From Pseudomonadota bacterium (GTDB lineage: Bacteria; Pseudomonadota; Gammaproteobacteria; Burkholderiales; Burkholderiaceae_C): DNA of 54,338 bases. Below the pieces are notes generated by a model. The model was not told the DNA's origin, ran no database searches, and saw only the letters and a program-made list of their open reading frames with translations. The translations under genes and the position numbers were made by a program. This document shows, one piece after another, positions 1 to 54,338 of the stretch (positions are counted from its first letter, which is position 1; each line of letters starts with the position of its first letter). Where the stretch lies: positions 1 to 54,338 of the forward strand of contig JAJZWA010000023.1 of the NCBI GenBank assembly GCA_021846965.1, read 5' to 3'.

Positions 1-200
1 TAGTGGCCCGCATCGACCCCCGGCAGGTTGTAGCACTGGCGCGCGGGGCCACCGTTGGAGCTGCTGCTGGTGGTGCCGGGGCCGGCGCGGAAGTAGCCGC
101 CGAAATTGAAGGTGTCCGCATGCGCGGGCAGGCTCAGCCCGAAGGCCGCCGCCATGGCAGCGCCCATCGCGGTGAGTTGAAGTCTCCTCAGGGATTGCAT
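1..200 (-). CDS. LamB-type carbohydrate porin, N-terminal part (runs off window)
   Basis: Only the first 66 or so residues are present; the gene continues beyond base 1. It begins with a signal peptide (MQSLRRLQ, a hydrophobic Ala-rich core, cut after LPAHA). The mature start, DTFNFGGYFRAG, is followed by a Ser/Gly-rich turn and a Cys in RQCYNLPG. This resembles the first strand and loop of LamB/ScrY sugar porins, which carry maltodextrin- or sucrose-sized sugars across the outer membrane. The ATG at 200-198 has a GGAGAC ribosome site six bases upstream. With sugar ABC importers on both sides of the neighbourhood, it could be their outer-membrane entry point; that is inference. Another beta-barrel family cannot be excluded from so short a piece. 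Confidence 0.6.
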   Translation of the reverse strand, partial: MQSLRRLQLTAMGAAMAAAFGLSLPAHADTFNFGGYFRAGPGTTSSSSNGGPARQCYNLPGVDAGH

Positions 201-576
201 CGTGTTGTCTCCTTAGCCAGAGAGTTTGTCGGCGAGTCATGAGCGACACAGAGAGTCCCCTTCGCACTCCCTGCACCGCGCGTGGATCCGGATTCGGCCC
301 GTATCAGCGGGCTTCGTTGCCGGATGGAGACAATGTAGCAATACTACGCAACACGACCGCTCGTGTTTTCCCTAAGAGCAACAATTACATTTGGAAATAG
401 TCGACTTTTCCCCTATTTTTCAGCGGTTTTCCGCGCATGGCCCCACAAATTACTCAGGGGATCGGAAGGGGGGATGTTGTTATGATGATACTTAACTACA
501 GGTTTTCATATCCCTGGCTGTTGCATCATGGCACCATCATCCGGGCCATGCGCCCGCCCTTCGCGCCCTACCTCCC
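201..576. promoter_or_regulatory. Divergent intergenic region between porin and mgsA
   Basis: No gene is seen in these 376 bases. The stretch 340-520 is clearly more A+T-rich than its surroundings and probably holds the promoters of the minus-strand porin and the plus-strand mgsA. I could not place a convincing -35/-10 pair. TATGATGAT at 481-489 is the same 9-mer found in the operator-like sites at 11023-11031 and, inverted, near 26151-26163, but its flanks differ. That makes it only a weak candidate for a third site of the same regulator. Confidence 0.4.
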
Positions 577-954
577 ATGCACATAGCACTCATCGCCCAC
601 GACGCGAAAAAAGACGCCATGATCCGCCTGGCGCGCGAGCATGCCTCGCTGCTCGCCGCCCACCGCCTGGTGGCCACCGGCACCACGGGTTCACGCCTGC
701 GCGAACAGGCGGGCCTGGAGGTGGAATGCCTGCGCAGCGGCCCGCTGGGCGGAGACCTGCAGATCGGCGCGCGTCTGGCGCAGGGAGAGATCGACATGGT
801 GATCTTCCTGCGCGATCCCATGACCGCGCAGCCCCATGAACCGGATATCACGGCCCTGTTGCGCGCCTGCGACGTCCACGACGTGGCCTGCGCCACCAAC
901 GAAGCCAGCGCGCGGCGCCTGCTGCTCAGCCTGCGCGATGCCCACCGGGGCTGA
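577..954 (+). CDS. mgsA: Methylglyoxal synthase
   Basis: This cytoplasmic enzyme turns dihydroxyacetone phosphate into methylglyoxal and phosphate, a bypass that relieves sugar-phosphate overload. The 125-residue protein lines up with Escherichia coli MgsA (152 aa) but lacks the E. coli N- and C-terminal extensions. Visible landmarks are HDAKK (H8), the phosphate-binding GTTG at 35-38, [11 protein letters not shown] with the catalytic Asp at D60, and PHEPD (H87, D90), matching E. coli D71, H98 and D101. The ATG at 577 starts exactly at the conserved HIALIAHD strand. The AEC transporter follows 33 bases later on the same strand. Glycerol and galactonate breakdown encoded further along would both feed triose phosphates, which gives a reason for the enzyme here. 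Confidence 0.93.
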
Positions 955-987
955 GCGGGCATCCGGGGCCCGCCTCGCGGGTCGGCG

Positions 988-1962
988 ATGAGCCTGGTTG
1001 CCACCATCGCGCAGACCAGCGCGCCGCTGTTCCTGCTGATCGCGGCGGGCTGGCTGGCGGCCCGCGCCGGCTACCTGGGCGGCGAGAGCCTGGACGGCCT
1101 GGCCGCCTTCGTGCTGCGGGTGTGCCTGCCGGCGCTGATCTTCTCGGCGGTGTCCGAGTTCCCCCTGCACGACCTGCTGGACGCGCGCTATCTGCTTGCC
1201 TATGCGCTGGGCTCGCTCGGCATGTTCGGGCTGGTGCTCGGTCTTGCGCGGCGAATGCGCCAGGTGCAGGGTGCCGATACCGCGGTGCTGGCGCTGGGCG
1301 TGTCCTGTTCCAACAGCGCGTTCATGGGCTTTCCCATCCTGCATCAGCTGCTCGGCCCCATCGCCTCGCTTGCGCTGGCGCTGACCGTGGTGGTGGAGAA
1401 CGCGCTGATGCTTCCGCTGTGCCTGAGCCTGGCGCAGCCGCGCGACGCCGCGGCGCGAGCGCCGGCCCGCCGGTGGCGTCCGCTGCTCGGCACGCTGCGC
1501 GCGCTGGGGCGCAACCAGGTGCTGGCGGCCATCGCCCTGGCCCTGCTCATGCAGGGCCTGCACCTGCACGCGCCGCGCCCCGTGCACGACGCCATCGGGC
1601 TGCTGGCGCATGCCTCGGCGCCCGCCGCGCTGTTCTTCCTGGGAGGATCGCTGGCCGGCACGCCGCTGCGGCGCAGCCTGGTGCCGGCGGGCGCGCTCAG
1701 CCTGGCCAAGTTGTTCGGGCACCCCCTGCTGGTGTTGCTGGCCATGCTGCTGCTGCATCCAGGCCCGCCCGGGCTGGCTGGCGCCGGCGTGCTGATGGCG
1801 GCGATGCCCATGCTGAGTTCCTACCCGGTGATCGGGCGCCTGCGGGACATGCACGGGCTGTGCTCGGCCGCCGTGCTGCTGGCCACCTCCGCGGCCTTCC
1901 TCACGCTCATCGCCTGGGTGGCGACCCTGCAGCGGGACGGCTGGCTGCACCTGATCCACTGA
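988..1962 (+). CDS. AEC family transporter (auxin efflux carrier-like permease)
   Basis: This 324-residue, almost wholly hydrophobic inner-membrane protein has about ten predicted membrane helices in two halves of five. The halves are joined by a basic Arg/Ala-rich linker near residues 150-165. The N-terminal helix (PLFLLIAAGWLAARAGYL), the VCLPALIFSA segment, and the SNSAFMGFPI motif near residue 113 are typical of the AEC/membrane transport protein family, which exports or imports small organic acids. The substrate cannot be read from sequence. The gene follows mgsA by 33 bases and may be cotranscribed with it. The start ATG at 988 has only a weak ribosome site. No signal peptide is expected. 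Confidence 0.85.
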   Translation: MSLVATIAQTSAPLFLLIAAGWLAARAGYLGGESLDGLAAFVLRVCLPALIFSAVSEFPLHDLLDARYLLAYALGSLGMFGLVLGLARRMRQVQGADTAVLALGVSCSNSAFMGFPILHQLLGPIASLALALTVVVENALMLPLCLSLAQPRDAAARAPARRWRPLLGTLRALGRNQVLAAIALALLMQGLHLHAPRPVHDAIGLLAHASAPAALFFLGGSLAGTPLRRSLVPAGALSLAKLFGHPLLVLLAMLLLHPGPPGLAGAGVLMAAMPMLSSYPVIGRLRDMHGLCSAAVLLATSAAFLTLIAWVATLQRDGWLHLIH

Positions 1963-1979
1963 CCCGCTGCGCCCTGCCG

Positions 1980-2091
1980 CATGGCCGCATGGCCGCATGG
2001 CCGCACGGCAGCACGGCCGCACGGCCGCACGGCAGCACGGCAGCACGGCCGCACGGCAGCACGGCAGCACGGCCGCACGGCCGCATGGCCG
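1980..2091. repeat. 8-bp tandem repeat array, 14 units (CAYGGCMG)
   Basis: Fourteen uninterrupted copies of an 8-bp unit lie just after the AEC transporter stop. Units 1-3 and 14 read CATGGCCG; the ten inner units read CACGGCCG or CACGGCAG in a mixed order. Because 8 is not a multiple of 3 and no unit makes a stop codon, all six frames are open through the array. This creates long false reading frames on both strands that should not be taken as genes. The array sits between the transporter and the convergent SemiSWEET gene, outside both coding regions. Copy number is likely to vary between strains. Confidence 0.95.
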
Positions 2092-2136
2092 GTCGACGAG
2101 GCCGGGGGCGGCGCGAAGCCGCGGCGGGGCGCCGGA

Positions 2137-2421
2137 TCAGCCGGCCGGCGGTCGGTCGCGCAGCGCGAAACGCACGCGCATGCCCAGGATGCCCAGGGCC
2201 AGCGCCAGGGTCACCACATTGGCCAGGATCACCGGGAGCGAGGCCAGGTAGACGCCGTACAGCACCCACAGCGCCACACCGGCGCAGAACATCGCGTAGG
2301 CCCACAGCGAGATGCCCCTCACGTCACGCGTGCGAAAGGTGCGAACGGCCTGCGGAACGAACGACAAGGTGGTCAGGCTGGCAGCCACGGTGCCGATGAG
2401 AACAGACAGCTCGATGCGCAT
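2137..2421 (-). CDS. SemiSWEET-type small sugar transporter (PQ-loop)
   Basis: A 94-residue protein with three hydrophobic segments carries the PQ-loop signature FVPQAVRTFRTRDVRGISLW, which defines bacterial SemiSWEETs. These triple-helix proteins dimerise in the inner membrane to let sugars pass down their gradient. The segment GVALWVLYGVYLASLPVILAN is the usual third helix with its conserved Asn. The ATG at 2421 is chosen because it places MRIELSVLIGTVAA directly before helix 1; a TTG nine bases upstream is also in frame. No strong ribosome site is seen. It converges on the AEC gene across the tandem repeat. The transported sugar is unknown, though the neighbourhood is rich in sugar genes. 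Confidence 0.88.
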   Translation of the reverse strand: MRIELSVLIGTVAASLTTLSFVPQAVRTFRTRDVRGISLWAYAMFCAGVALWVLYGVYLASLPVILANVVTLALALGILGMRVRFALRDRPPAG

Positions 2422-2551
2422 GTCGACCAACCGCGCGCGTGCGCGGCGAGACGTGGGAATATCAGGGATTCTACGGATCTGCCCGCATTTCCGCCGAGGC
2501 GCAAGCGAGGGTGTAGCGCGCCTGATACACCGCCTTACGGGCCGGGCCGGC

Positions 2552-2672
2552 GCGGGCCGGGCAAGGCCCGGCCCTGGGGGCTGTCAACCCAGGAATCGCA
2601 GGGCCGCCCCAAGATTCCTGGGCCCCCTCGGGGGGCGGGCCGGGCAAGGCCCGGCCCTGGGGGCTGTCAACC
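2552..2672. repeat. Duplicated 38-bp hairpin element flanking a second inverted repeat
   Basis: The same 38 bases occur at 2552-2589 and 2635-2672. Each copy contains GGGCCGGGC-AAG-GCCCGGCCC, a perfect 9-bp stem with a 3-base loop, followed by CTGGGGGCTGTCAACC. Between the copies, AGGAATC (2591-2597) and GATTCCT (2613-2619) form another stem. The second copy ends two bases before the stop codon of the aldo/keto reductase gene, so it can act as a terminator or mRNA 3'-end stabiliser for that operon. There is no T-run. This is a REP-like intergenic repeat whose family I do not recognise. Confidence 0.8.
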
Positions 2673-2674
2673 GT

Positions 2675-3736
2675 CTACAACGCCTGGTCGGTCGACGGGG
2701 CGCGCCACAGGTCCACCCCGCCCTCCTGGGCGTGGCGGTCGATCTCGGCGAGTTCCTCGGGCGAGAAATCCAGGTTGCGCAAGGCAGCGACGTTCTCGAC
2801 GATCTGCTCCGGACGGCTGGCGCCGATCAGCGTGGAACTGACGCGCGGATCGCGCAGCACCCAGGCCAGCGCCATCTGCGCCAGCGACTGCCCGCGCCGC
2901 TGCGCGACGGCGTTCAGCGCGCGCACGCGGGCGATGTTGTCGGCGCTCAGGTGCTCCGGCCGCAGCGAGGCTCCACCCGGGCGATGGATGCGCGCGTCCT
3001 GCGGGATGCCTTCCAGGTACTTGCCCGTCAGCACGCCCTGGGCCAGCGCGGTGAAGGTGATGCATCCGGCGCCGACATCCTCGAGGGTGCCGAGCAACTC
3101 GGGCTCGATCCAGCGGTTGAGCAGGTTGTAGGAAGGCTGGTGGATCAGCAGCGGCACCTTGTGCTCGGCCAGCAGCGCGGCCATCTTGCGCGTGGACGCG
3201 GGCGAGTAGGAGGAAATCCCCACGTACAGCGCACGTCCGCTGTGCACGGCCGTGGCCAGTGCGCCAGCGGTCTCCTCGAGCGGGGTGTGGGCGTCGAAGC
3301 GGTGGGAGTAGAAGATGTCGACGTAGTCCAGCCCCATGCGCGCAAGGCTCTGGTCCAGGCTGGCCAGCACGTACTTGCGCGAGCCGCCGCCCTGGCCGTA
3401 GGGGCCGGGCCACATGTCCCAGCCCGCCTTGGTGGAGATGATCAATTCGTCGCGATAGGGACGGAAGTCTCGCCGCAGCAACTCCCCGAAATTGGACTCG
3501 GCGCTGCCGTAGGGCGGGCCGTAGTTGTTGGCCAGGTCGAAGTGGGTGATGCCCAGGTCGAAGGCCGTGCGCAGCATCTCTCGCTGGTTCTGCAGCGAGG
3601 AGGAGTCGCCGAAGTTGTGCCACAGGCCCAGGGACAGCAGGGGCAGCCGCAGGCCGCTGCGCCCGCAGCTGCGCATGGGCATGCGTCCGTCGTAGCGTTG
3701 CGGATCCGCCTGGTAATTCGGAAATTGGAGGGTCAT
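2675..3736 (-). CDS. Aldo/keto reductase, YghZ/Gpr-like
   Basis: An NADPH-dependent cytoplasmic oxidoreductase of 353 residues. It has the Kv-beta/YghZ branch layout: an N-terminal RYDGRMPMRSCGRSGLRLP strand and a (beta/alpha)8 barrel. The catalytic tetrad is visible as D67 and Y72 (HFDLANNYG), K103 (STKAGW) and H145 (YSHRFD). Close to the C-terminus, STLIGASRPEQIVENV is the cofactor-phosphate motif. E. coli YghZ reduces L-glyceraldehyde 3-phosphate and methylglyoxal, so a role in methylglyoxal detoxification is plausible given mgsA 1.7 kb away. Oxidation of an aldose is the main alternative. It is the last gene of the frc-like operon, 33 bases after the ROK regulator. A hairpin element follows the stop. 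Confidence 0.85.
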   Translation of the reverse strand: MTLQFPNYQADPQRYDGRMPMRSCGRSGLRLPLLSLGLWHNFGDSSSLQNQREMLRTAFDLGITHFDLANNYGPPYGSAESNFGELLRRDFRPYRDELIISTKAGWDMWPGPYGQGGGSRKYVLASLDQSLARMGLDYVDIFYSHRFDAHTPLEETAGALATAVHSGRALYVGISSYSPASTRKMAALLAEHKVPLLIHQPSYNLLNRWIEPELLGTLEDVGAGCITFTALAQGVLTGKYLEGIPQDARIHRPGGASLRPEHLSADNIARVRALNAVAQRRGQSLAQMALAWVLRDPRVSSTLIGASRPEQIVENVAALRNLDFSPEELAEIDRHAQEGGVDLWRAPSTDQAL

Positions 3737-3769
3737 CGGATGCTTGAGGATCGGGAAAACGCGCAGGCT

Positions 3770-5053
3770 TCAGCGTAGCGCTTTCAGGAAAAGTTCGGGG
3801 CTGGGCATGAACTCGGCGTACAGCGGCAGCAGCGCGGCGCCCAGAGCGCGCGCATCGGCGCCCACCGCACCGGGGTGGATGCGCGGGCGCACCACGCCCT
3901 GCCAGTCGTAGCCGTCCATCGCCTCGGGCAGCCGCGCCAGCAGCGCATCGCGAAGGGGCTCGCTGAAGGAGCCGTCCATGATCACGTTGTCGATGTCGAG
4001 CAGGCAGATGACGTTGTGGATGGCCAGCGCGATGGCACCCGCGGCGGAGTCGATCCAGCGCAGGGTGTGCTCGCGCCACGGCGCCTGCAGCGCGCGCTGG
4101 TCGCGCCAGGCCAGCACCTCCAGCCCGGCGTCGCGGTAGGCGGCCTGCAACTGGTGCAGCGAGGCCACGCCGAGCAGTTGCTCGGGCCGCTCCTTCTGCC
4201 CGGGAACGGCCAGGCGCACCGGCAGCGAGCCCACCGCGCCGGCGTTGCCGTGCAGGCCCACCTGCAACTGGTTGTTCAGCACCAGGCCGCCACCGATGAA
4301 GGTGTCCATGAACAGGTACAGGAAGTCGCGGGTGTCGTGCCCGCGCCCGATCACCAGCTCGGCCACGCAGGCCGCGCTGGTGTCCTTGATGAAACGCACC
4401 GGCATGCCGAACATCTGCTCCACCCGGGCACGGATGTCGATGCCTTGCCAGGCTTGCGCCTGCGATTCGAATCCCAGCAGGCCCTGCCAGGCCTCCAGCG
4501 ACAGCGGCGCGGCCACGCCCATGCCGCAGAGCAACTGCGATTGCGCCGGACCCAGGTCGTCGAGCAGGCTGGAGACCATCTCGCCGATGCGCTCGAACAG
4601 GGTCGTCGGATCGGGAAAGGCGTATTCCACGTTCAGACGTCTTCGCACCTTGGCGCAGAAGTCCACCAGCAGCACCTCGGCATTGCGCCGGCCGATGGTC
4701 AGGCCGATGGCATAGGCCCCGTCGGCATTCAGGGCCATGGGCACCGAGGGCTGGCCGATGCGTCCGCGCACCCTCCCCCGCTTGACCACCAGCCCGTCGG
4801 CCTCCAGGCGGCCGATGATCTGCTGCACGGTCTGCGCCGTCAGGTGGGTGCTGCGGGCGATCTCCGCCTTGGAACAGCTGCCATGCACGCGGATGGCCTG
4901 CAGCACCACGCGCTCGTTGAACTGGCGCATTCCGACGTGGTTCGAGCCCCGCGCCCAGGCACGGGCGCGCGGCAGCGCCGGATCCGACGGCGCCGGGTCG
5001 CTCAGCGCGGCCTCGTCCTGCCGCGGCTCGCCGTCGGAGGAATCCATTCTCAT
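3770..5053 (-). CDS. ROK family transcriptional regulator
   Basis: A 427-residue repressor-like protein. An N-terminal winged helix-turn-helix (about residues 42-95, NERVVLQAIRVHGSCSKAEIARSTHL and a basic wing) precedes a C-terminal ROK sugar-binding fold. The Asp of the sugar site is kept in IKDTSAACVAEL and the glycine loop in FMDTFIGGGLVL. The Cys-rich zinc motif of Mlc/NagC (CxCGxxGCxE) is missing: the matching stretch GNAGAVGSLPVR has no Cys. Its ATG overlaps the fucU stop (ATGA), so it is translationally coupled inside the sugar-importer operon and probably regulates that operon in response to the imported sugar. The AT-rich palindrome upstream of frcB (8523-8541) is a candidate operator. 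Confidence 0.88.
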   Translation of the reverse strand: MRMDSSDGEPRQDEAALSDPAPSDPALPRARAWARGSNHVGMRQFNERVVLQAIRVHGSCSKAEIARSTHLTAQTVQQIIGRLEADGLVVKRGRVRGRIGQPSVPMALNADGAYAIGLTIGRRNAEVLLVDFCAKVRRRLNVEYAFPDPTTLFERIGEMVSSLLDDLGPAQSQLLCGMGVAAPLSLEAWQGLLGFESQAQAWQGIDIRARVEQMFGMPVRFIKDTSAACVAELVIGRGHDTRDFLYLFMDTFIGGGLVLNNQLQVGLHGNAGAVGSLPVRLAVPGQKERPEQLLGVASLHQLQAAYRDAGLEVLAWRDQRALQAPWREHTLRWIDSAAGAIALAIHNVICLLDIDNVIMDGSFSEPLRDALLARLPEAMDGYDWQGVVRPRIHPGAVGADARALGAALLPLYAEFMPSPELFLKALR

Positions 5054-5505
5054 GCCTGCAGCGCGACGATCACGCCCTTCTTGAACAGGAAGTTGCCGAA
5101 GGGCTGGGGCTCGGAGGTCTGCACGATGGCCCAGGCGCCTCGCACGCGCTCGTAGAAGGCGAAGCGCTCCATCGCCTCGCAGGCCCCCGCCGGCACGCCG
5201 CCGAGGCGCGCCACCGACTCGATCACCCGGGCCTGCAGCGGCGAGGGCTGCCCCTCGGGCAGGCCGGCGTGCTGCATGTACGCGACCGGACCGGCGTCGA
5301 TCACGTCCAGCGGCAGCAGCGACAGCACCGCGTCGCAGGCCGCCACCAGCCCGGCGCCGGCCAGGCGCAGCACGCGCCCGTGCTCGGCGCCCAGGGACGC
5401 GGCCGTGAAGTTGGCGTCGACCAGGGCGACTTCGTCGCCATGGCCCATCTCGGCCAGCACCTTGAGAAGTTCCGGGGTCAGCAGAGGATCGATGTTCTTC
5501 AGCAT
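5050..5505 (-). CDS. fucU: RbsD/FucU family sugar mutarotase
   Basis: A 151-residue member of the RbsD/FucU family, cytoplasmic enzymes that interconvert anomers of fucose, galactose or ribose so that downstream enzymes receive the right form. Key features are the N-terminal LKNIDPLLTPELLKVLAEMGHGDEV with catalytic H22 and D24 (GHGD), VDANFTAAS at 30-38, and the C-terminal YERVRGAWAIVQTSEPQPFGN. The length and this ending fit FucU better than RbsD. It sits 13 bases after the importer ATPase gene and overlaps the ROK gene by four bases. This implies that the importer brings in a free hexose or deoxyhexose. Whether that sugar is fucose, galactose or fructose is not shown. Confidence 0.88.
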   Translation of the reverse strand: MLKNIDPLLTPELLKVLAEMGHGDEVALVDANFTAASLGAEHGRVLRLAGAGLVAACDAVLSLLPLDVIDAGPVAYMQHAGLPEGQPSPLQARVIESVARLGGVPAGACEAMERFAFYERVRGAWAIVQTSEPQPFGNFLFKKGVIVALQA

Positions 5506-5518
5506 GGCACGTCGTGGG

Positions 5519-6340
<822 letters not shown>

Positions 6341-6344
6341 GGTC

Positions 6345-7316
6345 TCAGCCCTTCCTGTGCACGAATTGATCGGTGGCCACCGCCAGCAGCACCAGGATCC
6401 CGGTGATCAGCATCTGGTAGACCGACTCGACTCCCATCAGGGTCAATCCGTTGCGGAACACGCCCACGATCAGCGCGCCCACCAGCGAGCCCAGCATGGG
6501 CCCGCGGCCGCCGAACAGGCTGGTTCCGCCCAGCACCACGGCGGTGATGGCGGCCAGGTTGTCCACCTGTCCGGCCTGCGGATCGCCCACGCCGGTGCGC
6601 GCCAGCGACAGCAGCGCGGCGATGCCATACAGCGCGCCGGCCGTCGTATACACGCCGAGCAGAACGCGATGCACCGAGATGCCGCTCAGGCGTGCGGCCT
6701 CGGGGCTGTTGCCCACCGCGTAGACATGGCGCCCCGGCGCCGTCTCGCGCAGCGCCAGCCAGGCCAGCAGGTACAGGACCACCATGATCAGCGAGCCCCA
6801 CAGCACCGGAGCGCCGGCCACCATCAGGGGATTGCCCAGGGCGGTGATCGGCCCCGGCAGCCCGGTGATGGTCTGCGCGCCCGAGTAGATCTGGGTGGCG
6901 GCGAAGGCGATGTTCAGGGTGCCCAGGGTGACGATGAACGCGGGCAGGCGGGCCTTGGTCACCAGCAGTCCGTTGACCATGCCGATGGCGGCGGCCAGCC
7001 CCACGCCGACGAGCACCGCCAGGTAGGGGTTCCAGCCCATCGTGACCGCCAGCTTGGCGATCACCACGTTGGCCAGCGCCATGATGGCGCCGCAGCTCAG
7101 GTCGATGCCGGCGGTCAGGATGATCAGGGTCTGGCCGATGGCCAGGGTGCCGACCACCATCACCTGCTGCAGGATCAGCGCGAAGTTCTGCAACTGCAGG
7201 AAGCGGTCGCTCTGGGTGGAGAAGAAGGCGCAGGCCAGTACCAGCGCGGCCAGCGGGCCCAGGCTGGCCCAGTTCAGGCGCAGTCTCGCGGGCTGGGGAA
7301 GGGAAACGGCGTTCAC
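6345..7316 (-). CDS. frcC: Sugar ABC transporter permease, FrcC/RbsC-like
   Basis: A 323-residue inner-membrane permease of the branched-chain/ribose family (BPD_transp_2) with eight to ten hydrophobic segments. Typical blocks are LAIGQTLIILTAGIDLSCGA, the ATPase contact NSPEAARLSGISVHRV, and a late GGTSLFGGRGPMLGSLVGAL segment. Translation starts at GTG 7316, preceded by GGAGACC eight bases upstream. No upstream ATG keeps the protein in register. It lies 90 bases after the binding-protein gene, with a strong hairpin in between, and four bases before the ATPase gene. It should pass the sugar delivered by the FrcB-like protein into the cytoplasm. Confidence 0.9.
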   Translation of the reverse strand: MNAVSLPQPARLRLNWASLGPLAALVLACAFFSTQSDRFLQLQNFALILQQVMVVGTLAIGQTLIILTAGIDLSCGAIMALANVVIAKLAVTMGWNPYLAVLVGVGLAAAIGMVNGLLVTKARLPAFIVTLGTLNIAFAATQIYSGAQTITGLPGPITALGNPLMVAGAPVLWGSLIMVVLYLLAWLALRETAPGRHVYAVGNSPEAARLSGISVHRVLLGVYTTAGALYGIAALLSLARTGVGDPQAGQVDNLAAITAVVLGGTSLFGGRGPMLGSLVGALIVGVFRNGLTLMGVESVYQMLITGILVLLAVATDQFVHRKG

Positions 7317-7373
7317 GGCGGTGGTCTCCGCACGGCGCCGGGGGGCGCCGGATGGTGGATCGGGTGGGCGTTG

Positions 7374-7399
7374 CCCCGGGGCCGGTCAAGGCCCCGGGG
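7374..7399 (-). terminator. Stem-loop between frcB- and frcC-like genes
   Basis: CCCCGGGGCC (7374-7383), a six-base loop and GGCCCCGGGG (7390-7399) form a perfect 10-bp G+C stem seven bases after the binding-protein stop. It lacks a T-run. In this place such stems usually act as a partial terminator and 3'-end shield, making much more binding protein than permease, as between malE and malF. That function is inferred from position. Confidence 0.7.
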
Positions 7400-7406
7400 A
7401 GCCAGC

Positions 7407-8402
7407 TCAGCGGTTACCCCAGCACATGCGCATGCCGAACTTGGTGCCGTGGCTGGGCACGCCGGCGATCGGCTTGTCGGTGATCAGGTTCACGCCGGTG
7501 TTGTGGTAGCCCGAGACCATCTTGCCGGTCTTGGCGTACTCGACGCCGGCCTTGACCCCGTAGGCGGCCATTTTCAGCGGGTACTGCTGCGCGGTGGCGG
7601 TGATGATGCCCTGCGCGACCTGCTCGACCCCCTTGCATCCGCCGTCGATGGCCACGATGGCCACGCCCTTCTCACGCCCGGCCTGCTTGAGCGCCTGGTA
7701 GGCGCCCGCGGCGGCCGGCTCGTTGATGGCGTAGACCAGGTTGATGTTCGGGTTCTTCTGCAGGCAGTTCTGCATCGCGGTCTGCCCCTTGGCCTGGTCG
7801 CCGTCGGAGTCGGCCATGCACACGATGTCGGAAGCCTTGGACAGCTCATTGCTGGAGGCCGGCGCCGCCGCCAGCCCGAAGCCCTTCATGAAGCCGTTGT
7901 GACGCTGCGCGCCCACCGGGCTGCCGGGGAACAGATCGAGGGTGGCGATCACCGGCTTCTTGCCCTTCATGACCTTCGCCGCGTACTCGCCGATGAGCTC
8001 GCCGGCCTGGTAGTTGTCGGTCGCGTACAGGGCGTTGACCGCGCTGGCGGGCTCGGTCGGGCTGTCCAGCGCGATGACCATCACGCCTTGCTTGCGCACC
8101 TTCTCGATGGTCGGCACGATGGCCTTGGAGTCCCCCGGGGTGATCAGGATGGTCTTGGCCCCGGCGGCGGTCATGTTCTCCAGCGCGGTGACCTGGCTGG
8201 AGTTGTCGCCGTCGAAACGACCCGAGGCGGTCAGGAGCTTGGCGCCCAGCTTGGTGGCCTCCTGCTTCGCGCCCTTCTGCATGGTCACGAAATAGGGGTT
8301 GGTGTCGGTCTTGGTGATCAGGCCGATCACCGGCTCGGCGGCCTGGCTGGCGCCAGCGGCGCCGGCAAGTACCGCGACCAGCGCGGCAAAGCGGTATTTC
8401 AT
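7407..8402 (-). CDS. frcB: Periplasmic sugar-binding protein, FrcB-like
   Basis: A 331-residue periplasmic binding protein of the RbsB/type I fold. The signal peptide is MKYRFAALV plus an Ala-rich core, cut after GASQA. The mature chain begins AEPVIGLITKTDTNPYFVTM, followed by DGDNSSQVTALENM, ITPGDSKAIVPTIEKVRKQG, ALDSPTEP and AINEPAAAGAYQALK. It ends KFGMRMCWG, closely echoing the end of Sinorhizobium FrcB, a fructose/mannose/ribose binder. ATG 8402 is chosen because it opens the signal peptide and has GGAGACG seven bases upstream. It is the first gene of the operon frcB-frcC-frcA-fucU-ROK-aldo/keto reductase. The FucU partner leaves galactose or fucose as alternative ligands. Confidence 0.9.
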   Translation of the reverse strand: MKYRFAALVAVLAGAAGASQAAEPVIGLITKTDTNPYFVTMQKGAKQEATKLGAKLLTASGRFDGDNSSQVTALENMTAAGAKTILITPGDSKAIVPTIEKVRKQGVMVIALDSPTEPASAVNALYATDNYQAGELIGEYAAKVMKGKKPVIATLDLFPGSPVGAQRHNGFMKGFGLAAAPASSNELSKASDIVCMADSDGDQAKGQTAMQNCLQKNPNINLVYAINEPAAAGAYQALKQAGREKGVAIVAIDGGCKGVEQVAQGIITATAQQYPLKMAAYGVKAGVEYAKTGKMVSGYHNTGVNLITDKPIAGVPSHGTKFGMRMCWGNR

Positions 8403-8581
8403 GGTTCGTCTCCTCGTGCTCAGGGCTTGTGGAATGGTGTGCCTGGGAACTGCCGGCACCGGCGTCACTGCTCCCGGATGCGCTCGTGGCCGCATCCGGG
8501 AACGACGCCATTGTTGCCCTCCGCATTAAATAAATCAATGCGATGTACAAATGGAAAACCCGCACGGGACAAACCCTAGGT
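8403..8581 (-). promoter_or_regulatory. Upstream region and leader of the frc-like operon
   Basis: Two structures stand out. GCATT-AAATAAATC-AATGC at 8523-8541 is an AT-rich inverted repeat in very G+C-rich surroundings. AT-rich palindromes are the usual targets of ROK repressors, so it is a candidate operator/promoter, with TTGTAC (minus strand, 8550-8545) nearby. Closer to the gene, CCCGGATGCG (8473-8482) and CGCATCCGGG (8491-8500) form a perfect 10-bp stem with an 8-base loop. This would lie in the frcB mRNA leader or terminate transcription arriving from the DUF1479 gene. Confidence 0.5.
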
Positions 8582-9856
8582 TCATGCCCTCCTGAGCTTC
8601 GTCTCGGGCTGCGCGTCGAGCCCGATCTGCTCGCGCCCCAGGGGGCTGAGCATGTCCACCCCGGCTCGACCCACGAAATTCGTCTCGAAATCATCGGCCG
8701 GGAAATCCGGCGGGCTGCGCCCGTCGAGGAAGGCCGGCAACTGGCGCTGCAGGTAGGCGTCGTTCTTGGCACAACCCGGCGTGGCGGCGATGTACATCAC
8801 ATTGCTGTAGCCAGTCCCGCGATGGGCATCCTCCACCGCGTGGATCAGGTCGCAGTGCCAGAACACGGCGTCCCCGGGTTCCATCAGGGGAATCGAGGAA
8901 ATCGCATCGAACAGCGGCGCATGCCAGCGCGCATCGATGGACAGCGCGCGTCCGGGCAGCGCGCCGCAGAGCTCGTCCTCGGGCACGTCGTCCTGCAGCG
9001 CGCGCAGCAGGATGTAGGCCATGGCATTGGCGATGGGCACCAGCTGCAGGGTGCCGTCGCCCGGGCCCTGGCGGGTCAGCGCGGTCCAGCCCTGGAAGGT
9101 GCGGAACATCGAGCACACGGCGGGCGAGGCGACCTCGCGCACCTCGGGACGCCAGGCCGCGTCGAAAGGGTCGTATTGCTGCCAGTTCCCATCGAATACA
9201 TGCCGGTAGACCTGACGGAAGTTGTCGTCGATCCAGCGCTCGACCGAGCCGCCGTCGCAATGGGGGGACAGGCCCAGGGAGTCCGATCCCGGCGGACGAC
9301 GACGCAGGCGGTCGGCGTAGGCCGGCACGCGTTCGGGATCGAAATGCTGCCGACCCTCGCTGTGGCTGCGCCACAGCCGGTTGAGGAACACGCGGGTGGC
9401 GCTCAGCTCGGGCGACTGGCGCGCCTGCACCTGCGGGCGCGACCAGTACACGCCGTAGATCTGGGGCTTGCTCGAGGCCAGCTGCCCGAAGTACTTGTCT
9501 TCGGCGCGGTGGGCCAGGCGGGAGTCCAGGTCGTTGCGCTGCACGTAATCGGCGATCTCGGCATCCCAGGCTTGCGCCGTCGCCGGATCGAACACGCGGC
9601 GGATCACGCAGGCGCCACGCTTGCGCACCAGCCGGCCCTGCTCCTCGCTCACCCGGCCCTGCGCGATGTCGGCGTAGGCGATCTCGGGAATCACCGGCAG
9701 CCCCTGGCTGCGCAGCCCGGCGATCTCCGCCGCCTGCGCGCGCATGTCGGCCTCGAGCTGCGCGAACACCCGTGCGTAGTCCGGAAGCTGCTGGCGCAGG
9801 TGCTTCTTCACGGCGCGGATGGTGGCGGGCAGGTCGTCGATCTGCAATGCGGTCAT
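8582..9856 (-). CDS. DUF1479 family iron/2-oxoglutarate dioxygenase-like protein (YbiU-like)
   Basis: A 424-residue cytoplasmic protein that resembles the DUF1479/YbiU family, which has a double-stranded beta-helix fold related to phytanoyl-CoA dioxygenases. Likely metal ligands are H199 and D201 in [13 protein letters not shown] and a distal His in [14 protein letters not shown] (H334 or H339); a C-terminal Arg-rich segment follows. The biological substrate of this family is unknown to me. The ATG at 9856 has GGAGACGACC directly upstream and begins at the conserved helix; longer in-frame starts reach into the divergent araC gene. The AraC regulator is transcribed away from it across 106 bases and is the obvious candidate controller. 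Its place between two sugar operons suggests action on a sugar or sugar acid, but this is unproven. Confidence 0.8.
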
Positions 9857-9962
9857 GGTCGTCTCCAGGAAGTGGAATGTGTGGTCCGGCGATGGGCGCA
9901 GCATAGGGTCTGGTATTCGGCCGAAGTGATAGGATCCGGCCATTCTTGCTGCGTTTTTCGCC

Positions 9963-10943
9963 ATGAAGCCCGCTTACGAACATGTGGAATTCGGCGAGCA
10001 TTGCTCGGTGCGCATCTACCACCGACGCCTTCCGCGCATTCCCTTCGAGTGGCACCATCACCCGGAATACGAGCTCACGCTGACCCTCAACAGCCACGGC
10101 CGGCGCTACATCGGCGATTCGGTGGCGGAGTACGGCGCCGACGATCTGGTGCTCGTGCCCCCCGACCTGGCCCATACCTGGTCCTCCAACCGCTCCCTCG
10201 ACCCCACGCAACCGCAGGTGGCCATCGTGCTGTGGTTCGACGGCGCCTGGGCGCGCCGCCTGGCCGACTGCTGCCGCGAATACGAGGCGCTGCATCGCCT
10301 GCTGCGCCGAGGGACCTGCGGCCTGTGCTTTGACGAGGCGGAGGCCCAGGCCATGCGCGGCCAGCTTCCCGAGTTGCTCTCCTCCGAGCCGCGCAGGCGC
10401 CTGGCGGCCGCGCTGGACCTGCTGTGCCGGCTCGCCGACGCCCCGGCCCAGGCGCTGGCCTCGCCCGTCGCCTTCGCCGGGCCCGCCGGCGCCGGCGCGG
10501 CCACCGGTCATGAACCCGAGCGCATCAACCGGGTGCTCGCGCTGATGGAATCGCGCCTGGCCGAGCCCCTGCGCATCGCGGACCTGTGCGCCGCCGCGCA
10601 TTGGTCCCCGCGCAGCCTGCACCGCTACTTCCTGCAACACCTGGGCGAAAGCGTGGGCCAGCACCTCACGCGCCTGCGCATCGGCCGCGCCTGCCGCCTG
10701 CTGGCCGACACCCGCCTTCCCGTCTCGGAGGTGGCCTTGCGCTCGGGTTTCGGCAACCTGGCGCATTTCAACCGCCAATTCAAGGCCGCGCGCCAGACCA
10801 CGCCCAGCGCCTACCGGCGCCAGTTCGCGCAGGACGCGGGGCGGCAGGCGCTGGCGGACGAGGCCTCGAAGCTGGACCAGCGCCCGCCCTCTCTGCGCCG
10901 CGCCACGCGTCGCCGCGCCATCCCCGCGCCCGCCGCGGACTGA
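9963..10943 (+). CDS. AraC family transcriptional regulator
   Basis: A 326-residue regulator with an N-terminal cupin-like ligand domain and a C-terminal pair of helix-turn-helix motifs. The cupin has [27 protein letters not shown] (positions about 27-53), whose His cluster could bind a metal. The HTH region runs from about 200 to 285 ([21 protein letters not shown] and [21 protein letters not shown]). A basic tail of about 40 residues follows. It is divergent from the DUF1479 gene and lies 127 bases before the dehydratase that opens the galactoside operon, so it could control either. An 18-bp palindrome just after its stop suggests that its own transcript ends there. Confidence 0.9.
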
Positions 10944-10945
10944 GC

Positions 10946-10963
10946 GGGCGGCCGCGGCCGCCC
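10946..10963 (+). terminator. 18-bp perfect palindrome after araC
   Basis: GGGCGGCCGCGGCCGCCC begins two bases after the araC stop. A stem of this strength probably ends or slows the araC transcript before the separately promoted galactoside operon. No T-run follows. Confidence 0.55.
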
Positions 10964-10998
10964 TCCGGCGTCGAATCCTGAATCAGGGATACCTCGGG

Positions 10999-11032
10999 TT
11001 GGGTCGCGCCCCGATTTATTTGTATGATGATT
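10999..11032 (+). promoter_or_regulatory. Predicted promoter and operator of the galactoside/glycerol operon
   Basis: TTGGGT (10999-11004), an 18-base spacer and TATGAT (11023-11028) give a plausible sigma-70 promoter 43 bases before the dehydratase ATG. The -10 lies inside TTGTATGATGATT (11020-11032). The identical 13 bases occur, inverted, over the -10 of the GntR regulator gene at 26151-26163. TTGTAT-type half sites are common among FadR-subfamily GntR regulators, so this is read as that regulator's operator. A repressor bound here would block the -10. Confidence 0.6.
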
Positions 11033-11070
11033 CCAAGTCATCCACACGAGCCCGCGCGCCAAGCTCCACC

Positions 11071-12801
11071 ATGTCGTCCTCCACCCCGAAAAAGCGACGT
11101 TCCCAAGCCTGGTTCGAAGGCCGCAGCAAGGACAATTTCATCCACCGCAGCTGGATGAAGAGCGAAGGCCTTCCCGACGACAGCTTCGACGGCCGCCCGG
11201 TGATCGGCATCTGCAACACCTGGAGCGATCTCACCCCCTGCAACCACCACTTCCGCGAGCTCGCCGAACGGGTACGCCACGGTGTGCTGCAGGCCGGCGG
11301 CCTGCCGCTGGAATTCCCGGTGAGTTCCCTGGGCGAAACCCTGATGCGCCCGACGGCCATGCTGTTTCGCAACCTGGCCAGCATGGACGTCGAGGAGGCG
11401 CTGCGCGCGCATCCCCTCGACGGCGTCGTGCTCCTGGCCGGCTGCGACAAGACCACCCCGGCCACGCTGATGGGCGCCGCCAGCGTGAACCTGCCCACCA
11501 TCGTGGTGTCCGGCGGCGCGATGCTCAACGGACGCTTCCGCGGCCAGGCCATCGGCTCCGGCACCCATGTCTGGAAATTCGCCGAGGCGGTCGCCGCCGG
11601 CACCATGAGCGAGCAGGAATTCATGCAGGCCGAGCGCTGCATGTCGCGATCCAGCGGCGTGTGCATGACCATGGGCACCGCCTCGACCATGGCCTGCCTG
11701 GTCGAGGCCCTGGGCATCGCCCTTCCCGACAATGCGGCGATTCCGGCGGTGGACGCGCGGCGCTTCGACCTCGCGCAGCGCGCCGGGCGTCGCATCGTGG
11801 AACTGGTGCTCGAGGATGTACGCCCCTCGCAGATCCTGACCCGCCAGGCCTTCGAGAACGCCATCCGCGTGTGCGGGGCCATCGGCGGCTCGACGAACGC
11901 GGTGATCCATCTGCTGGCCATCGCCGGGCGCGTGGGCGTGCCGCTGAGCCTGGACGACTGGGATCGCCTCGGGCGCGAGGTGCCGACCATCGTCGACCTC
12001 ATGCCCTCCGGGCGCTTCCTGATGGAAGACTTCTACTATGCCGGCGGCCTGCCCGTGGTGCTGCGCCGCCTGCTCGAGGCCGGACTGTTGCACGGCCAGG
12101 CGCCCAGCGTCGCCGGCGGCGTGCTGGCCGACCACGTGAGCCAGGCGCAATGCCACGACGAGCAGGTGATCCGCCCGCTGGCGCAGCCGCTGGTGGAACA
12201 GGGCGGCATCGCGGTGCTGCGGGGCAACCTGGCCCCCGACGGCGCCGTGCTCAAGCCCTCGGCCGCCACGCCGGACCTGCTGCGCCACACCGGTCGCGCC
12301 GTGGTGTTCGAGTCCATCGAGGACTACAAGGCGCGCATCGCCGACCCGGAGCTGGACGTCGACGCCGACTCGGTGCTGGTGCTGAAGAACTGCGGGCCCC
12401 GCGGCTATCCCGGCATGGCCGAGGTGGGCAATATGGGACTGCCGCCCAAGCTGCTGCGCCAGGGCGTCACCGACATGGTTCGCATCTCGGATGCACGCAT
12501 GAGCGGCACGGCCTTCGGCACCGTGGTCCTGCACACCGCGCCGGAGGCCGCGGCCGGCGGCCCGCTGGCACTGGTGCGCGACGGTGACCTGATCGAACTC
12601 GACGTGGAGGCGCGTCGGCTGCAGCTGCTGGTGGACGATGCCGAGTTGCAGCGCCGGCGCGCCGCATGGACCCCGCCGCCGCTGCCCGACTCGGGCTATG
12701 TGCGCCTGTATGTGCGCCATGTGCAGCAGGCCAACCTGGGAGCCGACCTGGACTTTCTCACCGGCTGCCGTGGCGACGCGGTGCCTCGCGAATCCCACTG
12801 A
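11071..12801 (+). CDS. IlvD/Edd family sugar-acid dehydratase (arabinonate/galactonate type)
   Basis: A 576-residue Fe-S dehydratase that removes water from a sugar acid to give the 2-keto-3-deoxy acid. Three cluster Cys are visible at C57 (TPCNHH), C125 (AGCDKTTP) and C198 (SSGVCMTMG). These match the spacing of C59/C127/C200 in Rhizobium L-arabinonate dehydratase, which also accepts D-fuconate and D-galactonate. The catalytic Ser is in ISDARMSGTAFG. The RSKDNFIHRSWMKSEG start is typical of the pentonate branch rather than true IlvD. It opens the operon with galactosidases, and its operator matches that of the dgoK/dgoR region. D-galactonate to 2-keto-3-deoxygalactonate is therefore the preferred role; the classical enolase-type DgoD is absent from the window. 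Confidence 0.85.
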   Translation: MSSSTPKKRRSQAWFEGRSKDNFIHRSWMKSEGLPDDSFDGRPVIGICNTWSDLTPCNHHFRELAERVRHGVLQAGGLPLEFPVSSLGETLMRPTAMLFRNLASMDVEEALRAHPLDGVVLLAGCDKTTPATLMGAASVNLPTIVVSGGAMLNGRFRGQAIGSGTHVWKFAEAVAAGTMSEQEFMQAERCMSRSSGVCMTMGTASTMACLVEALGIALPDNAAIPAVDARRFDLAQRAGRRIVELVLEDVRPSQILTRQAFENAIRVCGAIGGSTNAVIHLLAIAGRVGVPLSLDDWDRLGREVPTIVDLMPSGRFLMEDFYYAGGLPVVLRRLLEAGLLHGQAPSVAGGVLADHVSQAQCHDEQVIRPLAQPLVEQGGIAVLRGNLAPDGAVLKPSAATPDLLRHTGRAVVFESIEDYKARIADPELDVDADSVLVLKNCGPRGYPGMAEVGNMGLPPKLLRQGVTDMVRISDARMSGTAFGTVVLHTAPEAAAGGPLALVRDGDLIELDVEARRLQLLVDDAELQRRRAAWTPPPLPDSGYVRLYVRHVQQANLGADLDFLTGCRGDAVPRESH

Positions 12802-12824
12802 ATCCGCCTTCCCATCCCACCTGC

Positions 12825-12845
12825 CCGCGCGGCCACGCCGCGCGG
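12825..12845 (+). other. Stem-loop between dehydratase and importer ATPase genes
   Basis: CCGCGCGGC-CAC-GCCGCGCGG forms a perfect 9-bp stem with a 3-base loop, 17 bases before the ATPase start. It lies inside the putative operon and could be a processing or attenuation site. It has no T-run, so full termination is unlikely. Confidence 0.5.
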
Positions 12846-12862
12846 CGCCCTCCGGACCGATC

Positions 12863-14023
12863 ATGGCAAGTATCCGTCTCGAACAAGTCAGCAAGTCCTA
12901 CGGCAAGCTGCCGCCCGTGGTACGCGATGTCAGCCTGCACATCGGGGACAACGAATTCTGCGTGTTCGTCGGGCCCTCGGGCTGTGGCAAATCCACGCTG
13001 CTGCGCATGGTCGCGGGGCTCGAGTCCATCAGCGCCGGCGAGCTGCGCATCGGCGACAAGGTGATGAACGACGTCTCCCCGGCGCAGCGCGGCGTCGCGA
13101 TGGTGTTCCAGAGCTATGCCCTGTTCCCCCACATGAGCGTGTTCGAGAACATGGCCTTCGGGCTGCGCCTGGCCAAGTGCGCGCCCTCCGAGATCGACCG
13201 CCGCGTGCGCTCGGCCGCGCAGATCCTGCAGCTCGAGGCCCTGCTCGATCGCATGCCCAAGGCCCTTTCCGGCGGACAGCGCCAGCGCGTGGCCATCGGC
13301 CGCGCGATCGTGCGCGAGCCCGACGTCTTCCTGTTCGATGAACCACTTTCCAACCTCGATGCCGCGCTGCGCGTGCAGACACGCTTCGAGATCGCGCGGC
13401 TGCATCGCGATTTCGGGCGCGCCAGCGCCATCTACGTGACCCACGACCAGGTGGAGGCCATGACCCTGGCCGACCGCATCGTGCTGCTCAACACCGGCGC
13501 CGCGGTGGCCCGCGACGGCAGCGTCGCCCAGTGCGGGACTCCGCTGGAGCTGTACCACCAGCCGCGCAATCGCTTCGTCGCCGCCTTCATCGGCTCGCCG
13601 CGCATGAATTTCGCGCCCGCGCGCCTGTTGCAATGCGACGCCGAGCTCGCCACGCTGCAGCTGCGCAGCGGCGAGCGCGTGCAGGCGCGCGTCGATGCGC
13701 GCGCTCAGCCGGTGGGATCCGAGCTGACCCTGGGGGTCCGCCCGGAGGATCTCGAGGTGGGCGGCGGGGAACCCGCGCTGGGGCGTGACGTGCTGTGGCA
13801 GGAGCGCCTGGGCGAAGCCACCTACCTGTACCTGGACGCGGCCGGCTGCGGCGACCCCTGGGTGGCCAAGGCTCCGGGGAATTTCAGCGCCTCGCCCGGC
13901 CACCGCGTGGCCCTGCGCCTGCCCCCCGAGCGCGTGCACGTGTTCGACGGCGCCGAGGTGGCGCTGCCGCGCACCGTGCGGCCCGAGGGCCTGCCGACGA
14001 TGATGGCCGCGGCAGCGGCCTGA
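12863..14023 (+). CDS. Carbohydrate ABC transporter ATPase, MalK/UgpC-like
   Basis: A 386-residue ATPase for the CUT1 importer encoded downstream. Walker A is GPSGCGKST (37-45), the Q-loop glutamine lies in VFQSYALFPHMSV, the signature is LSGGQRQRVAIGR (from 135), Walker B FLFDEPLSNLDA, and the switch His is H194. Residues from about 235 form the OB-type regulatory domain (GSPRMNFAPARLL, LGVRPEDLEV) shared by MalK, UgpC and MsmX. The ATG at 12863 begins exactly at MASIRLEQVSKSYG. It is separated from its substrate-binding and permease genes by the GH42 gene, an order that ties the enzyme to the transported sugar. Confidence 0.93.
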   Translation: MASIRLEQVSKSYGKLPPVVRDVSLHIGDNEFCVFVGPSGCGKSTLLRMVAGLESISAGELRIGDKVMNDVSPAQRGVAMVFQSYALFPHMSVFENMAFGLRLAKCAPSEIDRRVRSAAQILQLEALLDRMPKALSGGQRQRVAIGRAIVREPDVFLFDEPLSNLDAALRVQTRFEIARLHRDFGRASAIYVTHDQVEAMTLADRIVLLNTGAAVARDGSVAQCGTPLELYHQPRNRFVAAFIGSPRMNFAPARLLQCDAELATLQLRSGERVQARVDARAQPVGSELTLGVRPEDLEVGGGEPALGRDVLWQERLGEATYLYLDAAGCGDPWVAKAPGNFSASPGHRVALRLPPERVHVFDGAEVALPRTVRPEGLPTMMAAAAA

Positions 14024-14047
14024 GCCAGGGACCCAGGGAGACTCTCC

Positions 14048-16072
14048 ATGATCGAACTCGGTGTCTGCTATTACCCGGAACAATGGCCCCGCGAACTGTG
14101 GGAGCGGGACGCGAGCCACATGCGCGAACTCGGGCTGCGCGTGGTGCGCATCGGCGAATTCGCCTGGAGCCGCATCGAGCCGCGCAGCGGCGAGCTGTGC
14201 TGGGACTGGCTGGACGATGCCCTCGACACCCTGCACCGCCACGGTCTGCGCGTAGTGCTGGGCACCCCCACCGCGACGCCCCCGAAGTGGCTGGTGGACG
14301 AGCATCCTTCCATCCTCGCGCTCGACGAGCACGGGCACGCGCGCGGCTTCGGCTCGCGGCGCCATTACTGCTTCTCCAGTCCCGTGTACCGCGAGCAGGC
14401 GGCGCGCATCGTCACGCTCATGGCCGAGCGCTATGGACGGCACGATGCCGTGTGCGCCTGGCAGACCGACAACGAATACGGTTGCCACTCCACGGTGCTG
14501 AGCTACTCGCAGGCCGCGCGCGAGCGCTTTCGCGCATGGCTGCAACGGCGCTACGGCACGGTGCAGGCACTCAACCAGGCCTGGGGCACGGTGTTCTGGA
14601 GCCAGGAGTACACGGATTTCGCGCAGATCGACCCTCCCGCGGCAACCGTGACCGAGGCCAACCCCTCGCACCGCCTCGACTGGAGGCGCTTCGCCTCCGA
14701 CGAGGTGGTCGAGTTCAACCGCATGCAGGTCGACATCCTGCGGCGGCACTCGCCCGGGCGCGACGTCCTGCACAATTTCATGGGCTTTTTCACCGAGTTC
14801 GACCACCACCGGCTGGCGCGCGACCTCGACGTGGCCACCTGGGATTCCTACCCCCTGGGGGCCACGCAGAATTTCTTCCTGGACCCTGACGAGAAGCGGC
14901 GCCACGCCTTCACCGGACACCCCGACATTCCGGCCTTCCACCACGATCTGTACCGCGGCATGTGCGGGGGACGCTGGTGGGTCATGGAACAGCAGCCGGG
15001 GCCGGTCAACTGGGCGCAATGGAACCCGGCGCCCCACCCCGGCATGGTCCGCGTATGGACCTGGCAGGCCCTGGCCCACGGCGCGGAGATCGTCAGCTAC
15101 TTCCGCTGGCGCCAGGCGCCCTATGCCCAGGAACAGATGCACGCGGGTCTGCAGCGGCCGGACGGCAGCGACGATCTCGGAGCCCTCGAAGCCGCGCAGG
15201 TCGCGCGCGAGCTCGATGGGCTGCGCGAGCCCCTGCTCGCGGCGCGCACGCGTCGGCGCGCCGAAGTAGCCCTGGTCTTCGACTACGACAGCCTGTGGAT
15301 GTGCGACATCCAGCCCCAGGGGCGCGACTACCTGGCGCTGGAGGCCTGCTTCCGCGCCTACAGCGCGGCGCGCCAGCTCGGCCTGGACGTGGACGTGCTG
15401 CCGGCGCATGCCGCGCTGGATGGCTACGCCCTGGTGCTGCTGCCCGCGCAACTGCGCGGCGACCCGACGCTGGCCACGGCGCTGCGGGGCAGCTCCGCGC
15501 AGATCCTGCTGGGCCCGCGCGCGGGCTCGAAGACCGAGGAGCTGCACATCCCCGCCAGCCTGGCACCGGGGGTGTTCGGCGAGCTCGCCGGGGTGCAGGT
15601 CCAGCGCGTGAGCTCGCTGCCGCCCGGCGTGGAGCTGCCGCTGCGCCTGGGCGAGCAGGGGCCGACCCTGCGGGCCAGCCGCTGGTGCGAACAGCTGGCG
15701 CTGCGAGGCGCCCGGGTGCAGGCCCGATTCGTGGAGGGGGCGGACGCGGGCCGCGCAGGCACGTCCGGCGAGGGCTCCGCCGCGCTGACCCGTCACGACA
15801 ACTGCTGGTACCTCGCGGCCTGGCTCGACCAGGCCGGCTGGGTGTCGCTGATCGAACACGTGGCGCAGGCCGCCGGGCTGGCCCCGCGGCGCCTGCCCGA
15901 AGGATTGCGCATCAGCCGCGTGGGCGAGCTGCTGCTGGCCCTGAATTTCTCCGATTCGCCGGTGTGCTGGGAGCCACCGCAAGGCGAGGCCACGCGCCTG
16001 CTGGGCGCGCTGGAGCTGCCCCCCAGGGGCGTATCCGCATGGAAGCTGCTCCCAGCGGCTTCCGCACATTGA
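14048..16072 (+). CDS. GH42 beta-galactosidase, cytoplasmic
   Basis: A 674-residue glycoside hydrolase that releases galactose from beta-galactosides with retention. The N-terminal TIM barrel starts at GVCYYPEQWPRELW. The acid/base Glu is E143 in AWQTDNEYGC and the nucleophile is E314 in WWVMEQQPGPVNW. The trimerisation domain (from about 390) and short C-terminal beta domain are both present, so the length is normal for the family. There is no signal peptide, so it acts on substrate already inside the cell. GGGAGAC lies before the ATG. It sits between the importer ATPase and binding-protein genes. With a GH36 alpha-galactosidase in the same operon, it fits a substrate carrying both linkages, such as digalactosylglycerol. 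Confidence 0.94.
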   Translation: MIELGVCYYPEQWPRELWERDASHMRELGLRVVRIGEFAWSRIEPRSGELCWDWLDDALDTLHRHGLRVVLGTPTATPPKWLVDEHPSILALDEHGHARGFGSRRHYCFSSPVYREQAARIVTLMAERYGRHDAVCAWQTDNEYGCHSTVLSYSQAARERFRAWLQRRYGTVQALNQAWGTVFWSQEYTDFAQIDPPAATVTEANPSHRLDWRRFASDEVVEFNRMQVDILRRHSPGRDVLHNFMGFFTEFDHHRLARDLDVATWDSYPLGATQNFFLDPDEKRRHAFTGHPDIPAFHHDLYRGMCGGRWWVMEQQPGPVNWAQWNPAPHPGMVRVWTWQALAHGAEIVSYFRWRQAPYAQEQMHAGLQRPDGSDDLGALEAAQVARELDGLREPLLAARTRRRAEVALVFDYDSLWMCDIQPQGRDYLALEACFRAYSAARQLGLDVDVLPAHAALDGYALVLLPAQLRGDPTLATALRGSSAQILLGPRAGSKTEELHIPASLAPGVFGELAGVQVQRVSSLPPGVELPLRLGEQGPTLRASRWCEQLALRGARVQARFVEGADAGRAGTSGEGSAALTRHDNCWYLAAWLDQAGWVSLIEHVAQAAGLAPRRLPEGLRISRVGELLLALNFSDSPVCWEPPQGEATRLLGALELPPRGVSAWKLLPAASAH

Positions 16073-16097
16073 TCAAGACTCGAGAGGAGACGACAAC

Positions 16098-17336
16098 ATG
16101 CCACGCCTTTCCCGCAAGCTGGTGCTCGGCGCCGCGCTTCTGGGCGCCGCCGCGGCCGCGGCGCACGCCGATGAGCTGGTGTTCAACACCGACTATTCCG
16201 ACCCCGGACCCAAGGCGGCCATCGCCGCCGCCGTGAAGGGATTCGAGGCCGCGTATCCCAACATCCACGTCAAGGTGAACACCTTCGACCACGAGGGCTA
16301 CAAGAGCGCCATCTTCAACTTCCTCTCCGCCGATCCGCCGGACCTGGCCACCTGGTACGCGGCCAACCGCATGGCTCCCTTCGTCAAGGACGGTCTGTTC
16401 ACCGACGTCACCCCGCTGTGGAACAAGGAGGGCTGGAACCAGTCCTTCGCATCCTCCGCCTCCTCCATGACCATCAACGGCCGCAAGTGGGGGCTGCCGC
16501 TGACCTATTACCAGTGGGGCATCTACTACCGCAAGGACCTGTTCCACAAGCTGGGCCTGCCGGCGCCGAAGACCTGGAAGGAACTGCTCAGCGACTGCGC
16601 CGCCCTGAAGGCGCACGGCATCACCCCCTTCGCCATCGGCACCAAGGCTCCGTGGCCCGCGGCCGGCTGGTTCGACTACCTGGACCTGCGGGTCAACGGC
16701 TACGCCTTCCACATGCAGCTCATGGCCGGGAAGGTGGCCTACACCGATCCGCGGGTGGAAAAGGTGTTCGACTACTGGGATCAGCTGACCAAGGCCGGCT
16801 ACTTCATCCCCAACAGCGCCTCCTACGCCTGGCAGGAAGCGGTGCCCCTGCTGGTCAAGGGCAAGGCGGGCATGTACCTGATGGGCAATTTCGCGGTGGA
16901 CGTGATGAAGTCCGCGGGCCTGAAGGAATCGCAGATCGGCTTCGTGCCCTTCCCGGTGATCAACCCGAAGGTCCCCGACGCCGAGGAGGCTCCGACCGAC
17001 ATCGTGTTCATCCCCTCGCACGCCAAGCACAAGGCCGATGCCGAGAAGTTCCTGGCCTACGTGGCGCGTCCGGACGTGCAGTCGAAGATCAACGCGATCC
17101 TCGGGCAACTGCCCACCAACAAGAACGCCAAGCTGCCGGACGATCCCTTCCTGAAGGCCGGGTTCAAGCTCTTGTCCAACGCCAAGGACCTGTCGCAGTT
17201 CTATGACCGCGACGCGCCCGCGCAGATGGCCAAGGCCGGCCTGGACGGCTTCCAGCATTACCTGATGAACCCCTCCGACCGCCAGGAGATCCTGAAGCAT
17301 CTCGACGAGGTCGAGAAGCAGGTCTACAGCCAGTAA
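16098..17336 (+). CDS. Periplasmic (oligo)saccharide-binding protein, CUT1 family
   Basis: A 412-residue family 1 binding protein. The signal peptide MPRLSRKLVLGAALLG... is cut after AAHA (residue 24); there is no lipobox Cys, so it is a soluble periplasmic protein. The mature chain shows VNTFDHEGYKSAIFNFLSADPPDLATWY, LTYYQWGIYYRKDLFHKLGL, and VRDVQSK-like ending blocks typical of sugar binders next to MalF/MalG-type permeases. Several Trp and Tyr suit stacking on sugar rings. A GAGGAG ribosome site precedes the ATG. By context it should bind a galactoside with a glycerol aglycone. A strong stem-loop follows the stop, probably giving higher expression than the permeases. Confidence 0.92.
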   Translation: MPRLSRKLVLGAALLGAAAAAAHADELVFNTDYSDPGPKAAIAAAVKGFEAAYPNIHVKVNTFDHEGYKSAIFNFLSADPPDLATWYAANRMAPFVKDGLFTDVTPLWNKEGWNQSFASSASSMTINGRKWGLPLTYYQWGIYYRKDLFHKLGLPAPKTWKELLSDCAALKAHGITPFAIGTKAPWPAAGWFDYLDLRVNGYAFHMQLMAGKVAYTDPRVEKVFDYWDQLTKAGYFIPNSASYAWQEAVPLLVKGKAGMYLMGNFAVDVMKSAGLKESQIGFVPFPVINPKVPDAEEAPTDIVFIPSHAKHKADAEKFLAYVARPDVQSKINAILGQLPTNKNAKLPDDPFLKAGFKLLSNAKDLSQFYDRDAPAQMAKAGLDGFQHYLMNPSDRQEILKHLDEVEKQVYSQ

Positions 17337-17343
17337 GACCGTC

Positions 17344-17401
17344 GGGCCCCCGGGCCCTGTCCGCCCCACCCCGCGCGCCGGCACGCAGCCGGCGCGCGGG
17401 G
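17344..17401 (+). terminator. Tandem stem-loops between binding protein and permease genes
   Basis: GGGCCCCCGGGCCC (17344-17357) is followed by CCCCGCGCGCCGG (17369-17381), a seven-base loop and CCGGCGCGCGGGG (17389-17401). The second is a perfect 13-bp stem. As in malE-malF regions, it likely allows partial read-through and protects the binding-protein message. The first permease begins 18 bases after the stem. Confidence 0.75.
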
Positions 17402-17419
17402 CAGCCGCAGATCTACGCC

Positions 17420-18337
17420 ATGTCCTCTCCCACGCACACGCCGCCCCGCCGATCCTGGTGGTCGCGACACCACATGTCCCTCGCGCCCTGGCTGTTCCTG
17501 GCTCCGGGACTGTTCCTGTTCACGGTCTACGTGCTCGGGCCGATCGTGGAGTCCATGGGCCTGAGCCTGTACAAGTGGGACGGACTGGGCGCGGCGCGCT
17601 GGGTGGGCTTCTCCAACTACCTGCGCCTGGCCTCGGATCCGGCCTTTCTCATCGCCTTGCGCAACAACCTGATCTGGCTGTTCGGCTACCTGCTCTCGGT
17701 ACCCATCGGCCTGGGGCTGGCCCTGCTGCTCAACCAGAGCGTGGCCGGCATGCGCCTGATGAAATCGGCCTTCTTCTTTCCCTTCGTCATTTCCCAGGTG
17801 GTCATCGGCCTGGTGTTCACGCTGTTCTACGACCCCACCTCGGGCCTGTTCGTGCATCTGCTGCACGCCCTCGGGCTGCCGCCGGTGGCGGTGCTCTCGG
17901 ACTCGCACCTGGTCACCTACGGCATCGTCGCGGCGGGGCTGTACCCGCAGATCGCCTACTGCATGATCCTGTACCTGACCGGGCTCAACGGCGTGCGCAC
18001 CGACCTCATCGAGGCGGCCCGGCTGGAAGGGGCCAAGGGCTGGTCCATGCTGTTCAAGGTCGTGCTGCCGCAATTGCGCCCGGCCACCTTCATCGCCGTG
18101 GTGGTCACGGTGATCGGCTCGCTGCGCAGCTTCGACATGATCTCCATCATGACCCAAGGTGGACCCTATGGAAGCTCGCGCACCCTGGCCTACTACATGT
18201 ATGAAGTCGCGCTGAGCGAGTACGGCTACCGCATGGGCTACGGCGCCGCCGTCGCCACGGTGCTGTTCTTCATCATGCTGGTGTTCATCGTCTTCGTGCT
18301 GCGGCGCGTGTATCTGCAGGAAAAGGAGAACGCCTGA
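17420..18337 (+). CDS. Carbohydrate ABC transporter permease 1, MalF/UgpA-like
   Basis: A 305-residue inner-membrane permease with six predicted helices. It has a short cytoplasmic start (MSSPTHTPPRRSWWSR) and the ATPase-coupling EAA motif EAARLEGAKGW in the fourth cytoplasmic loop. Hydrophobic segments begin at APWLFLAPGLFLFTVYVLGP. It pairs with the next permease to make the channel of the CUT1 importer. The stop TGA shares its final base with the following ATG, so the two are translationally coupled. The gene lies 83 bases after the binding-protein gene, across the stem-loops. Confidence 0.93.
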   Translation: MSSPTHTPPRRSWWSRHHMSLAPWLFLAPGLFLFTVYVLGPIVESMGLSLYKWDGLGAARWVGFSNYLRLASDPAFLIALRNNLIWLFGYLLSVPIGLGLALLLNQSVAGMRLMKSAFFFPFVISQVVIGLVFTLFYDPTSGLFVHLLHALGLPPVAVLSDSHLVTYGIVAAGLYPQIAYCMILYLTGLNGVRTDLIEAARLEGAKGWSMLFKVVLPQLRPATFIAVVVTVIGSLRSFDMISIMTQGGPYGSSRTLAYYMYEVALSEYGYRMGYGAAVATVLFFIMLVFIVFVLRRVYLQEKENA

Positions 18338-19188
18338 TGTTCCCCACCCCGATCGAACAGACCCGCGCGCCCACGCGCTGGGCCTACCGCGTGGGCATTC
18401 CCGTGCTGCTGCTGATCTGGCTGCTGCCCATCCTGGCCGTGGCGATGATGTCGGTGCGCACCCCCGCCGACATGAACTCCGGCAACTACTGGGGCCTGCC
18501 GGCCTCGTGGAGCGGCGTGAGCAACTACCTGCAGGTGTTCCGCAACACGCCCCTGCTGCGCTACATCCTCAACAGCTTCGAGGTCACGGTGCCCGCGGTG
18601 ATCGGCTCCATCGCGCTGGCCAGCCTGGCCGGCTACGCGCTGGGCGTCTACCGCTTTCGCGCCAATCTGGCGGTGTTCTTCCTGTTCGTCGGCGGCAACT
18701 TCGTGCCGGCGCAGATCCTCATGGTCCCGGTGCGCCAGCTCTCGCTGCACCTGGGGCTGTACAACAGCACGCTGGGGCTGACCCTGTTCCACACCGCCTT
18801 CCAGAGCGGGTTCTGCACCTTCTTCCTGCGCAACTTCATCCGCGACCTGCCGCGCGAACTCATCGAGGCGGCGCGCATCGAGGGCGCCGGCGAACTGCGC
18901 ATCTTCCTGCGCATCGTGCTGCCGCTGATCCGTCCCGCGATGGCCGCGCTGGCCGTGCTCATCTTCACCTTCGTCTGGAACGACTATTTCTGGGCCACCG
19001 TGCTCACCCAGGGCAGCCACGCCATGCCGGTCACCGGAGGCCTCATGTCCCTGAACGGCCAGTGGATCTCGCAATGGCAACTCGTGGCCGCCGGATCCAT
19101 CCTCGCCGCCCTGCCACCGGTGGTGATGTTCTTCGCCATGCAGCGCCACTTCATCGCCGGGCTCACCCTCGGCGCGACCAAGGGCTGA
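18337..19188 (+). CDS. Carbohydrate ABC transporter permease 2, MalG/UgpE-like
   Basis: A 283-residue inner-membrane permease, the second half of the channel. It has six predicted helices starting at VGIPVLLLIWLLPILAVAMMS. The EAA motif EAARIEGAGEL is followed by RIVLPLIRP, as in MalG. It begins on the last base of the preceding stop and ends four bases before the GH36 gene. With the ATPase at 12863 and the binding protein at 16098 it completes a four-component importer within one operon, interleaved with the hydrolases that should process its cargo. Confidence 0.93.
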   Translation: MFPTPIEQTRAPTRWAYRVGIPVLLLIWLLPILAVAMMSVRTPADMNSGNYWGLPASWSGVSNYLQVFRNTPLLRYILNSFEVTVPAVIGSIALASLAGYALGVYRFRANLAVFFLFVGGNFVPAQILMVPVRQLSLHLGLYNSTLGLTLFHTAFQSGFCTFFLRNFIRDLPRELIEAARIEGAGELRIFLRIVLPLIRPAMAALAVLIFTFVWNDYFWATVLTQGSHAMPVTGGLMSLNGQWISQWQLVAAGSILAALPPVVMFFAMQRHFIAGLTLGATKG

Positions 19189-19192
19189 ATCC

Positions 19193-21334
19193 ATGCAACC
19201 GACCCTGTTGCGACTCGAGGGCAATGCCTGCAGCGCCGTGCTGGAAGTCGCCGTCGGCGGCGCCGCCGTATGGCGCCACCTGGGCTCCCGCCTGGACGCG
19301 CTGGACCTGCTGGCGGCATGGCCGGGCTCGGAGCTGCTGTCCATGCCCCAGGGCGGCATGGACGCGCCCAGCCTTGCGCGCCTGGCACCCGGCCATGGCA
19401 ACGGCCTGGCGCAGGATGGCCTGCTGCGCGCGCACCGTGACGGGCTGGACGCCATCCACGACTGGAGCGTCGAGGCCTGGAGCCAGCCCAGCGCCGACAG
19501 CCTGAGCCTGCAGCTTGGCGACCTCAGCGCCGGGCTGGGGCTGCGCATCGAGCTCGGCCTCGATGCGGCGACCGACGTGTTGCGCGTGGAGGCCGAGCTG
19601 CACAATCGCGGCAGCACCGAACTGCAGGTGGATCGCCTGGCCGGGGCCAGCATCGCGCTGCCCGATGAGCTCACCGAAGTGAGCTACCCGCACGGTGAAT
19701 GGGCGTGGGAGTTCCAGTGGGAGCGCCGCACCGTGGGTACCGACGGCTGGTCGCGCGAGAACCGGCGCGGGCGCAGCTCGCACCAGGCGCCGCCAGGGCT
19801 GTTCGTGCTGGGCGCCCACAGCTGCGAGCACCAGGGACCGGCCATCGGCGTGCAACTGGCCTGGAGCGGCAACCACCGCTTCGCGCTGGAACGCCACGAC
19901 GACGGCCGGCTGCTGCTGCAGGCCGGCGAGTGGTTCGCCCCCGGCGAGGTGCGCCTGGCCCCCGGCGCACGCCTGCGCGTGCCCCCGCTGTACCTGGCGC
20001 TGGGCCAGGCGGGCATCGGCTCGGCCGCGCGGGGCCTGCACGCGCTGACCCGGCGCGAGGTGCTGCGCTGGCCGGGCGGCAAGCGGCGTGCGCGTCCGGT
20101 GCATCTGAACACCTGGGAGGCGCTGTATTTCCGCCACGACGAGGCCGAGCTGCGCGAGCTGGCCTCCCGCGCGGCCGAGCTCGGCGTGGAGCGCTTCGTG
20201 CTCGACGACGGGTGGTTCGAGGGGCGCAACGACGACCGCGCGGCCCTGGGCGACTGGTGGCCCGACCCGCGCAAGTATCCTCGAGGCTTGCGCGGGCTGG
20301 CCGAGCATGTACGCTCGCTGGGCATGGAATTCGGGCTGTGGGTCGAGCCCGAGATGGTCAACCCCGACAGCCGGCTGTATCGCGAGCATCCCGAATGGGC
20401 GCTCGGGGATGCCCGGCGCGAGCCGGTGTTCGGTCGCCACCAGCTGGTGCTGGACCTGGCACGGCCGGAGGTCTCGCAGTACCTGTTCGACAAACTCGAT
20501 ACGCTGCTGCGGGATACGCCGATCGGGTACCTGAAATGGGATATGAACCGCGATCTCGCGCAAGCGCTGGACGCGCATGGACGTCCGGGCATGCATGCCC
20601 AGGTGCTGGCGCTGTACGCGCTGCTCGAGCGCCTGCGCGAGGCGCACCCGCGGGTGGAGATCGAGAGCTGCGCCTCCGGCGGGGCGCGCGCCGACCTGGG
20701 CATCCTGCGCTACACGCAACGCCTGTGGACCAGCGACAACAACGACGCCAGCTCGCGCATCGCCATCCAGTCCGGGGCGCTGCGCCTGTTCCCGCCCGAG
20801 GTGCTGGGCAGCCATGTGGGCCCCGCACCCGCCCATGCCACGGGGCGGTCGCAGAGCATCGACCTGCGTTGCGCGGTGGCCTGTTTCGGGCATATGGGCG
20901 TGGAGGCCGACGTGCGGGCGATGAGCACCGACGAGCGCGACCGCCTGCGCGGCTGGATCGCCCTGTACAAGCAATGGCGCGAAACCATCCACGACGGGGA
21001 GATCGACCAGGGGCGCAGCCCCACCGGTGCCCGCTGGTGGCTGGCGTCCACGCCGGAGCGCCATTTCCTGTGCGTGTTCCAGCCCGAGGCGATGCCGGGC
21101 CCGCAATCGGCGGCGCTGCGCCTGCCGCGCCTGCGCGGCAGCGGGCGCTGGCGCGTGCACCTGCTCGGCCGCGCCGGGCAGCTGCGCCAGCGCGGCGAAC
21201 AGCAGAGCGCGTGGCTGCGCGCGCTGTCCGGCCCCGGCGTGCTGGCCGATGGGCACGAACTGGCCCAATGCGGCCTGCCCCTGCCCGCACTGCATCCCGA
21301 GGCGGCGCTGGTGTTCGGACTGGAGCGGGCATGA
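19193..21334 (+). CDS. GH36 alpha-galactosidase, cytoplasmic
   Basis: A 713-residue retaining alpha-galactosidase. An N-terminal beta-supersandwich (about 1-290) precedes a (beta/alpha)8 barrel with FVLDDGWFEGRNDD, PEMVNPDSRLY and the nucleophile D450 in YLKWDMNRD. The GH36 acid/base motif SDNND follows (WTSDNNDASSR, D515), with the substrate-binding SCASGGARAD before it. A C-terminal beta domain completes a normal full-length enzyme. There is no signal peptide, so it needs the importer to bring in substrate. It begins four bases after the permease stop and is followed 22 bases later by glpD. That join of alpha-galactosidase to glycerol genes is the main hint that the substrate is a galactosyl-glycerol rather than raffinose or melibiose. 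Confidence 0.95.
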   Translation: MQPTLLRLEGNACSAVLEVAVGGAAVWRHLGSRLDALDLLAAWPGSELLSMPQGGMDAPSLARLAPGHGNGLAQDGLLRAHRDGLDAIHDWSVEAWSQPSADSLSLQLGDLSAGLGLRIELGLDAATDVLRVEAELHNRGSTELQVDRLAGASIALPDELTEVSYPHGEWAWEFQWERRTVGTDGWSRENRRGRSSHQAPPGLFVLGAHSCEHQGPAIGVQLAWSGNHRFALERHDDGRLLLQAGEWFAPGEVRLAPGARLRVPPLYLALGQAGIGSAARGLHALTRREVLRWPGGKRRARPVHLNTWEALYFRHDEAELRELASRAAELGVERFVLDDGWFEGRNDDRAALGDWWPDPRKYPRGLRGLAEHVRSLGMEFGLWVEPEMVNPDSRLYREHPEWALGDARREPVFGRHQLVLDLARPEVSQYLFDKLDTLLRDTPIGYLKWDMNRDLAQALDAHGRPGMHAQVLALYALLERLREAHPRVEIESCASGGARADLGILRYTQRLWTSDNNDASSRIAIQSGALRLFPPEVLGSHVGPAPAHATGRSQSIDLRCAVACFGHMGVEADVRAMSTDERDRLRGWIALYKQWRETIHDGEIDQGRSPTGARWWLASTPERHFLCVFQPEAMPGPQSAALRLPRLRGSGRWRVHLLGRAGQLRQRGEQQSAWLRALSGPGVLADGHELAQCGLPLPALHPEAALVFGLERA

Positions 21335-21356
21335 GCCTGGCGAGGAGGAGTTCCCC

Positions 21357-22927
21357 ATGACTGCGGGCGAGGAGGCGGCGGGCGTGGGCGAGCCCTGGGA
21401 CGTGCTCGTCGTGGGCGGCGGGGTCAACGGCTGCGGCATCGCCCGCGACCTGGCCGGGCGCGGACTGCGCGTGATGCTGTGCGAACAGCACGACCTGGCC
21501 GCGCACACCTCGTCGGCCTCGACCAAGCTGATCCACGGCGGACTGCGGTACCTCGAATTCCACGAATTCTCCCTCGTCCGCAAGGCCCTGCAGGAACGCG
21601 AGGTGCTGCTCGGCAGCGCGCCGCACATCATGTGGCCGATGCGCTTCGTCGTACCCCATGACCCGCGCCTGCGCTCGGTGTGGACCCTGCGCGCCGGCCT
21701 GTGGCTGTACGACCACCTGGCACGCCGGCGCTGGCTGCCCGCCTCGCGCATGATGGACCTGCAACGCGAGGCCGCGGGCTGCTCCCTGCGCCCCCAGTGG
21801 CGACAGGGTTTCGCCTATTCCGACGGCTGGGTGGACGACGCGCGCCTGGTCGTGCTCAACGCCCTCGACGCCGCCGAGCGCGGCGCGCGCGTGCTCACCC
21901 GGACGCGGGTCGCTGCGCTGCGCCGCGAATCCGGGCTCTGGCACGCCGAGCTGATCGATGCCCGGGGCAGTCACGCGGTGCGCGCGCGCAGCCTGGTCAA
22001 CGCGGCGGGCCCCTGGGCCGGCCACCTGGCCCAGGATGCCGGAGTGGCCGCCGCCCGCCGCCAGCGCCTGGTCAAGGGCTCGCATATCGTCGTGCGTCGC
22101 TGGGCCCCCATGGACAAGGCCTGGCTGCTGCAGAACCCGGACCGGCGCATCGTGTTCGTGATCCCCTATGGCGAAGAGCACCTGCTCATCGGCACCACCG
22201 ACGTGGCCTACGACCAGGATCCGGGCGCGCCACGCATCAGCGAGCAGGAGACGGACTACCTGTGCGCCAGCGTGACCCGCTACTTCGACGTGCCCCTGGG
22301 GCGCGCGGACGTGGTGTGGAGCTACTCCGGCGTGCGCCCGCTGCTGGACGACGACAAGGGCGACCCTTCCGCGGTGACCCGCGACTACCTGCTCGAGCTG
22401 GACGAGGCCGGCGCCGCCCTGCTCAACGTCTGGGGCGGCAAGATCACCACCTATCGCAGGCTGGCCGAACAGGCAGCCGACCGCCTGGCCGCCTCGCTGG
22501 GCTGCAAGCGCGGCGCATGGACCGCCGGCTCCGTGCTTCCCGGCGGCGACCTGCATGCCGCACTGGGCCGCGCGCAGCCGGGTCCCGACGATCTGCGCGA
22601 TTTCGAACAATCCCTGGCCGCGCGCTACACGTGGATGCCCGAGGCCCTGCGCCGGCGCGTGGCGCGCGCCTACGGCACCCGCGTGCATCGCTGGCTGGGC
22701 GCTGCCCGCGGCACGGCCGATCTCGGGGCCGAGATCGCCCCCGGGGTGTTCGAGGCCGAACTGGAATACGCTGCGCACCAGGAATGGGCACACAGCGGCG
22801 AGGACTTCCTCTGGCGCCGCAGCAAATGCGGCCTGGCCCTGACGCCCGCGCAACGCCACGCCGTCGACGCGTGGTTCGAAGCTCGTGCCGGCGCGCGGGA
22901 AGCGGCCGTGCAACCGGGAGGCACTCC

Positions 22928-22931
<4 letters not shown>
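21357..22931 (+). CDS. glpD: Aerobic glycerol-3-phosphate dehydrogenase
   Basis: A 524-residue FAD enzyme of the inner-membrane surface. It oxidises sn-glycerol 3-phosphate to dihydroxyacetone phosphate and passes electrons to ubiquinone. The FAD fold is at VLVVGGGVNGCGIARDLAGRG (from 16), the second FAD contact at SSASTKLIHGGLRYLE (52-67), and LLIGTTDVAYD and WGGKITTYRRLAEQ are the catalytic-domain hallmarks. The C-terminal helical domain (DFEQSLAARYTWMPEALRRR onward) is present. The ATG at 21357 has AGGAGG upstream. The frame remains open far upstream through GH36, which is a shadow. Its stop overlaps the TTG start of glpK. Being in the same operon as both galactosidases, it should serve glycerol freed from the imported galactoside. 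Confidence 0.96.
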
Positions 22932-24436
<1,505 letters not shown>

Positions 24437-24450
24437 GCCGGCGCGCCGGC
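24437..24450. terminator. Palindrome between convergent glpK and dgoA
   Basis: GCCGGCGCGCCGGC starts on the base after the glpK stop and lies 13 bases from the dgoA stop on the other strand. It is a compact two-way terminator candidate. Confidence 0.55.
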
Positions 24451-24463
24451 CGGCTTCGGGCCC

Positions 24464-25120
24464 TCAGGCGCCGGATGGGGCGCTGGCTTCGTGCCAGGCG
24501 CGCAGCATGCGCGCGCCGCGCCGCCCCACTTCGGCGGCGTCCAGCCCTGGTCGGAACAGCTGGGAGCCGATCCCGAAGCCGGTCGCGCCGGCACGCAGCC
24601 ATTCGCCCATCTGCTGCTCGTCCACGCCGCCCACGGGCCACAGGGCCGTGCCGGCCGGCAGCACCGTGCACAGCGCCTTCAGGCCCCGGGGACCGATCTG
24701 TTCGGCCGGGAACAGCTTCAGCGCATGGGCACCCGCGCGCAATGCGCTGAAAGCCTCGCTGGGCGTGGCCACCCCCGGCGCACAGAACATGCCGCGGGCG
24801 GCCGCGTGCGCGATCAACTCGGGATCGCAATGCGGGGCCACCATCAGGCTTCCCCCCGCCGCGATGACCTCATCCACATGCTGGGTGCTGAGCATGGTGC
24901 CCCCACCGATCAGCCCGTCCGGCGGTGCCATGGACGCGAGGATCTCGATGCAGCGCAAGGCGTGAGGTCGGTTCAGCGGGACCTCGAGGCAGCGAAAACC
25001 GGTTTCGAACAAGGCCGCGCCCACCTCCGCCGCCTGCTCGGGCAGCAGGCCGCGCAGAATGGCCACCAGGGGCGGGGCGCCGGCGGGCAGCCCCGGGTGG
25101 CGTGCGATGGGAAGGTTCAT
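24464..25120 (-). CDS. dgoA: 2-dehydro-3-deoxy-6-phosphogalactonate aldolase
   Basis: A 218-residue class I aldolase of the KDPG/KDPGal family. It cleaves 2-keto-3-deoxy-6-phosphogalactonate to pyruvate and glyceraldehyde 3-phosphate in the cytoplasm. The active-site Glu is E46 in LEVPLNRP and the Schiff-base Lys is K135 in ALKLFPAEQIGP. LEVPLN and the PHCDPELI segment fit the galactonate-type DgoA rather than Eda. GTMLSTQHVDEVIAAGG and VGGVDEQQMGEWLRAGATGFGIGS are the phosphate-binding parts. It is 42 bases downstream of dgoK, presumably in the same transcript, and converges on glpK. The fused DgoD dehydratase domain known in some older annotations is absent. Confidence 0.93.
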   Translation of the reverse strand: MNLPIARHPGLPAGAPPLVAILRGLLPEQAAEVGAALFETGFRCLEVPLNRPHALRCIEILASMAPPDGLIGGGTMLSTQHVDEVIAAGGSLMVAPHCDPELIAHAAARGMFCAPGVATPSEAFSALRAGAHALKLFPAEQIGPRGLKALCTVLPAGTALWPVGGVDEQQMGEWLRAGATGFGIGSQLFRPGLDAAEVGRRGARMLRAWHEASAPSGA

Positions 25121-25162
25121 GGGTGCTCCTCTCCTGACAGCATGGACACGCGGCGCGCGGGC

Positions 25163-26113
25163 CTACAGGCCGCGCCCCAGTTCGCGCAGCGCGGCGACGT
25201 ACACGGCGTCCGGATCCAGGCAGCGCGCCTCGATTCCCAGCAGCGCGGCCGCGTCCCGGTAGCGCGCGGCCAGCGCGCTGGAGGCGATGATCGAGACCGA
25301 ACGCGCCGCCGGTCCGCCGCGCCCCAGCGCTTCCTGCAACTCGGCGCCGATCAGCACCCCGCTGAGGTACTCGCGGGCGTGCTCGGCCGGCATGGCGCCG
25401 GTCACCACCAGCGCGCGGCAACTGAACAGCGCTCCCGCCAGGCGCGCCGAGGCGGCGCGGCGCACCCCCTCGGCGAAGGCGCCGGGAGATTCCTCGCTGC
25501 GGCTCATCAGTGCGCCCAGGGTTCCGTGCTGGCTCAGGCAGGCGAACAACTCGCCGGTCATGTAGGTGGCGAACCACCGGATCAGCCCGCCGCCCACCTG
25601 CGCCCACTTGGAATGGGTGCCGGGCAGCACCATCATGCGATTGCGCGCATCCGGCTCCAGCAGGGTGGCGCCCAGCATCTGCACCTCCTCGCCGCGCATC
25701 ACGTCGATGCCCTGCTCCGGGCCCGCCTGCTCGGGCAGCACCGCATAGCCGGGAACCAGATGGCAGCGCGGCGGGGCATCGGCGCCGTGCAGCGGGACCA
25801 GGTGCCTGCCCAGATCGCGCAGGGGCTGGTCGATGCCCAGGTAGTCCACCGCTTGCCAGCCCTGCGTGCTGCCCACCATTCCGGACAGGACCACCGGCAG
25901 CTCGCCGGCGCGCGCCCCCAGGCGCTCGAGCACCCCGGCGCAGACCTGGCCGAATCGCCCGCGCGCGCGCAGCACGCCGTCGTCGCCATCGCAGCGCGCG
26001 ATCACGCTCCCGTCGGGCGCAACGCGGTAAGCTCGCAGATGCGTGGTCCCCCAGTCGATGCCGATGATCTCGGTGGCGCCCGCGGGAAGCTCGCGATCGG
26101 GGCTTGGCGGCAT
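25163..26113 (-). CDS. dgoK: 2-dehydro-3-deoxygalactonokinase
   Basis: A 316-residue sugar-acid kinase that phosphorylates 2-keto-3-deoxygalactonate at C6, the step before DgoA. The ASKHA-type phosphate loop is GIDWGTTHLRAYRV (about 18-31). LSGMVGSTQGW, RGEEVQMLGA and VLPGTHSKWAQV are family marks of DgoK. Translation starts at ATG 26113. A TTG start 39 bases upstream would place coding sequence over the operator and is disfavoured. It is divergent from the GntR regulator, with a 73-base shared control region. Together with dgoA and the IlvD-type dehydratase it forms a De Ley-Doudoroff galactonate route. Confidence 0.93.
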   Translation of the reverse strand: MPPSPDRELPAGATEIIGIDWGTTHLRAYRVAPDGSVIARCDGDDGVLRARGRFGQVCAGVLERLGARAGELPVVLSGMVGSTQGWQAVDYLGIDQPLRDLGRHLVPLHGADAPPRCHLVPGYAVLPEQAGPEQGIDVMRGEEVQMLGATLLEPDARNRMMVLPGTHSKWAQVGGGLIRWFATYMTGELFACLSQHGTLGALMSRSEESPGAFAEGVRRAASARLAGALFSCRALVVTGAMPAEHAREYLSGVLIGAELQEALGRGGPAARSVSIIASSALAARYRDAAALLGIEARCLDPDAVYVAALRELGRGL

Positions 26114-26136
26114 GCTGTGTCCTGGGCTGGTTCGGG

Positions 26137-26164
26137 GTGACAATGCTTTCAATCATCATACAAT
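26137..26164 (+). promoter_or_regulatory. Predicted dgoR promoter with overlapping operator
   Basis: GTGACA (26137-26142), a 16-base spacer and TACAAT (26159-26164) make a good sigma-70 promoter for the GntR gene. AATCATCATACAA (26151-26163) covers the -10. Its complement is exactly the 13-mer over the -10 of the galactoside operon (11020-11032). Lying between dgoK and its regulator, the site suits autoregulation and control of dgoK-dgoA. Confidence 0.65.
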
Positions 26165-26186
26165 ACTCGACAACGCTTACGACGCC

Positions 26187-26906
26187 ATGACCAAGACCCC
26201 CTCCGTCGCGCGCACCGTCCAGGGCGGATCCGCGGGGCCCGCGTTGCACCGGCAGGTCGTGCAGCGCCTGGGCGAGCGCATCGTCGGCGGCGGCTACCCC
26301 AGCGGCAGCACCCTGCCCAGCGAGGAAGTGCTGGGGCAGGAGCTGGGGGTCAGCCGCACCGCGTTGCGCGAGGCGGTCAAGGTGCTGGCCGCCAAGGGGC
26401 TGCTCAAGGCGCGCCCGCGCATCGGCACCCGGGTACAACCGGTCTCGGCCTGGAACATGCTCGACCCGGAGGTCCTGGCCTGGCGCTGCGCCGCCGACCC
26501 TGGAGGGGACATGCTGCGCCAGCTGGGGGAGATCCGGGAGATCATCGAGCCCAACGCCTGCATGCTCGCGGCGCGCAACCGCAAGCTCGACGATGTCCGC
26601 GCCATCGAGCGCGCATGCGAGGCCATGCGCGACTCGCAGACCATCGAGCAGTGGGTCGAGGCCGATCTGCAGTTCCACGTCGCCGTGCTCGCGGCCACGC
26701 ACAATGAATTGCTGATTCCCCTGTCCTCGGTGATCGGCTCGGCACTGGGCATGCTGCTGGGCGTGTCGGCTCGGCGCGCGGACACCTTCAAGCAGGCCCT
26801 GGACGACCATCTGCGGATATTCCAGGCGATCCACGAGCAGGACCAGCGCTCGGCCTTCATGCGCATGCGCCGGCTGCTGGCCGACACGCGCCGGCGCCTG
26901 GAATGA
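26187..26906 (+). CDS. dgoR: GntR/FadR-subfamily regulator, DgoR-like
   Basis: A 239-residue transcription factor. The winged helix-turn-helix spans about 20-85 (LPSEEVLGQELGVSRTALREAVKVLAAKGLL, RPRIGTRV). A C-terminal all-helical FCD ligand domain follows (about 100-235), with acidic and His residues (DLQFHVAVLAATHN, HLRIFQAIHEQD) that in this fold bind a metal and a sugar acid. ATG 26187 is preferred; the upstream open frame runs through the control region. It is divergent from dgoK-dgoA and should repress them until galactonate or its derivative binds. The matching site at 11020 extends its regulon to the galactosidase/glycerol operon. Its final codons overlap the DUF4010 gene. Confidence 0.88.
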   Translation: MTKTPSVARTVQGGSAGPALHRQVVQRLGERIVGGGYPSGSTLPSEEVLGQELGVSRTALREAVKVLAAKGLLKARPRIGTRVQPVSAWNMLDPEVLAWRCAADPGGDMLRQLGEIREIIEPNACMLAARNRKLDDVRAIERACEAMRDSQTIEQWVEADLQFHVAVLAATHNELLIPLSSVIGSALGMLLGVSARRADTFKQALDDHLRIFQAIHEQDQRSAFMRMRRLLADTRRRLE

Positions 26907-28189
26907 ACCTGAGCCTTCCGCCGCTGCTGCTGCAGTTCGCGGCCACCGCCGCGCTGGCCTTCGTGCTCGGGCTGGAACTGCACAGCTATCGACGCGCGCA
27001 GGACGAGGGCGTGGGCTTCGGCACCACACGCACCCTGACCCTGATCGGCGCGGCCGGCTTCGTGCTCTGGCTGCTCGACGGCGTGCAGCCCCGCGGGCTG
27101 TACCTGGTCGGCCTGGTGGCGCTGGCGGCCTGGCTGGCGGTGGATCTGGCCCGCGGCGGGCGCGACGGTGGCGCGGGCGGTGAGTTGCTGCCCGGCATGA
27201 TCGCGCTGCTGGCCTACGCCCTGGGGCCGCTGATCCAGACCCAGCCGGCCTGGATGGCCGCGGCGGTGCTGATCGTGGCCATCCTGATGCTGGCCGAGAA
27301 GCCGCTGATCCGCAAGATCTCGGACGCCATGCCGGTTTCCGAAGGGGTCACGCTGGCCAAGTTCCTGATCATCGCCGGCCTGGTGCTGCCGCTGCTGCCG
27401 GACACCCCGATTCCCGGGCTGAGCACCATCAGCTACTCCAAGGTATGGCTGGCGGTGGTGCTGATCTCGGCCATCTCCTACGCCGGCTACCTCGCGCACA
27501 CCTACCTGTTCCCCCGTGCCTCCACGCTGCTCACCGGACTGCTGGGGGGCGTGTACTCGAGCACCGCGGCCACGGTGGTGCTGGCGCGCCAGGCGCGCCA
27601 GGACGAGGCGGCGGCCGCGCAGGCACCGGCCGCCACCGTGCTGGCAACGGCCATGATGTACCTGCGCCTGTGGGTGGTGATCGCCGCGCTGGGCCACCTG
27701 GACGCCGCCCTGCGCCTGGCCCTGCCCTTCGGACTGCTGTGCGCGCTCAGCCTGGGCGTGACCTGGCTGCTGTGGCGCCGCGCCGGTGCCGCCGGCACCG
27801 ATGCCGGCGCCGCCGCGGCCCCGGCCCGCCTGGGCCCGCGCAATCCCCTGGACCTGCCGGTGGCCCTGCTGTTCGCCGCGCTGTTCGTGGTGTTCGCGGC
27901 GCTCACCGCCTTCGTGACCTCGCATTTCGGGGTCAGCGGCCTGAACGTGCTGAGTTTCGTGGTCGGGCTCAGCGACATCGACCCCTTCGTGCTGTCGCTG
28001 CTGGCCGGCCATTTCCAGGTCGGCCCCTCGGCGGTGATCCACGCGGTACTCATCGCCTCGGGCAGCAACAACCTGCTCAAGGCGGCCTACGCGCTGGGTC
28101 TTTCGCGGCGCCGCGACATGCTGCCGGCGGCCGCCTGGCTGGCCGCCAGCATGCTGCTGTCGCTGAGCTGGGCGGCACTCGCCGGTTGA
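26903..28189 (+). CDS. MgtC/DUF4010 family integral membrane protein
   Basis: A 428-residue, highly hydrophobic inner-membrane protein with about a dozen predicted helices. The N-terminal FAATAALAFVLGLELHSYRR and GVGFGTTRTLTLIGAAGF form the MgtC/SapB-like domain. The C-terminal DUF4010 part contains GLLGGVYSSTAATVVLARQAR and VVGLSDIDPFVLSLL, and ends with IASGSNNLLKAAYAL. Transport function is likely but the substrate is unknown. The start ATG overlaps the regulator stop as ATGA, so the two are translationally coupled, an unusual partnership for a sugar-acid regulator. A perfect stem-loop follows the stop. Confidence 0.85.
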   Translation: MNLSLPPLLLQFAATAALAFVLGLELHSYRRAQDEGVGFGTTRTLTLIGAAGFVLWLLDGVQPRGLYLVGLVALAAWLAVDLARGGRDGGAGGELLPGMIALLAYALGPLIQTQPAWMAAAVLIVAILMLAEKPLIRKISDAMPVSEGVTLAKFLIIAGLVLPLLPDTPIPGLSTISYSKVWLAVVLISAISYAGYLAHTYLFPRASTLLTGLLGGVYSSTAATVVLARQARQDEAAAAQAPAATVLATAMMYLRLWVVIAALGHLDAALRLALPFGLLCALSLGVTWLLWRRAGAAGTDAGAAAAPARLGPRNPLDLPVALLFAALFVVFAALTAFVTSHFGVSGLNVLSFVVGLSDIDPFVLSLLAGHFQVGPSAVIHAVLIASGSNNLLKAAYALGLSRRRDMLPAAAWLAASMLLSLSWAALAG

Positions 28190-28210
28190 GCCGGGCGCCA
28201 GGCGCCCGGC
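28190..28210. terminator. Bidirectional stem-loop terminator
   Basis: GCCGGGCGCC-A-GGCGCCCGGC begins directly after the DUF4010 stop and lies 10 bases before the stop of the opposing EF-hand gene. The perfect inverted repeat can end transcripts from both sides. Confidence 0.65.
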
Positions 28211-28220
28211 CCGCCCGTGC

Positions 28221-28634
28221 TCAGCGCTGCGGGAGATGGGCCCGCACGTAGCCCCATACCTCGGAGAAGCTGAGCTCGCCGTCACGTCGACGGTCCATGG
28301 CCCGGAAATGCTCGAGCGCGTAGCCCCAGTGCGCTCGCCGGGCTCCCTGCCGGCTCACCCGATGGGTGCGCGGATTCTCCGCGCGATCGAAGTAGCGTCG
28401 CATGTCGCGCTTGATCATGCGCACCATCTGCTCCAGGGTCGGGGGCGGCGTGGTGGTGCCCGGACGATCGGGTGGGGGTTGCACGAAGCCCGCCACCACC
28501 CGCGGATCGAGGGCCGGGGATGCGAGGGCGCACGGCGCGCCGAGCGTCAGGGTGCCCGCTCCCAGCGCCAGCAGGGCGGCGCCCACGTACATGCGCGCGA
28601 CGCCGCGCGGAAACGATCGGAAGGCAGCTTTCAT
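28221..28634 (-). CDS. Small exported protein with one degenerate EF-hand
   Basis: A 137-residue protein with an N-terminal signal sequence (MKAAFRSFPRGVARMYVG, then an Ala/Leu core, cut near ALASPA), so it should be periplasmic or surface-located. A Pro/Thr-rich linker (about 52-66) leads to a basic helical region and one EF-hand-like loop, D114 to E125 (DRRRDGELSFSE). Positions 1, 5, 6, 9 and 12 suit calcium binding, but position 3 is Arg, so binding may be weak. Its ATG overlaps the stop of the upstream S10 peptidase (ATGA). The close coupling suggests that it partners that secreted peptidase, perhaps as a calcium-dependent stabiliser; this is inference. Confidence 0.8.
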   Translation of the reverse strand: MKAAFRSFPRGVARMYVGAALLALGAGTLTLGAPCALASPALDPRVVAGFVQPPPDRPGTTTPPPTLEQMVRMIKRDMRRYFDRAENPRTHRVSRQGARRAHWGYALEHFRAMDRRRDGELSFSEVWGYVRAHLPQR

Positions 28635-30529
28635 CGGAAGATCCTCGTGGGCTTGTCGGCGGACCAGCTTCCCTTCGCGACACGCGCGTAGTAGTGGTCC
28701 AGCGTGGTCTTGAAGGCATCGTGGGTCACGCGTGTCAGGTACAGCATGTGTCCGCCCGGGTACAGGCGGAACTCCACCTTGCGTCCCAGCCTGGCGCTGT
28801 GCAGGTCCCGCAGGGTCTGGAAGAACGGCGTGATCAGGTCCTGTTCGCCCTGCCCGATCAGCACCGGCAGATGGCCGCCGAGATCGATGGCCTCCATCAG
28901 GTCGCTGACCGACTGCGGCGCATTGCTGAGGTCTCCGTCGTGGTGCCAGTTCCAGTACTGGATCTGCCTCGGGTTGAGCAGTTCATAGGGCGCGACGCTG
29001 TGGTACTGCAGGAAGTCGCTGAAGTACGTGCGCTGCGCGGCCACGATGGCGTTGTCGAAATAGTCCGCGGCCTGGGCGGGCTTCTCCGGCTTGCCGTTGA
29101 AGTTCTCGTAGCCGCCGGCATGCTTCGGCGTCGTCACCATGGCGTCGTAGGGGTCGAGCCGGAAAGGTTCCTGGTCCCATTCCGCGTTCGACAGATGCAG
29201 CGCCGCCGAACCGTAGTCGACGAGATCCATGTTGAACACGCGTGCCCAGTCGGCGGCCTTCAGCCCGCTGGCCCGCGCCATCGCCTGGAACACCTTCTGC
29301 TGACTGGCGGGAAAGTCGGCGGGCACGTAGGGAGGATCGTGGGCCTCGGAGAAGGCGCTGCTTGCCACCGTGGCCTGCCAGGCCCGGGACTCCGGCGCCC
29401 AGGTGGAATGCACGAAGGCCATGTCGCGCCAGGCCTGGCGCGAGGCCTGCGCGACGCTGGCCGCCCGATGGGTCTGCGCATAGTGCGCCATCAGGAAGCC
29501 GGGAATGTCGCCCTCGCAGGACACCGGGGGATTCGTGTAGGCGATGGTGTGCTCCGGCCCGGCTTGCAGGGGACTGCCGGCGCTGATCCAGGCCGTGTCG
29601 CAATTGGACTTGAAGTCCATGATCGGCGAGTTCATGACCACGCCGCTGAGCACCGGCGCGCCCTTGGCCAAGGGGCCCTGCTGTTCCATCAGGCGGGCGA
29701 CGATGGGAGTGCGAATGCCTCCGTAGGACTCGCCGTACACGAATTTGGGCGACATCCGGCGATGATTGGCCTGCAGCCACGCGTCGATGAAATCCAGCAC
29801 CGAATGGGCGTCGGAATCGACGCCTGCGAAGGACTGGTTGGTCTTCGGGGCCACCGCCTCGGACAGCCCGGTGCCCACCGGATCGACGAACACCATGTCG
29901 GTGTCGCCGAGCAGGGTGTCGGGATTGTCCGCAAGCTTGAGCCGCGGTGGCCTGCCGAGCGCGGACTTCGGCACGTTGGCCTCGTCGAGGCGCAGGGTGC
30001 GCGGTCCCCAGGCCCCCAGTTCCAGGTACACGGCCGACGAACCCGGCCCGCCATTCCAGAAGAAGGTCACCGGCCGCTTCGCGGCGGGCTCGCCGTCCAG
30101 GGTGTAGGCGACGTAGAACATCGAGGCCACGACCTTGCCGGTCTTGCGCGAACGCACCAGCAGGTGGCCTGCGGTCGCGGTGTAGGAGCGCTCGCGCCCC
30201 TGCAGCATCATGGTGTGGTGCGTGACGGCCGCACCCGCATGGGCGAATGCCGGCGGCAGCGACGCGCCGGCGCGCATCTCGTAGGCCACGGGGTCGTTGT
30301 AGGCGTGGTTGGCCGTGGCGCGCGGGCTCGAGCCTCCTCCACCACAGGCGCTGAGCATGCCGGCGGCGGCGATGACGGCGCACCAGCGCCAGGCAGGGAT
30401 GCCGGGCACCGGGCCTGGCCGGCGGGACCTGGACAAGCGATGGAGGGGAACAAGCGGCGGTGCGCCATGATGGAATCTGGGCATGTTCGATCGGGGTCTG
30501 GGGGTATCGAGAACGCCATGCGGGTGCAT
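28631..30529 (-). CDS. S10 family serine carboxypeptidase, lipoprotein (paralogue 1)
   Basis: A 632-residue alpha/beta-hydrolase peptidase. A signal sequence ends in a lipobox (GMLSAC, Cys62), predicting an outer-membrane or periplasmic lipoprotein. Catalytic residues are S268 (GESYGG), D564 (GEQDLITPF) and H594 (PGGHMLYL). The oxyanion/carboxylate-binding motif is FFWNGGPGSSAVY, where the usual Cys after PG is replaced by Ser. S10 enzymes remove C-terminal amino acids and work best in acid. The ATG at 30529 has a G-run upstream; ATG 30484 is an equally possible start. It is coupled to the EF-hand gene downstream. Two more paralogues follow upstream of it on the same strand. Confidence 0.88.
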   Translation of the reverse strand: MHPHGVLDTPRPRSNMPRFHHGAPPLVPLHRLSRSRRPGPVPGIPAWRWCAVIAAAGMLSACGGGGSSPRATANHAYNDPVAYEMRAGASLPPAFAHAGAAVTHHTMMLQGRERSYTATAGHLLVRSRKTGKVVASMFYVAYTLDGEPAAKRPVTFFWNGGPGSSAVYLELGAWGPRTLRLDEANVPKSALGRPPRLKLADNPDTLLGDTDMVFVDPVGTGLSEAVAPKTNQSFAGVDSDAHSVLDFIDAWLQANHRRMSPKFVYGESYGGIRTPIVARLMEQQGPLAKGAPVLSGVVMNSPIMDFKSNCDTAWISAGSPLQAGPEHTIAYTNPPVSCEGDIPGFLMAHYAQTHRAASVAQASRQAWRDMAFVHSTWAPESRAWQATVASSAFSEAHDPPYVPADFPASQQKVFQAMARASGLKAADWARVFNMDLVDYGSAALHLSNAEWDQEPFRLDPYDAMVTTPKHAGGYENFNGKPEKPAQAADYFDNAIVAAQRTYFSDFLQYHSVAPYELLNPRQIQYWNWHHDGDLSNAPQSVSDLMEAIDLGGHLPVLIGQGEQDLITPFFQTLRDLHSARLGRKVEFRLYPGGHMLYLTRVTHDAFKTTLDHYYARVAKGSWSADKPTRIFR

Positions 30530-30666
30530 GGCACCATCCCCCCGAACTCTCCGACCCGCGCGATGCCGAGCGCGGGTTCATCCACCAAGACTAGGCGAGG
30601 AAATGCCCCATGACCGAGGATTCGAGCCTGGCTAAGCGACGCCTAACGACCTTTTGAATGCAGGGC

Positions 30667-32403
30667 TCAGCGCGCCCGCGCCTGCGCGTAGTACCGATCC
30701 AGGCGCGCCTTCAGCCAGGCATGCGAGGGCCGCGTCAGGTACACCATGTGCCCGCCCGGAAACAGGGACACCGGCACCCTCGAGGCCAGGCCTGCCGCGC
30801 GAAGGTCGCGCAGGGTCTGGTAGAAGGGAGCGGCCGTGTCCTGCTCGCCATGGGTGATGAGCACCCGCAAGTCGGGGTTCAAGGCGATCGCCTCGTACAG
30901 ATCGGACACCGACTGCGGATGATTGCTGTGGTCGCTGCCGTGGTGCCAGTCCCAGTGCCGGGGCCAGCGCGACACCACGTAGGGACTCGGGTCGCGGTAT
31001 TGCAGGAAGTGGGTCGTGAAGCCCTGCTGCGCCCGCAGCAGGCTGGCGTTCAGGTAGTCCGCTCCCGTGACCCAGCGCTCCCAGTGTCCATTGGGTGTGA
31101 CGTAGCCGCTCAGGCGCGCCGGCAGCCGCACCATGGCGTCGTAGCGGTCCACGCGCGACCAGCTCACGTCCCACTGCGCGGCATCCAGGCCCAGCAGCGC
31201 CGAGTCGAAATCCGGCACGTTCATGTTGAAGTCGCGCGCCCACGCGGAGGGGCGGATGCCGGTGGCGAGTCCCATGCGTCGGAACACCCTTTGCTGGCGG
31301 TCCGGAAAATCCCGCAGCAGGTAGGGCGGGCGTGACCCCAGGGCCGCCAGCGTCGCACGGTAGGAGCGCCACTCGGGCTTCCAGGAGCGCCGCGTGAGCG
31401 CGATGGCTTCGCGCGCGGCGCTCCGGTCCTGCGCCAGGCTCGCATCGGGATGCTCCTGCGCATAGTGCACCATCATGTAGGTGGGCACGAAGCCCTCGCA
31501 ACTCACCGGCGGCCGGGTGAAGGCGATGTCCCCATCCGGCAGGCGCACCGAGGGGTTCCTCTGCTCGTACCAGCGCATGTAGCAATTGGTCTTGTAGTCC
31601 ATGATCGGGGAATTCATGATCACCCCGTCGAGCACCGGTGCGCCATGGGCCAGCGGCCCGTACTGTTCCAGCAGGCGCGCCACGATGGGCGTGCGGATGC
31701 CCGCGTAGGACTCGCCGTACAGGTACTTGGGCGACATCGCGCGCCCGTTGTCTCGCACGTAGTCGATGACGAAGTCGCGCATCAGTCGGGCGTCGGCGTC
31801 CACGCCCTCGAAATCGCGGTTGCGGTAGGGGGCGACGGCCTCCGACCAGCCGGTGCCGATGGCGTCGACGAACACCATGTCCGTGTCACCGAGCAGGGTC
31901 TGGCGATTCGGGCGCAGCTCGAAGCGCGGGGAACTCGCCAGTTGCGACATCGGCAGCCGGGCCTCGTCGATGTCCAGGGTCCGCGGGCCCCAGCCGCCCA
32001 GGTCCAGGTAGACGCTGGAGCATCCCGGCCCGCCGTTCCAGAAGAAGGTGAGCGGCCGACGCCGCGGATTCTTTCCGTCCAGGGTGTAGGCCACGTAGTA
32101 CACCGCCGCCTCGACCTGGGCCGGGTCGTCGGGATTGCGCACCAGCAGGTGTCCGGCGGTCGCGGTGTAGCGCAGGCTCCGACCGTCGAGCACCAGGCTG
32201 TGCCGGGTCAGCGCCGCATCCTGCCTGGCTTCGGCCCTGGCCAGGCTGGCGCGTGGCAGCATGTCGTAAGGCACCGGATCGGAGTAGGCCTGGTCCGCGG
32301 CGTGGGCCGGGACCCAGGCGCCCAGGAGCAGGGCCAGCAGGATGGCGGGCGCGTGGATCGAACGATCGGCGCGCATGGCAGGGGGCGTGGTTTCGTGCAG
32401 CAT
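30667..32403 (-). CDS. S10 family serine carboxypeptidase, secreted (paralogue 2)
   Basis: A 578-residue S10 peptidase. The signal peptide (APAILLALLLGAWVPAHA) is cut before ADQAYSD; there is no lipobox Cys, so unlike its two paralogues it should be soluble in the periplasm or secreted. Catalytic S232 (GESYAG), D522 (GEQDTAAPF) and H552 (PGGHMVYL) are intact, with FFWNGGPGCSSVY at the substrate carboxylate site. Shared blocks RYTATAGHLLVR, LLGDTDMVFVD and PIVARLLEQYGP show that it came from duplication with its neighbours. ATG 32403 is chosen as the start nearest the signal peptide; GTG 32490 is an in-frame alternative. A 137-base gap without a gene separates it from paralogue 1. Confidence 0.87.
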   Translation of the reverse strand: MLHETTPPAMRADRSIHAPAILLALLLGAWVPAHAADQAYSDPVPYDMLPRASLARAEARQDAALTRHSLVLDGRSLRYTATAGHLLVRNPDDPAQVEAAVYYVAYTLDGKNPRRRPLTFFWNGGPGCSSVYLDLGGWGPRTLDIDEARLPMSQLASSPRFELRPNRQTLLGDTDMVFVDAIGTGWSEAVAPYRNRDFEGVDADARLMRDFVIDYVRDNGRAMSPKYLYGESYAGIRTPIVARLLEQYGPLAHGAPVLDGVIMNSPIMDYKTNCYMRWYEQRNPSVRLPDGDIAFTRPPVSCEGFVPTYMMVHYAQEHPDASLAQDRSAAREAIALTRRSWKPEWRSYRATLAALGSRPPYLLRDFPDRQQRVFRRMGLATGIRPSAWARDFNMNVPDFDSALLGLDAAQWDVSWSRVDRYDAMVRLPARLSGYVTPNGHWERWVTGADYLNASLLRAQQGFTTHFLQYRDPSPYVVSRWPRHWDWHHGSDHSNHPQSVSDLYEAIALNPDLRVLITHGEQDTAAPFYQTLRDLRAAGLASRVPVSLFPGGHMVYLTRPSHAWLKARLDRYYAQARAR

Positions 32404-32537
32404 GATGAGACCCGGTTGACGGACAAGACCACCGCGGACGCGCGCGGCACCCATCCCCCCTGTGTTCTCGCTGCATGCCCGCCTTCGCACGGCCTGCCTG
32501 CTCTGCTCCCCCGGTGCCGCGCTTCGAGCATTCGACC

Positions 32538-32614
32538 CCGCGCGGTCACGCTCTGAACATAGCGCTCGCCAACGCGGCCTGGAGCGGGTTCACGGCGTCC
32601 TGACGGGCAGATCC
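32538..32614 (-). repeat. Upstream element of S10 paralogue 2 (copy A of a duplicated 77-bp block)
   Basis: These 77 bases match 34717-34793 at 61 positions without gaps. The core GAACATAGCGC and CGCCAACGCGGC is fully conserved. The block begins 135 bases upstream of the paralogue 2 start, almost the same distance as copy B from paralogue 3. It is probably a duplicated promoter or activator site carried along with the gene. The rest of 32404-32699 holds nothing I recognise. Confidence 0.65.
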
Positions 32615-32699
32615 ACCGCGGCAAACGCCTGTCTGCAAGGCGTGCTGGCGCGCTACCCCGCATGCAACGGGCCGCGCATGCAGGCTTGCTCCGGCCGAC

Positions 32700-34580
32700 T
32701 CATGGCTGCAGCTGCGCCAGAAGCGGTCCTGGCAGCGACGGTGCCCAGTCGCCCTGCAGCGCGTCGCGGTAGAAGCCATCCAGGCTTCGCAGGTAGGCAT
32801 CGTGGGCCGCGCGGCTCAGGTAGAGCATGTGCCCGCCGGGATAGAGCCGGAATTCCACCTGGCCCAGCAGCGAGCGCGAGCGCAGGTCGCGCAGGGTCCC
32901 GTAGAACGGCGTCACCAGATCCTGTTCGCCCCCGGTGACCAGCACCGGCAGGCCCGGCCGCAGCCGCAGCGTCCGGGCCAGATCGCCCAGCACCTGCGGC
33001 AGCCTGCTGGTGTCGCTGCCATGCCGCATGCTCCAGTGCGGCAGCGGGAAATGCGTCGGCTCGTAGGGCTGGCTGGCGTGATAGTCGAGAAAGTCCGCCA
33101 TGTAGCGCCGCTGCGCGCGACGGAAGGACGGTTCGGCGTAGTTGGCCGCCGAGGGCGGGGTCTGCGGTGCACCGTCGAAGCCCACGTAGCCGGTGGCGTT
33201 CGCTGGCGCGCGCACCACGGCGTTGTAGCAGTCGATGAGCCGGAAGTTCCAGTCCCAGTCCGCCGGGCCATCGTCGAGCAGCCCCGAACTGAAGTCCACG
33301 TAGTTCATGTTGAAGTCGCGCGACCAGTCCGCGGGGCTCAGCCCGGTGGCTCGAGCCATCACGCCGAACACGGCACGCTGGGCGTAGGGAAACTGCGCGG
33401 GCAGGAATGGCGACTGCTGCCGACTCAGCGCGGGCTCGGCGATGCGACTCAGGTAGGGGGCCAGCGCGGGTTTCCAGGTCTCGCGGGTCAATGCGATGGC
33501 GGCGGCGGCCGCGCGCAGCGATGCCGCCTCGCCGAAACGCGGATGGACCAAGGCATCGTGCACCATGATGTAGCTGGGAATGAAACTCTCGCAACTCGAG
33601 GCGGGCGAGCCGTGGATCAGCCGCCTGTGCGGGCCCTCGACGAAACCCGGCTCTGACTGGATCTCCCAGGTCGACACGCAGTTGGTCTTCGCATCCAGCA
33701 GGGGCGAGGCCAGGATGAGCCCCGACAGGCCCGGCGAACCGCCATGCGCGGGCGCCTGCTGCTCCAGAAGGCGGGCCACGATGGGCACGCGCATGCCACC
33801 GTAGGACTCGCCGTAGAGAAATACCGGAGACGCCGTCCGATGCCGGGCGCGCAGCCAGTCGTCGACGAAGTCGCGGGCGGCGCGAGCATCGGAGTCCACA
33901 CTCCAGAAGTCCCGGTTGCGCCAGGGTGCCACCGCCTCCGACCAGCCGGTGCCGACGGGATCGACGAACACCATGTCGGTATCGCCCAGCAGGCTGTCCC
34001 GGTTCGCCCGCAGGTGGAATCGCGGAGGATGCACGAGATCGGCGGGCCGCAATCCGGCTTCATCGATATCGAGGGTCTGCGGGCCCCAGCCGCCCAGTTG
34101 CAGGTAGATCGCCGAGCAACCCGGGCCCCCGTTCCAGAAAAAGGTCACCGGGCGGCCTGCCGCCGGCGCGCCGTCGAGGGTGTAGGCCACGTAGAACATG
34201 CTGGCCTCGACCCGGCCCGTGCGCCGCGAGCGGACCAGCAAGTGCCCCGCCGTCGCGGTATAGGCGAGCCGGCGCATGCCCAGCACCAGCATGTGGTGGG
34301 TCGTGGCCTGGTTGGCCACGGCCGCCTGGCGTGCCAGCGAGGCATCGGCAAGCATGGAGTACGGCGTGGTGTCGTGCACCGCCGAGTCGCGCAGCCGCGC
34401 GGACGTCCCGCCGCCACCGCAACTGGCGAGACTGGCGAGGCTGGCGATCAGGGCCGCGCGCCAAAGGATCCGCCAAAGAATGCACCACAGGATGCGCGAC
34501 AACGATGCAGGGGAGGCGGGCGCGGCGCTGCGCGCGACGGCGCGCAGGCGCGCCGCCTGGAAGGGAAGCCGGAGGTACAT
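32700..34580 (-). CDS. S10 family serine carboxypeptidase, lipoprotein (paralogue 3)
   Basis: A 626-residue S10 peptidase with a long basic/hydrophobic leader ending in the lipobox LASC (Cys54), followed by a Gly-rich tether. This predicts a lipoprotein. The catalytic triad is S259 (GESYGG), D554 (GEQDLVTPF) and H584 (PGGHMLYL); the substrate-carboxylate motif is FFWNGGPGCSAIY. ATG 34580 is chosen over the in-frame TTG six bases upstream. Closest in layout to paralogue 1 (lipoprotein) but with the Cys-containing WNGGPGC motif of paralogue 2. It has its own upstream region and is separated from the universal stress gene by 272 bases, so it is probably transcribed on its own. Confidence 0.88.
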   Translation of the reverse strand: MYLRLPFQAARLRAVARSAAPASPASLSRILWCILWRILWRAALIASLASLASCGGGGTSARLRDSAVHDTTPYSMLADASLARQAAVANQATTHHMLVLGMRRLAYTATAGHLLVRSRRTGRVEASMFYVAYTLDGAPAAGRPVTFFWNGGPGCSAIYLQLGGWGPQTLDIDEAGLRPADLVHPPRFHLRANRDSLLGDTDMVFVDPVGTGWSEAVAPWRNRDFWSVDSDARAARDFVDDWLRARHRTASPVFLYGESYGGMRVPIVARLLEQQAPAHGGSPGLSGLILASPLLDAKTNCVSTWEIQSEPGFVEGPHRRLIHGSPASSCESFIPSYIMVHDALVHPRFGEAASLRAAAAAIALTRETWKPALAPYLSRIAEPALSRQQSPFLPAQFPYAQRAVFGVMARATGLSPADWSRDFNMNYVDFSSGLLDDGPADWDWNFRLIDCYNAVVRAPANATGYVGFDGAPQTPPSAANYAEPSFRRAQRRYMADFLDYHASQPYEPTHFPLPHWSMRHGSDTSRLPQVLGDLARTLRLRPGLPVLVTGGEQDLVTPFYGTLRDLRSRSLLGQVEFRLYPGGHMLYLSRAAHDAYLRSLDGFYRDALQGDWAPSLPGPLLAQLQP

Positions 34581-34716
34581 GGTCAAGCCAGATCGGGAGG
34601 AGATCCGGCCGCGCTCGCGCGCGGCCCCAACCCCCCTGCACTGTCACCGCCTGCTCACGCACGCGTGGCCTGCTGGCTTGGACCCCCGGTGCCGCCGGTC
34701 GCGCATGCGAGTCATG

Positions 34717-34793
34717 CCGCGCGATCCCGACCGGAACATAGCGCCCGCCAACGCGGCGCGGAGCAGGTTCACAGGAACCTGACGGATGGATCC
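34717..34793 (-). repeat. Upstream element of S10 paralogue 3 (copy B of a duplicated 77-bp block)
   Basis: Copy B of the block described at 32538-32614, located 137 bases before the paralogue 3 start. A GGGCAA...TTGCCC stem just beyond it (about 34798-34817) probably ends the universal stress gene transcript. No further gene is visible in 34581-34852. Confidence 0.65.
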
Positions 34794-34852
34794 GCGTGGG
34801 CAAACGCCCGCTTGCCCCGGGGCCTGCGCCTTGCGGTCTGCCCCGGAGGGAC

Positions 34853-35299
34853 TCAGCCCCCCTGCGCGTCGCCGGGATGCACGAGCAGCACGGCGCAGCG
34901 GCCGTCGCGCGCCACCGCCTCGGCCACGCTGCCCAGCATCAGGTTGCCCACGCCGCTGCGTCCGTGGCTGCCGAGCACGATCAGCTGCGCGCCCCAGCGC
35001 AGGGCCTCGGCGCGGATGGCGTCGCCCACGCGGGGTGCGTGGCGCCCGGTCTCGACGATGGCGGTGCTGACGTCCACGCCGAACTGGGCGGCGCGATTCA
35101 TCCAGTCGTCCAGCAGCAGCCTGGCGTCGTCGCTCATCACGCGGCTCAGGTCGGCCAGCGCCCCTGCCAGCCCGGCCACGTCGACGACGCAGACCATGCG
35201 CAGCGAGGCGTGGAGGGCACGTGCCAGGCCGATGGCGTGCTCGGCGGCTTGCTGGGCGGTGGCGCTGGCGTCCAGCGCGACGAGGATGCGGGAGTACAT
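34853..35299 (-). CDS. Universal stress protein (UspA family)
   Basis: A 148-residue single-domain Usp protein. The N-terminal strand MYSRILVALDASATAQQAAEHA and the C-terminal ATP-binding motif IVLGSHGRSGVGNLMLGSVAEAV (G-2x-G-9x-G-S) are both intact, so it belongs to the nucleotide-binding class. These cytoplasmic proteins help cells survive starvation or lack of oxygen. It is the last gene of a tight minus-strand group phasin-phaB-ppk2-usp (13 bases from ppk2). The group starts from an FNR/Anr-like promoter at 37389-37430, which suits the usual anoxic induction of Usp genes in Burkholderiales. Confidence 0.92.
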   Translation of the reverse strand: MYSRILVALDASATAQQAAEHAIGLARALHASLRMVCVVDVAGLAGALADLSRVMSDDARLLLDDWMNRAAQFGVDVSTAIVETGRHAPRVGDAIRAEALRWGAQLIVLGSHGRSGVGNLMLGSVAEAVARDGRCAVLLVHPGDAQGG

Positions 35300-35312
35300 G
35301 GCGGTCTCGGGT

Positions 35313-36125
35313 TCAGGGGGCGATCCGTCCGGCGCGCAGCGCCTCTTCGGAAAAGGAGAACACCAGGCCGGAGTCGGCGCGCAGCAGCTCGTGGTCCTTG
35401 CCGTGGTATTCGAGATGGCCCAGCAGGTGGCGGATGAGGTCCAGGCGTGCTGCTCGCTTGTCGACCGCGCGCACCACGTACCACGGAGCGTGCAGCGTGT
35501 GGGTACGCGTGAACATGGTGTCGCGCGCGCGGCTGTAGTCCTTCCAGTGCGCCTGCGCGGCCGCGTCGATGGGGCTGAGCTTCCATTGCTTGAGCGGGTC
35601 CCGGCGCCTCGCCTGCAGGCGCCTGCGCTGCTCGTCCCGGTCGATGTCCAGGTAGTACTTGAACAGCCGGACCCCCGAGCGCACCAGCATCTGCTCGAAC
35701 ACCGGCACGGTGTCGAGGAACTCCTCGTATTGCGCCGCGTCGCAAAAGCCCATCACGGGCTCGACCCCTGCCCGGTTGTACCAGCTGCGGTTGAACAGCA
35801 CGAATTCCTGGGCGCTGGGCAGATGCGGCACGTAGCGCTGGAAATACCAGGCGGTGGACTCGCGGTCGGAGGGCTTGCCCAGCGCCACCACCCGCGTCTC
35901 GCGGGGTGAGAGGTGCTCGACGATGCGCTTGATGGTTCCGTCCTTGCCGGCCGCATCGCGTCCTTCGAGGATGAGCAGCAGGCGCTCGTCGTGGACGATG
36001 AGGTGCTTCTGGTACTTGACCAGCTCGATCTGCAGGGCGCGCAGGGTCCTGGCGTAGGAATCCGCCCGCGGCTCGGGCGCGGAGTCATCTCCGGGGGGAT
36101 CCTGGGCCTCGCTTGCCTTGGTCAT
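35313..36125 (-). CDS. ppk2: Polyphosphate kinase 2
   Basis: A 270-residue PPK2-family enzyme that transfers phosphate between polyphosphate and nucleoside diphosphates. Walker A is LEGRDAAGKDG (about 53-63), followed by the basic lid region (DRESTAWYFQRYVPHLP). The Walker B region reads FNRSWYNRAGVEPVMGF. WKLSPIDAAAQAHWKDYSRARD and TPWYVVRA-like blocks (here APWYVVRAVDKRAARL) are typical of class I PPK2. An acidic N-terminal tail of about 25 residues precedes the domain. It lies nine bases after phaB and 13 before usp. Polyphosphate and polyhydroxybutyrate granules are often made together under stress, which suits the grouping. Confidence 0.93.
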   Translation of the reverse strand: MTKASEAQDPPGDDSAPEPRADSYARTLRALQIELVKYQKHLIVHDERLLLILEGRDAAGKDGTIKRIVEHLSPRETRVVALGKPSDRESTAWYFQRYVPHLPSAQEFVLFNRSWYNRAGVEPVMGFCDAAQYEEFLDTVPVFEQMLVRSGVRLFKYYLDIDRDEQRRRLQARRRDPLKQWKLSPIDAAAQAHWKDYSRARDTMFTRTHTLHAPWYVVRAVDKRAARLDLIRHLLGHLEYHGKDHELLRADSGLVFSFSEEALRAGRIAP

Positions 36126-36134
36126 GGCGGGGGT

Positions 36135-36860
36135 TCACAACATGTATTGCCCGCCGTTGACGGCCAGCGTGGCGCCGGTAACGAAGCCGCTGCGATCGTC
36201 GACCAGGAAGGATACCGCGTGCGCGATCTCTTCCGGGCGCCCCAGGCGTCCGGCCGGGATCTGCGCCTTGATGCCCTCGAGCACCGAGGCCTCGATGCCG
36301 GCCAGCATGTCGGTGTCGGTGTAGCCGGGCGCGACCGCGTTGACGGTGATGCCCTTGCGCGCCGACTCCAGCGCCAGCGCCTTGGTGAATCCGATCACAC
36401 CCGCCTTGGCCGCCGAATAGTTGGCTTGCCCCAGCTGCCCCTTCTGGCCGTTGACCGAGGAGATGTTCACGATGCGCCCCCAGCCGCGCGCGCGCATGCC
36501 GTCGATCACCGTGCGGCACATGTGGAACATGGGGTCGAGATCGTCCTGCATGACCTCGCGCCACTGGCGCAGCTCCATGCGGTGCAGCATGGCGTCGCGG
36601 GTCACGCCGGCATTGTTCACCAGCACCTCGATGCCGCCTCCGAGTTCGCGTTCCACCTGCCGCACGCCGGCCTGGCATGCCTCGAAATCGGCCACGTCCC
36701 AGCGGTACGCCGGCAGTCCGCTGTCCCGCCGGAAGGCCTCGGCGGCCGCTTCGTTGCCACGGTAGTTCACGGCCACCCGCAGGCCGTCCGCGGCCAGGCG
36801 ACGTGCGATGGCCGCGCCGATACCGCGCGTGCCTCCGGTGACCAGGGCGATTCTTGGCAT
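36135..36860 (-). CDS. phaB: Acetoacetyl-CoA reductase
   Basis: A 241-residue short-chain dehydrogenase that makes (R)-3-hydroxybutyryl-CoA with NADPH for polyhydroxybutyrate synthesis. The cofactor loop is TGGTRGIG (8-15). The NNAGVTRD strand and the catalytic S135, Y148 and K152 (NISSVNGQKGQLGQANYSAAKAG) are all present. The block VNGQKGQLGQANYSAAKAG and the ending VTGATLAVNGGQYM are characteristic of PhaB rather than of FabG or sugar dehydrogenases. The neighbouring phasin gene 57 bases upstream supports this. No polymerase (phaC) or thiolase (phaA) is in the window. Confidence 0.93.
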   Translation of the reverse strand: MPRIALVTGGTRGIGAAIARRLAADGLRVAVNYRGNEAAAEAFRRDSGLPAYRWDVADFEACQAGVRQVERELGGGIEVLVNNAGVTRDAMLHRMELRQWREVMQDDLDPMFHMCRTVIDGMRARGWGRIVNISSVNGQKGQLGQANYSAAKAGVIGFTKALALESARKGITVNAVAPGYTDTDMLAGIEASVLEGIKAQIPAGRLGRPEEIAHAVSFLVDDRSGFVTGATLAVNGGQYML

Positions 36861-36917
36861 GACGTTCTCCCTGGGCCGCCAGGCCCCGACGTGGCCGGCG
36901 GCCCGCCAGGTTGGGAA

Positions 36918-37346
36918 TCAGGCGGCGCGACCAGCGGCCCCTCGTGCTCGCGGGGCCTGGCGTTGCGGTGCCTCGGGGGCGGCTTGCGCCGCGGCCTGCA
37001 CGGCCGCTTCCTGCAAATGCTGCTGCAGCCGGGCTGCGCCCTGCTGCAAGGCCTCGGACATCGCGGCCTGCACCGAGCCGGCGATGCGCCCGAATTCCTG
37101 CAGGTACTGCATCGCTCCGTCCGGGTCAGCCCGCAAGGCCTGTTGCGGCAACGCCGCCCACTCGCGAACGTCGCGGGCCTGCATGGCCTCGAACATGCGC
37201 TGCGAGTTGCTGCGGGAGAACTCGCGCATGGCCTGCAACTGCAGGCGGGTGAGCTGCTCGAATCCGTCCATGGCGGCGTCGAACAGGTCGGTCAGGCATT
37301 CGACCTCGGCGCGCTGGGCGGCCTGGATCTGGGATTGAGGGTTCAT
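36918..37346 (-). CDS. phaP: Phasin (polyhydroxyalkanoate granule protein)
   Basis: A 142-residue, helix-rich amphipathic protein of the phasin family. These proteins coat polyhydroxybutyrate granules and control their size. The core AAQRAEVECLTDLFDAAMDGFEQLTRLQLQAMREF is predicted helical, and an Ala/Gln/Arg-rich tail (from about 110) follows. ATG 37346 has AGGAGC upstream and starts MNPQSQIQAAQ, a usual phasin opening. It heads the operon with phaB, ppk2 and usp. An FNR/Anr-like box with a matching -10 lies upstream, pointing to induction at low oxygen. Confidence 0.88.
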   Translation of the reverse strand: MNPQSQIQAAQRAEVECLTDLFDAAMDGFEQLTRLQLQAMREFSRSNSQRMFEAMQARDVREWAALPQQALRADPDGAMQYLQEFGRIAGSVQAAMSEALQQGAARLQQHLQEAAVQAAAQAAPEAPQRQAPRARGAAGRAA

Positions 37347-37388
37347 GGCGCGGCTCCTGCGGCGTGTGAGCGGATGATCATCCAATCT

Positions 37389-37430
37389 AGTATCGATCCG
37401 GCGCCGCGCCCTGTCCTTGACCTGGATCAG
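37389..37430 (-). promoter_or_regulatory. FNR/Anr-like class II promoter of the phasin operon
   Basis: Read on the minus strand, CTGATCCAGGTCAA (37430-37417) matches the FNR/Anr box TTGAT-N4-ATCAA at eight of ten fixed positions. A GATACT hexamer (37394-37389) lies exactly 22 bases downstream, the spacing of a class II promoter with the box centred at -41.5. Together they predict oxygen-controlled transcription of phasin-phaB-ppk2-usp. Confidence 0.65.
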
Positions 37431-37457
37431 CGGGCCCGGAGCGAGGGCGCCGAGGGC

Positions 37458-39458
37458 TCAGACGCCGAAGGGATAGGTCTCGGGCAGTCCTTCCAGGCTC
37501 AGGCTGTCCAGCGCGGTGACCGCGTGGCTGCGGTCGAACCAGATGTACTCGTCGTATTGCTGCGGCAGCACCGATTCGAAGTAGTGGCTGGCCATCTCGG
37601 TGCGCGGCCGGTAGAGCACTCCGACCGCGCGCTGCAGGCGCGACTCGCGCAGGCCGGCCAGGTCGGGGTCGGCGGGCAGCGCGCGCAGAGGCAGCAGCAG
37701 GCCCGGCACGCCGCTGTCGTGGAACACGCGCTCATGGCTGCCCGCGGCGCTGGGGCGCAGCTCCATCACCTGCATGTCCCCACCCCAGGAATCGGCCGCC
37801 GCGACCTGCCCCGCATGGGTTCCGAAGCCGATGGCATAGGCCTGCGCGCCGAAAGCCTTGCGGCACAGGCGCCCGAGGTTGAATTCGCCGCGCAGGGCCA
37901 TCTCGGTGGCGGCCGAATCGCCCACGTGGGAATTGTGGGCCCACACGACGGCACGGCTCTGCGGCCCTCGAAAGTCCAGCAGGGTGCGCAGGGTCTCGAA
38001 CATATGCCCGTCTCGCAGGTTCCAGGACTCGCGCGATCCGTAATACATGGTGCGGTAGTAGCGCTCGGCGTTGGCCACCAGGCGAGCGTTCTGCAAGGCA
38101 TCGAGGAAGCGCTCGCCGTCGTAGCCGCCGTAGCTGGACCGCGCGTGCAGCAGTTCGCGCAGCATCGCCACCACCTCCGCCTCGCAGGAGCGATAGCCTG
38201 CCGTCAGGGTGTCGCGCGCGTAGCCGGCGGGATCGTCCTCCCAGGGGCTGAGGCAGCCGTAGCGCTGGCGCGCCAGGCGCGCGGTGGGCGGGTCCACCCG
38301 CTCGAGGTATTCCAGCACGCGCTCGATGGATCCGTACAGGCTGTACAGGTCCAGGCCGTAGAAGGCCGTGCGCAGCCCCGGCTGTTGCAGTGCATTGAAT
38401 TCCCGCAGCCAGTCGACGAATCCGGCCACCTCGCGATTGCGCCACATCCAGGCCGGAAAGCGCGCGAAGGCCTTCCAGCGCGATGCGGGCTCCTCGGCGT
38501 GGCGCACGTACTGGTCGATGCGCGCGCAATCGGGCCAGTCCCCCTCGACGGCGACGAAGTCGAAGCCCCGCTTCTCGATCAGGGCGCGGGTGATGCGCTG
38601 GCGCATGCGATAGAACTCGGAGGTCCCGTGCGTGGCCTCGCCGATCAGGACCACGCGGGCTCGTCCGACGCGTCGCAGCAGCGGTTCCAGGTCGGCGTCC
38701 TCGAGTTGCTCGAAGGCCTCGCCGGCGCGCCCCACGGCCGCCGCCAGCCGCGCCTGGGCATCCTCGCCGGAATCGCCGCCGCGGCGCATCGCGGAGGCCG
38801 CCCTGTCGCGCTTCGGCACGGCCGGGACCTCCGGCGCAAGGCGCAGGTCCGCGAGGTCCTCGGACTCGAAGCGCAACTCGGACACGCGGCGGATGCGCAC
38901 GAGTTCCAGCACCTTCGGGCTGCCGGCCTGCGCCATCACCAGCCGGCCCCCGACCCGCAGCTGCTCGCGCAGGGCCTGGGCCGAGGCCTCGATCCCCGGC
39001 TGCACCAGGATGGCGTCGTAAGGCCCCTGCTCCTCCCATCCGGCCGAGGCCTCGCCGTGGCGCACGTGCACCTGGCGCAGGCCCTGGAGCGCGAACCGTG
39101 CCGCCGCCTGCTCGGCCAGGCGCGCGTCGGGCTCCACGGTCCGCACCTCGGCGGCCAGGCGCGCGAGCAAGGCACTGCCGTAGCCGCAGCCCGTGCCGAT
39201 CTCCAGCACATTCTCCCCGCCGCGCAGGTCCAGCGCGGCCAGGGCCACGGCCTGGACATGGGCCTGGGCCAGCAGGCGACCGTCCTCCAGGCGCAGCGAG
39301 ACTTCCTCGTAGGCGGCGTCGCGCGCCGCCTCCGGCACGAAACGCTCGCGCGGGACCTGTTGCAGCGCCGCCAGCACCCGCTCGTCGTCCACGCCCCGCG
39401 ATGCGACCTGCTCGCGCACCATGGTCTGGCGCCTGCGCGCGTAATCCGGGTGATCCAT
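37458..39458 (-). CDS. Protein-isoaspartate methyltransferase-like / erythromycin esterase-like fusion
   Basis: A 666-residue two-domain cytoplasmic protein. Residues 1 to about 210 resemble protein-L-isoaspartate O-methyltransferase, with the AdoMet motif NVLEIGTGCGYG (83-94) and GQASAGW-like loop. The active-site stretch normally T-I-S-x-P reads AQAHV, so repair activity is doubtful. Residues from about 250 to the end are an erythromycin-esterase-type domain: IGEATHGTSEFYRMR (272-286), VAVEGDWPD (302-310), VVWAHNSHVGDS and a C-terminal YDEYIWFDRSHAV. Such domains are common outside antibiotic resistance and the true substrate is unknown. It is flanked by two low-oxygen-type operons and has a weak FNR-like box of its own. 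Confidence 0.85.
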   Translation of the reverse strand: MDHPDYARRRQTMVREQVASRGVDDERVLAALQQVPRERFVPEAARDAAYEEVSLRLEDGRLLAQAHVQAVALAALDLRGGENVLEIGTGCGYGSALLARLAAEVRTVEPDARLAEQAAARFALQGLRQVHVRHGEASAGWEEQGPYDAILVQPGIEASAQALREQLRVGGRLVMAQAGSPKVLELVRIRRVSELRFESEDLADLRLAPEVPAVPKRDRAASAMRRGGDSGEDAQARLAAAVGRAGEAFEQLEDADLEPLLRRVGRARVVLIGEATHGTSEFYRMRQRITRALIEKRGFDFVAVEGDWPDCARIDQYVRHAEEPASRWKAFARFPAWMWRNREVAGFVDWLREFNALQQPGLRTAFYGLDLYSLYGSIERVLEYLERVDPPTARLARQRYGCLSPWEDDPAGYARDTLTAGYRSCEAEVVAMLRELLHARSSYGGYDGERFLDALQNARLVANAERYYRTMYYGSRESWNLRDGHMFETLRTLLDFRGPQSRAVVWAHNSHVGDSAATEMALRGEFNLGRLCRKAFGAQAYAIGFGTHAGQVAAADSWGGDMQVMELRPSAAGSHERVFHDSGVPGLLLPLRALPADPDLAGLRESRLQRAVGVLYRPRTEMASHYFESVLPQQYDEYIWFDRSHAVTALDSLSLEGLPETYPFGV

Positions 39459-39504
39459 CGGAGCTCTCCTGCACGGCCGCGCGCCTGCCCGGCACGCCTG
39501 CCAC

Positions 39505-39546
39505 AGTGTGCGCCAGGCGCGCCGCGCATTCCTTGACGTGGCGCAG
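39505..39546 (-). promoter_or_regulatory. Weak FNR/Anr-like promoter of the fusion gene
   Basis: On the minus strand CTGCGCCACGTCAA (39546-39533) keeps one good half site (GTCAA) and a poor other half. CACACT (39510-39505) follows after exactly 22 bases, the same geometry as at 37389-37430 and 43470-43511. Alone this would be ignored; the repeated spacing makes it worth listing. Confidence 0.4.
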
Positions 39547-39578
39547 CCGCGCTCCCGGGCAGGCGGCCCCGGGCCGGC

Positions 39579-40976
39579 TCAACGCAACAGGATGGGTTCG
39601 CCGTGGCCGGGGATCTGGTGGGCGATGCCCAGCGACTCCAGGCGCCGCGCGAAGGCCTGCATGGCGGTGTCCGGATCGCCATGCACCAGAAACACCTTGC
39701 GCGTGCGTCCGCAGCCTTTCAGCCAGGCCAGCAGCTCGCTGCTCCCGGCGTGGGCGGAGAATCCGTTGATGGTGTGGATGCGTGCGCGCACCTCGATGTC
39801 CTGGTCGAACAGGCGAACCTGGCGCGCACCGTCGATGATGCGCCGCGCCAGGGTTCCCTGCGCGGCAAAGCCCACGAAGACCACACTGTTCGACTGGTTG
39901 CCCAGGTTGTGGCGCAGATGGTGGCGCACGCGCCCGCCGCTGCACATCCCGGAGCCGGCCATGATCACGGCGCCGCCCCGGATGGTGTTGATGGCCATCG
40001 ATTCCGCCGTCTCGCGCGTCAGGCGCAGGCCCGGAAGCTGCAGCGGATCGCGCCCATGCAGCCGGGCGGCGAAGTCCGGGCGCAGGCAGCGCGGATAGCG
40101 CAGGAAGATCTCGGTGGCGGAGATCGCCATCGGCGAGTCCAGGAACACCGGCAGGTGGCGCGGCAGGCGCCGCTGCTCGACGGCCCGCGCCAGCACGTAC
40201 AGCAACTCCTGCGCACGCTCCAGCGCGAAGGTGGGAACGATCACGTTGCCGCCGCGCGCCAGGGTGTCGGCAACGGCCTGCACCAGCTCCTCGTACGAGG
40301 CCTGCCAGTCGCGATGGTCGCGGTCGCCGTAGGTGGTCTCCATGACCACGTAGTCTGGATGCGTCGGCGGCGCCTGCGGATCGCGCAACAGCGGGCGGCC
40401 CGGGTTGCCGATATCGCCGGAGAAGAACACGCTGCGCTGCTGCCCCCCATCCTCGAGCTCGAGCAGGATGGACGCGGAGCCCAGGATATGCCCCGCGTCG
40501 ACGAAGGTGGCATGCACGCCGGGGGCGACTTCCAGGCGTGCGCCGTACTCCACCGAGCCATCGAAGTAGTCCATGGCATGAAAGGCGTCCGCCAGGGTGT
40601 ACAGGGGCTCGGCGGCCGCGCCGGAATGCCGGCCATGCCGCTGGGCGCGGCGGGCATCCTCTTCCTGCAGCCCGGCGGCGTCGGCCAGCACCAGGCGCGC
40701 CAGTTCGCGCGTGCCCGCGGTACACACGATGCGGCCCCTGAAGCCCCGTTTGACCAGCAGGGGAATGCGCCCGCAATGGTCCAGGTGGGCATGGGTGAGC
40801 AGCAGCACGTCGATGCCGGCCGGCTCGAAGCCGAACTCGGCGGCGTTCTCCTCGGCCAGCTCGCGCCCGCCCTGGAACAGGCCGCAATCGACCAGCACGC
40901 TGGCGGACTCGGTGCGCAGCAGGTGGCACGAGCCGGTCACCTGCTTGGCCGCGCCGTGGCAGGACAGTCGGATCAT
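39579..40976 (-). CDS. Metallo-beta-lactamase/beta-CASP RNase-like protein
   Basis: A 465-residue CPSF73-type metallo-hydrolase. The zinc motif is THAHLDHCG (H62, H64, D66, H67), with further ligands in VDAGHILGSAS and FFSGDIGN. The beta-CASP half shows DSPMAISATEIF, MAGSGMCSGGRVRHHL and the final HTINGFSAHAGSSELLAWL with its His. An RNA-metabolism (RMMBL) tail ends the protein. These enzymes act on RNA as endo- or exonucleases. Its start overlaps the stop of the PRPP-synthetase-like gene (ATGA), making it the third member of a coupled operon with AMP-phosphorylase-like and PRPP-synthetase-like genes, which suggests RNA breakdown linked to nucleotide salvage. Confidence 0.9.
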   Translation of the reverse strand: MIRLSCHGAAKQVTGSCHLLRTESASVLVDCGLFQGGRELAEENAAEFGFEPAGIDVLLLTHAHLDHCGRIPLLVKRGFRGRIVCTAGTRELARLVLADAAGLQEEDARRAQRHGRHSGAAAEPLYTLADAFHAMDYFDGSVEYGARLEVAPGVHATFVDAGHILGSASILLELEDGGQQRSVFFSGDIGNPGRPLLRDPQAPPTHPDYVVMETTYGDRDHRDWQASYEELVQAVADTLARGGNVIVPTFALERAQELLYVLARAVEQRRLPRHLPVFLDSPMAISATEIFLRYPRCLRPDFAARLHGRDPLQLPGLRLTRETAESMAINTIRGGAVIMAGSGMCSGGRVRHHLRHNLGNQSNSVVFVGFAAQGTLARRIIDGARQVRLFDQDIEVRARIHTINGFSAHAGSSELLAWLKGCGRTRKVFLVHGDPDTAMQAFARRLESLGIAHQIPGHGEPILLR

Positions 40977-41905
40977 GGTAGGGGCTCCTTCGCGCCTGGC
41001 ATCATGTCCCCCAGGGCCTGCGCCAGCTCCGCGTCGAGCGCGATGCCTTCCACCCCCGGCGGCGGCTCCACGCTGTCGGTGCAGGCCACCCGCGCGGCCC
41101 CGGCGGCACGCAGCAGGTCCAGCGCGTCGAGCGCGAACAGGCCGTGGGTGACCACGCAGGCCGCGGGGGCCATGCCGCGACCCCGCAGCGACTCCAGCAC
41201 CGCCGCCAGGGTGCGCCCGGAGCTGGCGATGTCGTCCAGCAGCACCGGAGTTCGGCCCGCCCAGGCCCGCAGGTCGGGCAATCGGCTGGACACGTCGAGG
41301 TCGCCCCGGCGCTGCTTGTCCAGCACCACCATGGGTGCGCGCAGGCGCTCGGCGACCTCCGTCACCCACTGGCGGCTCTCGGCGTCGGGGCCGATGAGCA
41401 GGGGCTGCGCGATCTCGCTGGCCACCCAGCGCGCGATCGGGCCTGCCGCGTGCACGACGCGGCTGCGCAGGCTGTAGATCCGGTCCAGGGAGTCGATGCG
41501 GTGCAGATGCGGATCCACCGTGAGCAGCCAGTCGAAATGGCGCGACAGCAGCGCCGCGTAGATCCGCGCGGAGACCGCCTGCCCGGGCTCGAAGGCGCGG
41601 TCCTGGCGCATGTAGGCCAGGTAGGGCGCGACCAGGCCTACCTGCGCGGCTCCGAGCTCGCGCAGAGTGGCCGCCGCCATCAGCAGAGGCAGCGTCAGCG
41701 CATCCGGATCGCGCAGCGTGCACACCAGCGCCACCGCGGTGCGCGGCGGCTGCACCCGCACCAGGGATTCGCCGTCGGGGAAGCGGTGCAGCCACAGCCC
41801 GGCCCGCCCTGCCCGCGGCCCCAGGCGCGCGACCAGCGCGTCGGCGCGGGCCTCGTTGCCCGGCATCGCATACAGCTGCAGCGCAAGGCCATGCGGATCG
41901 TTCAT
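40973..41905 (-). CDS. Ribose-phosphate pyrophosphokinase-like protein
   Basis: A 310-residue member of the PRPP synthetase family. Conserved parts are HRFPDGESLVRV, PYLAYMRQDRAFEPGQ, LLTVDPHLHRIDSLD and the phosphoribosyl loop VLLDDIASSGRTL. The last differs from the usual DD...TGGT of housekeeping enzymes. The flexible catalytic loop is VVLDKQRRGDLD, keeping Lys and Arg. These differences mark a paralogous branch rather than the essential Prs. It is coupled by four-base overlaps to the AMP-phosphorylase-like gene upstream and the RNase gene downstream, so it probably acts on a ribose phosphate made by the phosphorylase. The exact substrate is not known. Confidence 0.87.
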   Translation of the reverse strand: MNDPHGLALQLYAMPGNEARADALVARLGPRAGRAGLWLHRFPDGESLVRVQPPRTAVALVCTLRDPDALTLPLLMAAATLRELGAAQVGLVAPYLAYMRQDRAFEPGQAVSARIYAALLSRHFDWLLTVDPHLHRIDSLDRIYSLRSRVVHAAGPIARWVASEIAQPLLIGPDAESRQWVTEVAERLRAPMVVLDKQRRGDLDVSSRLPDLRAWAGRTPVLLDDIASSGRTLAAVLESLRGRGMAPAACVVTHGLFALDALDLLRAAGAARVACTDSVEPPPGVEGIALDAELAQALGDMMPGAKEPLP

Positions 41906-43440
41906 GCCGGCTCCAGGTGGAACATGCCGGGATGGCTACGCACGAAATCCAGCGCGTAGTCGAGTTCGCCCTGCGACTCGGCGTGCAACTCGAACAGGGG
42001 CTGGCCGCGCTCGACCCGCTCGCCGACATGCACTCCCAGCAGCAAGCCGGCGGCGCGCGCGTGGGGCGCGCCGGCCAGCTTGGCCGCGCGCGCCAGCAGG
42101 CGGTTGTCGATGGCCTGCACCCGCCCCGTGCAGGGGGCGGGAACGGGGCGCTGGAAGGGCGCCACGCCGGGCTCGCGGAAGGCTCCCTGGGCCTCGCAGA
42201 TGGCCTGGAACTTGCGCAACGCTCGCCCGTCGGCCAGCACCTGCGCGGCCAGTTCGCGGGCGGCCCCGGCGGCACCCGCCGGCACTCGTCCGCCCAGCTC
42301 GATGACTGCCGCGGCCACGTCCAGCGCCCGCTCCCGCAGATCCGCGCTGGCCTGCGGATGGTTGCCCAGCACGCGCAGCACGTCGTGCGCCTCCAGCGCG
42401 GGGCCGATGCCTCGCCCCACGGGTTGCGAACCGTCGGTGATCATGCCGGCCAGGCGCAGGCCCAGCGCGCTGGCGCTGGCCTGCAGCGCGCGCAGCAGCG
42501 ACTGCGCCTGCTCGGCGCTGCGCACCTTGGCGCTGGGCCCCATGGGGATGTCGATGACCACGTGGGTGGACCCGGCCGCGGCCTTCTTGGACAGCACCGA
42601 GGCCACCAGCTGGGCCTCGCTGTCCAGGTCGAGCATGCGCTCCACGCGGATCAGGAGGTCGTCGGCCGGACTCATGTTCATCGCACCGCCCCACACCATG
42701 CAGCCCCCCTCGGCCTCGACCACGCGGCGCATGCGCGCCAGGTCGAGGTCCACGCAGGTCATGGTCTCCAGGGTATCGGCGGTGCCAGCCGGCGAGGTGA
42801 TGGCGCGCGAACTGGTCTTGGGCATGATCAGCCCGAGCGCGGTGGCGATGGCCACGACGATGGGAGTGGTGCGGTTGCCCGGCAGGCCGCCGATGCAGTG
42901 CTTGTCGACCACCAGCGCGTGGGGCCAGCTCATGCGCGCGCCGCTGTGCACCATCGCACGCGTCAGCCCCGTGACCTCGGAGCGGTTCATGCGGCCGGCC
43001 GCGCAGGCCACCAGGAAGGCGGCGATCTCCACGTTGGACAGGCGCCCCGCCACGGTGTCGGCGATGATCGCCTCGAAGGCCCCCTCGGCCAGGCGCTTGC
43101 CGAAGATCTTGGCCCGCACGTGGCTCATCGCGTCGCTGGGCCGCGCGAAGCGGAATCGAAGCCGCTCGTCGGCGCGCGGCTGCAGGCGCAGCCAGGCCGC
43201 CTCGGACAGGCCGACCTCGTCGGGGCCGAGCAGGCCGCCGGAGCTGAGGATGTTCAGCGTGGCGACGATGCTGGCGCGCTCGCCCAGCACCTCGATGCGC
43301 GCATGCGCCTCGAAACCCTCGGCACGCACCACCGGGGAGTCCGCGCGCAGAACCACCACGGGTTCGTGGTGGGTGTCGACGCCCAGGCGTCTGGGCAGCA
43401 GCGAGAACGTCGGCGCATCGCCTGGTGCGGAATCGTCCAT
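41902..43440 (-). CDS. AMP phosphorylase / thymidine phosphorylase family protein
   Basis: A 512-residue pyrimidine/AMP phosphorylase-type enzyme. An N-terminal domain of about 85 residues (LGVDTHHEPVVVLRADSPVVRAEGF) is the extra domain of archaeal AMP phosphorylases. The core shows VDKHCIGGLPGNRTTPIVV, PKTSSRAITSPAGTADTLE, GGCMVWGGAMNMSPADD and SKKAAAGSTHVVIDIP, closer to archaeal AMP phosphorylase than to E. coli DeoA. It should split a nucleotide or nucleoside with phosphate to base and ribose (bis)phosphate. ATG 43440 is used because it precedes the N-terminal domain. It heads the three-gene operon, and an FNR/Anr-like promoter lies just upstream. Confidence 0.9.
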   Translation of the reverse strand: MDDSAPGDAPTFSLLPRRLGVDTHHEPVVVLRADSPVVRAEGFEAHARIEVLGERASIVATLNILSSGGLLGPDEVGLSEAAWLRLQPRADERLRFRFARPSDAMSHVRAKIFGKRLAEGAFEAIIADTVAGRLSNVEIAAFLVACAAGRMNRSEVTGLTRAMVHSGARMSWPHALVVDKHCIGGLPGNRTTPIVVAIATALGLIMPKTSSRAITSPAGTADTLETMTCVDLDLARMRRVVEAEGGCMVWGGAMNMSPADDLLIRVERMLDLDSEAQLVASVLSKKAAAGSTHVVIDIPMGPSAKVRSAEQAQSLLRALQASASALGLRLAGMITDGSQPVGRGIGPALEAHDVLRVLGNHPQASADLRERALDVAAAVIELGGRVPAGAAGAARELAAQVLADGRALRKFQAICEAQGAFREPGVAPFQRPVPAPCTGRVQAIDNRLLARAAKLAGAPHARAAGLLLGVHVGERVERGQPLFELHAESQGELDYALDFVRSHPGMFHLEPA

Positions 43441-43469
43441 GGCACGACCTGGAAGTCCTGGGCCTGCCC

Positions 43470-43511
43470 AGGATAGCGCGCCCGGCGGGCGGCGGCCTTG
43501 ATCCAGATCGC
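43470..43511 (-). promoter_or_regulatory. FNR/Anr-like class II promoter of the phosphorylase operon
   Basis: On the minus strand GCGATCTGGATCAA (43511-43498) has a perfect ATCAA half and GAT in the other half. TATCCT (43475-43470) follows after exactly 22 bases, as for a class II FNR promoter. The start codon lies 29 bases further on. Confidence 0.65.
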
Positions 43512-43544
43512 ATCGGCGCGGGGCGCGGGCGGGCCCGCCGCGGA

Positions 43545-44761
43545 TCAATCGGGGTCGGCGAACAGCAGCTTGGCCACCGTCTGGTTGTCGATCGGCTCAT
43601 CGAACAGCGAACGCACCAGCAGGTCGCTGCCCAGCAACTGGGGCGCGAACAGCAGATCGGGCTGGACGCGGCGGATCTTCGCCACATGGCGGGCGTCGTT
43701 GACCCCCGCGATGGTCTTCACGCCGGGAGCCAGTTCCTTGACCGCCAGCACGGCGAAGGCGTTCTCGGCATCGTCCTCGCGCAGGGTCAGCACCGCCCTG
43801 GCCTGCGGCACGCCGGCCTGCTCCAGCACCTCGTTGCTGGTCGCATCCCCCACGACCACGTCGGCCTCGGGCGGGAACGGGGACTTCGCGGCGGAGGACA
43901 CCACCACCGTGACGGGGACCCCGCGCTGCTGCAAGGCCTTCCAGGTCGTGTAGGCCAGCGCCGAGATGCCCAGGATGACGTAGTGATTGCGGCGTTGATG
44001 CTTTTGCATGCGACCCTCCAGAGCCCGCTTGATGCTTCCGCCGATCACCGGCCCGATGATCAGCGACAGCGTGGTCGCGAACACCGAGATGCCCAGCACG
44101 ATCAGCGAGACCGTGAACATGCGCGCATGCGGGGTGCGCGGAACGATGTCCCCGTAGCCCACGGTGGACATGGTCTCCACCGCGTAGTACAGGGCCGTGC
44201 CCAGGTTGCGGATGGGCGGCGCATAGCCCTCGCCGAACCACAGGCTGCCCAGGGCGCCGTACAGCAGCAGGCTTCCGATGCTCAGCAGCGCGAACAGCGA
44301 ACCCGCGGCGATGCTGCTGCGGTCGAAGCGGCGCGCCCACAGCAGCAGCACGCCCAGTTGCAGCAGGCACAGCACGAACAGGGGTCCGATGCGATGCGCG
44401 GCCACCAGCGCGTCCCCGGCCCCCAGCAGGCTCAGCAGCAGCGTGATCACCCAGGCCAGGCGCGCGCGGGCCAGCAATCCCAGGCTCATGAGCACCAGTC
44501 CCAGGCCCAGCAGCACGCGCGGCAGCACCAGCATGTCGGCCAGGCCCAGCGCCGCCTGGGGATGGTTCAGCATGCGCAGCGACGCGGCGACATGCGCGAA
44601 TTGCGGACGCATGAGCATGGCCCCGGCCGCCGCCGCCAGCAGCGCCGCCAGGCCCTGCGGTCCGGCCGCGTTCCAGGCCCTGCGCAGCCCCCCCAGACGC
44701 GACTCCACCAGCCCCGGCAGCAGGCGCAGGCGCCGCGCCGCTCCCTGGGGGTCGCCGGGGT

Positions 44762-44765
<4 letters not shown>
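43545..44765 (-). CDS. Kch-type potassium channel with TrkA-N domain
   Basis: A 406-residue inner-membrane ion channel. Hydrophobic helices cover about residues 38-175. They are followed by the pore helix and selectivity filter TVGYGD (201-206) and a last helix (MFTVSLIVLGISVFATTLSLI). The cytoplasmic part from about 262 (HYVILGISALAYTTWKALQQRG, VVVGDATSNEVLEQAGV) is a TrkA-N/RCK domain. Its first Gly loop reads ILGISALA, not the GxGxxG of NAD-binding forms, so ligand binding may differ. It has E. coli Kch architecture and length. Its ATG overlaps the stop of the FAD oxidase gene (ATGA), so the two are expressed together. Confidence 0.9.
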
Positions 44766-46824
<2,059 letters not shown>

Positions 46825-46826
46825 CT

Positions 46827-48050
46827 ATGCGCGACTGGACCGCCCGACCTGAAATGCTGCGTGTGCTGCGCATGCTGCGCGCGCTGCGCGAGCGCTTCGA
46901 GCAGTGCCGCCTGGCGCAGACGGCGGGCAGCCTGACCTTCACCACCCTGATCTCCCTGGTCCCCTTGCTGGCGGTGGGCCTGTCGCTGTTCACCGCCTTC
47001 CCGGCCTTTCGCCACATGGAGCAGCACCTGCAGCAGCGCCTGGCCGCCACCATGCTGCCGCCGCGCATCGCCGACACCGTGCTGGGCTACCTCAATGCCT
47101 TCGCGGCGCGCGCCGCCGGGCTCGGCGTGGCCGGAGTCGCCGGGCTGGCGCTGAGCGCGACCTCGCTGATGCTCACCGTGGATCGCGCGCTCAATGGCAT
47201 CTGGTTCACCGCCCGGGCCCGTCCCCTGGGCCAGCGCGTGCTGCTGTACTGGGCCGCGCTCACGCTGGGTCCGCTGGCCATGGGCTCCACGCTTGCCGTG
47301 TCGTGGGCGGCGCTGGCCTCCCGGCACGGCCTGCTGCACCATATGCCGGGGACGGCCAGCGCCTTCCTGACGGCGCTTTCCTGGCTGTTCGTCGCGCTGG
47401 CGCTGGGCGCGCTGTACCGCTTTTCGCCGAATGCCGACGTGCGCTGGCCCGACGCCCTGGGAGGTGCCGCGCTGGCTGCCGTGGGATTCGGCCTGGCCGG
47501 GCGGGTGTTCACCTGGTACGTGGGCAGCGCGGCCAACTTCACCGCGGTGTATGGCACCTTCGCGGCCCTGCCCATGTTCCTGCTGTGGATCTACTGCAGC
47601 TGGATGGTCGTGCTGCTCGGAGCGATGGTCGCCGCGCACCTGCCCCTGCTGCGCCTGCACGCACAGCCCCACGCGCGCGGCCCCGGCACCGATTTCCTGC
47701 TGGCCCTGCGCCTGCTGCGTCTGCTCGAGCAGGCGCGGGGCGCCGAGGACGCGGGACGCGACATCCTCGCCCTCGGGGCCAGCCTGCGCTGCGACCCGCT
47801 GCACCTTCGCCCCCTGCTGGACCTGCTGGAGCGCCTGGGATGGGTGGGGCGCGTCGCGCCCTCGCCGCGCCACCGATGGATGCGCTGGGCCCTGCTCGTG
47901 GATCCGCGGCAGGCGCCCGCCCAGGCCCTGCTGGACCAGCTCGTGCTGGACCACCATGCGGCAGCCGGCGCCTCGACGCGCCTGGCCCAGGCGCTGCAGC
48001 CTCTGCAGGCCCTGAGCCTGCACGACCTGCTGCAGCACGAAAGCGCTTGA
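46827..48050 (+). CDS. YihY/RbfK-like integral membrane protein (former ribonuclease BN family)
   Basis: A 407-residue inner-membrane protein of the YihY family with six predicted helices in the first 270 residues. SLTFTTLISLVPLLAVGLSLF is helix 1, and FTAVYGTFAALPMFLLWIYCSWMVVLLGA holds the conserved late motif. A soluble C-terminal part (about 285-400) resembles a winged helix. Its RNase BN label is historical and the function is unknown. ATG 46827 is 11 bases from the wrbA start; an internal ATG at 46854 would leave a more ordinary gap of 38 bases. Confidence 0.9.
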   Translation: MRDWTARPEMLRVLRMLRALRERFEQCRLAQTAGSLTFTTLISLVPLLAVGLSLFTAFPAFRHMEQHLQQRLAATMLPPRIADTVLGYLNAFAARAAGLGVAGVAGLALSATSLMLTVDRALNGIWFTARARPLGQRVLLYWAALTLGPLAMGSTLAVSWAALASRHGLLHHMPGTASAFLTALSWLFVALALGALYRFSPNADVRWPDALGGAALAAVGFGLAGRVFTWYVGSAANFTAVYGTFAALPMFLLWIYCSWMVVLLGAMVAAHLPLLRLHAQPHARGPGTDFLLALRLLRLLEQARGAEDAGRDILALGASLRCDPLHLRPLLDLLERLGWVGRVAPSPRHRWMRWALLVDPRQAPAQALLDQLVLDHHAAAGASTRLAQALQPLQALSLHDLLQHESA

Positions 48051-48229
48051 TCGCTGGCTTCGGGCGGGTGCGGAACACGCCGGAATAACCCCATGCACAC
48101 TGTTTGAAGGCTGGCGCCGGAGCCTGTGCGGGGTGCAAAATGGCCTCAGGCTCGACCCGGCTACCCGCAGGGGCCGGCCATGCCGCGCGGACACGCGGGG
48201 CGCCCCTCCTGTCCACTCGAGGCGCGAAC

Positions 48230-48655
48230 ATGCAGATCACGGTGCACCGAGGTCCCGAACTCTGGCGCGAGCCCCGAAGCCTGGCCGCGGCCACCTACAA
48301 CCTTGCGCGCACGCTGCAGATGCGCAGCGCCAATGGCGTGGCTTTCGTGCCCATTCGCAGCCTGCAGGTGCTGGCCATCGTCGACCGCGACGAATTCGTG
48401 TTCGTCGACAGCCAGCAACGCGCACTCGCCTTGCTGGCCTGGGAGCGCCTGCGCCCCGACCACCGCACCGGGCTGGACCAGGCCGTGGAGTTCGAGGCGG
48501 TAGGCTATGGCGAGCCCGCGCGCGACGCCATGCAGCGACTGCCGCGGGAATTCCATGAGGCCCTGCATGCCGTCGCCCAGCGCAACCGCGGCGACCAGTC
48601 CGCCACGCTGCTGCACCTGCCGGTGCGCGGCGAGCGGCGCGGGCGCGGCACCTGA
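48230..48655 (+). CDS. Conserved hypothetical protein, 141 aa
   Basis: I do not recognise this protein. It starts MQITVHRGPELWREP at ATG 48230; longer versions would begin in a Gly/Ala-rich segment that looks untranslated. A mixed alpha/beta composition, no signal peptide and no membrane segment suggest a small cytoplasmic protein. Residues 45-75 (PIRSLQVLAIVDRDEFVFVDSQQ) look like two beta strands, and the end is basic (RGERRGRGT). It stands alone between yihY and the opposing small gene. The 179 bases before it hold no other gene. Confidence 0.65.
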   Translation: MQITVHRGPELWREPRSLAAATYNLARTLQMRSANGVAFVPIRSLQVLAIVDRDEFVFVDSQQRALALLAWERLRPDHRTGLDQAVEFEAVGYGEPARDAMQRLPREFHEALHAVAQRNRGDQSATLLHLPVRGERRGRGT

Positions 48656-48676
48656 GCCTGCCGGCGCCGCGAGCGC

Positions 48677-48982
48677 CTATTCGTCGTCGGCCAGCTCGGG
48701 GTCCCAGCCGCGGGCGCGGGCCTGCTCGATGGCCTGCTGGTACACGGCCTGGTGGCGCTGGAGCAAGTCGGCGGGCAGCTTGCTGGGCAGGCCGCCGTGG
48801 CGGTCCCAAGCCTGCTCGACGCGCTGCGCCAGCTCCTGCATGCGCCCCAGGCTCCAGCCGGCGCAGTCCTGGTCGTCGGGAATCAGGCCGAACACCCGCG
48901 CGTCCAGCACGATGCGTCCGAGTTGGGTCAGGCCGTGGCGGTCGGCGTGCAGGCCGGGGTAGACGGAAGCGGTGGTGTTCAT
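48677..48982 (-). CDS. Conserved hypothetical protein, 101 aa, coupled to carbonic anhydrase
   Basis: A 101-residue soluble, helix-rich protein rich in charged residues (ELAQRVEQAWDRHGG, LLQRHQAVYQQAIEQARARGW) with an acidic end (PELADDE). I do not know its family. ATG 48982 overlaps the carbonic anhydrase stop (ATGA) and has GAGGAAACC upstream, so it is a real, translationally coupled gene. A role as partner or regulator of carbonic anhydrase is only suggested by this arrangement. Confidence 0.8.
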   Translation of the reverse strand: MNTTASVYPGLHADRHGLTQLGRIVLDARVFGLIPDDQDCAGWSLGRMQELAQRVEQAWDRHGGLPSKLPADLLQRHQAVYQQAIEQARARGWDPELADDE

Positions 48983-49659
48983 CGGTTTCCTCGGGTGACG
49001 CCGTGGTCGACGTAGTTCAGCGCGGAGCCGAAGCGCTCGGTCAACGCCTGCCCGCCGCGCACGGCCAGCCCCAGGTCGCGCAACAGGCCGTCCTTCAGGC
49101 CGTAGCAGCAGGCGTGCACCTCCACATGCTGGCCCCGGGCCCAGGCGTCCTGCAACACCGTGGTGCGGCACACGTTGTGCGCCTGCTCGAGGGCGTTGAG
49201 CTCGCACAGGCGATCCCAGCGCTGGTCCACGGGCAAGGCGGCCAGGCGTGCGGCGTGGCGCTCCATGACGTCGCCCACGTGGCCCAGCCAGTTGTCCACC
49301 AGGCCCACGCGCGCGCCGTCCAGCACCGCCTTGACGCCGCCGCAGCCGTAATGCCCGACCACCAGGATATGCTCGACGCGCAGCACGTCGACCGCGAATT
49401 GCAGCGTGGACATGGAGTTCATGTCCGAGTGCGGCATCACGTTGGCCACGTTGCGGTGCACGAACACCTCACCCGGGGCGAGGTCGATGACCTCGTTGGC
49501 GGGAACCCGCGAATCCGCGCAGCCGATCCAGAAATATTTGGGTGCCTGCAGGCGCGCCAGCGTGGGAAAGAAGTCCGGACGCGTTTCGTTGACGCGGCGA
49601 ACCCAGCGGCGGTTGTTGTCGAACAGCGCGGCGTAGTCGGGATCGAATTCCTGGGGCAT
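48979..49659 (-). CDS. can: Beta-class carbonic anhydrase
   Basis: A 226-residue cytoplasmic zinc enzyme converting CO2 and water to bicarbonate. The zinc ligands are C47 and C106 with H103 (IGCADSRVPANE and GHYGCGGV), and D49 with R51 is the gatekeeper pair. VFVHRNVANVMPHSDMNSMSTLQFAVDVLRV is the conserved dimer/active-site segment. ATG 49659 starts MPQEFDPDYAALFDNNRRW, as in E. coli Can; the open frame before it is not conserved-looking. It is cotranscribed with the small downstream gene. Confidence 0.95.
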   Translation of the reverse strand: MPQEFDPDYAALFDNNRRWVRRVNETRPDFFPTLARLQAPKYFWIGCADSRVPANEVIDLAPGEVFVHRNVANVMPHSDMNSMSTLQFAVDVLRVEHILVVGHYGCGGVKAVLDGARVGLVDNWLGHVGDVMERHAARLAALPVDQRWDRLCELNALEQAHNVCRTTVLQDAWARGQHVEVHACCYGLKDGLLRDLGLAVRGGQALTERFGSALNYVDHGVTRGNR

Positions 49660-49744
49660 GAAGGTCCTGGTCCTGTGGATTGCGCTCCATGCTAACGCCT
49701 CCCTACTCCACGACCGTTTCGTGCGCAAGCGAAGGCCCCTTGCC

Positions 49745-49781
49745 GCATGGGCCCACACTCCGGGGGGAATGTGGCCCATGC
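49745..49781. terminator. Imperfect stem-loop between porin and carbonic anhydrase genes
   Basis: GCATGGGCCCACA (49745-49757) pairs with TGTGGCCCATGC (49770-49781) with one bulged C across a 12-base loop. A smaller CCCCC-AC-GGGGG stem (49831-49842) lies just after the porin stop. Either may end the porin message. Nothing else is seen in 49660-49846. Confidence 0.5.
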
Positions 49782-49846
49782 GCCACGCTGAACGGCACCG
49801 GGAGCCCCGCGGCGGGCCGGGGATTCCCGCCCCCCACGGGGGCCTC

Positions 49847-51022
49847 TCAGAAACTGTGGGAAAGCCCCAGGGACACGCCGTTGGAGTTGCGCCCCACGAT
49901 GCCGTGCACCACGTCCCCGGCGGCGCCCACGGCCAGCGCGGTGCCCAGGCGGGTCGGCGTGGCGCCCTCGTTCACGATATGCGCCGCCGACGCATACACC
50001 AGGGTTCGTGCCGACAGCGGGTGGCTGTAGCCCACGGCCACCTGGGTGGCATGCGAGCTGTCCACCCGCCTGGGCGCGGGGGCCATGGAATCGATGTGAT
50101 GCCCGATGGAGGCCATCAGCCGACCCCGGCCCAGCGGCAGGCCCAGGCCCAGGTCGATCATGCGCTGGCGCCCGGTGGCGCCGTCGGCGCTGCCCTGCTG
50201 CGCCTGCGCGTACAGGTCCAGCGCGCCCAGGCCCAGGCTGGCGTAGGCCTGCCACAGGCGGTAGGTCTCGCCCTGGGTCTGGCCGGCACCCGCGTAGGCG
50301 TGACGCCAGCGACTCCAGTCGAAGCCCAGCGTGAGCGCGGCCGCGCGGTAATGCGCGCCGAGGATCCACACCTGGGGGTCGCGCGCGTCGTCGGCGTCGG
50401 CGTCCGACCGCGTGCCGCGCGCATGCGGCGTGAACTGGGCCTGCAGGCCGAAGCCTCCCCGATCCGGCGTGGACCAGCTCAGCGCCTGGCTGAGGCGCGA
50501 CATGTCGAGACCGGCGCGGTTGTTGCCCACCAGCGAGATATTGCCCACCTGGCCCAGGAAGGCTCCCTCGAAGGCATCGCCCTGCGCGGAGTGTTCGTCC
50601 AGGAGCGTGGCCTGGCGCCCGCCGCGCAGCGTGCCCAGCCGCCCTTCGAGCCCGATCCAGGCCGCGCGCTGCATGAACCCCCCGCCGGAGCACTCGGGAT
50701 CGCCGCCGGCGTCGAGCTGGTTCAGGCCCACGCCGCAAAAGCCGGTCTCCGCCAGGAAGTCCAGCCTCAGGCCGGGAGTCAGCCGGGTGGCGCCGCGCAC
50801 GCCCAGGCGCGAGCCGGTGACACCGCCCGCCCCCATGCCGGTGACCGCGGTGGGAACCGGCCCGACGTCGGGGTCGTAGGGGTGCTGGCGCACCCCGCTG
50901 AAGCGCGCGACGCTGACGTCGATGGAACCATAGAGTTGCAGCGTGGAATCCTGCGCCTGGGCGCAGCCGCAGCAGGCGGCTGCCGCACCGCCTGCCTGCA
51001 CAAGCCATCGGGAAAGCTTCAT
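49847..51022 (-). CDS. Gram-negative porin, betaproteobacterial type
   Basis: A 391-residue outer-membrane general porin of the 16-strand trimeric type found in Burkholderia, Bordetella and relatives. The signal peptide ([23 protein letters not shown]) is followed by [19 protein letters not shown] as strand 1. [25 protein letters not shown] and [24 protein letters not shown] are the usual early strands. The chain ends LGLSHSF, with the C-terminal Phe needed for assembly by the BAM complex. Two Cys in the loop region (about 113-130) may form a disulfide. ATG 51022 opens the signal peptide. A large stem-loop lies in the upstream leader. Confidence 0.92.
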
Positions 51023-51086
51023 GGTCGGAATCCAGAGTTCGGAACCGAGGGCCTTCGACCACGCAGGCGCCAGCGCGCCCGGCATG

Positions 51087-51121
51087 CTCCTCCCCGCGCC
51101 CTCGTCGACGAGGGGGAGGAG
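51087..51121 (-). other. Nested stem-loop in the porin leader
   Basis: CCCTCGTCGACGAGGG (51099-51114) is a perfect palindrome, enclosed by CTCCTCC (51087-51093) and GGAGGAG (51115-51121). It lies 65-100 bases upstream of the porin start and about 150 bases after the nitronate monooxygenase stop. It may be a terminator for that gene or a regulatory leader for the porin. No gene is seen in 51023-51270. Confidence 0.55.
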
Positions 51122-51270
51122 AAGCTTGTAGGTTGCGCGACACGCGGGCGTCGCCCACGACCCTGCGACCCGACGGGCTGTCAGGTCAGCGGGTCATGCT
51201 GCATGCGCGCGACGGTCCCCGCGATGGCCGGGACTGGGGCGGCCCCCCCAGGGCTCGTCGAGCCGCCGGC

Positions 51271-52230
51271 TCAGGCCCCGCACAGGCGGGCTCGGGCCGC
51301 CTGGTATTCGGCCTGCAGGCGCTGCACCAGCGCGCGCGCCGGCAGGACCTCGCGCACGGCGCCGATGCCCTGCCCGCAGCCCCAGATGTCCTTCCAGGCC
51401 TTGGCTCCGCCGATGGCGGCTGCGAAGTCCATCTGGCTGGGGTCTCCGGCCGGCAGGTGGTCGGGATCGAGCCCGGCGGCCACGATGGAGCCGCGCAGGT
51501 AATTGCCCAGCACGCCGGTGAACAGGCTGGAATAGACGATGTCGCGCGCGCTGGAGTCCACCACCATCTGCTTGTAGGCGCCGACCGCGCGCGCCTCCTC
51601 GGTGGCGATGAAGGCGCTGCCCATGTAGGCCAGGTCGGCGCCCATGGCCTGCGCGGCGAGGATGGAATCGCCGCGCGCGATGGCGCCCGACAACACCAGC
51701 GGTCCATCGAACCAGGCGCGGATTTCCTGCACCAGCGCGAAAGGCGACAGGGTCCCCGCGTGTCCGCCGGCCCCGGCCGCCACCGCGATCAGCCCGTCGG
51801 CGCCCTTCTCGATGGCCTTGTGCGCGAAGCGATCGTCGATCACGTCGTGCAGCACGATGCCTCCCCAGGAGTGGACGGCCTGGTTCACCTCGGGGCGCGC
51901 GCCCAGCGAGGTGATCACCAGCGGCACCCGGTAGCGCGCGCACAGCTGCATGTCGTGCTCCAGGCGCTCGTTGCTGCGATGCACGATCTGGTTCACGGCG
52001 AAGGGTGCCGCCGGCTGCTCGGGATGCGCGCGGTCCCAGGCGGCCAGCGCCTCGGTGATCTGCGCCAGCCACTCGTCGAGCTGGGAGGCCGGACGTGCGT
52101 TGAGCGCCGGAAAACTGCCGACGATGCCCGCGGTGCATTGCGCGATCACCAGTTCGGGGTTGGAGATGATGAACAGCGGCGAGCCGATCACCGGCAGGCG
52201 CAGGCGGGACAGGACAGCGGGCAGGGACAT
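51271..52230 (-). CDS. Nitronate monooxygenase family FMN protein
   Basis: A 319-residue TIM-barrel flavoprotein that oxidises nitronates such as propionate 3-nitronate, or a related enoyl-reductase-like enzyme. [36 protein letters not shown] is the N-terminal FMN segment. The catalytic-type His is in [14 protein letters not shown], and [18 protein letters not shown] and [11 protein letters not shown] bind FMN phosphate. The C-terminal [19 protein letters not shown] is typical of this branch, often found next to acyl-CoA dehydrogenases. It is 12 bases after the acyl-CoA dehydrogenase gene and is likely cotranscribed with it. Confidence 0.9.
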
Positions 52231-52242
52231 GGGCGCGGGCGC

Positions 52243-54030
52243 TCAGAACATCTCGGAAGGAAGCGCCATGACGCTGTCGGCCCCGTCGACCACGGAGTCG
52301 CGCAGCGCCGCGCAACGCGGCAGCAGGTGGGTGCAGAAGAACTCGGCGGTGGCCTGCTTGGCTCGCGCGAACTCCGCATCCTCGGCGGGCAGGGTCTCGG
52401 CGGCCAGCCAGGCGCGGCCCATCTGCCATGCGCTGAACAGATAGCCGCACAACATCAGATAGGGCACGCTGCCGGCATAGGCCCTGGCGGGCGCCTCGGC
52501 GCCGTTGCGCACCAGGAAGTCGACCACGTCGCCAAAGGCGCGCAGGGCCTCGTCCAGGCGCCTGGCCATGGTGCCCGCCCCGGCCTGCGAACGGGCCGCC
52601 AGTTCCCGCTGGGTCGCACGCACCCGCTCGGCGAACTGTCCGGCCAGCGCTCCGGAATCGCGCAGGGTCTTGCGTCCCACGAGGTCGTTGGCCTGGATGG
52701 CCGTGGTGCCTTCGTAGATCGGCAGGATGCGTGCGTCGCGGTAATGCTGCGCGGCGCCGGTTTCCTCGATGAATCCCATGCCGCCATGCACCTGCACCCC
52801 CAGCGAGCTCACCTCGAGGCTGACCTCGGTGCTGAAGCCCTTGACCACCGGCACCAGGAATTCGTAGGCGGCCGTGTGCGCGGCACGGCGCGAGGCGTCG
52901 GCCTCGCCGATGCCCAGGTCGTGCAGACCGGCGGCGACCAGGGCCAGCGCGCGCGAACCCTCGGTCAGCGCACGCATGGTCATGAGCATGCGCCGCACGT
53001 CGGGGTGGTGCACGATGGTCGTCGACTCGCGCGCGCCCGGCGGGCGCGACTGCACGCGCTGGCGCGCGTAGGCCGCGGCCTGCTGGTAGGCGCGCTCGGA
53101 CAGGCCCACGCCCTGCATGCCCACGGCATAGCGCGCCGCGTTCATCATGATGAACATGAATTCCAGCCCGCGCCCGGGCTCGCCGACCATCTCGGCGATG
53201 GCGCCGGGGCCGACCTCGCCCTTGTCGTCGCCATACAGCAGCACGGCGGTCGGGCTGGCCTTGATGCCCAGCTTGTGCTCCAGCGAAGCGCACCAGACGT
53301 CGTTGCGCCTGCCGTCCTCGAGCACCTTCGGGGCGATGAACAGGGAAATGCCCTTGACCCCGGCCGGAGCGTCCGGCAGGCGCGCGAGCACCAGGTGGAC
53401 GATGTTGTCCGCCATGTCGTGCTCGCCGTAGGTGATGAAGATCTTCTGCCCGAACAGCCGGTAGCTTCCGTCGTCCTGCGGAACCGCCCGGGTGCGCACC
53501 AGCGCGAGGTCCGAGCCGGCCTGGGGCTCGGTGAGGTTCATCGTGCCGGTCCACTCCCCCGACACCAGGCGCGGCAGGTAGCGCGCCTGCTGCGAAGCCG
53601 ACCCGGCGGTCAGCAGGGCCTCGATGGCGCCGTCGGTGAGCAACGGGCACAGCGCGAAACTGAGGTTCGCGCTGTTGAGCATTTCATTGCAGGCGGCCCC
53701 GATCAGCTTGGGCAGGCCCTGGCCGCCATGCTCCTGCGGGTGCTGCAAGCCCTGCCAGCCACCCTGGGTGAAGCTGGCGTAGGCCTGGCGGAACCCCGGC
53801 GAGGTGCTCACCACGCCGTCCTTCCAGGTCGAGGGCTGCTGGTCGCCGGAGCGGTTCAGCGGCGCCACGATCTCGCGCGTGAAGCGCGCGCATTCCTCCA
53901 GCACGGCAGCCGCGGTCTCGGCATCCGCGCCGGCATCGCGATAGGCGGGTGTCGCCGCCACCTCGTCCAGCCCGGCGAGCTTGCCGAGCACGAACATCAT
54001 GTCCTTCACCGGGGCGTTGTAGTCACTCAT
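52243..54030 (-). CDS. Acyl-CoA dehydrogenase (long, DmdC/FadE-like type)
   Basis: A 595-residue FAD enzyme introducing a trans double bond in an acyl-CoA and passing electrons to ETF. An N-terminal extension ([21 protein letters not shown]) is typical of the roughly 600-residue branch. [22 protein letters not shown] and [14 protein letters not shown] are the FAD/substrate-binding middle domain. The catalytic Glu lies in [19 protein letters not shown], and an extra C-terminal domain follows (residues from about 460). Members act on medium/long-chain acyl-CoAs or 3-methylthiopropionyl-CoA; which applies here is unclear. It lies 51 bases after etfA and 12 before the nitronate monooxygenase gene, one beta-oxidation cluster. 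Confidence 0.92.
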
Positions 54031-54081
54031 CGGGGCATCCAGCAGGAAGATCCGGCCGGGATCGCCCCGGCCCGGGGAAGA

Positions 54082-54338
54082 TCAGAGAGCGCCCACCATC
54101 TCGGGCACGGCGGTGAACAGGTCGGCCACCAGGCCGTAGTCGGCCACGCCGAAGATCGGCGCCTCCTCGTCCTTGTTGATGGCCACGATCACCTTGGAAT
54201 CCTTCATGCCCGCCAGGTGCTGGATGGCCCCGGAGATGCCCACCGCCACGTACAGCTGGGGGGCGACGATCTTGCCCGTCTGCCCCACCTGCCAGTCGTT
54301 GGGCGCGTAGCCCGCGTCCACCGCGGCGCGGCTGGCGC
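54082..54338 (-). CDS. etfA: Electron transfer flavoprotein alpha subunit, C-terminal part (runs off window)
   Basis: Only the last 85 or so residues are in the window; the gene continues beyond base 54338. The reading [26 protein letters not shown], then [41 protein letters not shown], is the FAD-binding domain of EtfA, including the SGAIQH motif that contacts flavin. It accepts electrons from the neighbouring acyl-CoA dehydrogenase for transfer to ubiquinone. The stop is TGA at 54084-54082. Confidence 0.96.

What the first reader, a model, noticed from the sequence alone, without database searches (positions are those of the whole stretch)
11071..26906. Candidate complete route for galactolipid head groups or other galactosylglycerols
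One operon joins a full CUT1 importer, two galactosidases of opposite anomeric specificity (GH42 beta, GH36 alpha), glpD and glpK, with a dehydratase at its head and dgoA-dgoK opposite. Seen: both hydrolases lack signal peptides, and glpD follows GH36 by 22 bases and overlaps glpK. Known: digalactosyldiacylglycerol carries alpha-Gal-(1-6)-beta-Gal-glycerol, needing exactly these two enzymes plus glycerol kinase and dehydrogenase; floridoside would need only the alpha enzyme. Inference: intact (di)galactosylglycerol is imported and split inside, galactose goes through galactonate to pyruvate and glyceraldehyde 3-phosphate, and glycerol goes to DHAP. I know of no described operon of this composition. 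Galactose dehydrogenase and lactonase are missing here and must lie elsewhere.
Basis: partly seen in the sequence, partly recalled or inferred. Interest (0 to 1): 0.9.

Follow-up and report, generated by a model that had tools for sequence, protein, structure and literature searches.

The report
Galactosyl-glycerol use operon in Thiomonas
A gene cluster in a Thiomonas-type bacterium joins sugar-cutting enzymes to glycerol-burning enzymes, and distantly related bacteria, one of them isolated from algae, carry the same pairing in different arrangements, which suggests that they eat galactose-glycerol compounds such as those made by algae.

Summary
Window 11071-24436 (+), in a Thiomonas-group genome, is a tight run: IlvD/EDD dehydratase, CUT1 importer, GH42, GH36, glpD, glpK; dgoA-dgoK lie opposite. 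glpD starts 22 bases behind GH36; glpK overlaps glpD. Both are the only copies detected in the genome, so linkage in Thiomonas alone proves little. The core operon without glpDK is ordinary (Rhodoferax OV413). But glycerol genes beside this GH36 recur in separate lineages with other importers and galactose routes: 19 Erythrobacteraceae-type loci (16 also with galT and galK), one of them with nearly the whole Thiomonas enzyme set behind an SSF symporter, and plasmids of Pseudoalteromonas nigrifaciens and Catenovulum adriaticum. A GH36 tree keeps these groups apart. Best reading: a galactosyl-glycerol is imported, split inside, and both halves are catabolised. Against: most other loci with this GH36 lack glycerol genes, and no SDR-type galactose dehydrogenase was found in the own genome. 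My paper searches found no described operon of this kind. New variant of a known kind.

The parts
9963..10943 (+). AraC-type regulator at the head of the run
   Evidence: PF12833 2.3e-25, AraC_binding 3.1e-05; kept in 5 of 5 intact relatives L010, L012-L015
11071..12801 (+). IlvD/EDD-family sugar-acid dehydratase, probable galactonate dehydratase
   Evidence: PF00920 2.1e-114; NF004784 935 bits, cut-off 539; homologue sits with SDR, lactonase and dgoK in Rhodoferax L018
12863..14023 (+). CUT1 importer ATPase (MalK/UgpC type)
   Evidence: ABC_tran, OB_MalK, TOBE_2; start codon chosen
14048..16072 (+). GH42 beta-galactosidase, probably cytoplasmic
   Evidence: PF02449 3e-151; best solved relatives 6y2k 3e-228 and 1kwg 1e-222; no signal-like N-terminus
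16098..17336 (+). CUT1 solute-binding protein, AcbH-like
   Evidence: SBP_bac_1 2.8e-44; AcbH 3oo6 best by sequence, 1.5e-59, and by predicted fold, Foldseek 4.5e-32, TM 0.82/0.86, 30% identity
17420..18337 (+). CUT1 permease
   Evidence: PF00528 5.8e-15
18337..19188 (+). CUT1 permease
   Evidence: PF00528 3e-14
19193..21334 (+). GH36 alpha-galactosidase, probably cytoplasmic
   Evidence: PF02065 3.1e-115; KWDMN and SD positions invariant in the 11-row alignment; no signal-like N-terminus
21357..22931 (+). glpD, glycerol-3-phosphate dehydrogenase; only copy detected in the genome
   Evidence: NF008899 708 bits, cut-off 360; one match at E<=1e-40 in own genome
22928..24436 (+). glpK, glycerol kinase; only copy detected in the genome
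   Evidence: TIGR01311 669.9 bits, cut-off 590.35; one match at E<=1e-60 in own genome
24464..25120 (-). dgoA, KDPGal aldolase
   Evidence: NF006600 255 bits, cut-off 207
25163..26152 (-). dgoK, 2-keto-3-deoxy-galactonokinase (true start may lie further in)
   Evidence: PF05035 8.5e-76
26043..26906 (+). GntR/FCD regulator (true start probably further in)
   Evidence: PF07729, PF00392; same family beside dgoK in Rhodoferax L018 and L233

Best explanation
The operon catabolises small galactosides whose aglycone is glycerol (galactosylglycerols: alpha such as floridoside or isofloridoside, beta, or digalactosylglycerol). The CUT1 importer brings the intact glycoside in. GH36 and/or GH42 split it in the cytoplasm. 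Galactose is oxidised to galactonate by enzymes encoded elsewhere, dehydrated by the IlvD/EDD enzyme, phosphorylated by DgoK and cleaved by DgoA to pyruvate and glyceraldehyde 3-phosphate. Glycerol is phosphorylated by GlpK and oxidised by GlpD to DHAP. Shown: gene content, order, tight spacing, single detected copies of glpD and glpK, and recurrence in other lineages. Inferred: substrate, co-expression and flux.
For: GH36 - 22 b - glpD - overlap - glpK, kept in 5 intact relatives. In G001 glpD is in the same operon after SDR and lactonase, with glpK elsewhere. In the family of the Erythrobacter MAG (G060), GH36 occurs in 78 of 298 genomes; of 60 neighbourhoods opened out of 79 matches, 18 have glpD downstream on the same strand, plus L050; 16 of these 19 also carry galT and galK, so both halves of a galactosyl-glycerol are served. 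L233 has dgoA, glpK, SSF on one side and GH36, glpD, GH42, dehydratase, SDR, dgoK, GntR, lactonase on the other. Pseudoalteromonas nigrifaciens plasmid: GH2 beta-galactosidase, SSF, GH36, SDR, dgoK, glpD, glpK, galK, galT, galE. Catenovulum adriaticum plasmid: glpK, glpD, tpiA, GH36, GH42, SSF. On a 140-row GH36 tree the glycerol-linked label (30 rows) needs 6 changes, at least 5 forced by well-supported branches, shuffled mean 27.6. The Thiomonas and sphingomonad glpD do not group together.
Against: glpD and glpK are the only copies found in the own genome, so they must serve any glycerol use. Six genus members have an adjacent glpD-glpK pair and no GH36 (G004, G011, G012, G015, G022, G024). 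The binding protein is shared with operons that lack glycerol genes (64% identity in Rhodoferax). No SDR galactose dehydrogenase was found in the own genome. No glpD within up to 1.5 kb in 5 of 5 other Burkholderiales and 16 of 16 further alphaproteobacterial GH36 loci; no glpD or glpK in 11 of 13 plasmid loci opened. galT and/or galK also occur in 29 of 109 unlinked GH36 loci, so that arm is not special to the glpD-linked ones.
Confidence: 0.72

Rival explanations
1. Reader's version (a special case of the best explanation): the substrate is specifically digalactosylglycerol and monogalactosylglycerol from chloroplast galactolipids, which is why GH36, GH42, glpK and glpD sit together.
For: Alpha- and beta-galactosidase plus glpD plus glpK recur in L233, Pseudoalteromonas (GH2) and Catenovulum. 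An alpha/beta hydrolase with PETase/PAF-AH-like Pfam matches and a secretion-signal-like or lipoprotein-like N-terminus, conceivably a lipid esterase, lies in 10 of 110 loci of 15 kb or more and goes with GH42 (7 of 10 against 29 of 100, p=0.013; exploratory, related loci not corrected for); L233 and Pseudoalteromonas are among them.
Against: No homologue of that hydrolase in the window. 18 of 19 glpD-linked Erythrobacteraceae-type loci show no GH42. GH42 and glpD are not associated over the 110 loci (p=0.81).
Confidence: 0.25
2. Special case: the substrate is an alpha-galactosylglycerol (floridoside or isofloridoside); GH42 is inherited from the older galactoside operon and not needed for it.
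For: glpD sits directly behind the alpha-galactosidase in the Thiomonas clade and in most linked sphingomonad loci, and 18 of 19 of the latter show no GH42. A GH36 enzyme joins galactose and glycerol to isofloridoside by reverse hydrolysis (PMC8509150, abstract and passages). Acidophilic Galdieria makes floridoside (PMC5020028, abstract).
Against: GH42 is conserved at 88-95% identity in the 5 intact Thiomonas-clade operons. No paper found links Thiomonas to floridoside. Falsirhodobacter algicola, with source field Grateloupia (a red alga), has the CUT1-GH36-dgo set but no glp genes.
Confidence: 0.35
3. An ordinary alpha/beta-galactoside operon (melibiose, raffinose, lactose, galacto-oligosaccharides); the genome's only glpDK pair came to lie next to it by rearrangement and has no pathway link.
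For: Same operon without glpDK in Rhodoferax OV413; sole glp copies; glpDK pairs away from GH36 in six genus members; one plant-associated locus (Sphingomonas R1) pairs its GH36 with a GH68 gene.
Against: Recurrence in separate lineages with different gene orders and partners; tight GH36-glpD spacing kept across the clade.
Confidence: 0.17
4. Free glycerol and galactosides are available together, for instance from algae, so their catabolism is co-regulated without any galactosyl-glycerol being imported.
For: Fits every gene seen.
Against: Does not explain why glpD is set beside the alpha-galactosidase rather than beside other sugar genes. No glycerol facilitator (MIP) was found in the own genome, though that is common in the genus.
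Confidence: 0.1

Closest known systems
Galactoside CUT1 operons with De Ley-Doudoroff enzymes (Rhodoferax OV413 L018; Ruegeria TM1040 L318; Paracoccus marcusii L317; rhizobial lac/agp loci are recalled, not fetched)
   Same: AcbH-like binding protein, two permeases, MalK-type ATPase, GH36 with or without a beta-galactosidase, a galactonate or IlvD/EDD dehydratase, dgoK, and dgoA where in reach
   Different: They have a dehydrogenase (SDR or Gfo/Idh) and an SMP-30 lactonase in the locus and no glpD or glpK; the Thiomonas operon has glpD-glpK and lacks SDR and lactonase
Egel's proposal that the E. coli lac operon serves galactosylglycerols from galactolipids (1979, 1988; seen only as cited in a passage of PMC8333865)
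   Same: Same class of substrate
   Different: E. coli lac carries no alpha-galactosidase and no glycerol genes (recalled); here a glycerol arm is part of the run
AcbH of Actinoplanes SE50/110 (3oo6)
   Same: Best sequence and fold match of the binding protein; AcbH has high affinity for galactose (PMC3364876, passage)
   Different: 30% identity; the ligand of the Thiomonas protein is untested

Membership tests
CUT1 carbohydrate ABC importer | SBP_bac_1 binding protein, two BPD_transp_1 permeases, MalK-type ATPase with OB/TOBE domains | tested here: met
De Ley-Doudoroff galactose pathway | sugar-acid dehydratase, KDGal kinase and KDPGal aldolase together | tested here: met
   that the dehydratase acts on galactonate is inferred from neighbours
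De Ley-Doudoroff galactose pathway | galactose dehydrogenase and galactonolactonase in the genome | tested here: inconclusive
   No SDR homologue at E<=1e-30 in G000; one SMP-30 family match on another contig, G000:C68, E 3.1e-45, only weakly similar to the G001 lactonase (28%); Gfo/Idh-type dehydrogenases were not searched genome-wide
Galactoside CUT1 operon (Rhodoferax type) | collinear dehydratase-ATPase-GH42-SBP-permeases-GH36 | tested here: met
   L018 has the same order at 57-78% identity
Glycerol arm | GlpK and GlpD above curated cut-offs, on the same strand as GH36 | tested here: met
Galactosyl-glycerol catabolic operon (proposed here) | galactosidases release glycerol from a galactosylglycerol; binding protein binds it | not testable with these tools
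   needs assays
Galactosyl-glycerol catabolic operon (proposed here) | galactosidase + galactose arm + glycerol arm recurring in separate lineages | tested here: met

The most novel reading that the evidence does not exclude
A convergently built bacterial module for galactosylglycerols exists: alpha-galactosidase (with or without beta-galactosidase), a galactose route (Leloir or De Ley-Doudoroff) and glpD (with or without glpK), assembled separately in the Thiomonas group, in Erythrobacteraceae-type Alphaproteobacteria and in Alteromonadales, behind different importers. It would be a genetic basis for bacterial use of algal floridoside and galactolipid head groups.
Probability: 0.6. Interest if true: 0.85.

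Novelty: new variant of a known kind. Interest (0 to 1): 0.68.

Why it matters
Galactolipids are main components of chloroplast membranes (PMC8333865, passage) and floridoside is a main storage carbohydrate of red algae (PMC8703398, start of abstract in the listing), yet my paper searches found no described bacterial gene set for using galactosylglycerols. The recurrent pairing found here turns an old idea (Egel 1979, as cited in PMC8333865) into named genes that can be assayed, and offers a marker, GH36 coupled to glpD, for finding bacteria that may live on such compounds.

Tried and rejected
Rejected: that glpDK are extra, dedicated copies (they are the only ones found). Rejected as telling: the missing glycerol facilitator; MIP is absent from the 5 window-clade genomes in that search (G000, G003, G006, G008, G018; G026 and G027 were not in it) but also from G004, G012 and G015, and present in 7 of the 25 genus members searched. 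Rejected: the aldo-keto reductase at 2675-3736 (-) as galactose dehydrogenase; NCBIfam calls it L-glyceraldehyde 3-phosphate reductase-like. Rejected: one GH36-glpD cassette passed between the Thiomonas and sphingomonad groups; their glpD do not group together. Led nowhere: GH4 in the own genome (none); DNA-level search of plasmids for window 14048-24436 (19 records with partial matches, none covering 80%); paper searches for Thiomonas with galactose and glycerol or with Galdieria. The glpD-like match in L030 (28%, about 8 kb away, opposite strand) and the 27% FGGY match in L223 were not counted as glycerol links.

Limits: 60 of 79 matches in the Erythrobacter MAG's family were opened at up to 20 kb, best scores first, the MAG's own match apart; the order and class surveys were judged on flanks of up to 1.5 kb; the 13 plasmid hits opened were chosen by me and are no random sample; 5 of 134 GH36 loci with under 300 bases downstream were left out of the first tree (130 rows with the window); two long-branch unlinked rows (L060, L295) were dropped and 12 plasmid rows added for the second (140 rows); both are quick trees with SH-aLRT support only. 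The label changes counted do not separate gains from losses. Gap lengths in relatives are extrapolated from the Thiomonas glpD N-terminus and are rough.
Full report
WHAT IS THERE. The window belongs to a 3.66 Mb draft genome (94% complete). Of the six closest GH36 loci in named records, two are titled Thiomonas and four only 'Proteobacteria bacterium'. The run reads araC (9963-10943), dehydratase (11071-12801), MalK-type ATPase (12863-14023), GH42 (14048-16072), binding protein (16098-17336), two permeases (17420-18337, 18337-19188), GH36 (19193-21334), glpD (21357-22931), glpK (22928-24436). dgoA and dgoK lie opposite (24464-26152), followed by a GntR/FCD gene. GH36 and glpD are 22 bases apart with GAGGAGGAG before the ATG; the glpD stop and the glpK TTG start overlap. 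No terminator-like site was scored on the + strand from 19127 to 24436. GH42 and GH36 show no signal-like N-terminus, the binding protein does.

CONSERVATION IN THE GROUP. GH36 occurs in 9 of 60 relatives searched, own genome included. Five other genomes with intact contigs (L010, L012-L015) keep the order from araC to the GntR gene at 80-100% protein identity; in G003 the run is split over two contigs. G001 has a variant: dehydratase, ATPase, GH42, binding protein, permeases, GH36, SDR dehydrogenase, SMP-30 lactonase, glpD, with dgoA-dgoK opposite and glpK elsewhere. G023 shows lactonase-glpD with dgoA, dgoK and gntR at a contig start. G016 has a more distant GH36 (48%) in another setting without glpD. 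Six genus members (G004, G011, G012, G015, G022, G024) have an adjacent glpD-glpK pair and no GH36. In the glpD tree the linked copies and those of G004, G012 and G015 form one supported clade, so glpD moved into, or out of, the operon within the group; the direction is not settled.

SINGLE COPIES. The own genome has one glpK (E<=1e-60), one glpD (E<=1e-40) and no MIP-family facilitator. Lack of MIP is common in the genus (7 of 25 have one) and so is weak evidence. Because the copies are single, the linkage in Thiomonas could have arisen by rearrangement. The question therefore turns on whether the linkage recurs elsewhere.

THE CORE OPERON IS ORDINARY. Rhodoferax OV413 (L018) has dgoK, gntR, dehydratase, ATPase, GH42, binding protein, permeases, GH36, SDR and lactonase and no glpD or glpK in the stretch held. 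Ruegeria TM1040, Paracoccus marcusii and Falsirhodobacter algicola (source field Grateloupia, a red alga) have the CUT1-GH36-dgo set, and Mesorhizobium terrae the importer with both galactosidases, all without glp genes. The binding protein's best solved relative by sequence and by predicted fold (mean pLDDT 89.1) is AcbH, reported to have high affinity for galactose (PMC3364876, passage).

THE GLYCEROL LINK RECURS. One named locus, L050 (uncultured Erythrobacter), shows GH36 followed by glpD with an ATGA overlap, cut by the contig end. I then searched its family: 78 of 298 genomes have this GH36 type (E<=1e-120, 79 matches). I opened 60 of the 79. In 18 of 60, glpD follows GH36 on the same strand within 4 kb; in 15 of the 18 the estimated gap is below zero, with 24, 187 and 835 bases in L240, L233 and L239. 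Counting L050, 19 loci are linked; 16 of them also carry galT and galK downstream (in L239 with a TonB-receptor gene between), one carries the De Ley-Doudoroff set, and two show neither (L050 truncated, L246) (families). The related locus L221 is GH36-galT-galK without glpD, as if glpD had been inserted or lost. L224 and L226 instead carry glpK beyond the divergent SSF symporter. L233 carries dgoA, glpK and SSF on one side and GH36, glpD, GH42, dehydratase, SDR, dgoK, GntR and lactonase on the other: the Thiomonas enzyme set, plus SDR and lactonase, behind a different importer. In a glpD search of 30 of these genomes (19 linked, 11 not), 29 gave one match at E<=1e-60 and G261 two; in 17 of the 19 linked genomes the only match is the linked copy. 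The MAG of L050 has its full-length copy on another contig, where it reads glpD-galT-galK and is 81% identical to the L050 fragment.

NAMED GAMMAPROTEOBACTERIA. Among 13 plasmid hits that I opened, two have glycerol genes. Pseudoalteromonas nigrifaciens KMM 661 carries a GH2 beta-galactosidase, epimerase, TonB receptor, SSF symporter, GH36, GntR, SDR and dgoK, then glpD, glpK, an alpha/beta hydrolase, a Gfo/Idh enzyme, galK, galT and galE on the other strand. Catenovulum adriaticum (source field algae) carries glpK, a DeoR regulator, an insertion element, glpD and tpiA, then a TonB receptor, GH36, GH42 and an SSF symporter. The other 11 show none (with the DNA checked); one of them pairs GH36 with GH68.

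INDEPENDENCE. On a 130-row GH36 tree the glpD-linked label (26 rows) needs 5 changes, 4 forced by well-supported branches, against a shuffled mean of 24.1. With 12 plasmid rows added, two long rows dropped and the two glpK-linked rows counted (140 rows, 30 linked), 6 changes, 5 forced, against 27.6. The Thiomonas, sphingomonad and Alteromonadales groups sit apart on these trees. Gains and losses are not separated by this count, but gene order, partner genes and importers differ, and the glpD sequences of the first two groups do not group together (the Alteromonadales glpD were not in that tree).

RESULTS AGAINST. None of 5 other Burkholderiales GH36 loci (from 399 genomes) and none of 16 further alphaproteobacterial loci (from 385 genomes) shows glpD within up to 1.5 kb. 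Of the 79 loci, only the six Thiomonas-clade ones and L050 show a convincing glpD; L030 shows a weak, distant match, and the other 71 none in the flanks held, some of them short. In the opened sphingomonad set 42 of 60 loci have no glpD link. galT and/or galK also occur in 29 of 109 unlinked GH36 loci. glpD and GH42 are not associated over 110 long loci (p=0.81), and 1 of 19 linked sphingomonad loci has GH42 (GH2-type enzymes were not searched there). The own genome lacks an SDR dehydrogenase homologue and has only a distant SMP-30 protein, so the galactose arm is not closed.

MECHANISM. Shown: genes, order, spacing, recurrence. Established knowledge (recalled): reactions of GH36, GH42, DgoK, DgoA, GlpK and GlpD. 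Inferred: the imported molecule is a galactosyl-glycerol, because galactosidase, a galactose route and GlpK/GlpD together would serve galactose plus glycerol. Candidates are floridoside and isofloridoside (alpha), beta-galactosylglycerol, and digalactosylglycerol. [quoted passage not shown] PMC5020028 (abstract) reports floridoside in acidophilic Galdieria. PMC8509150 (abstract and passages) shows a GH36 enzyme joining galactose and glycerol to isofloridoside. PMC8333865 (passage) cites Egel's proposal for the lac operon. That Thiomonas meets such compounds is inference; my searches found no paper on it.

NOVELTY. Searches combining galactosylglycerol or floridoside with operon, gene cluster, transporter, galactosidase, glycerol kinase, Erythrobacter or glpD returned no description of such a bacterial gene set. 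I saw the listings and, for six papers, abstracts or passages; the library lacks most subscription papers. I file it as a new variant of the galactoside operon, with the convergent module as the bolder reading.

Noticed in passing
window 2675-8495 (-): A second sugar locus: RbsB/RbsC-like monosaccharide importer, FucU/RbsD mutarotase, ROK regulator and YghZ-like aldo-keto reductase. In G001 homologues of the permease, ATPase, mutarotase, ROK and reductase genes run in the same direction straight into the dehydratase operon, so the two loci may be tied in function.
   Followed up: partly
L233:2255-3553, L322:19945-21267, L323:3109-4515, L324:5567-6841, also L027, L031, L035, L037, L052, L072, L263: An alpha/beta hydrolase (PETase/PAF-AH-like) with a secretion-signal-like or lipoprotein-like N-terminus in the four copies read recurs in GH36 loci, 7 of 10 long ones with GH42. 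It could be an esterase that deacylates galactolipids.
   Followed up: partly
L321:19523-21806 (Catenovulum adriaticum plasmid): glpD is followed by tpiA on the same strand, which would carry DHAP on to glyceraldehyde 3-phosphate.
   Followed up: no
L224 and L226: glpK, not glpD, is linked, beyond the SSF symporter divergent from GH36: a second way in which a glycerol gene joined this kind of locus.
   Followed up: partly
L327 (G003:C230) and L328 (G026:C24): Two Thiomonas-group genomes carry another sugar-acid locus with a dehydratase about 69% identical to the window's, SDR dehydrogenase(s) and a lactonase, a possible source of the missing first steps; no SDR homologue at E<=1e-30 was found in the window's genome.
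   Followed up: partly
window 28631-32490 (-): Two neighbouring serine-carboxypeptidase-like (Peptidase_S10) genes.
   Followed up: no
window 26903-28189 (+): A DUF4010 gene directly behind gntR, kept in the five intact relatives; a homologue also lies about 7 kb from the stand-alone glpDK of G004 (L151).
   Followed up: no
L073-L079 and L081-L087 (Streptomyces records): Streptomyces loci pair the same binding-protein family (32-34% identity), permeases and GH36 with a GntR regulator and often an aldolase related to dgoA.
   Followed up: no
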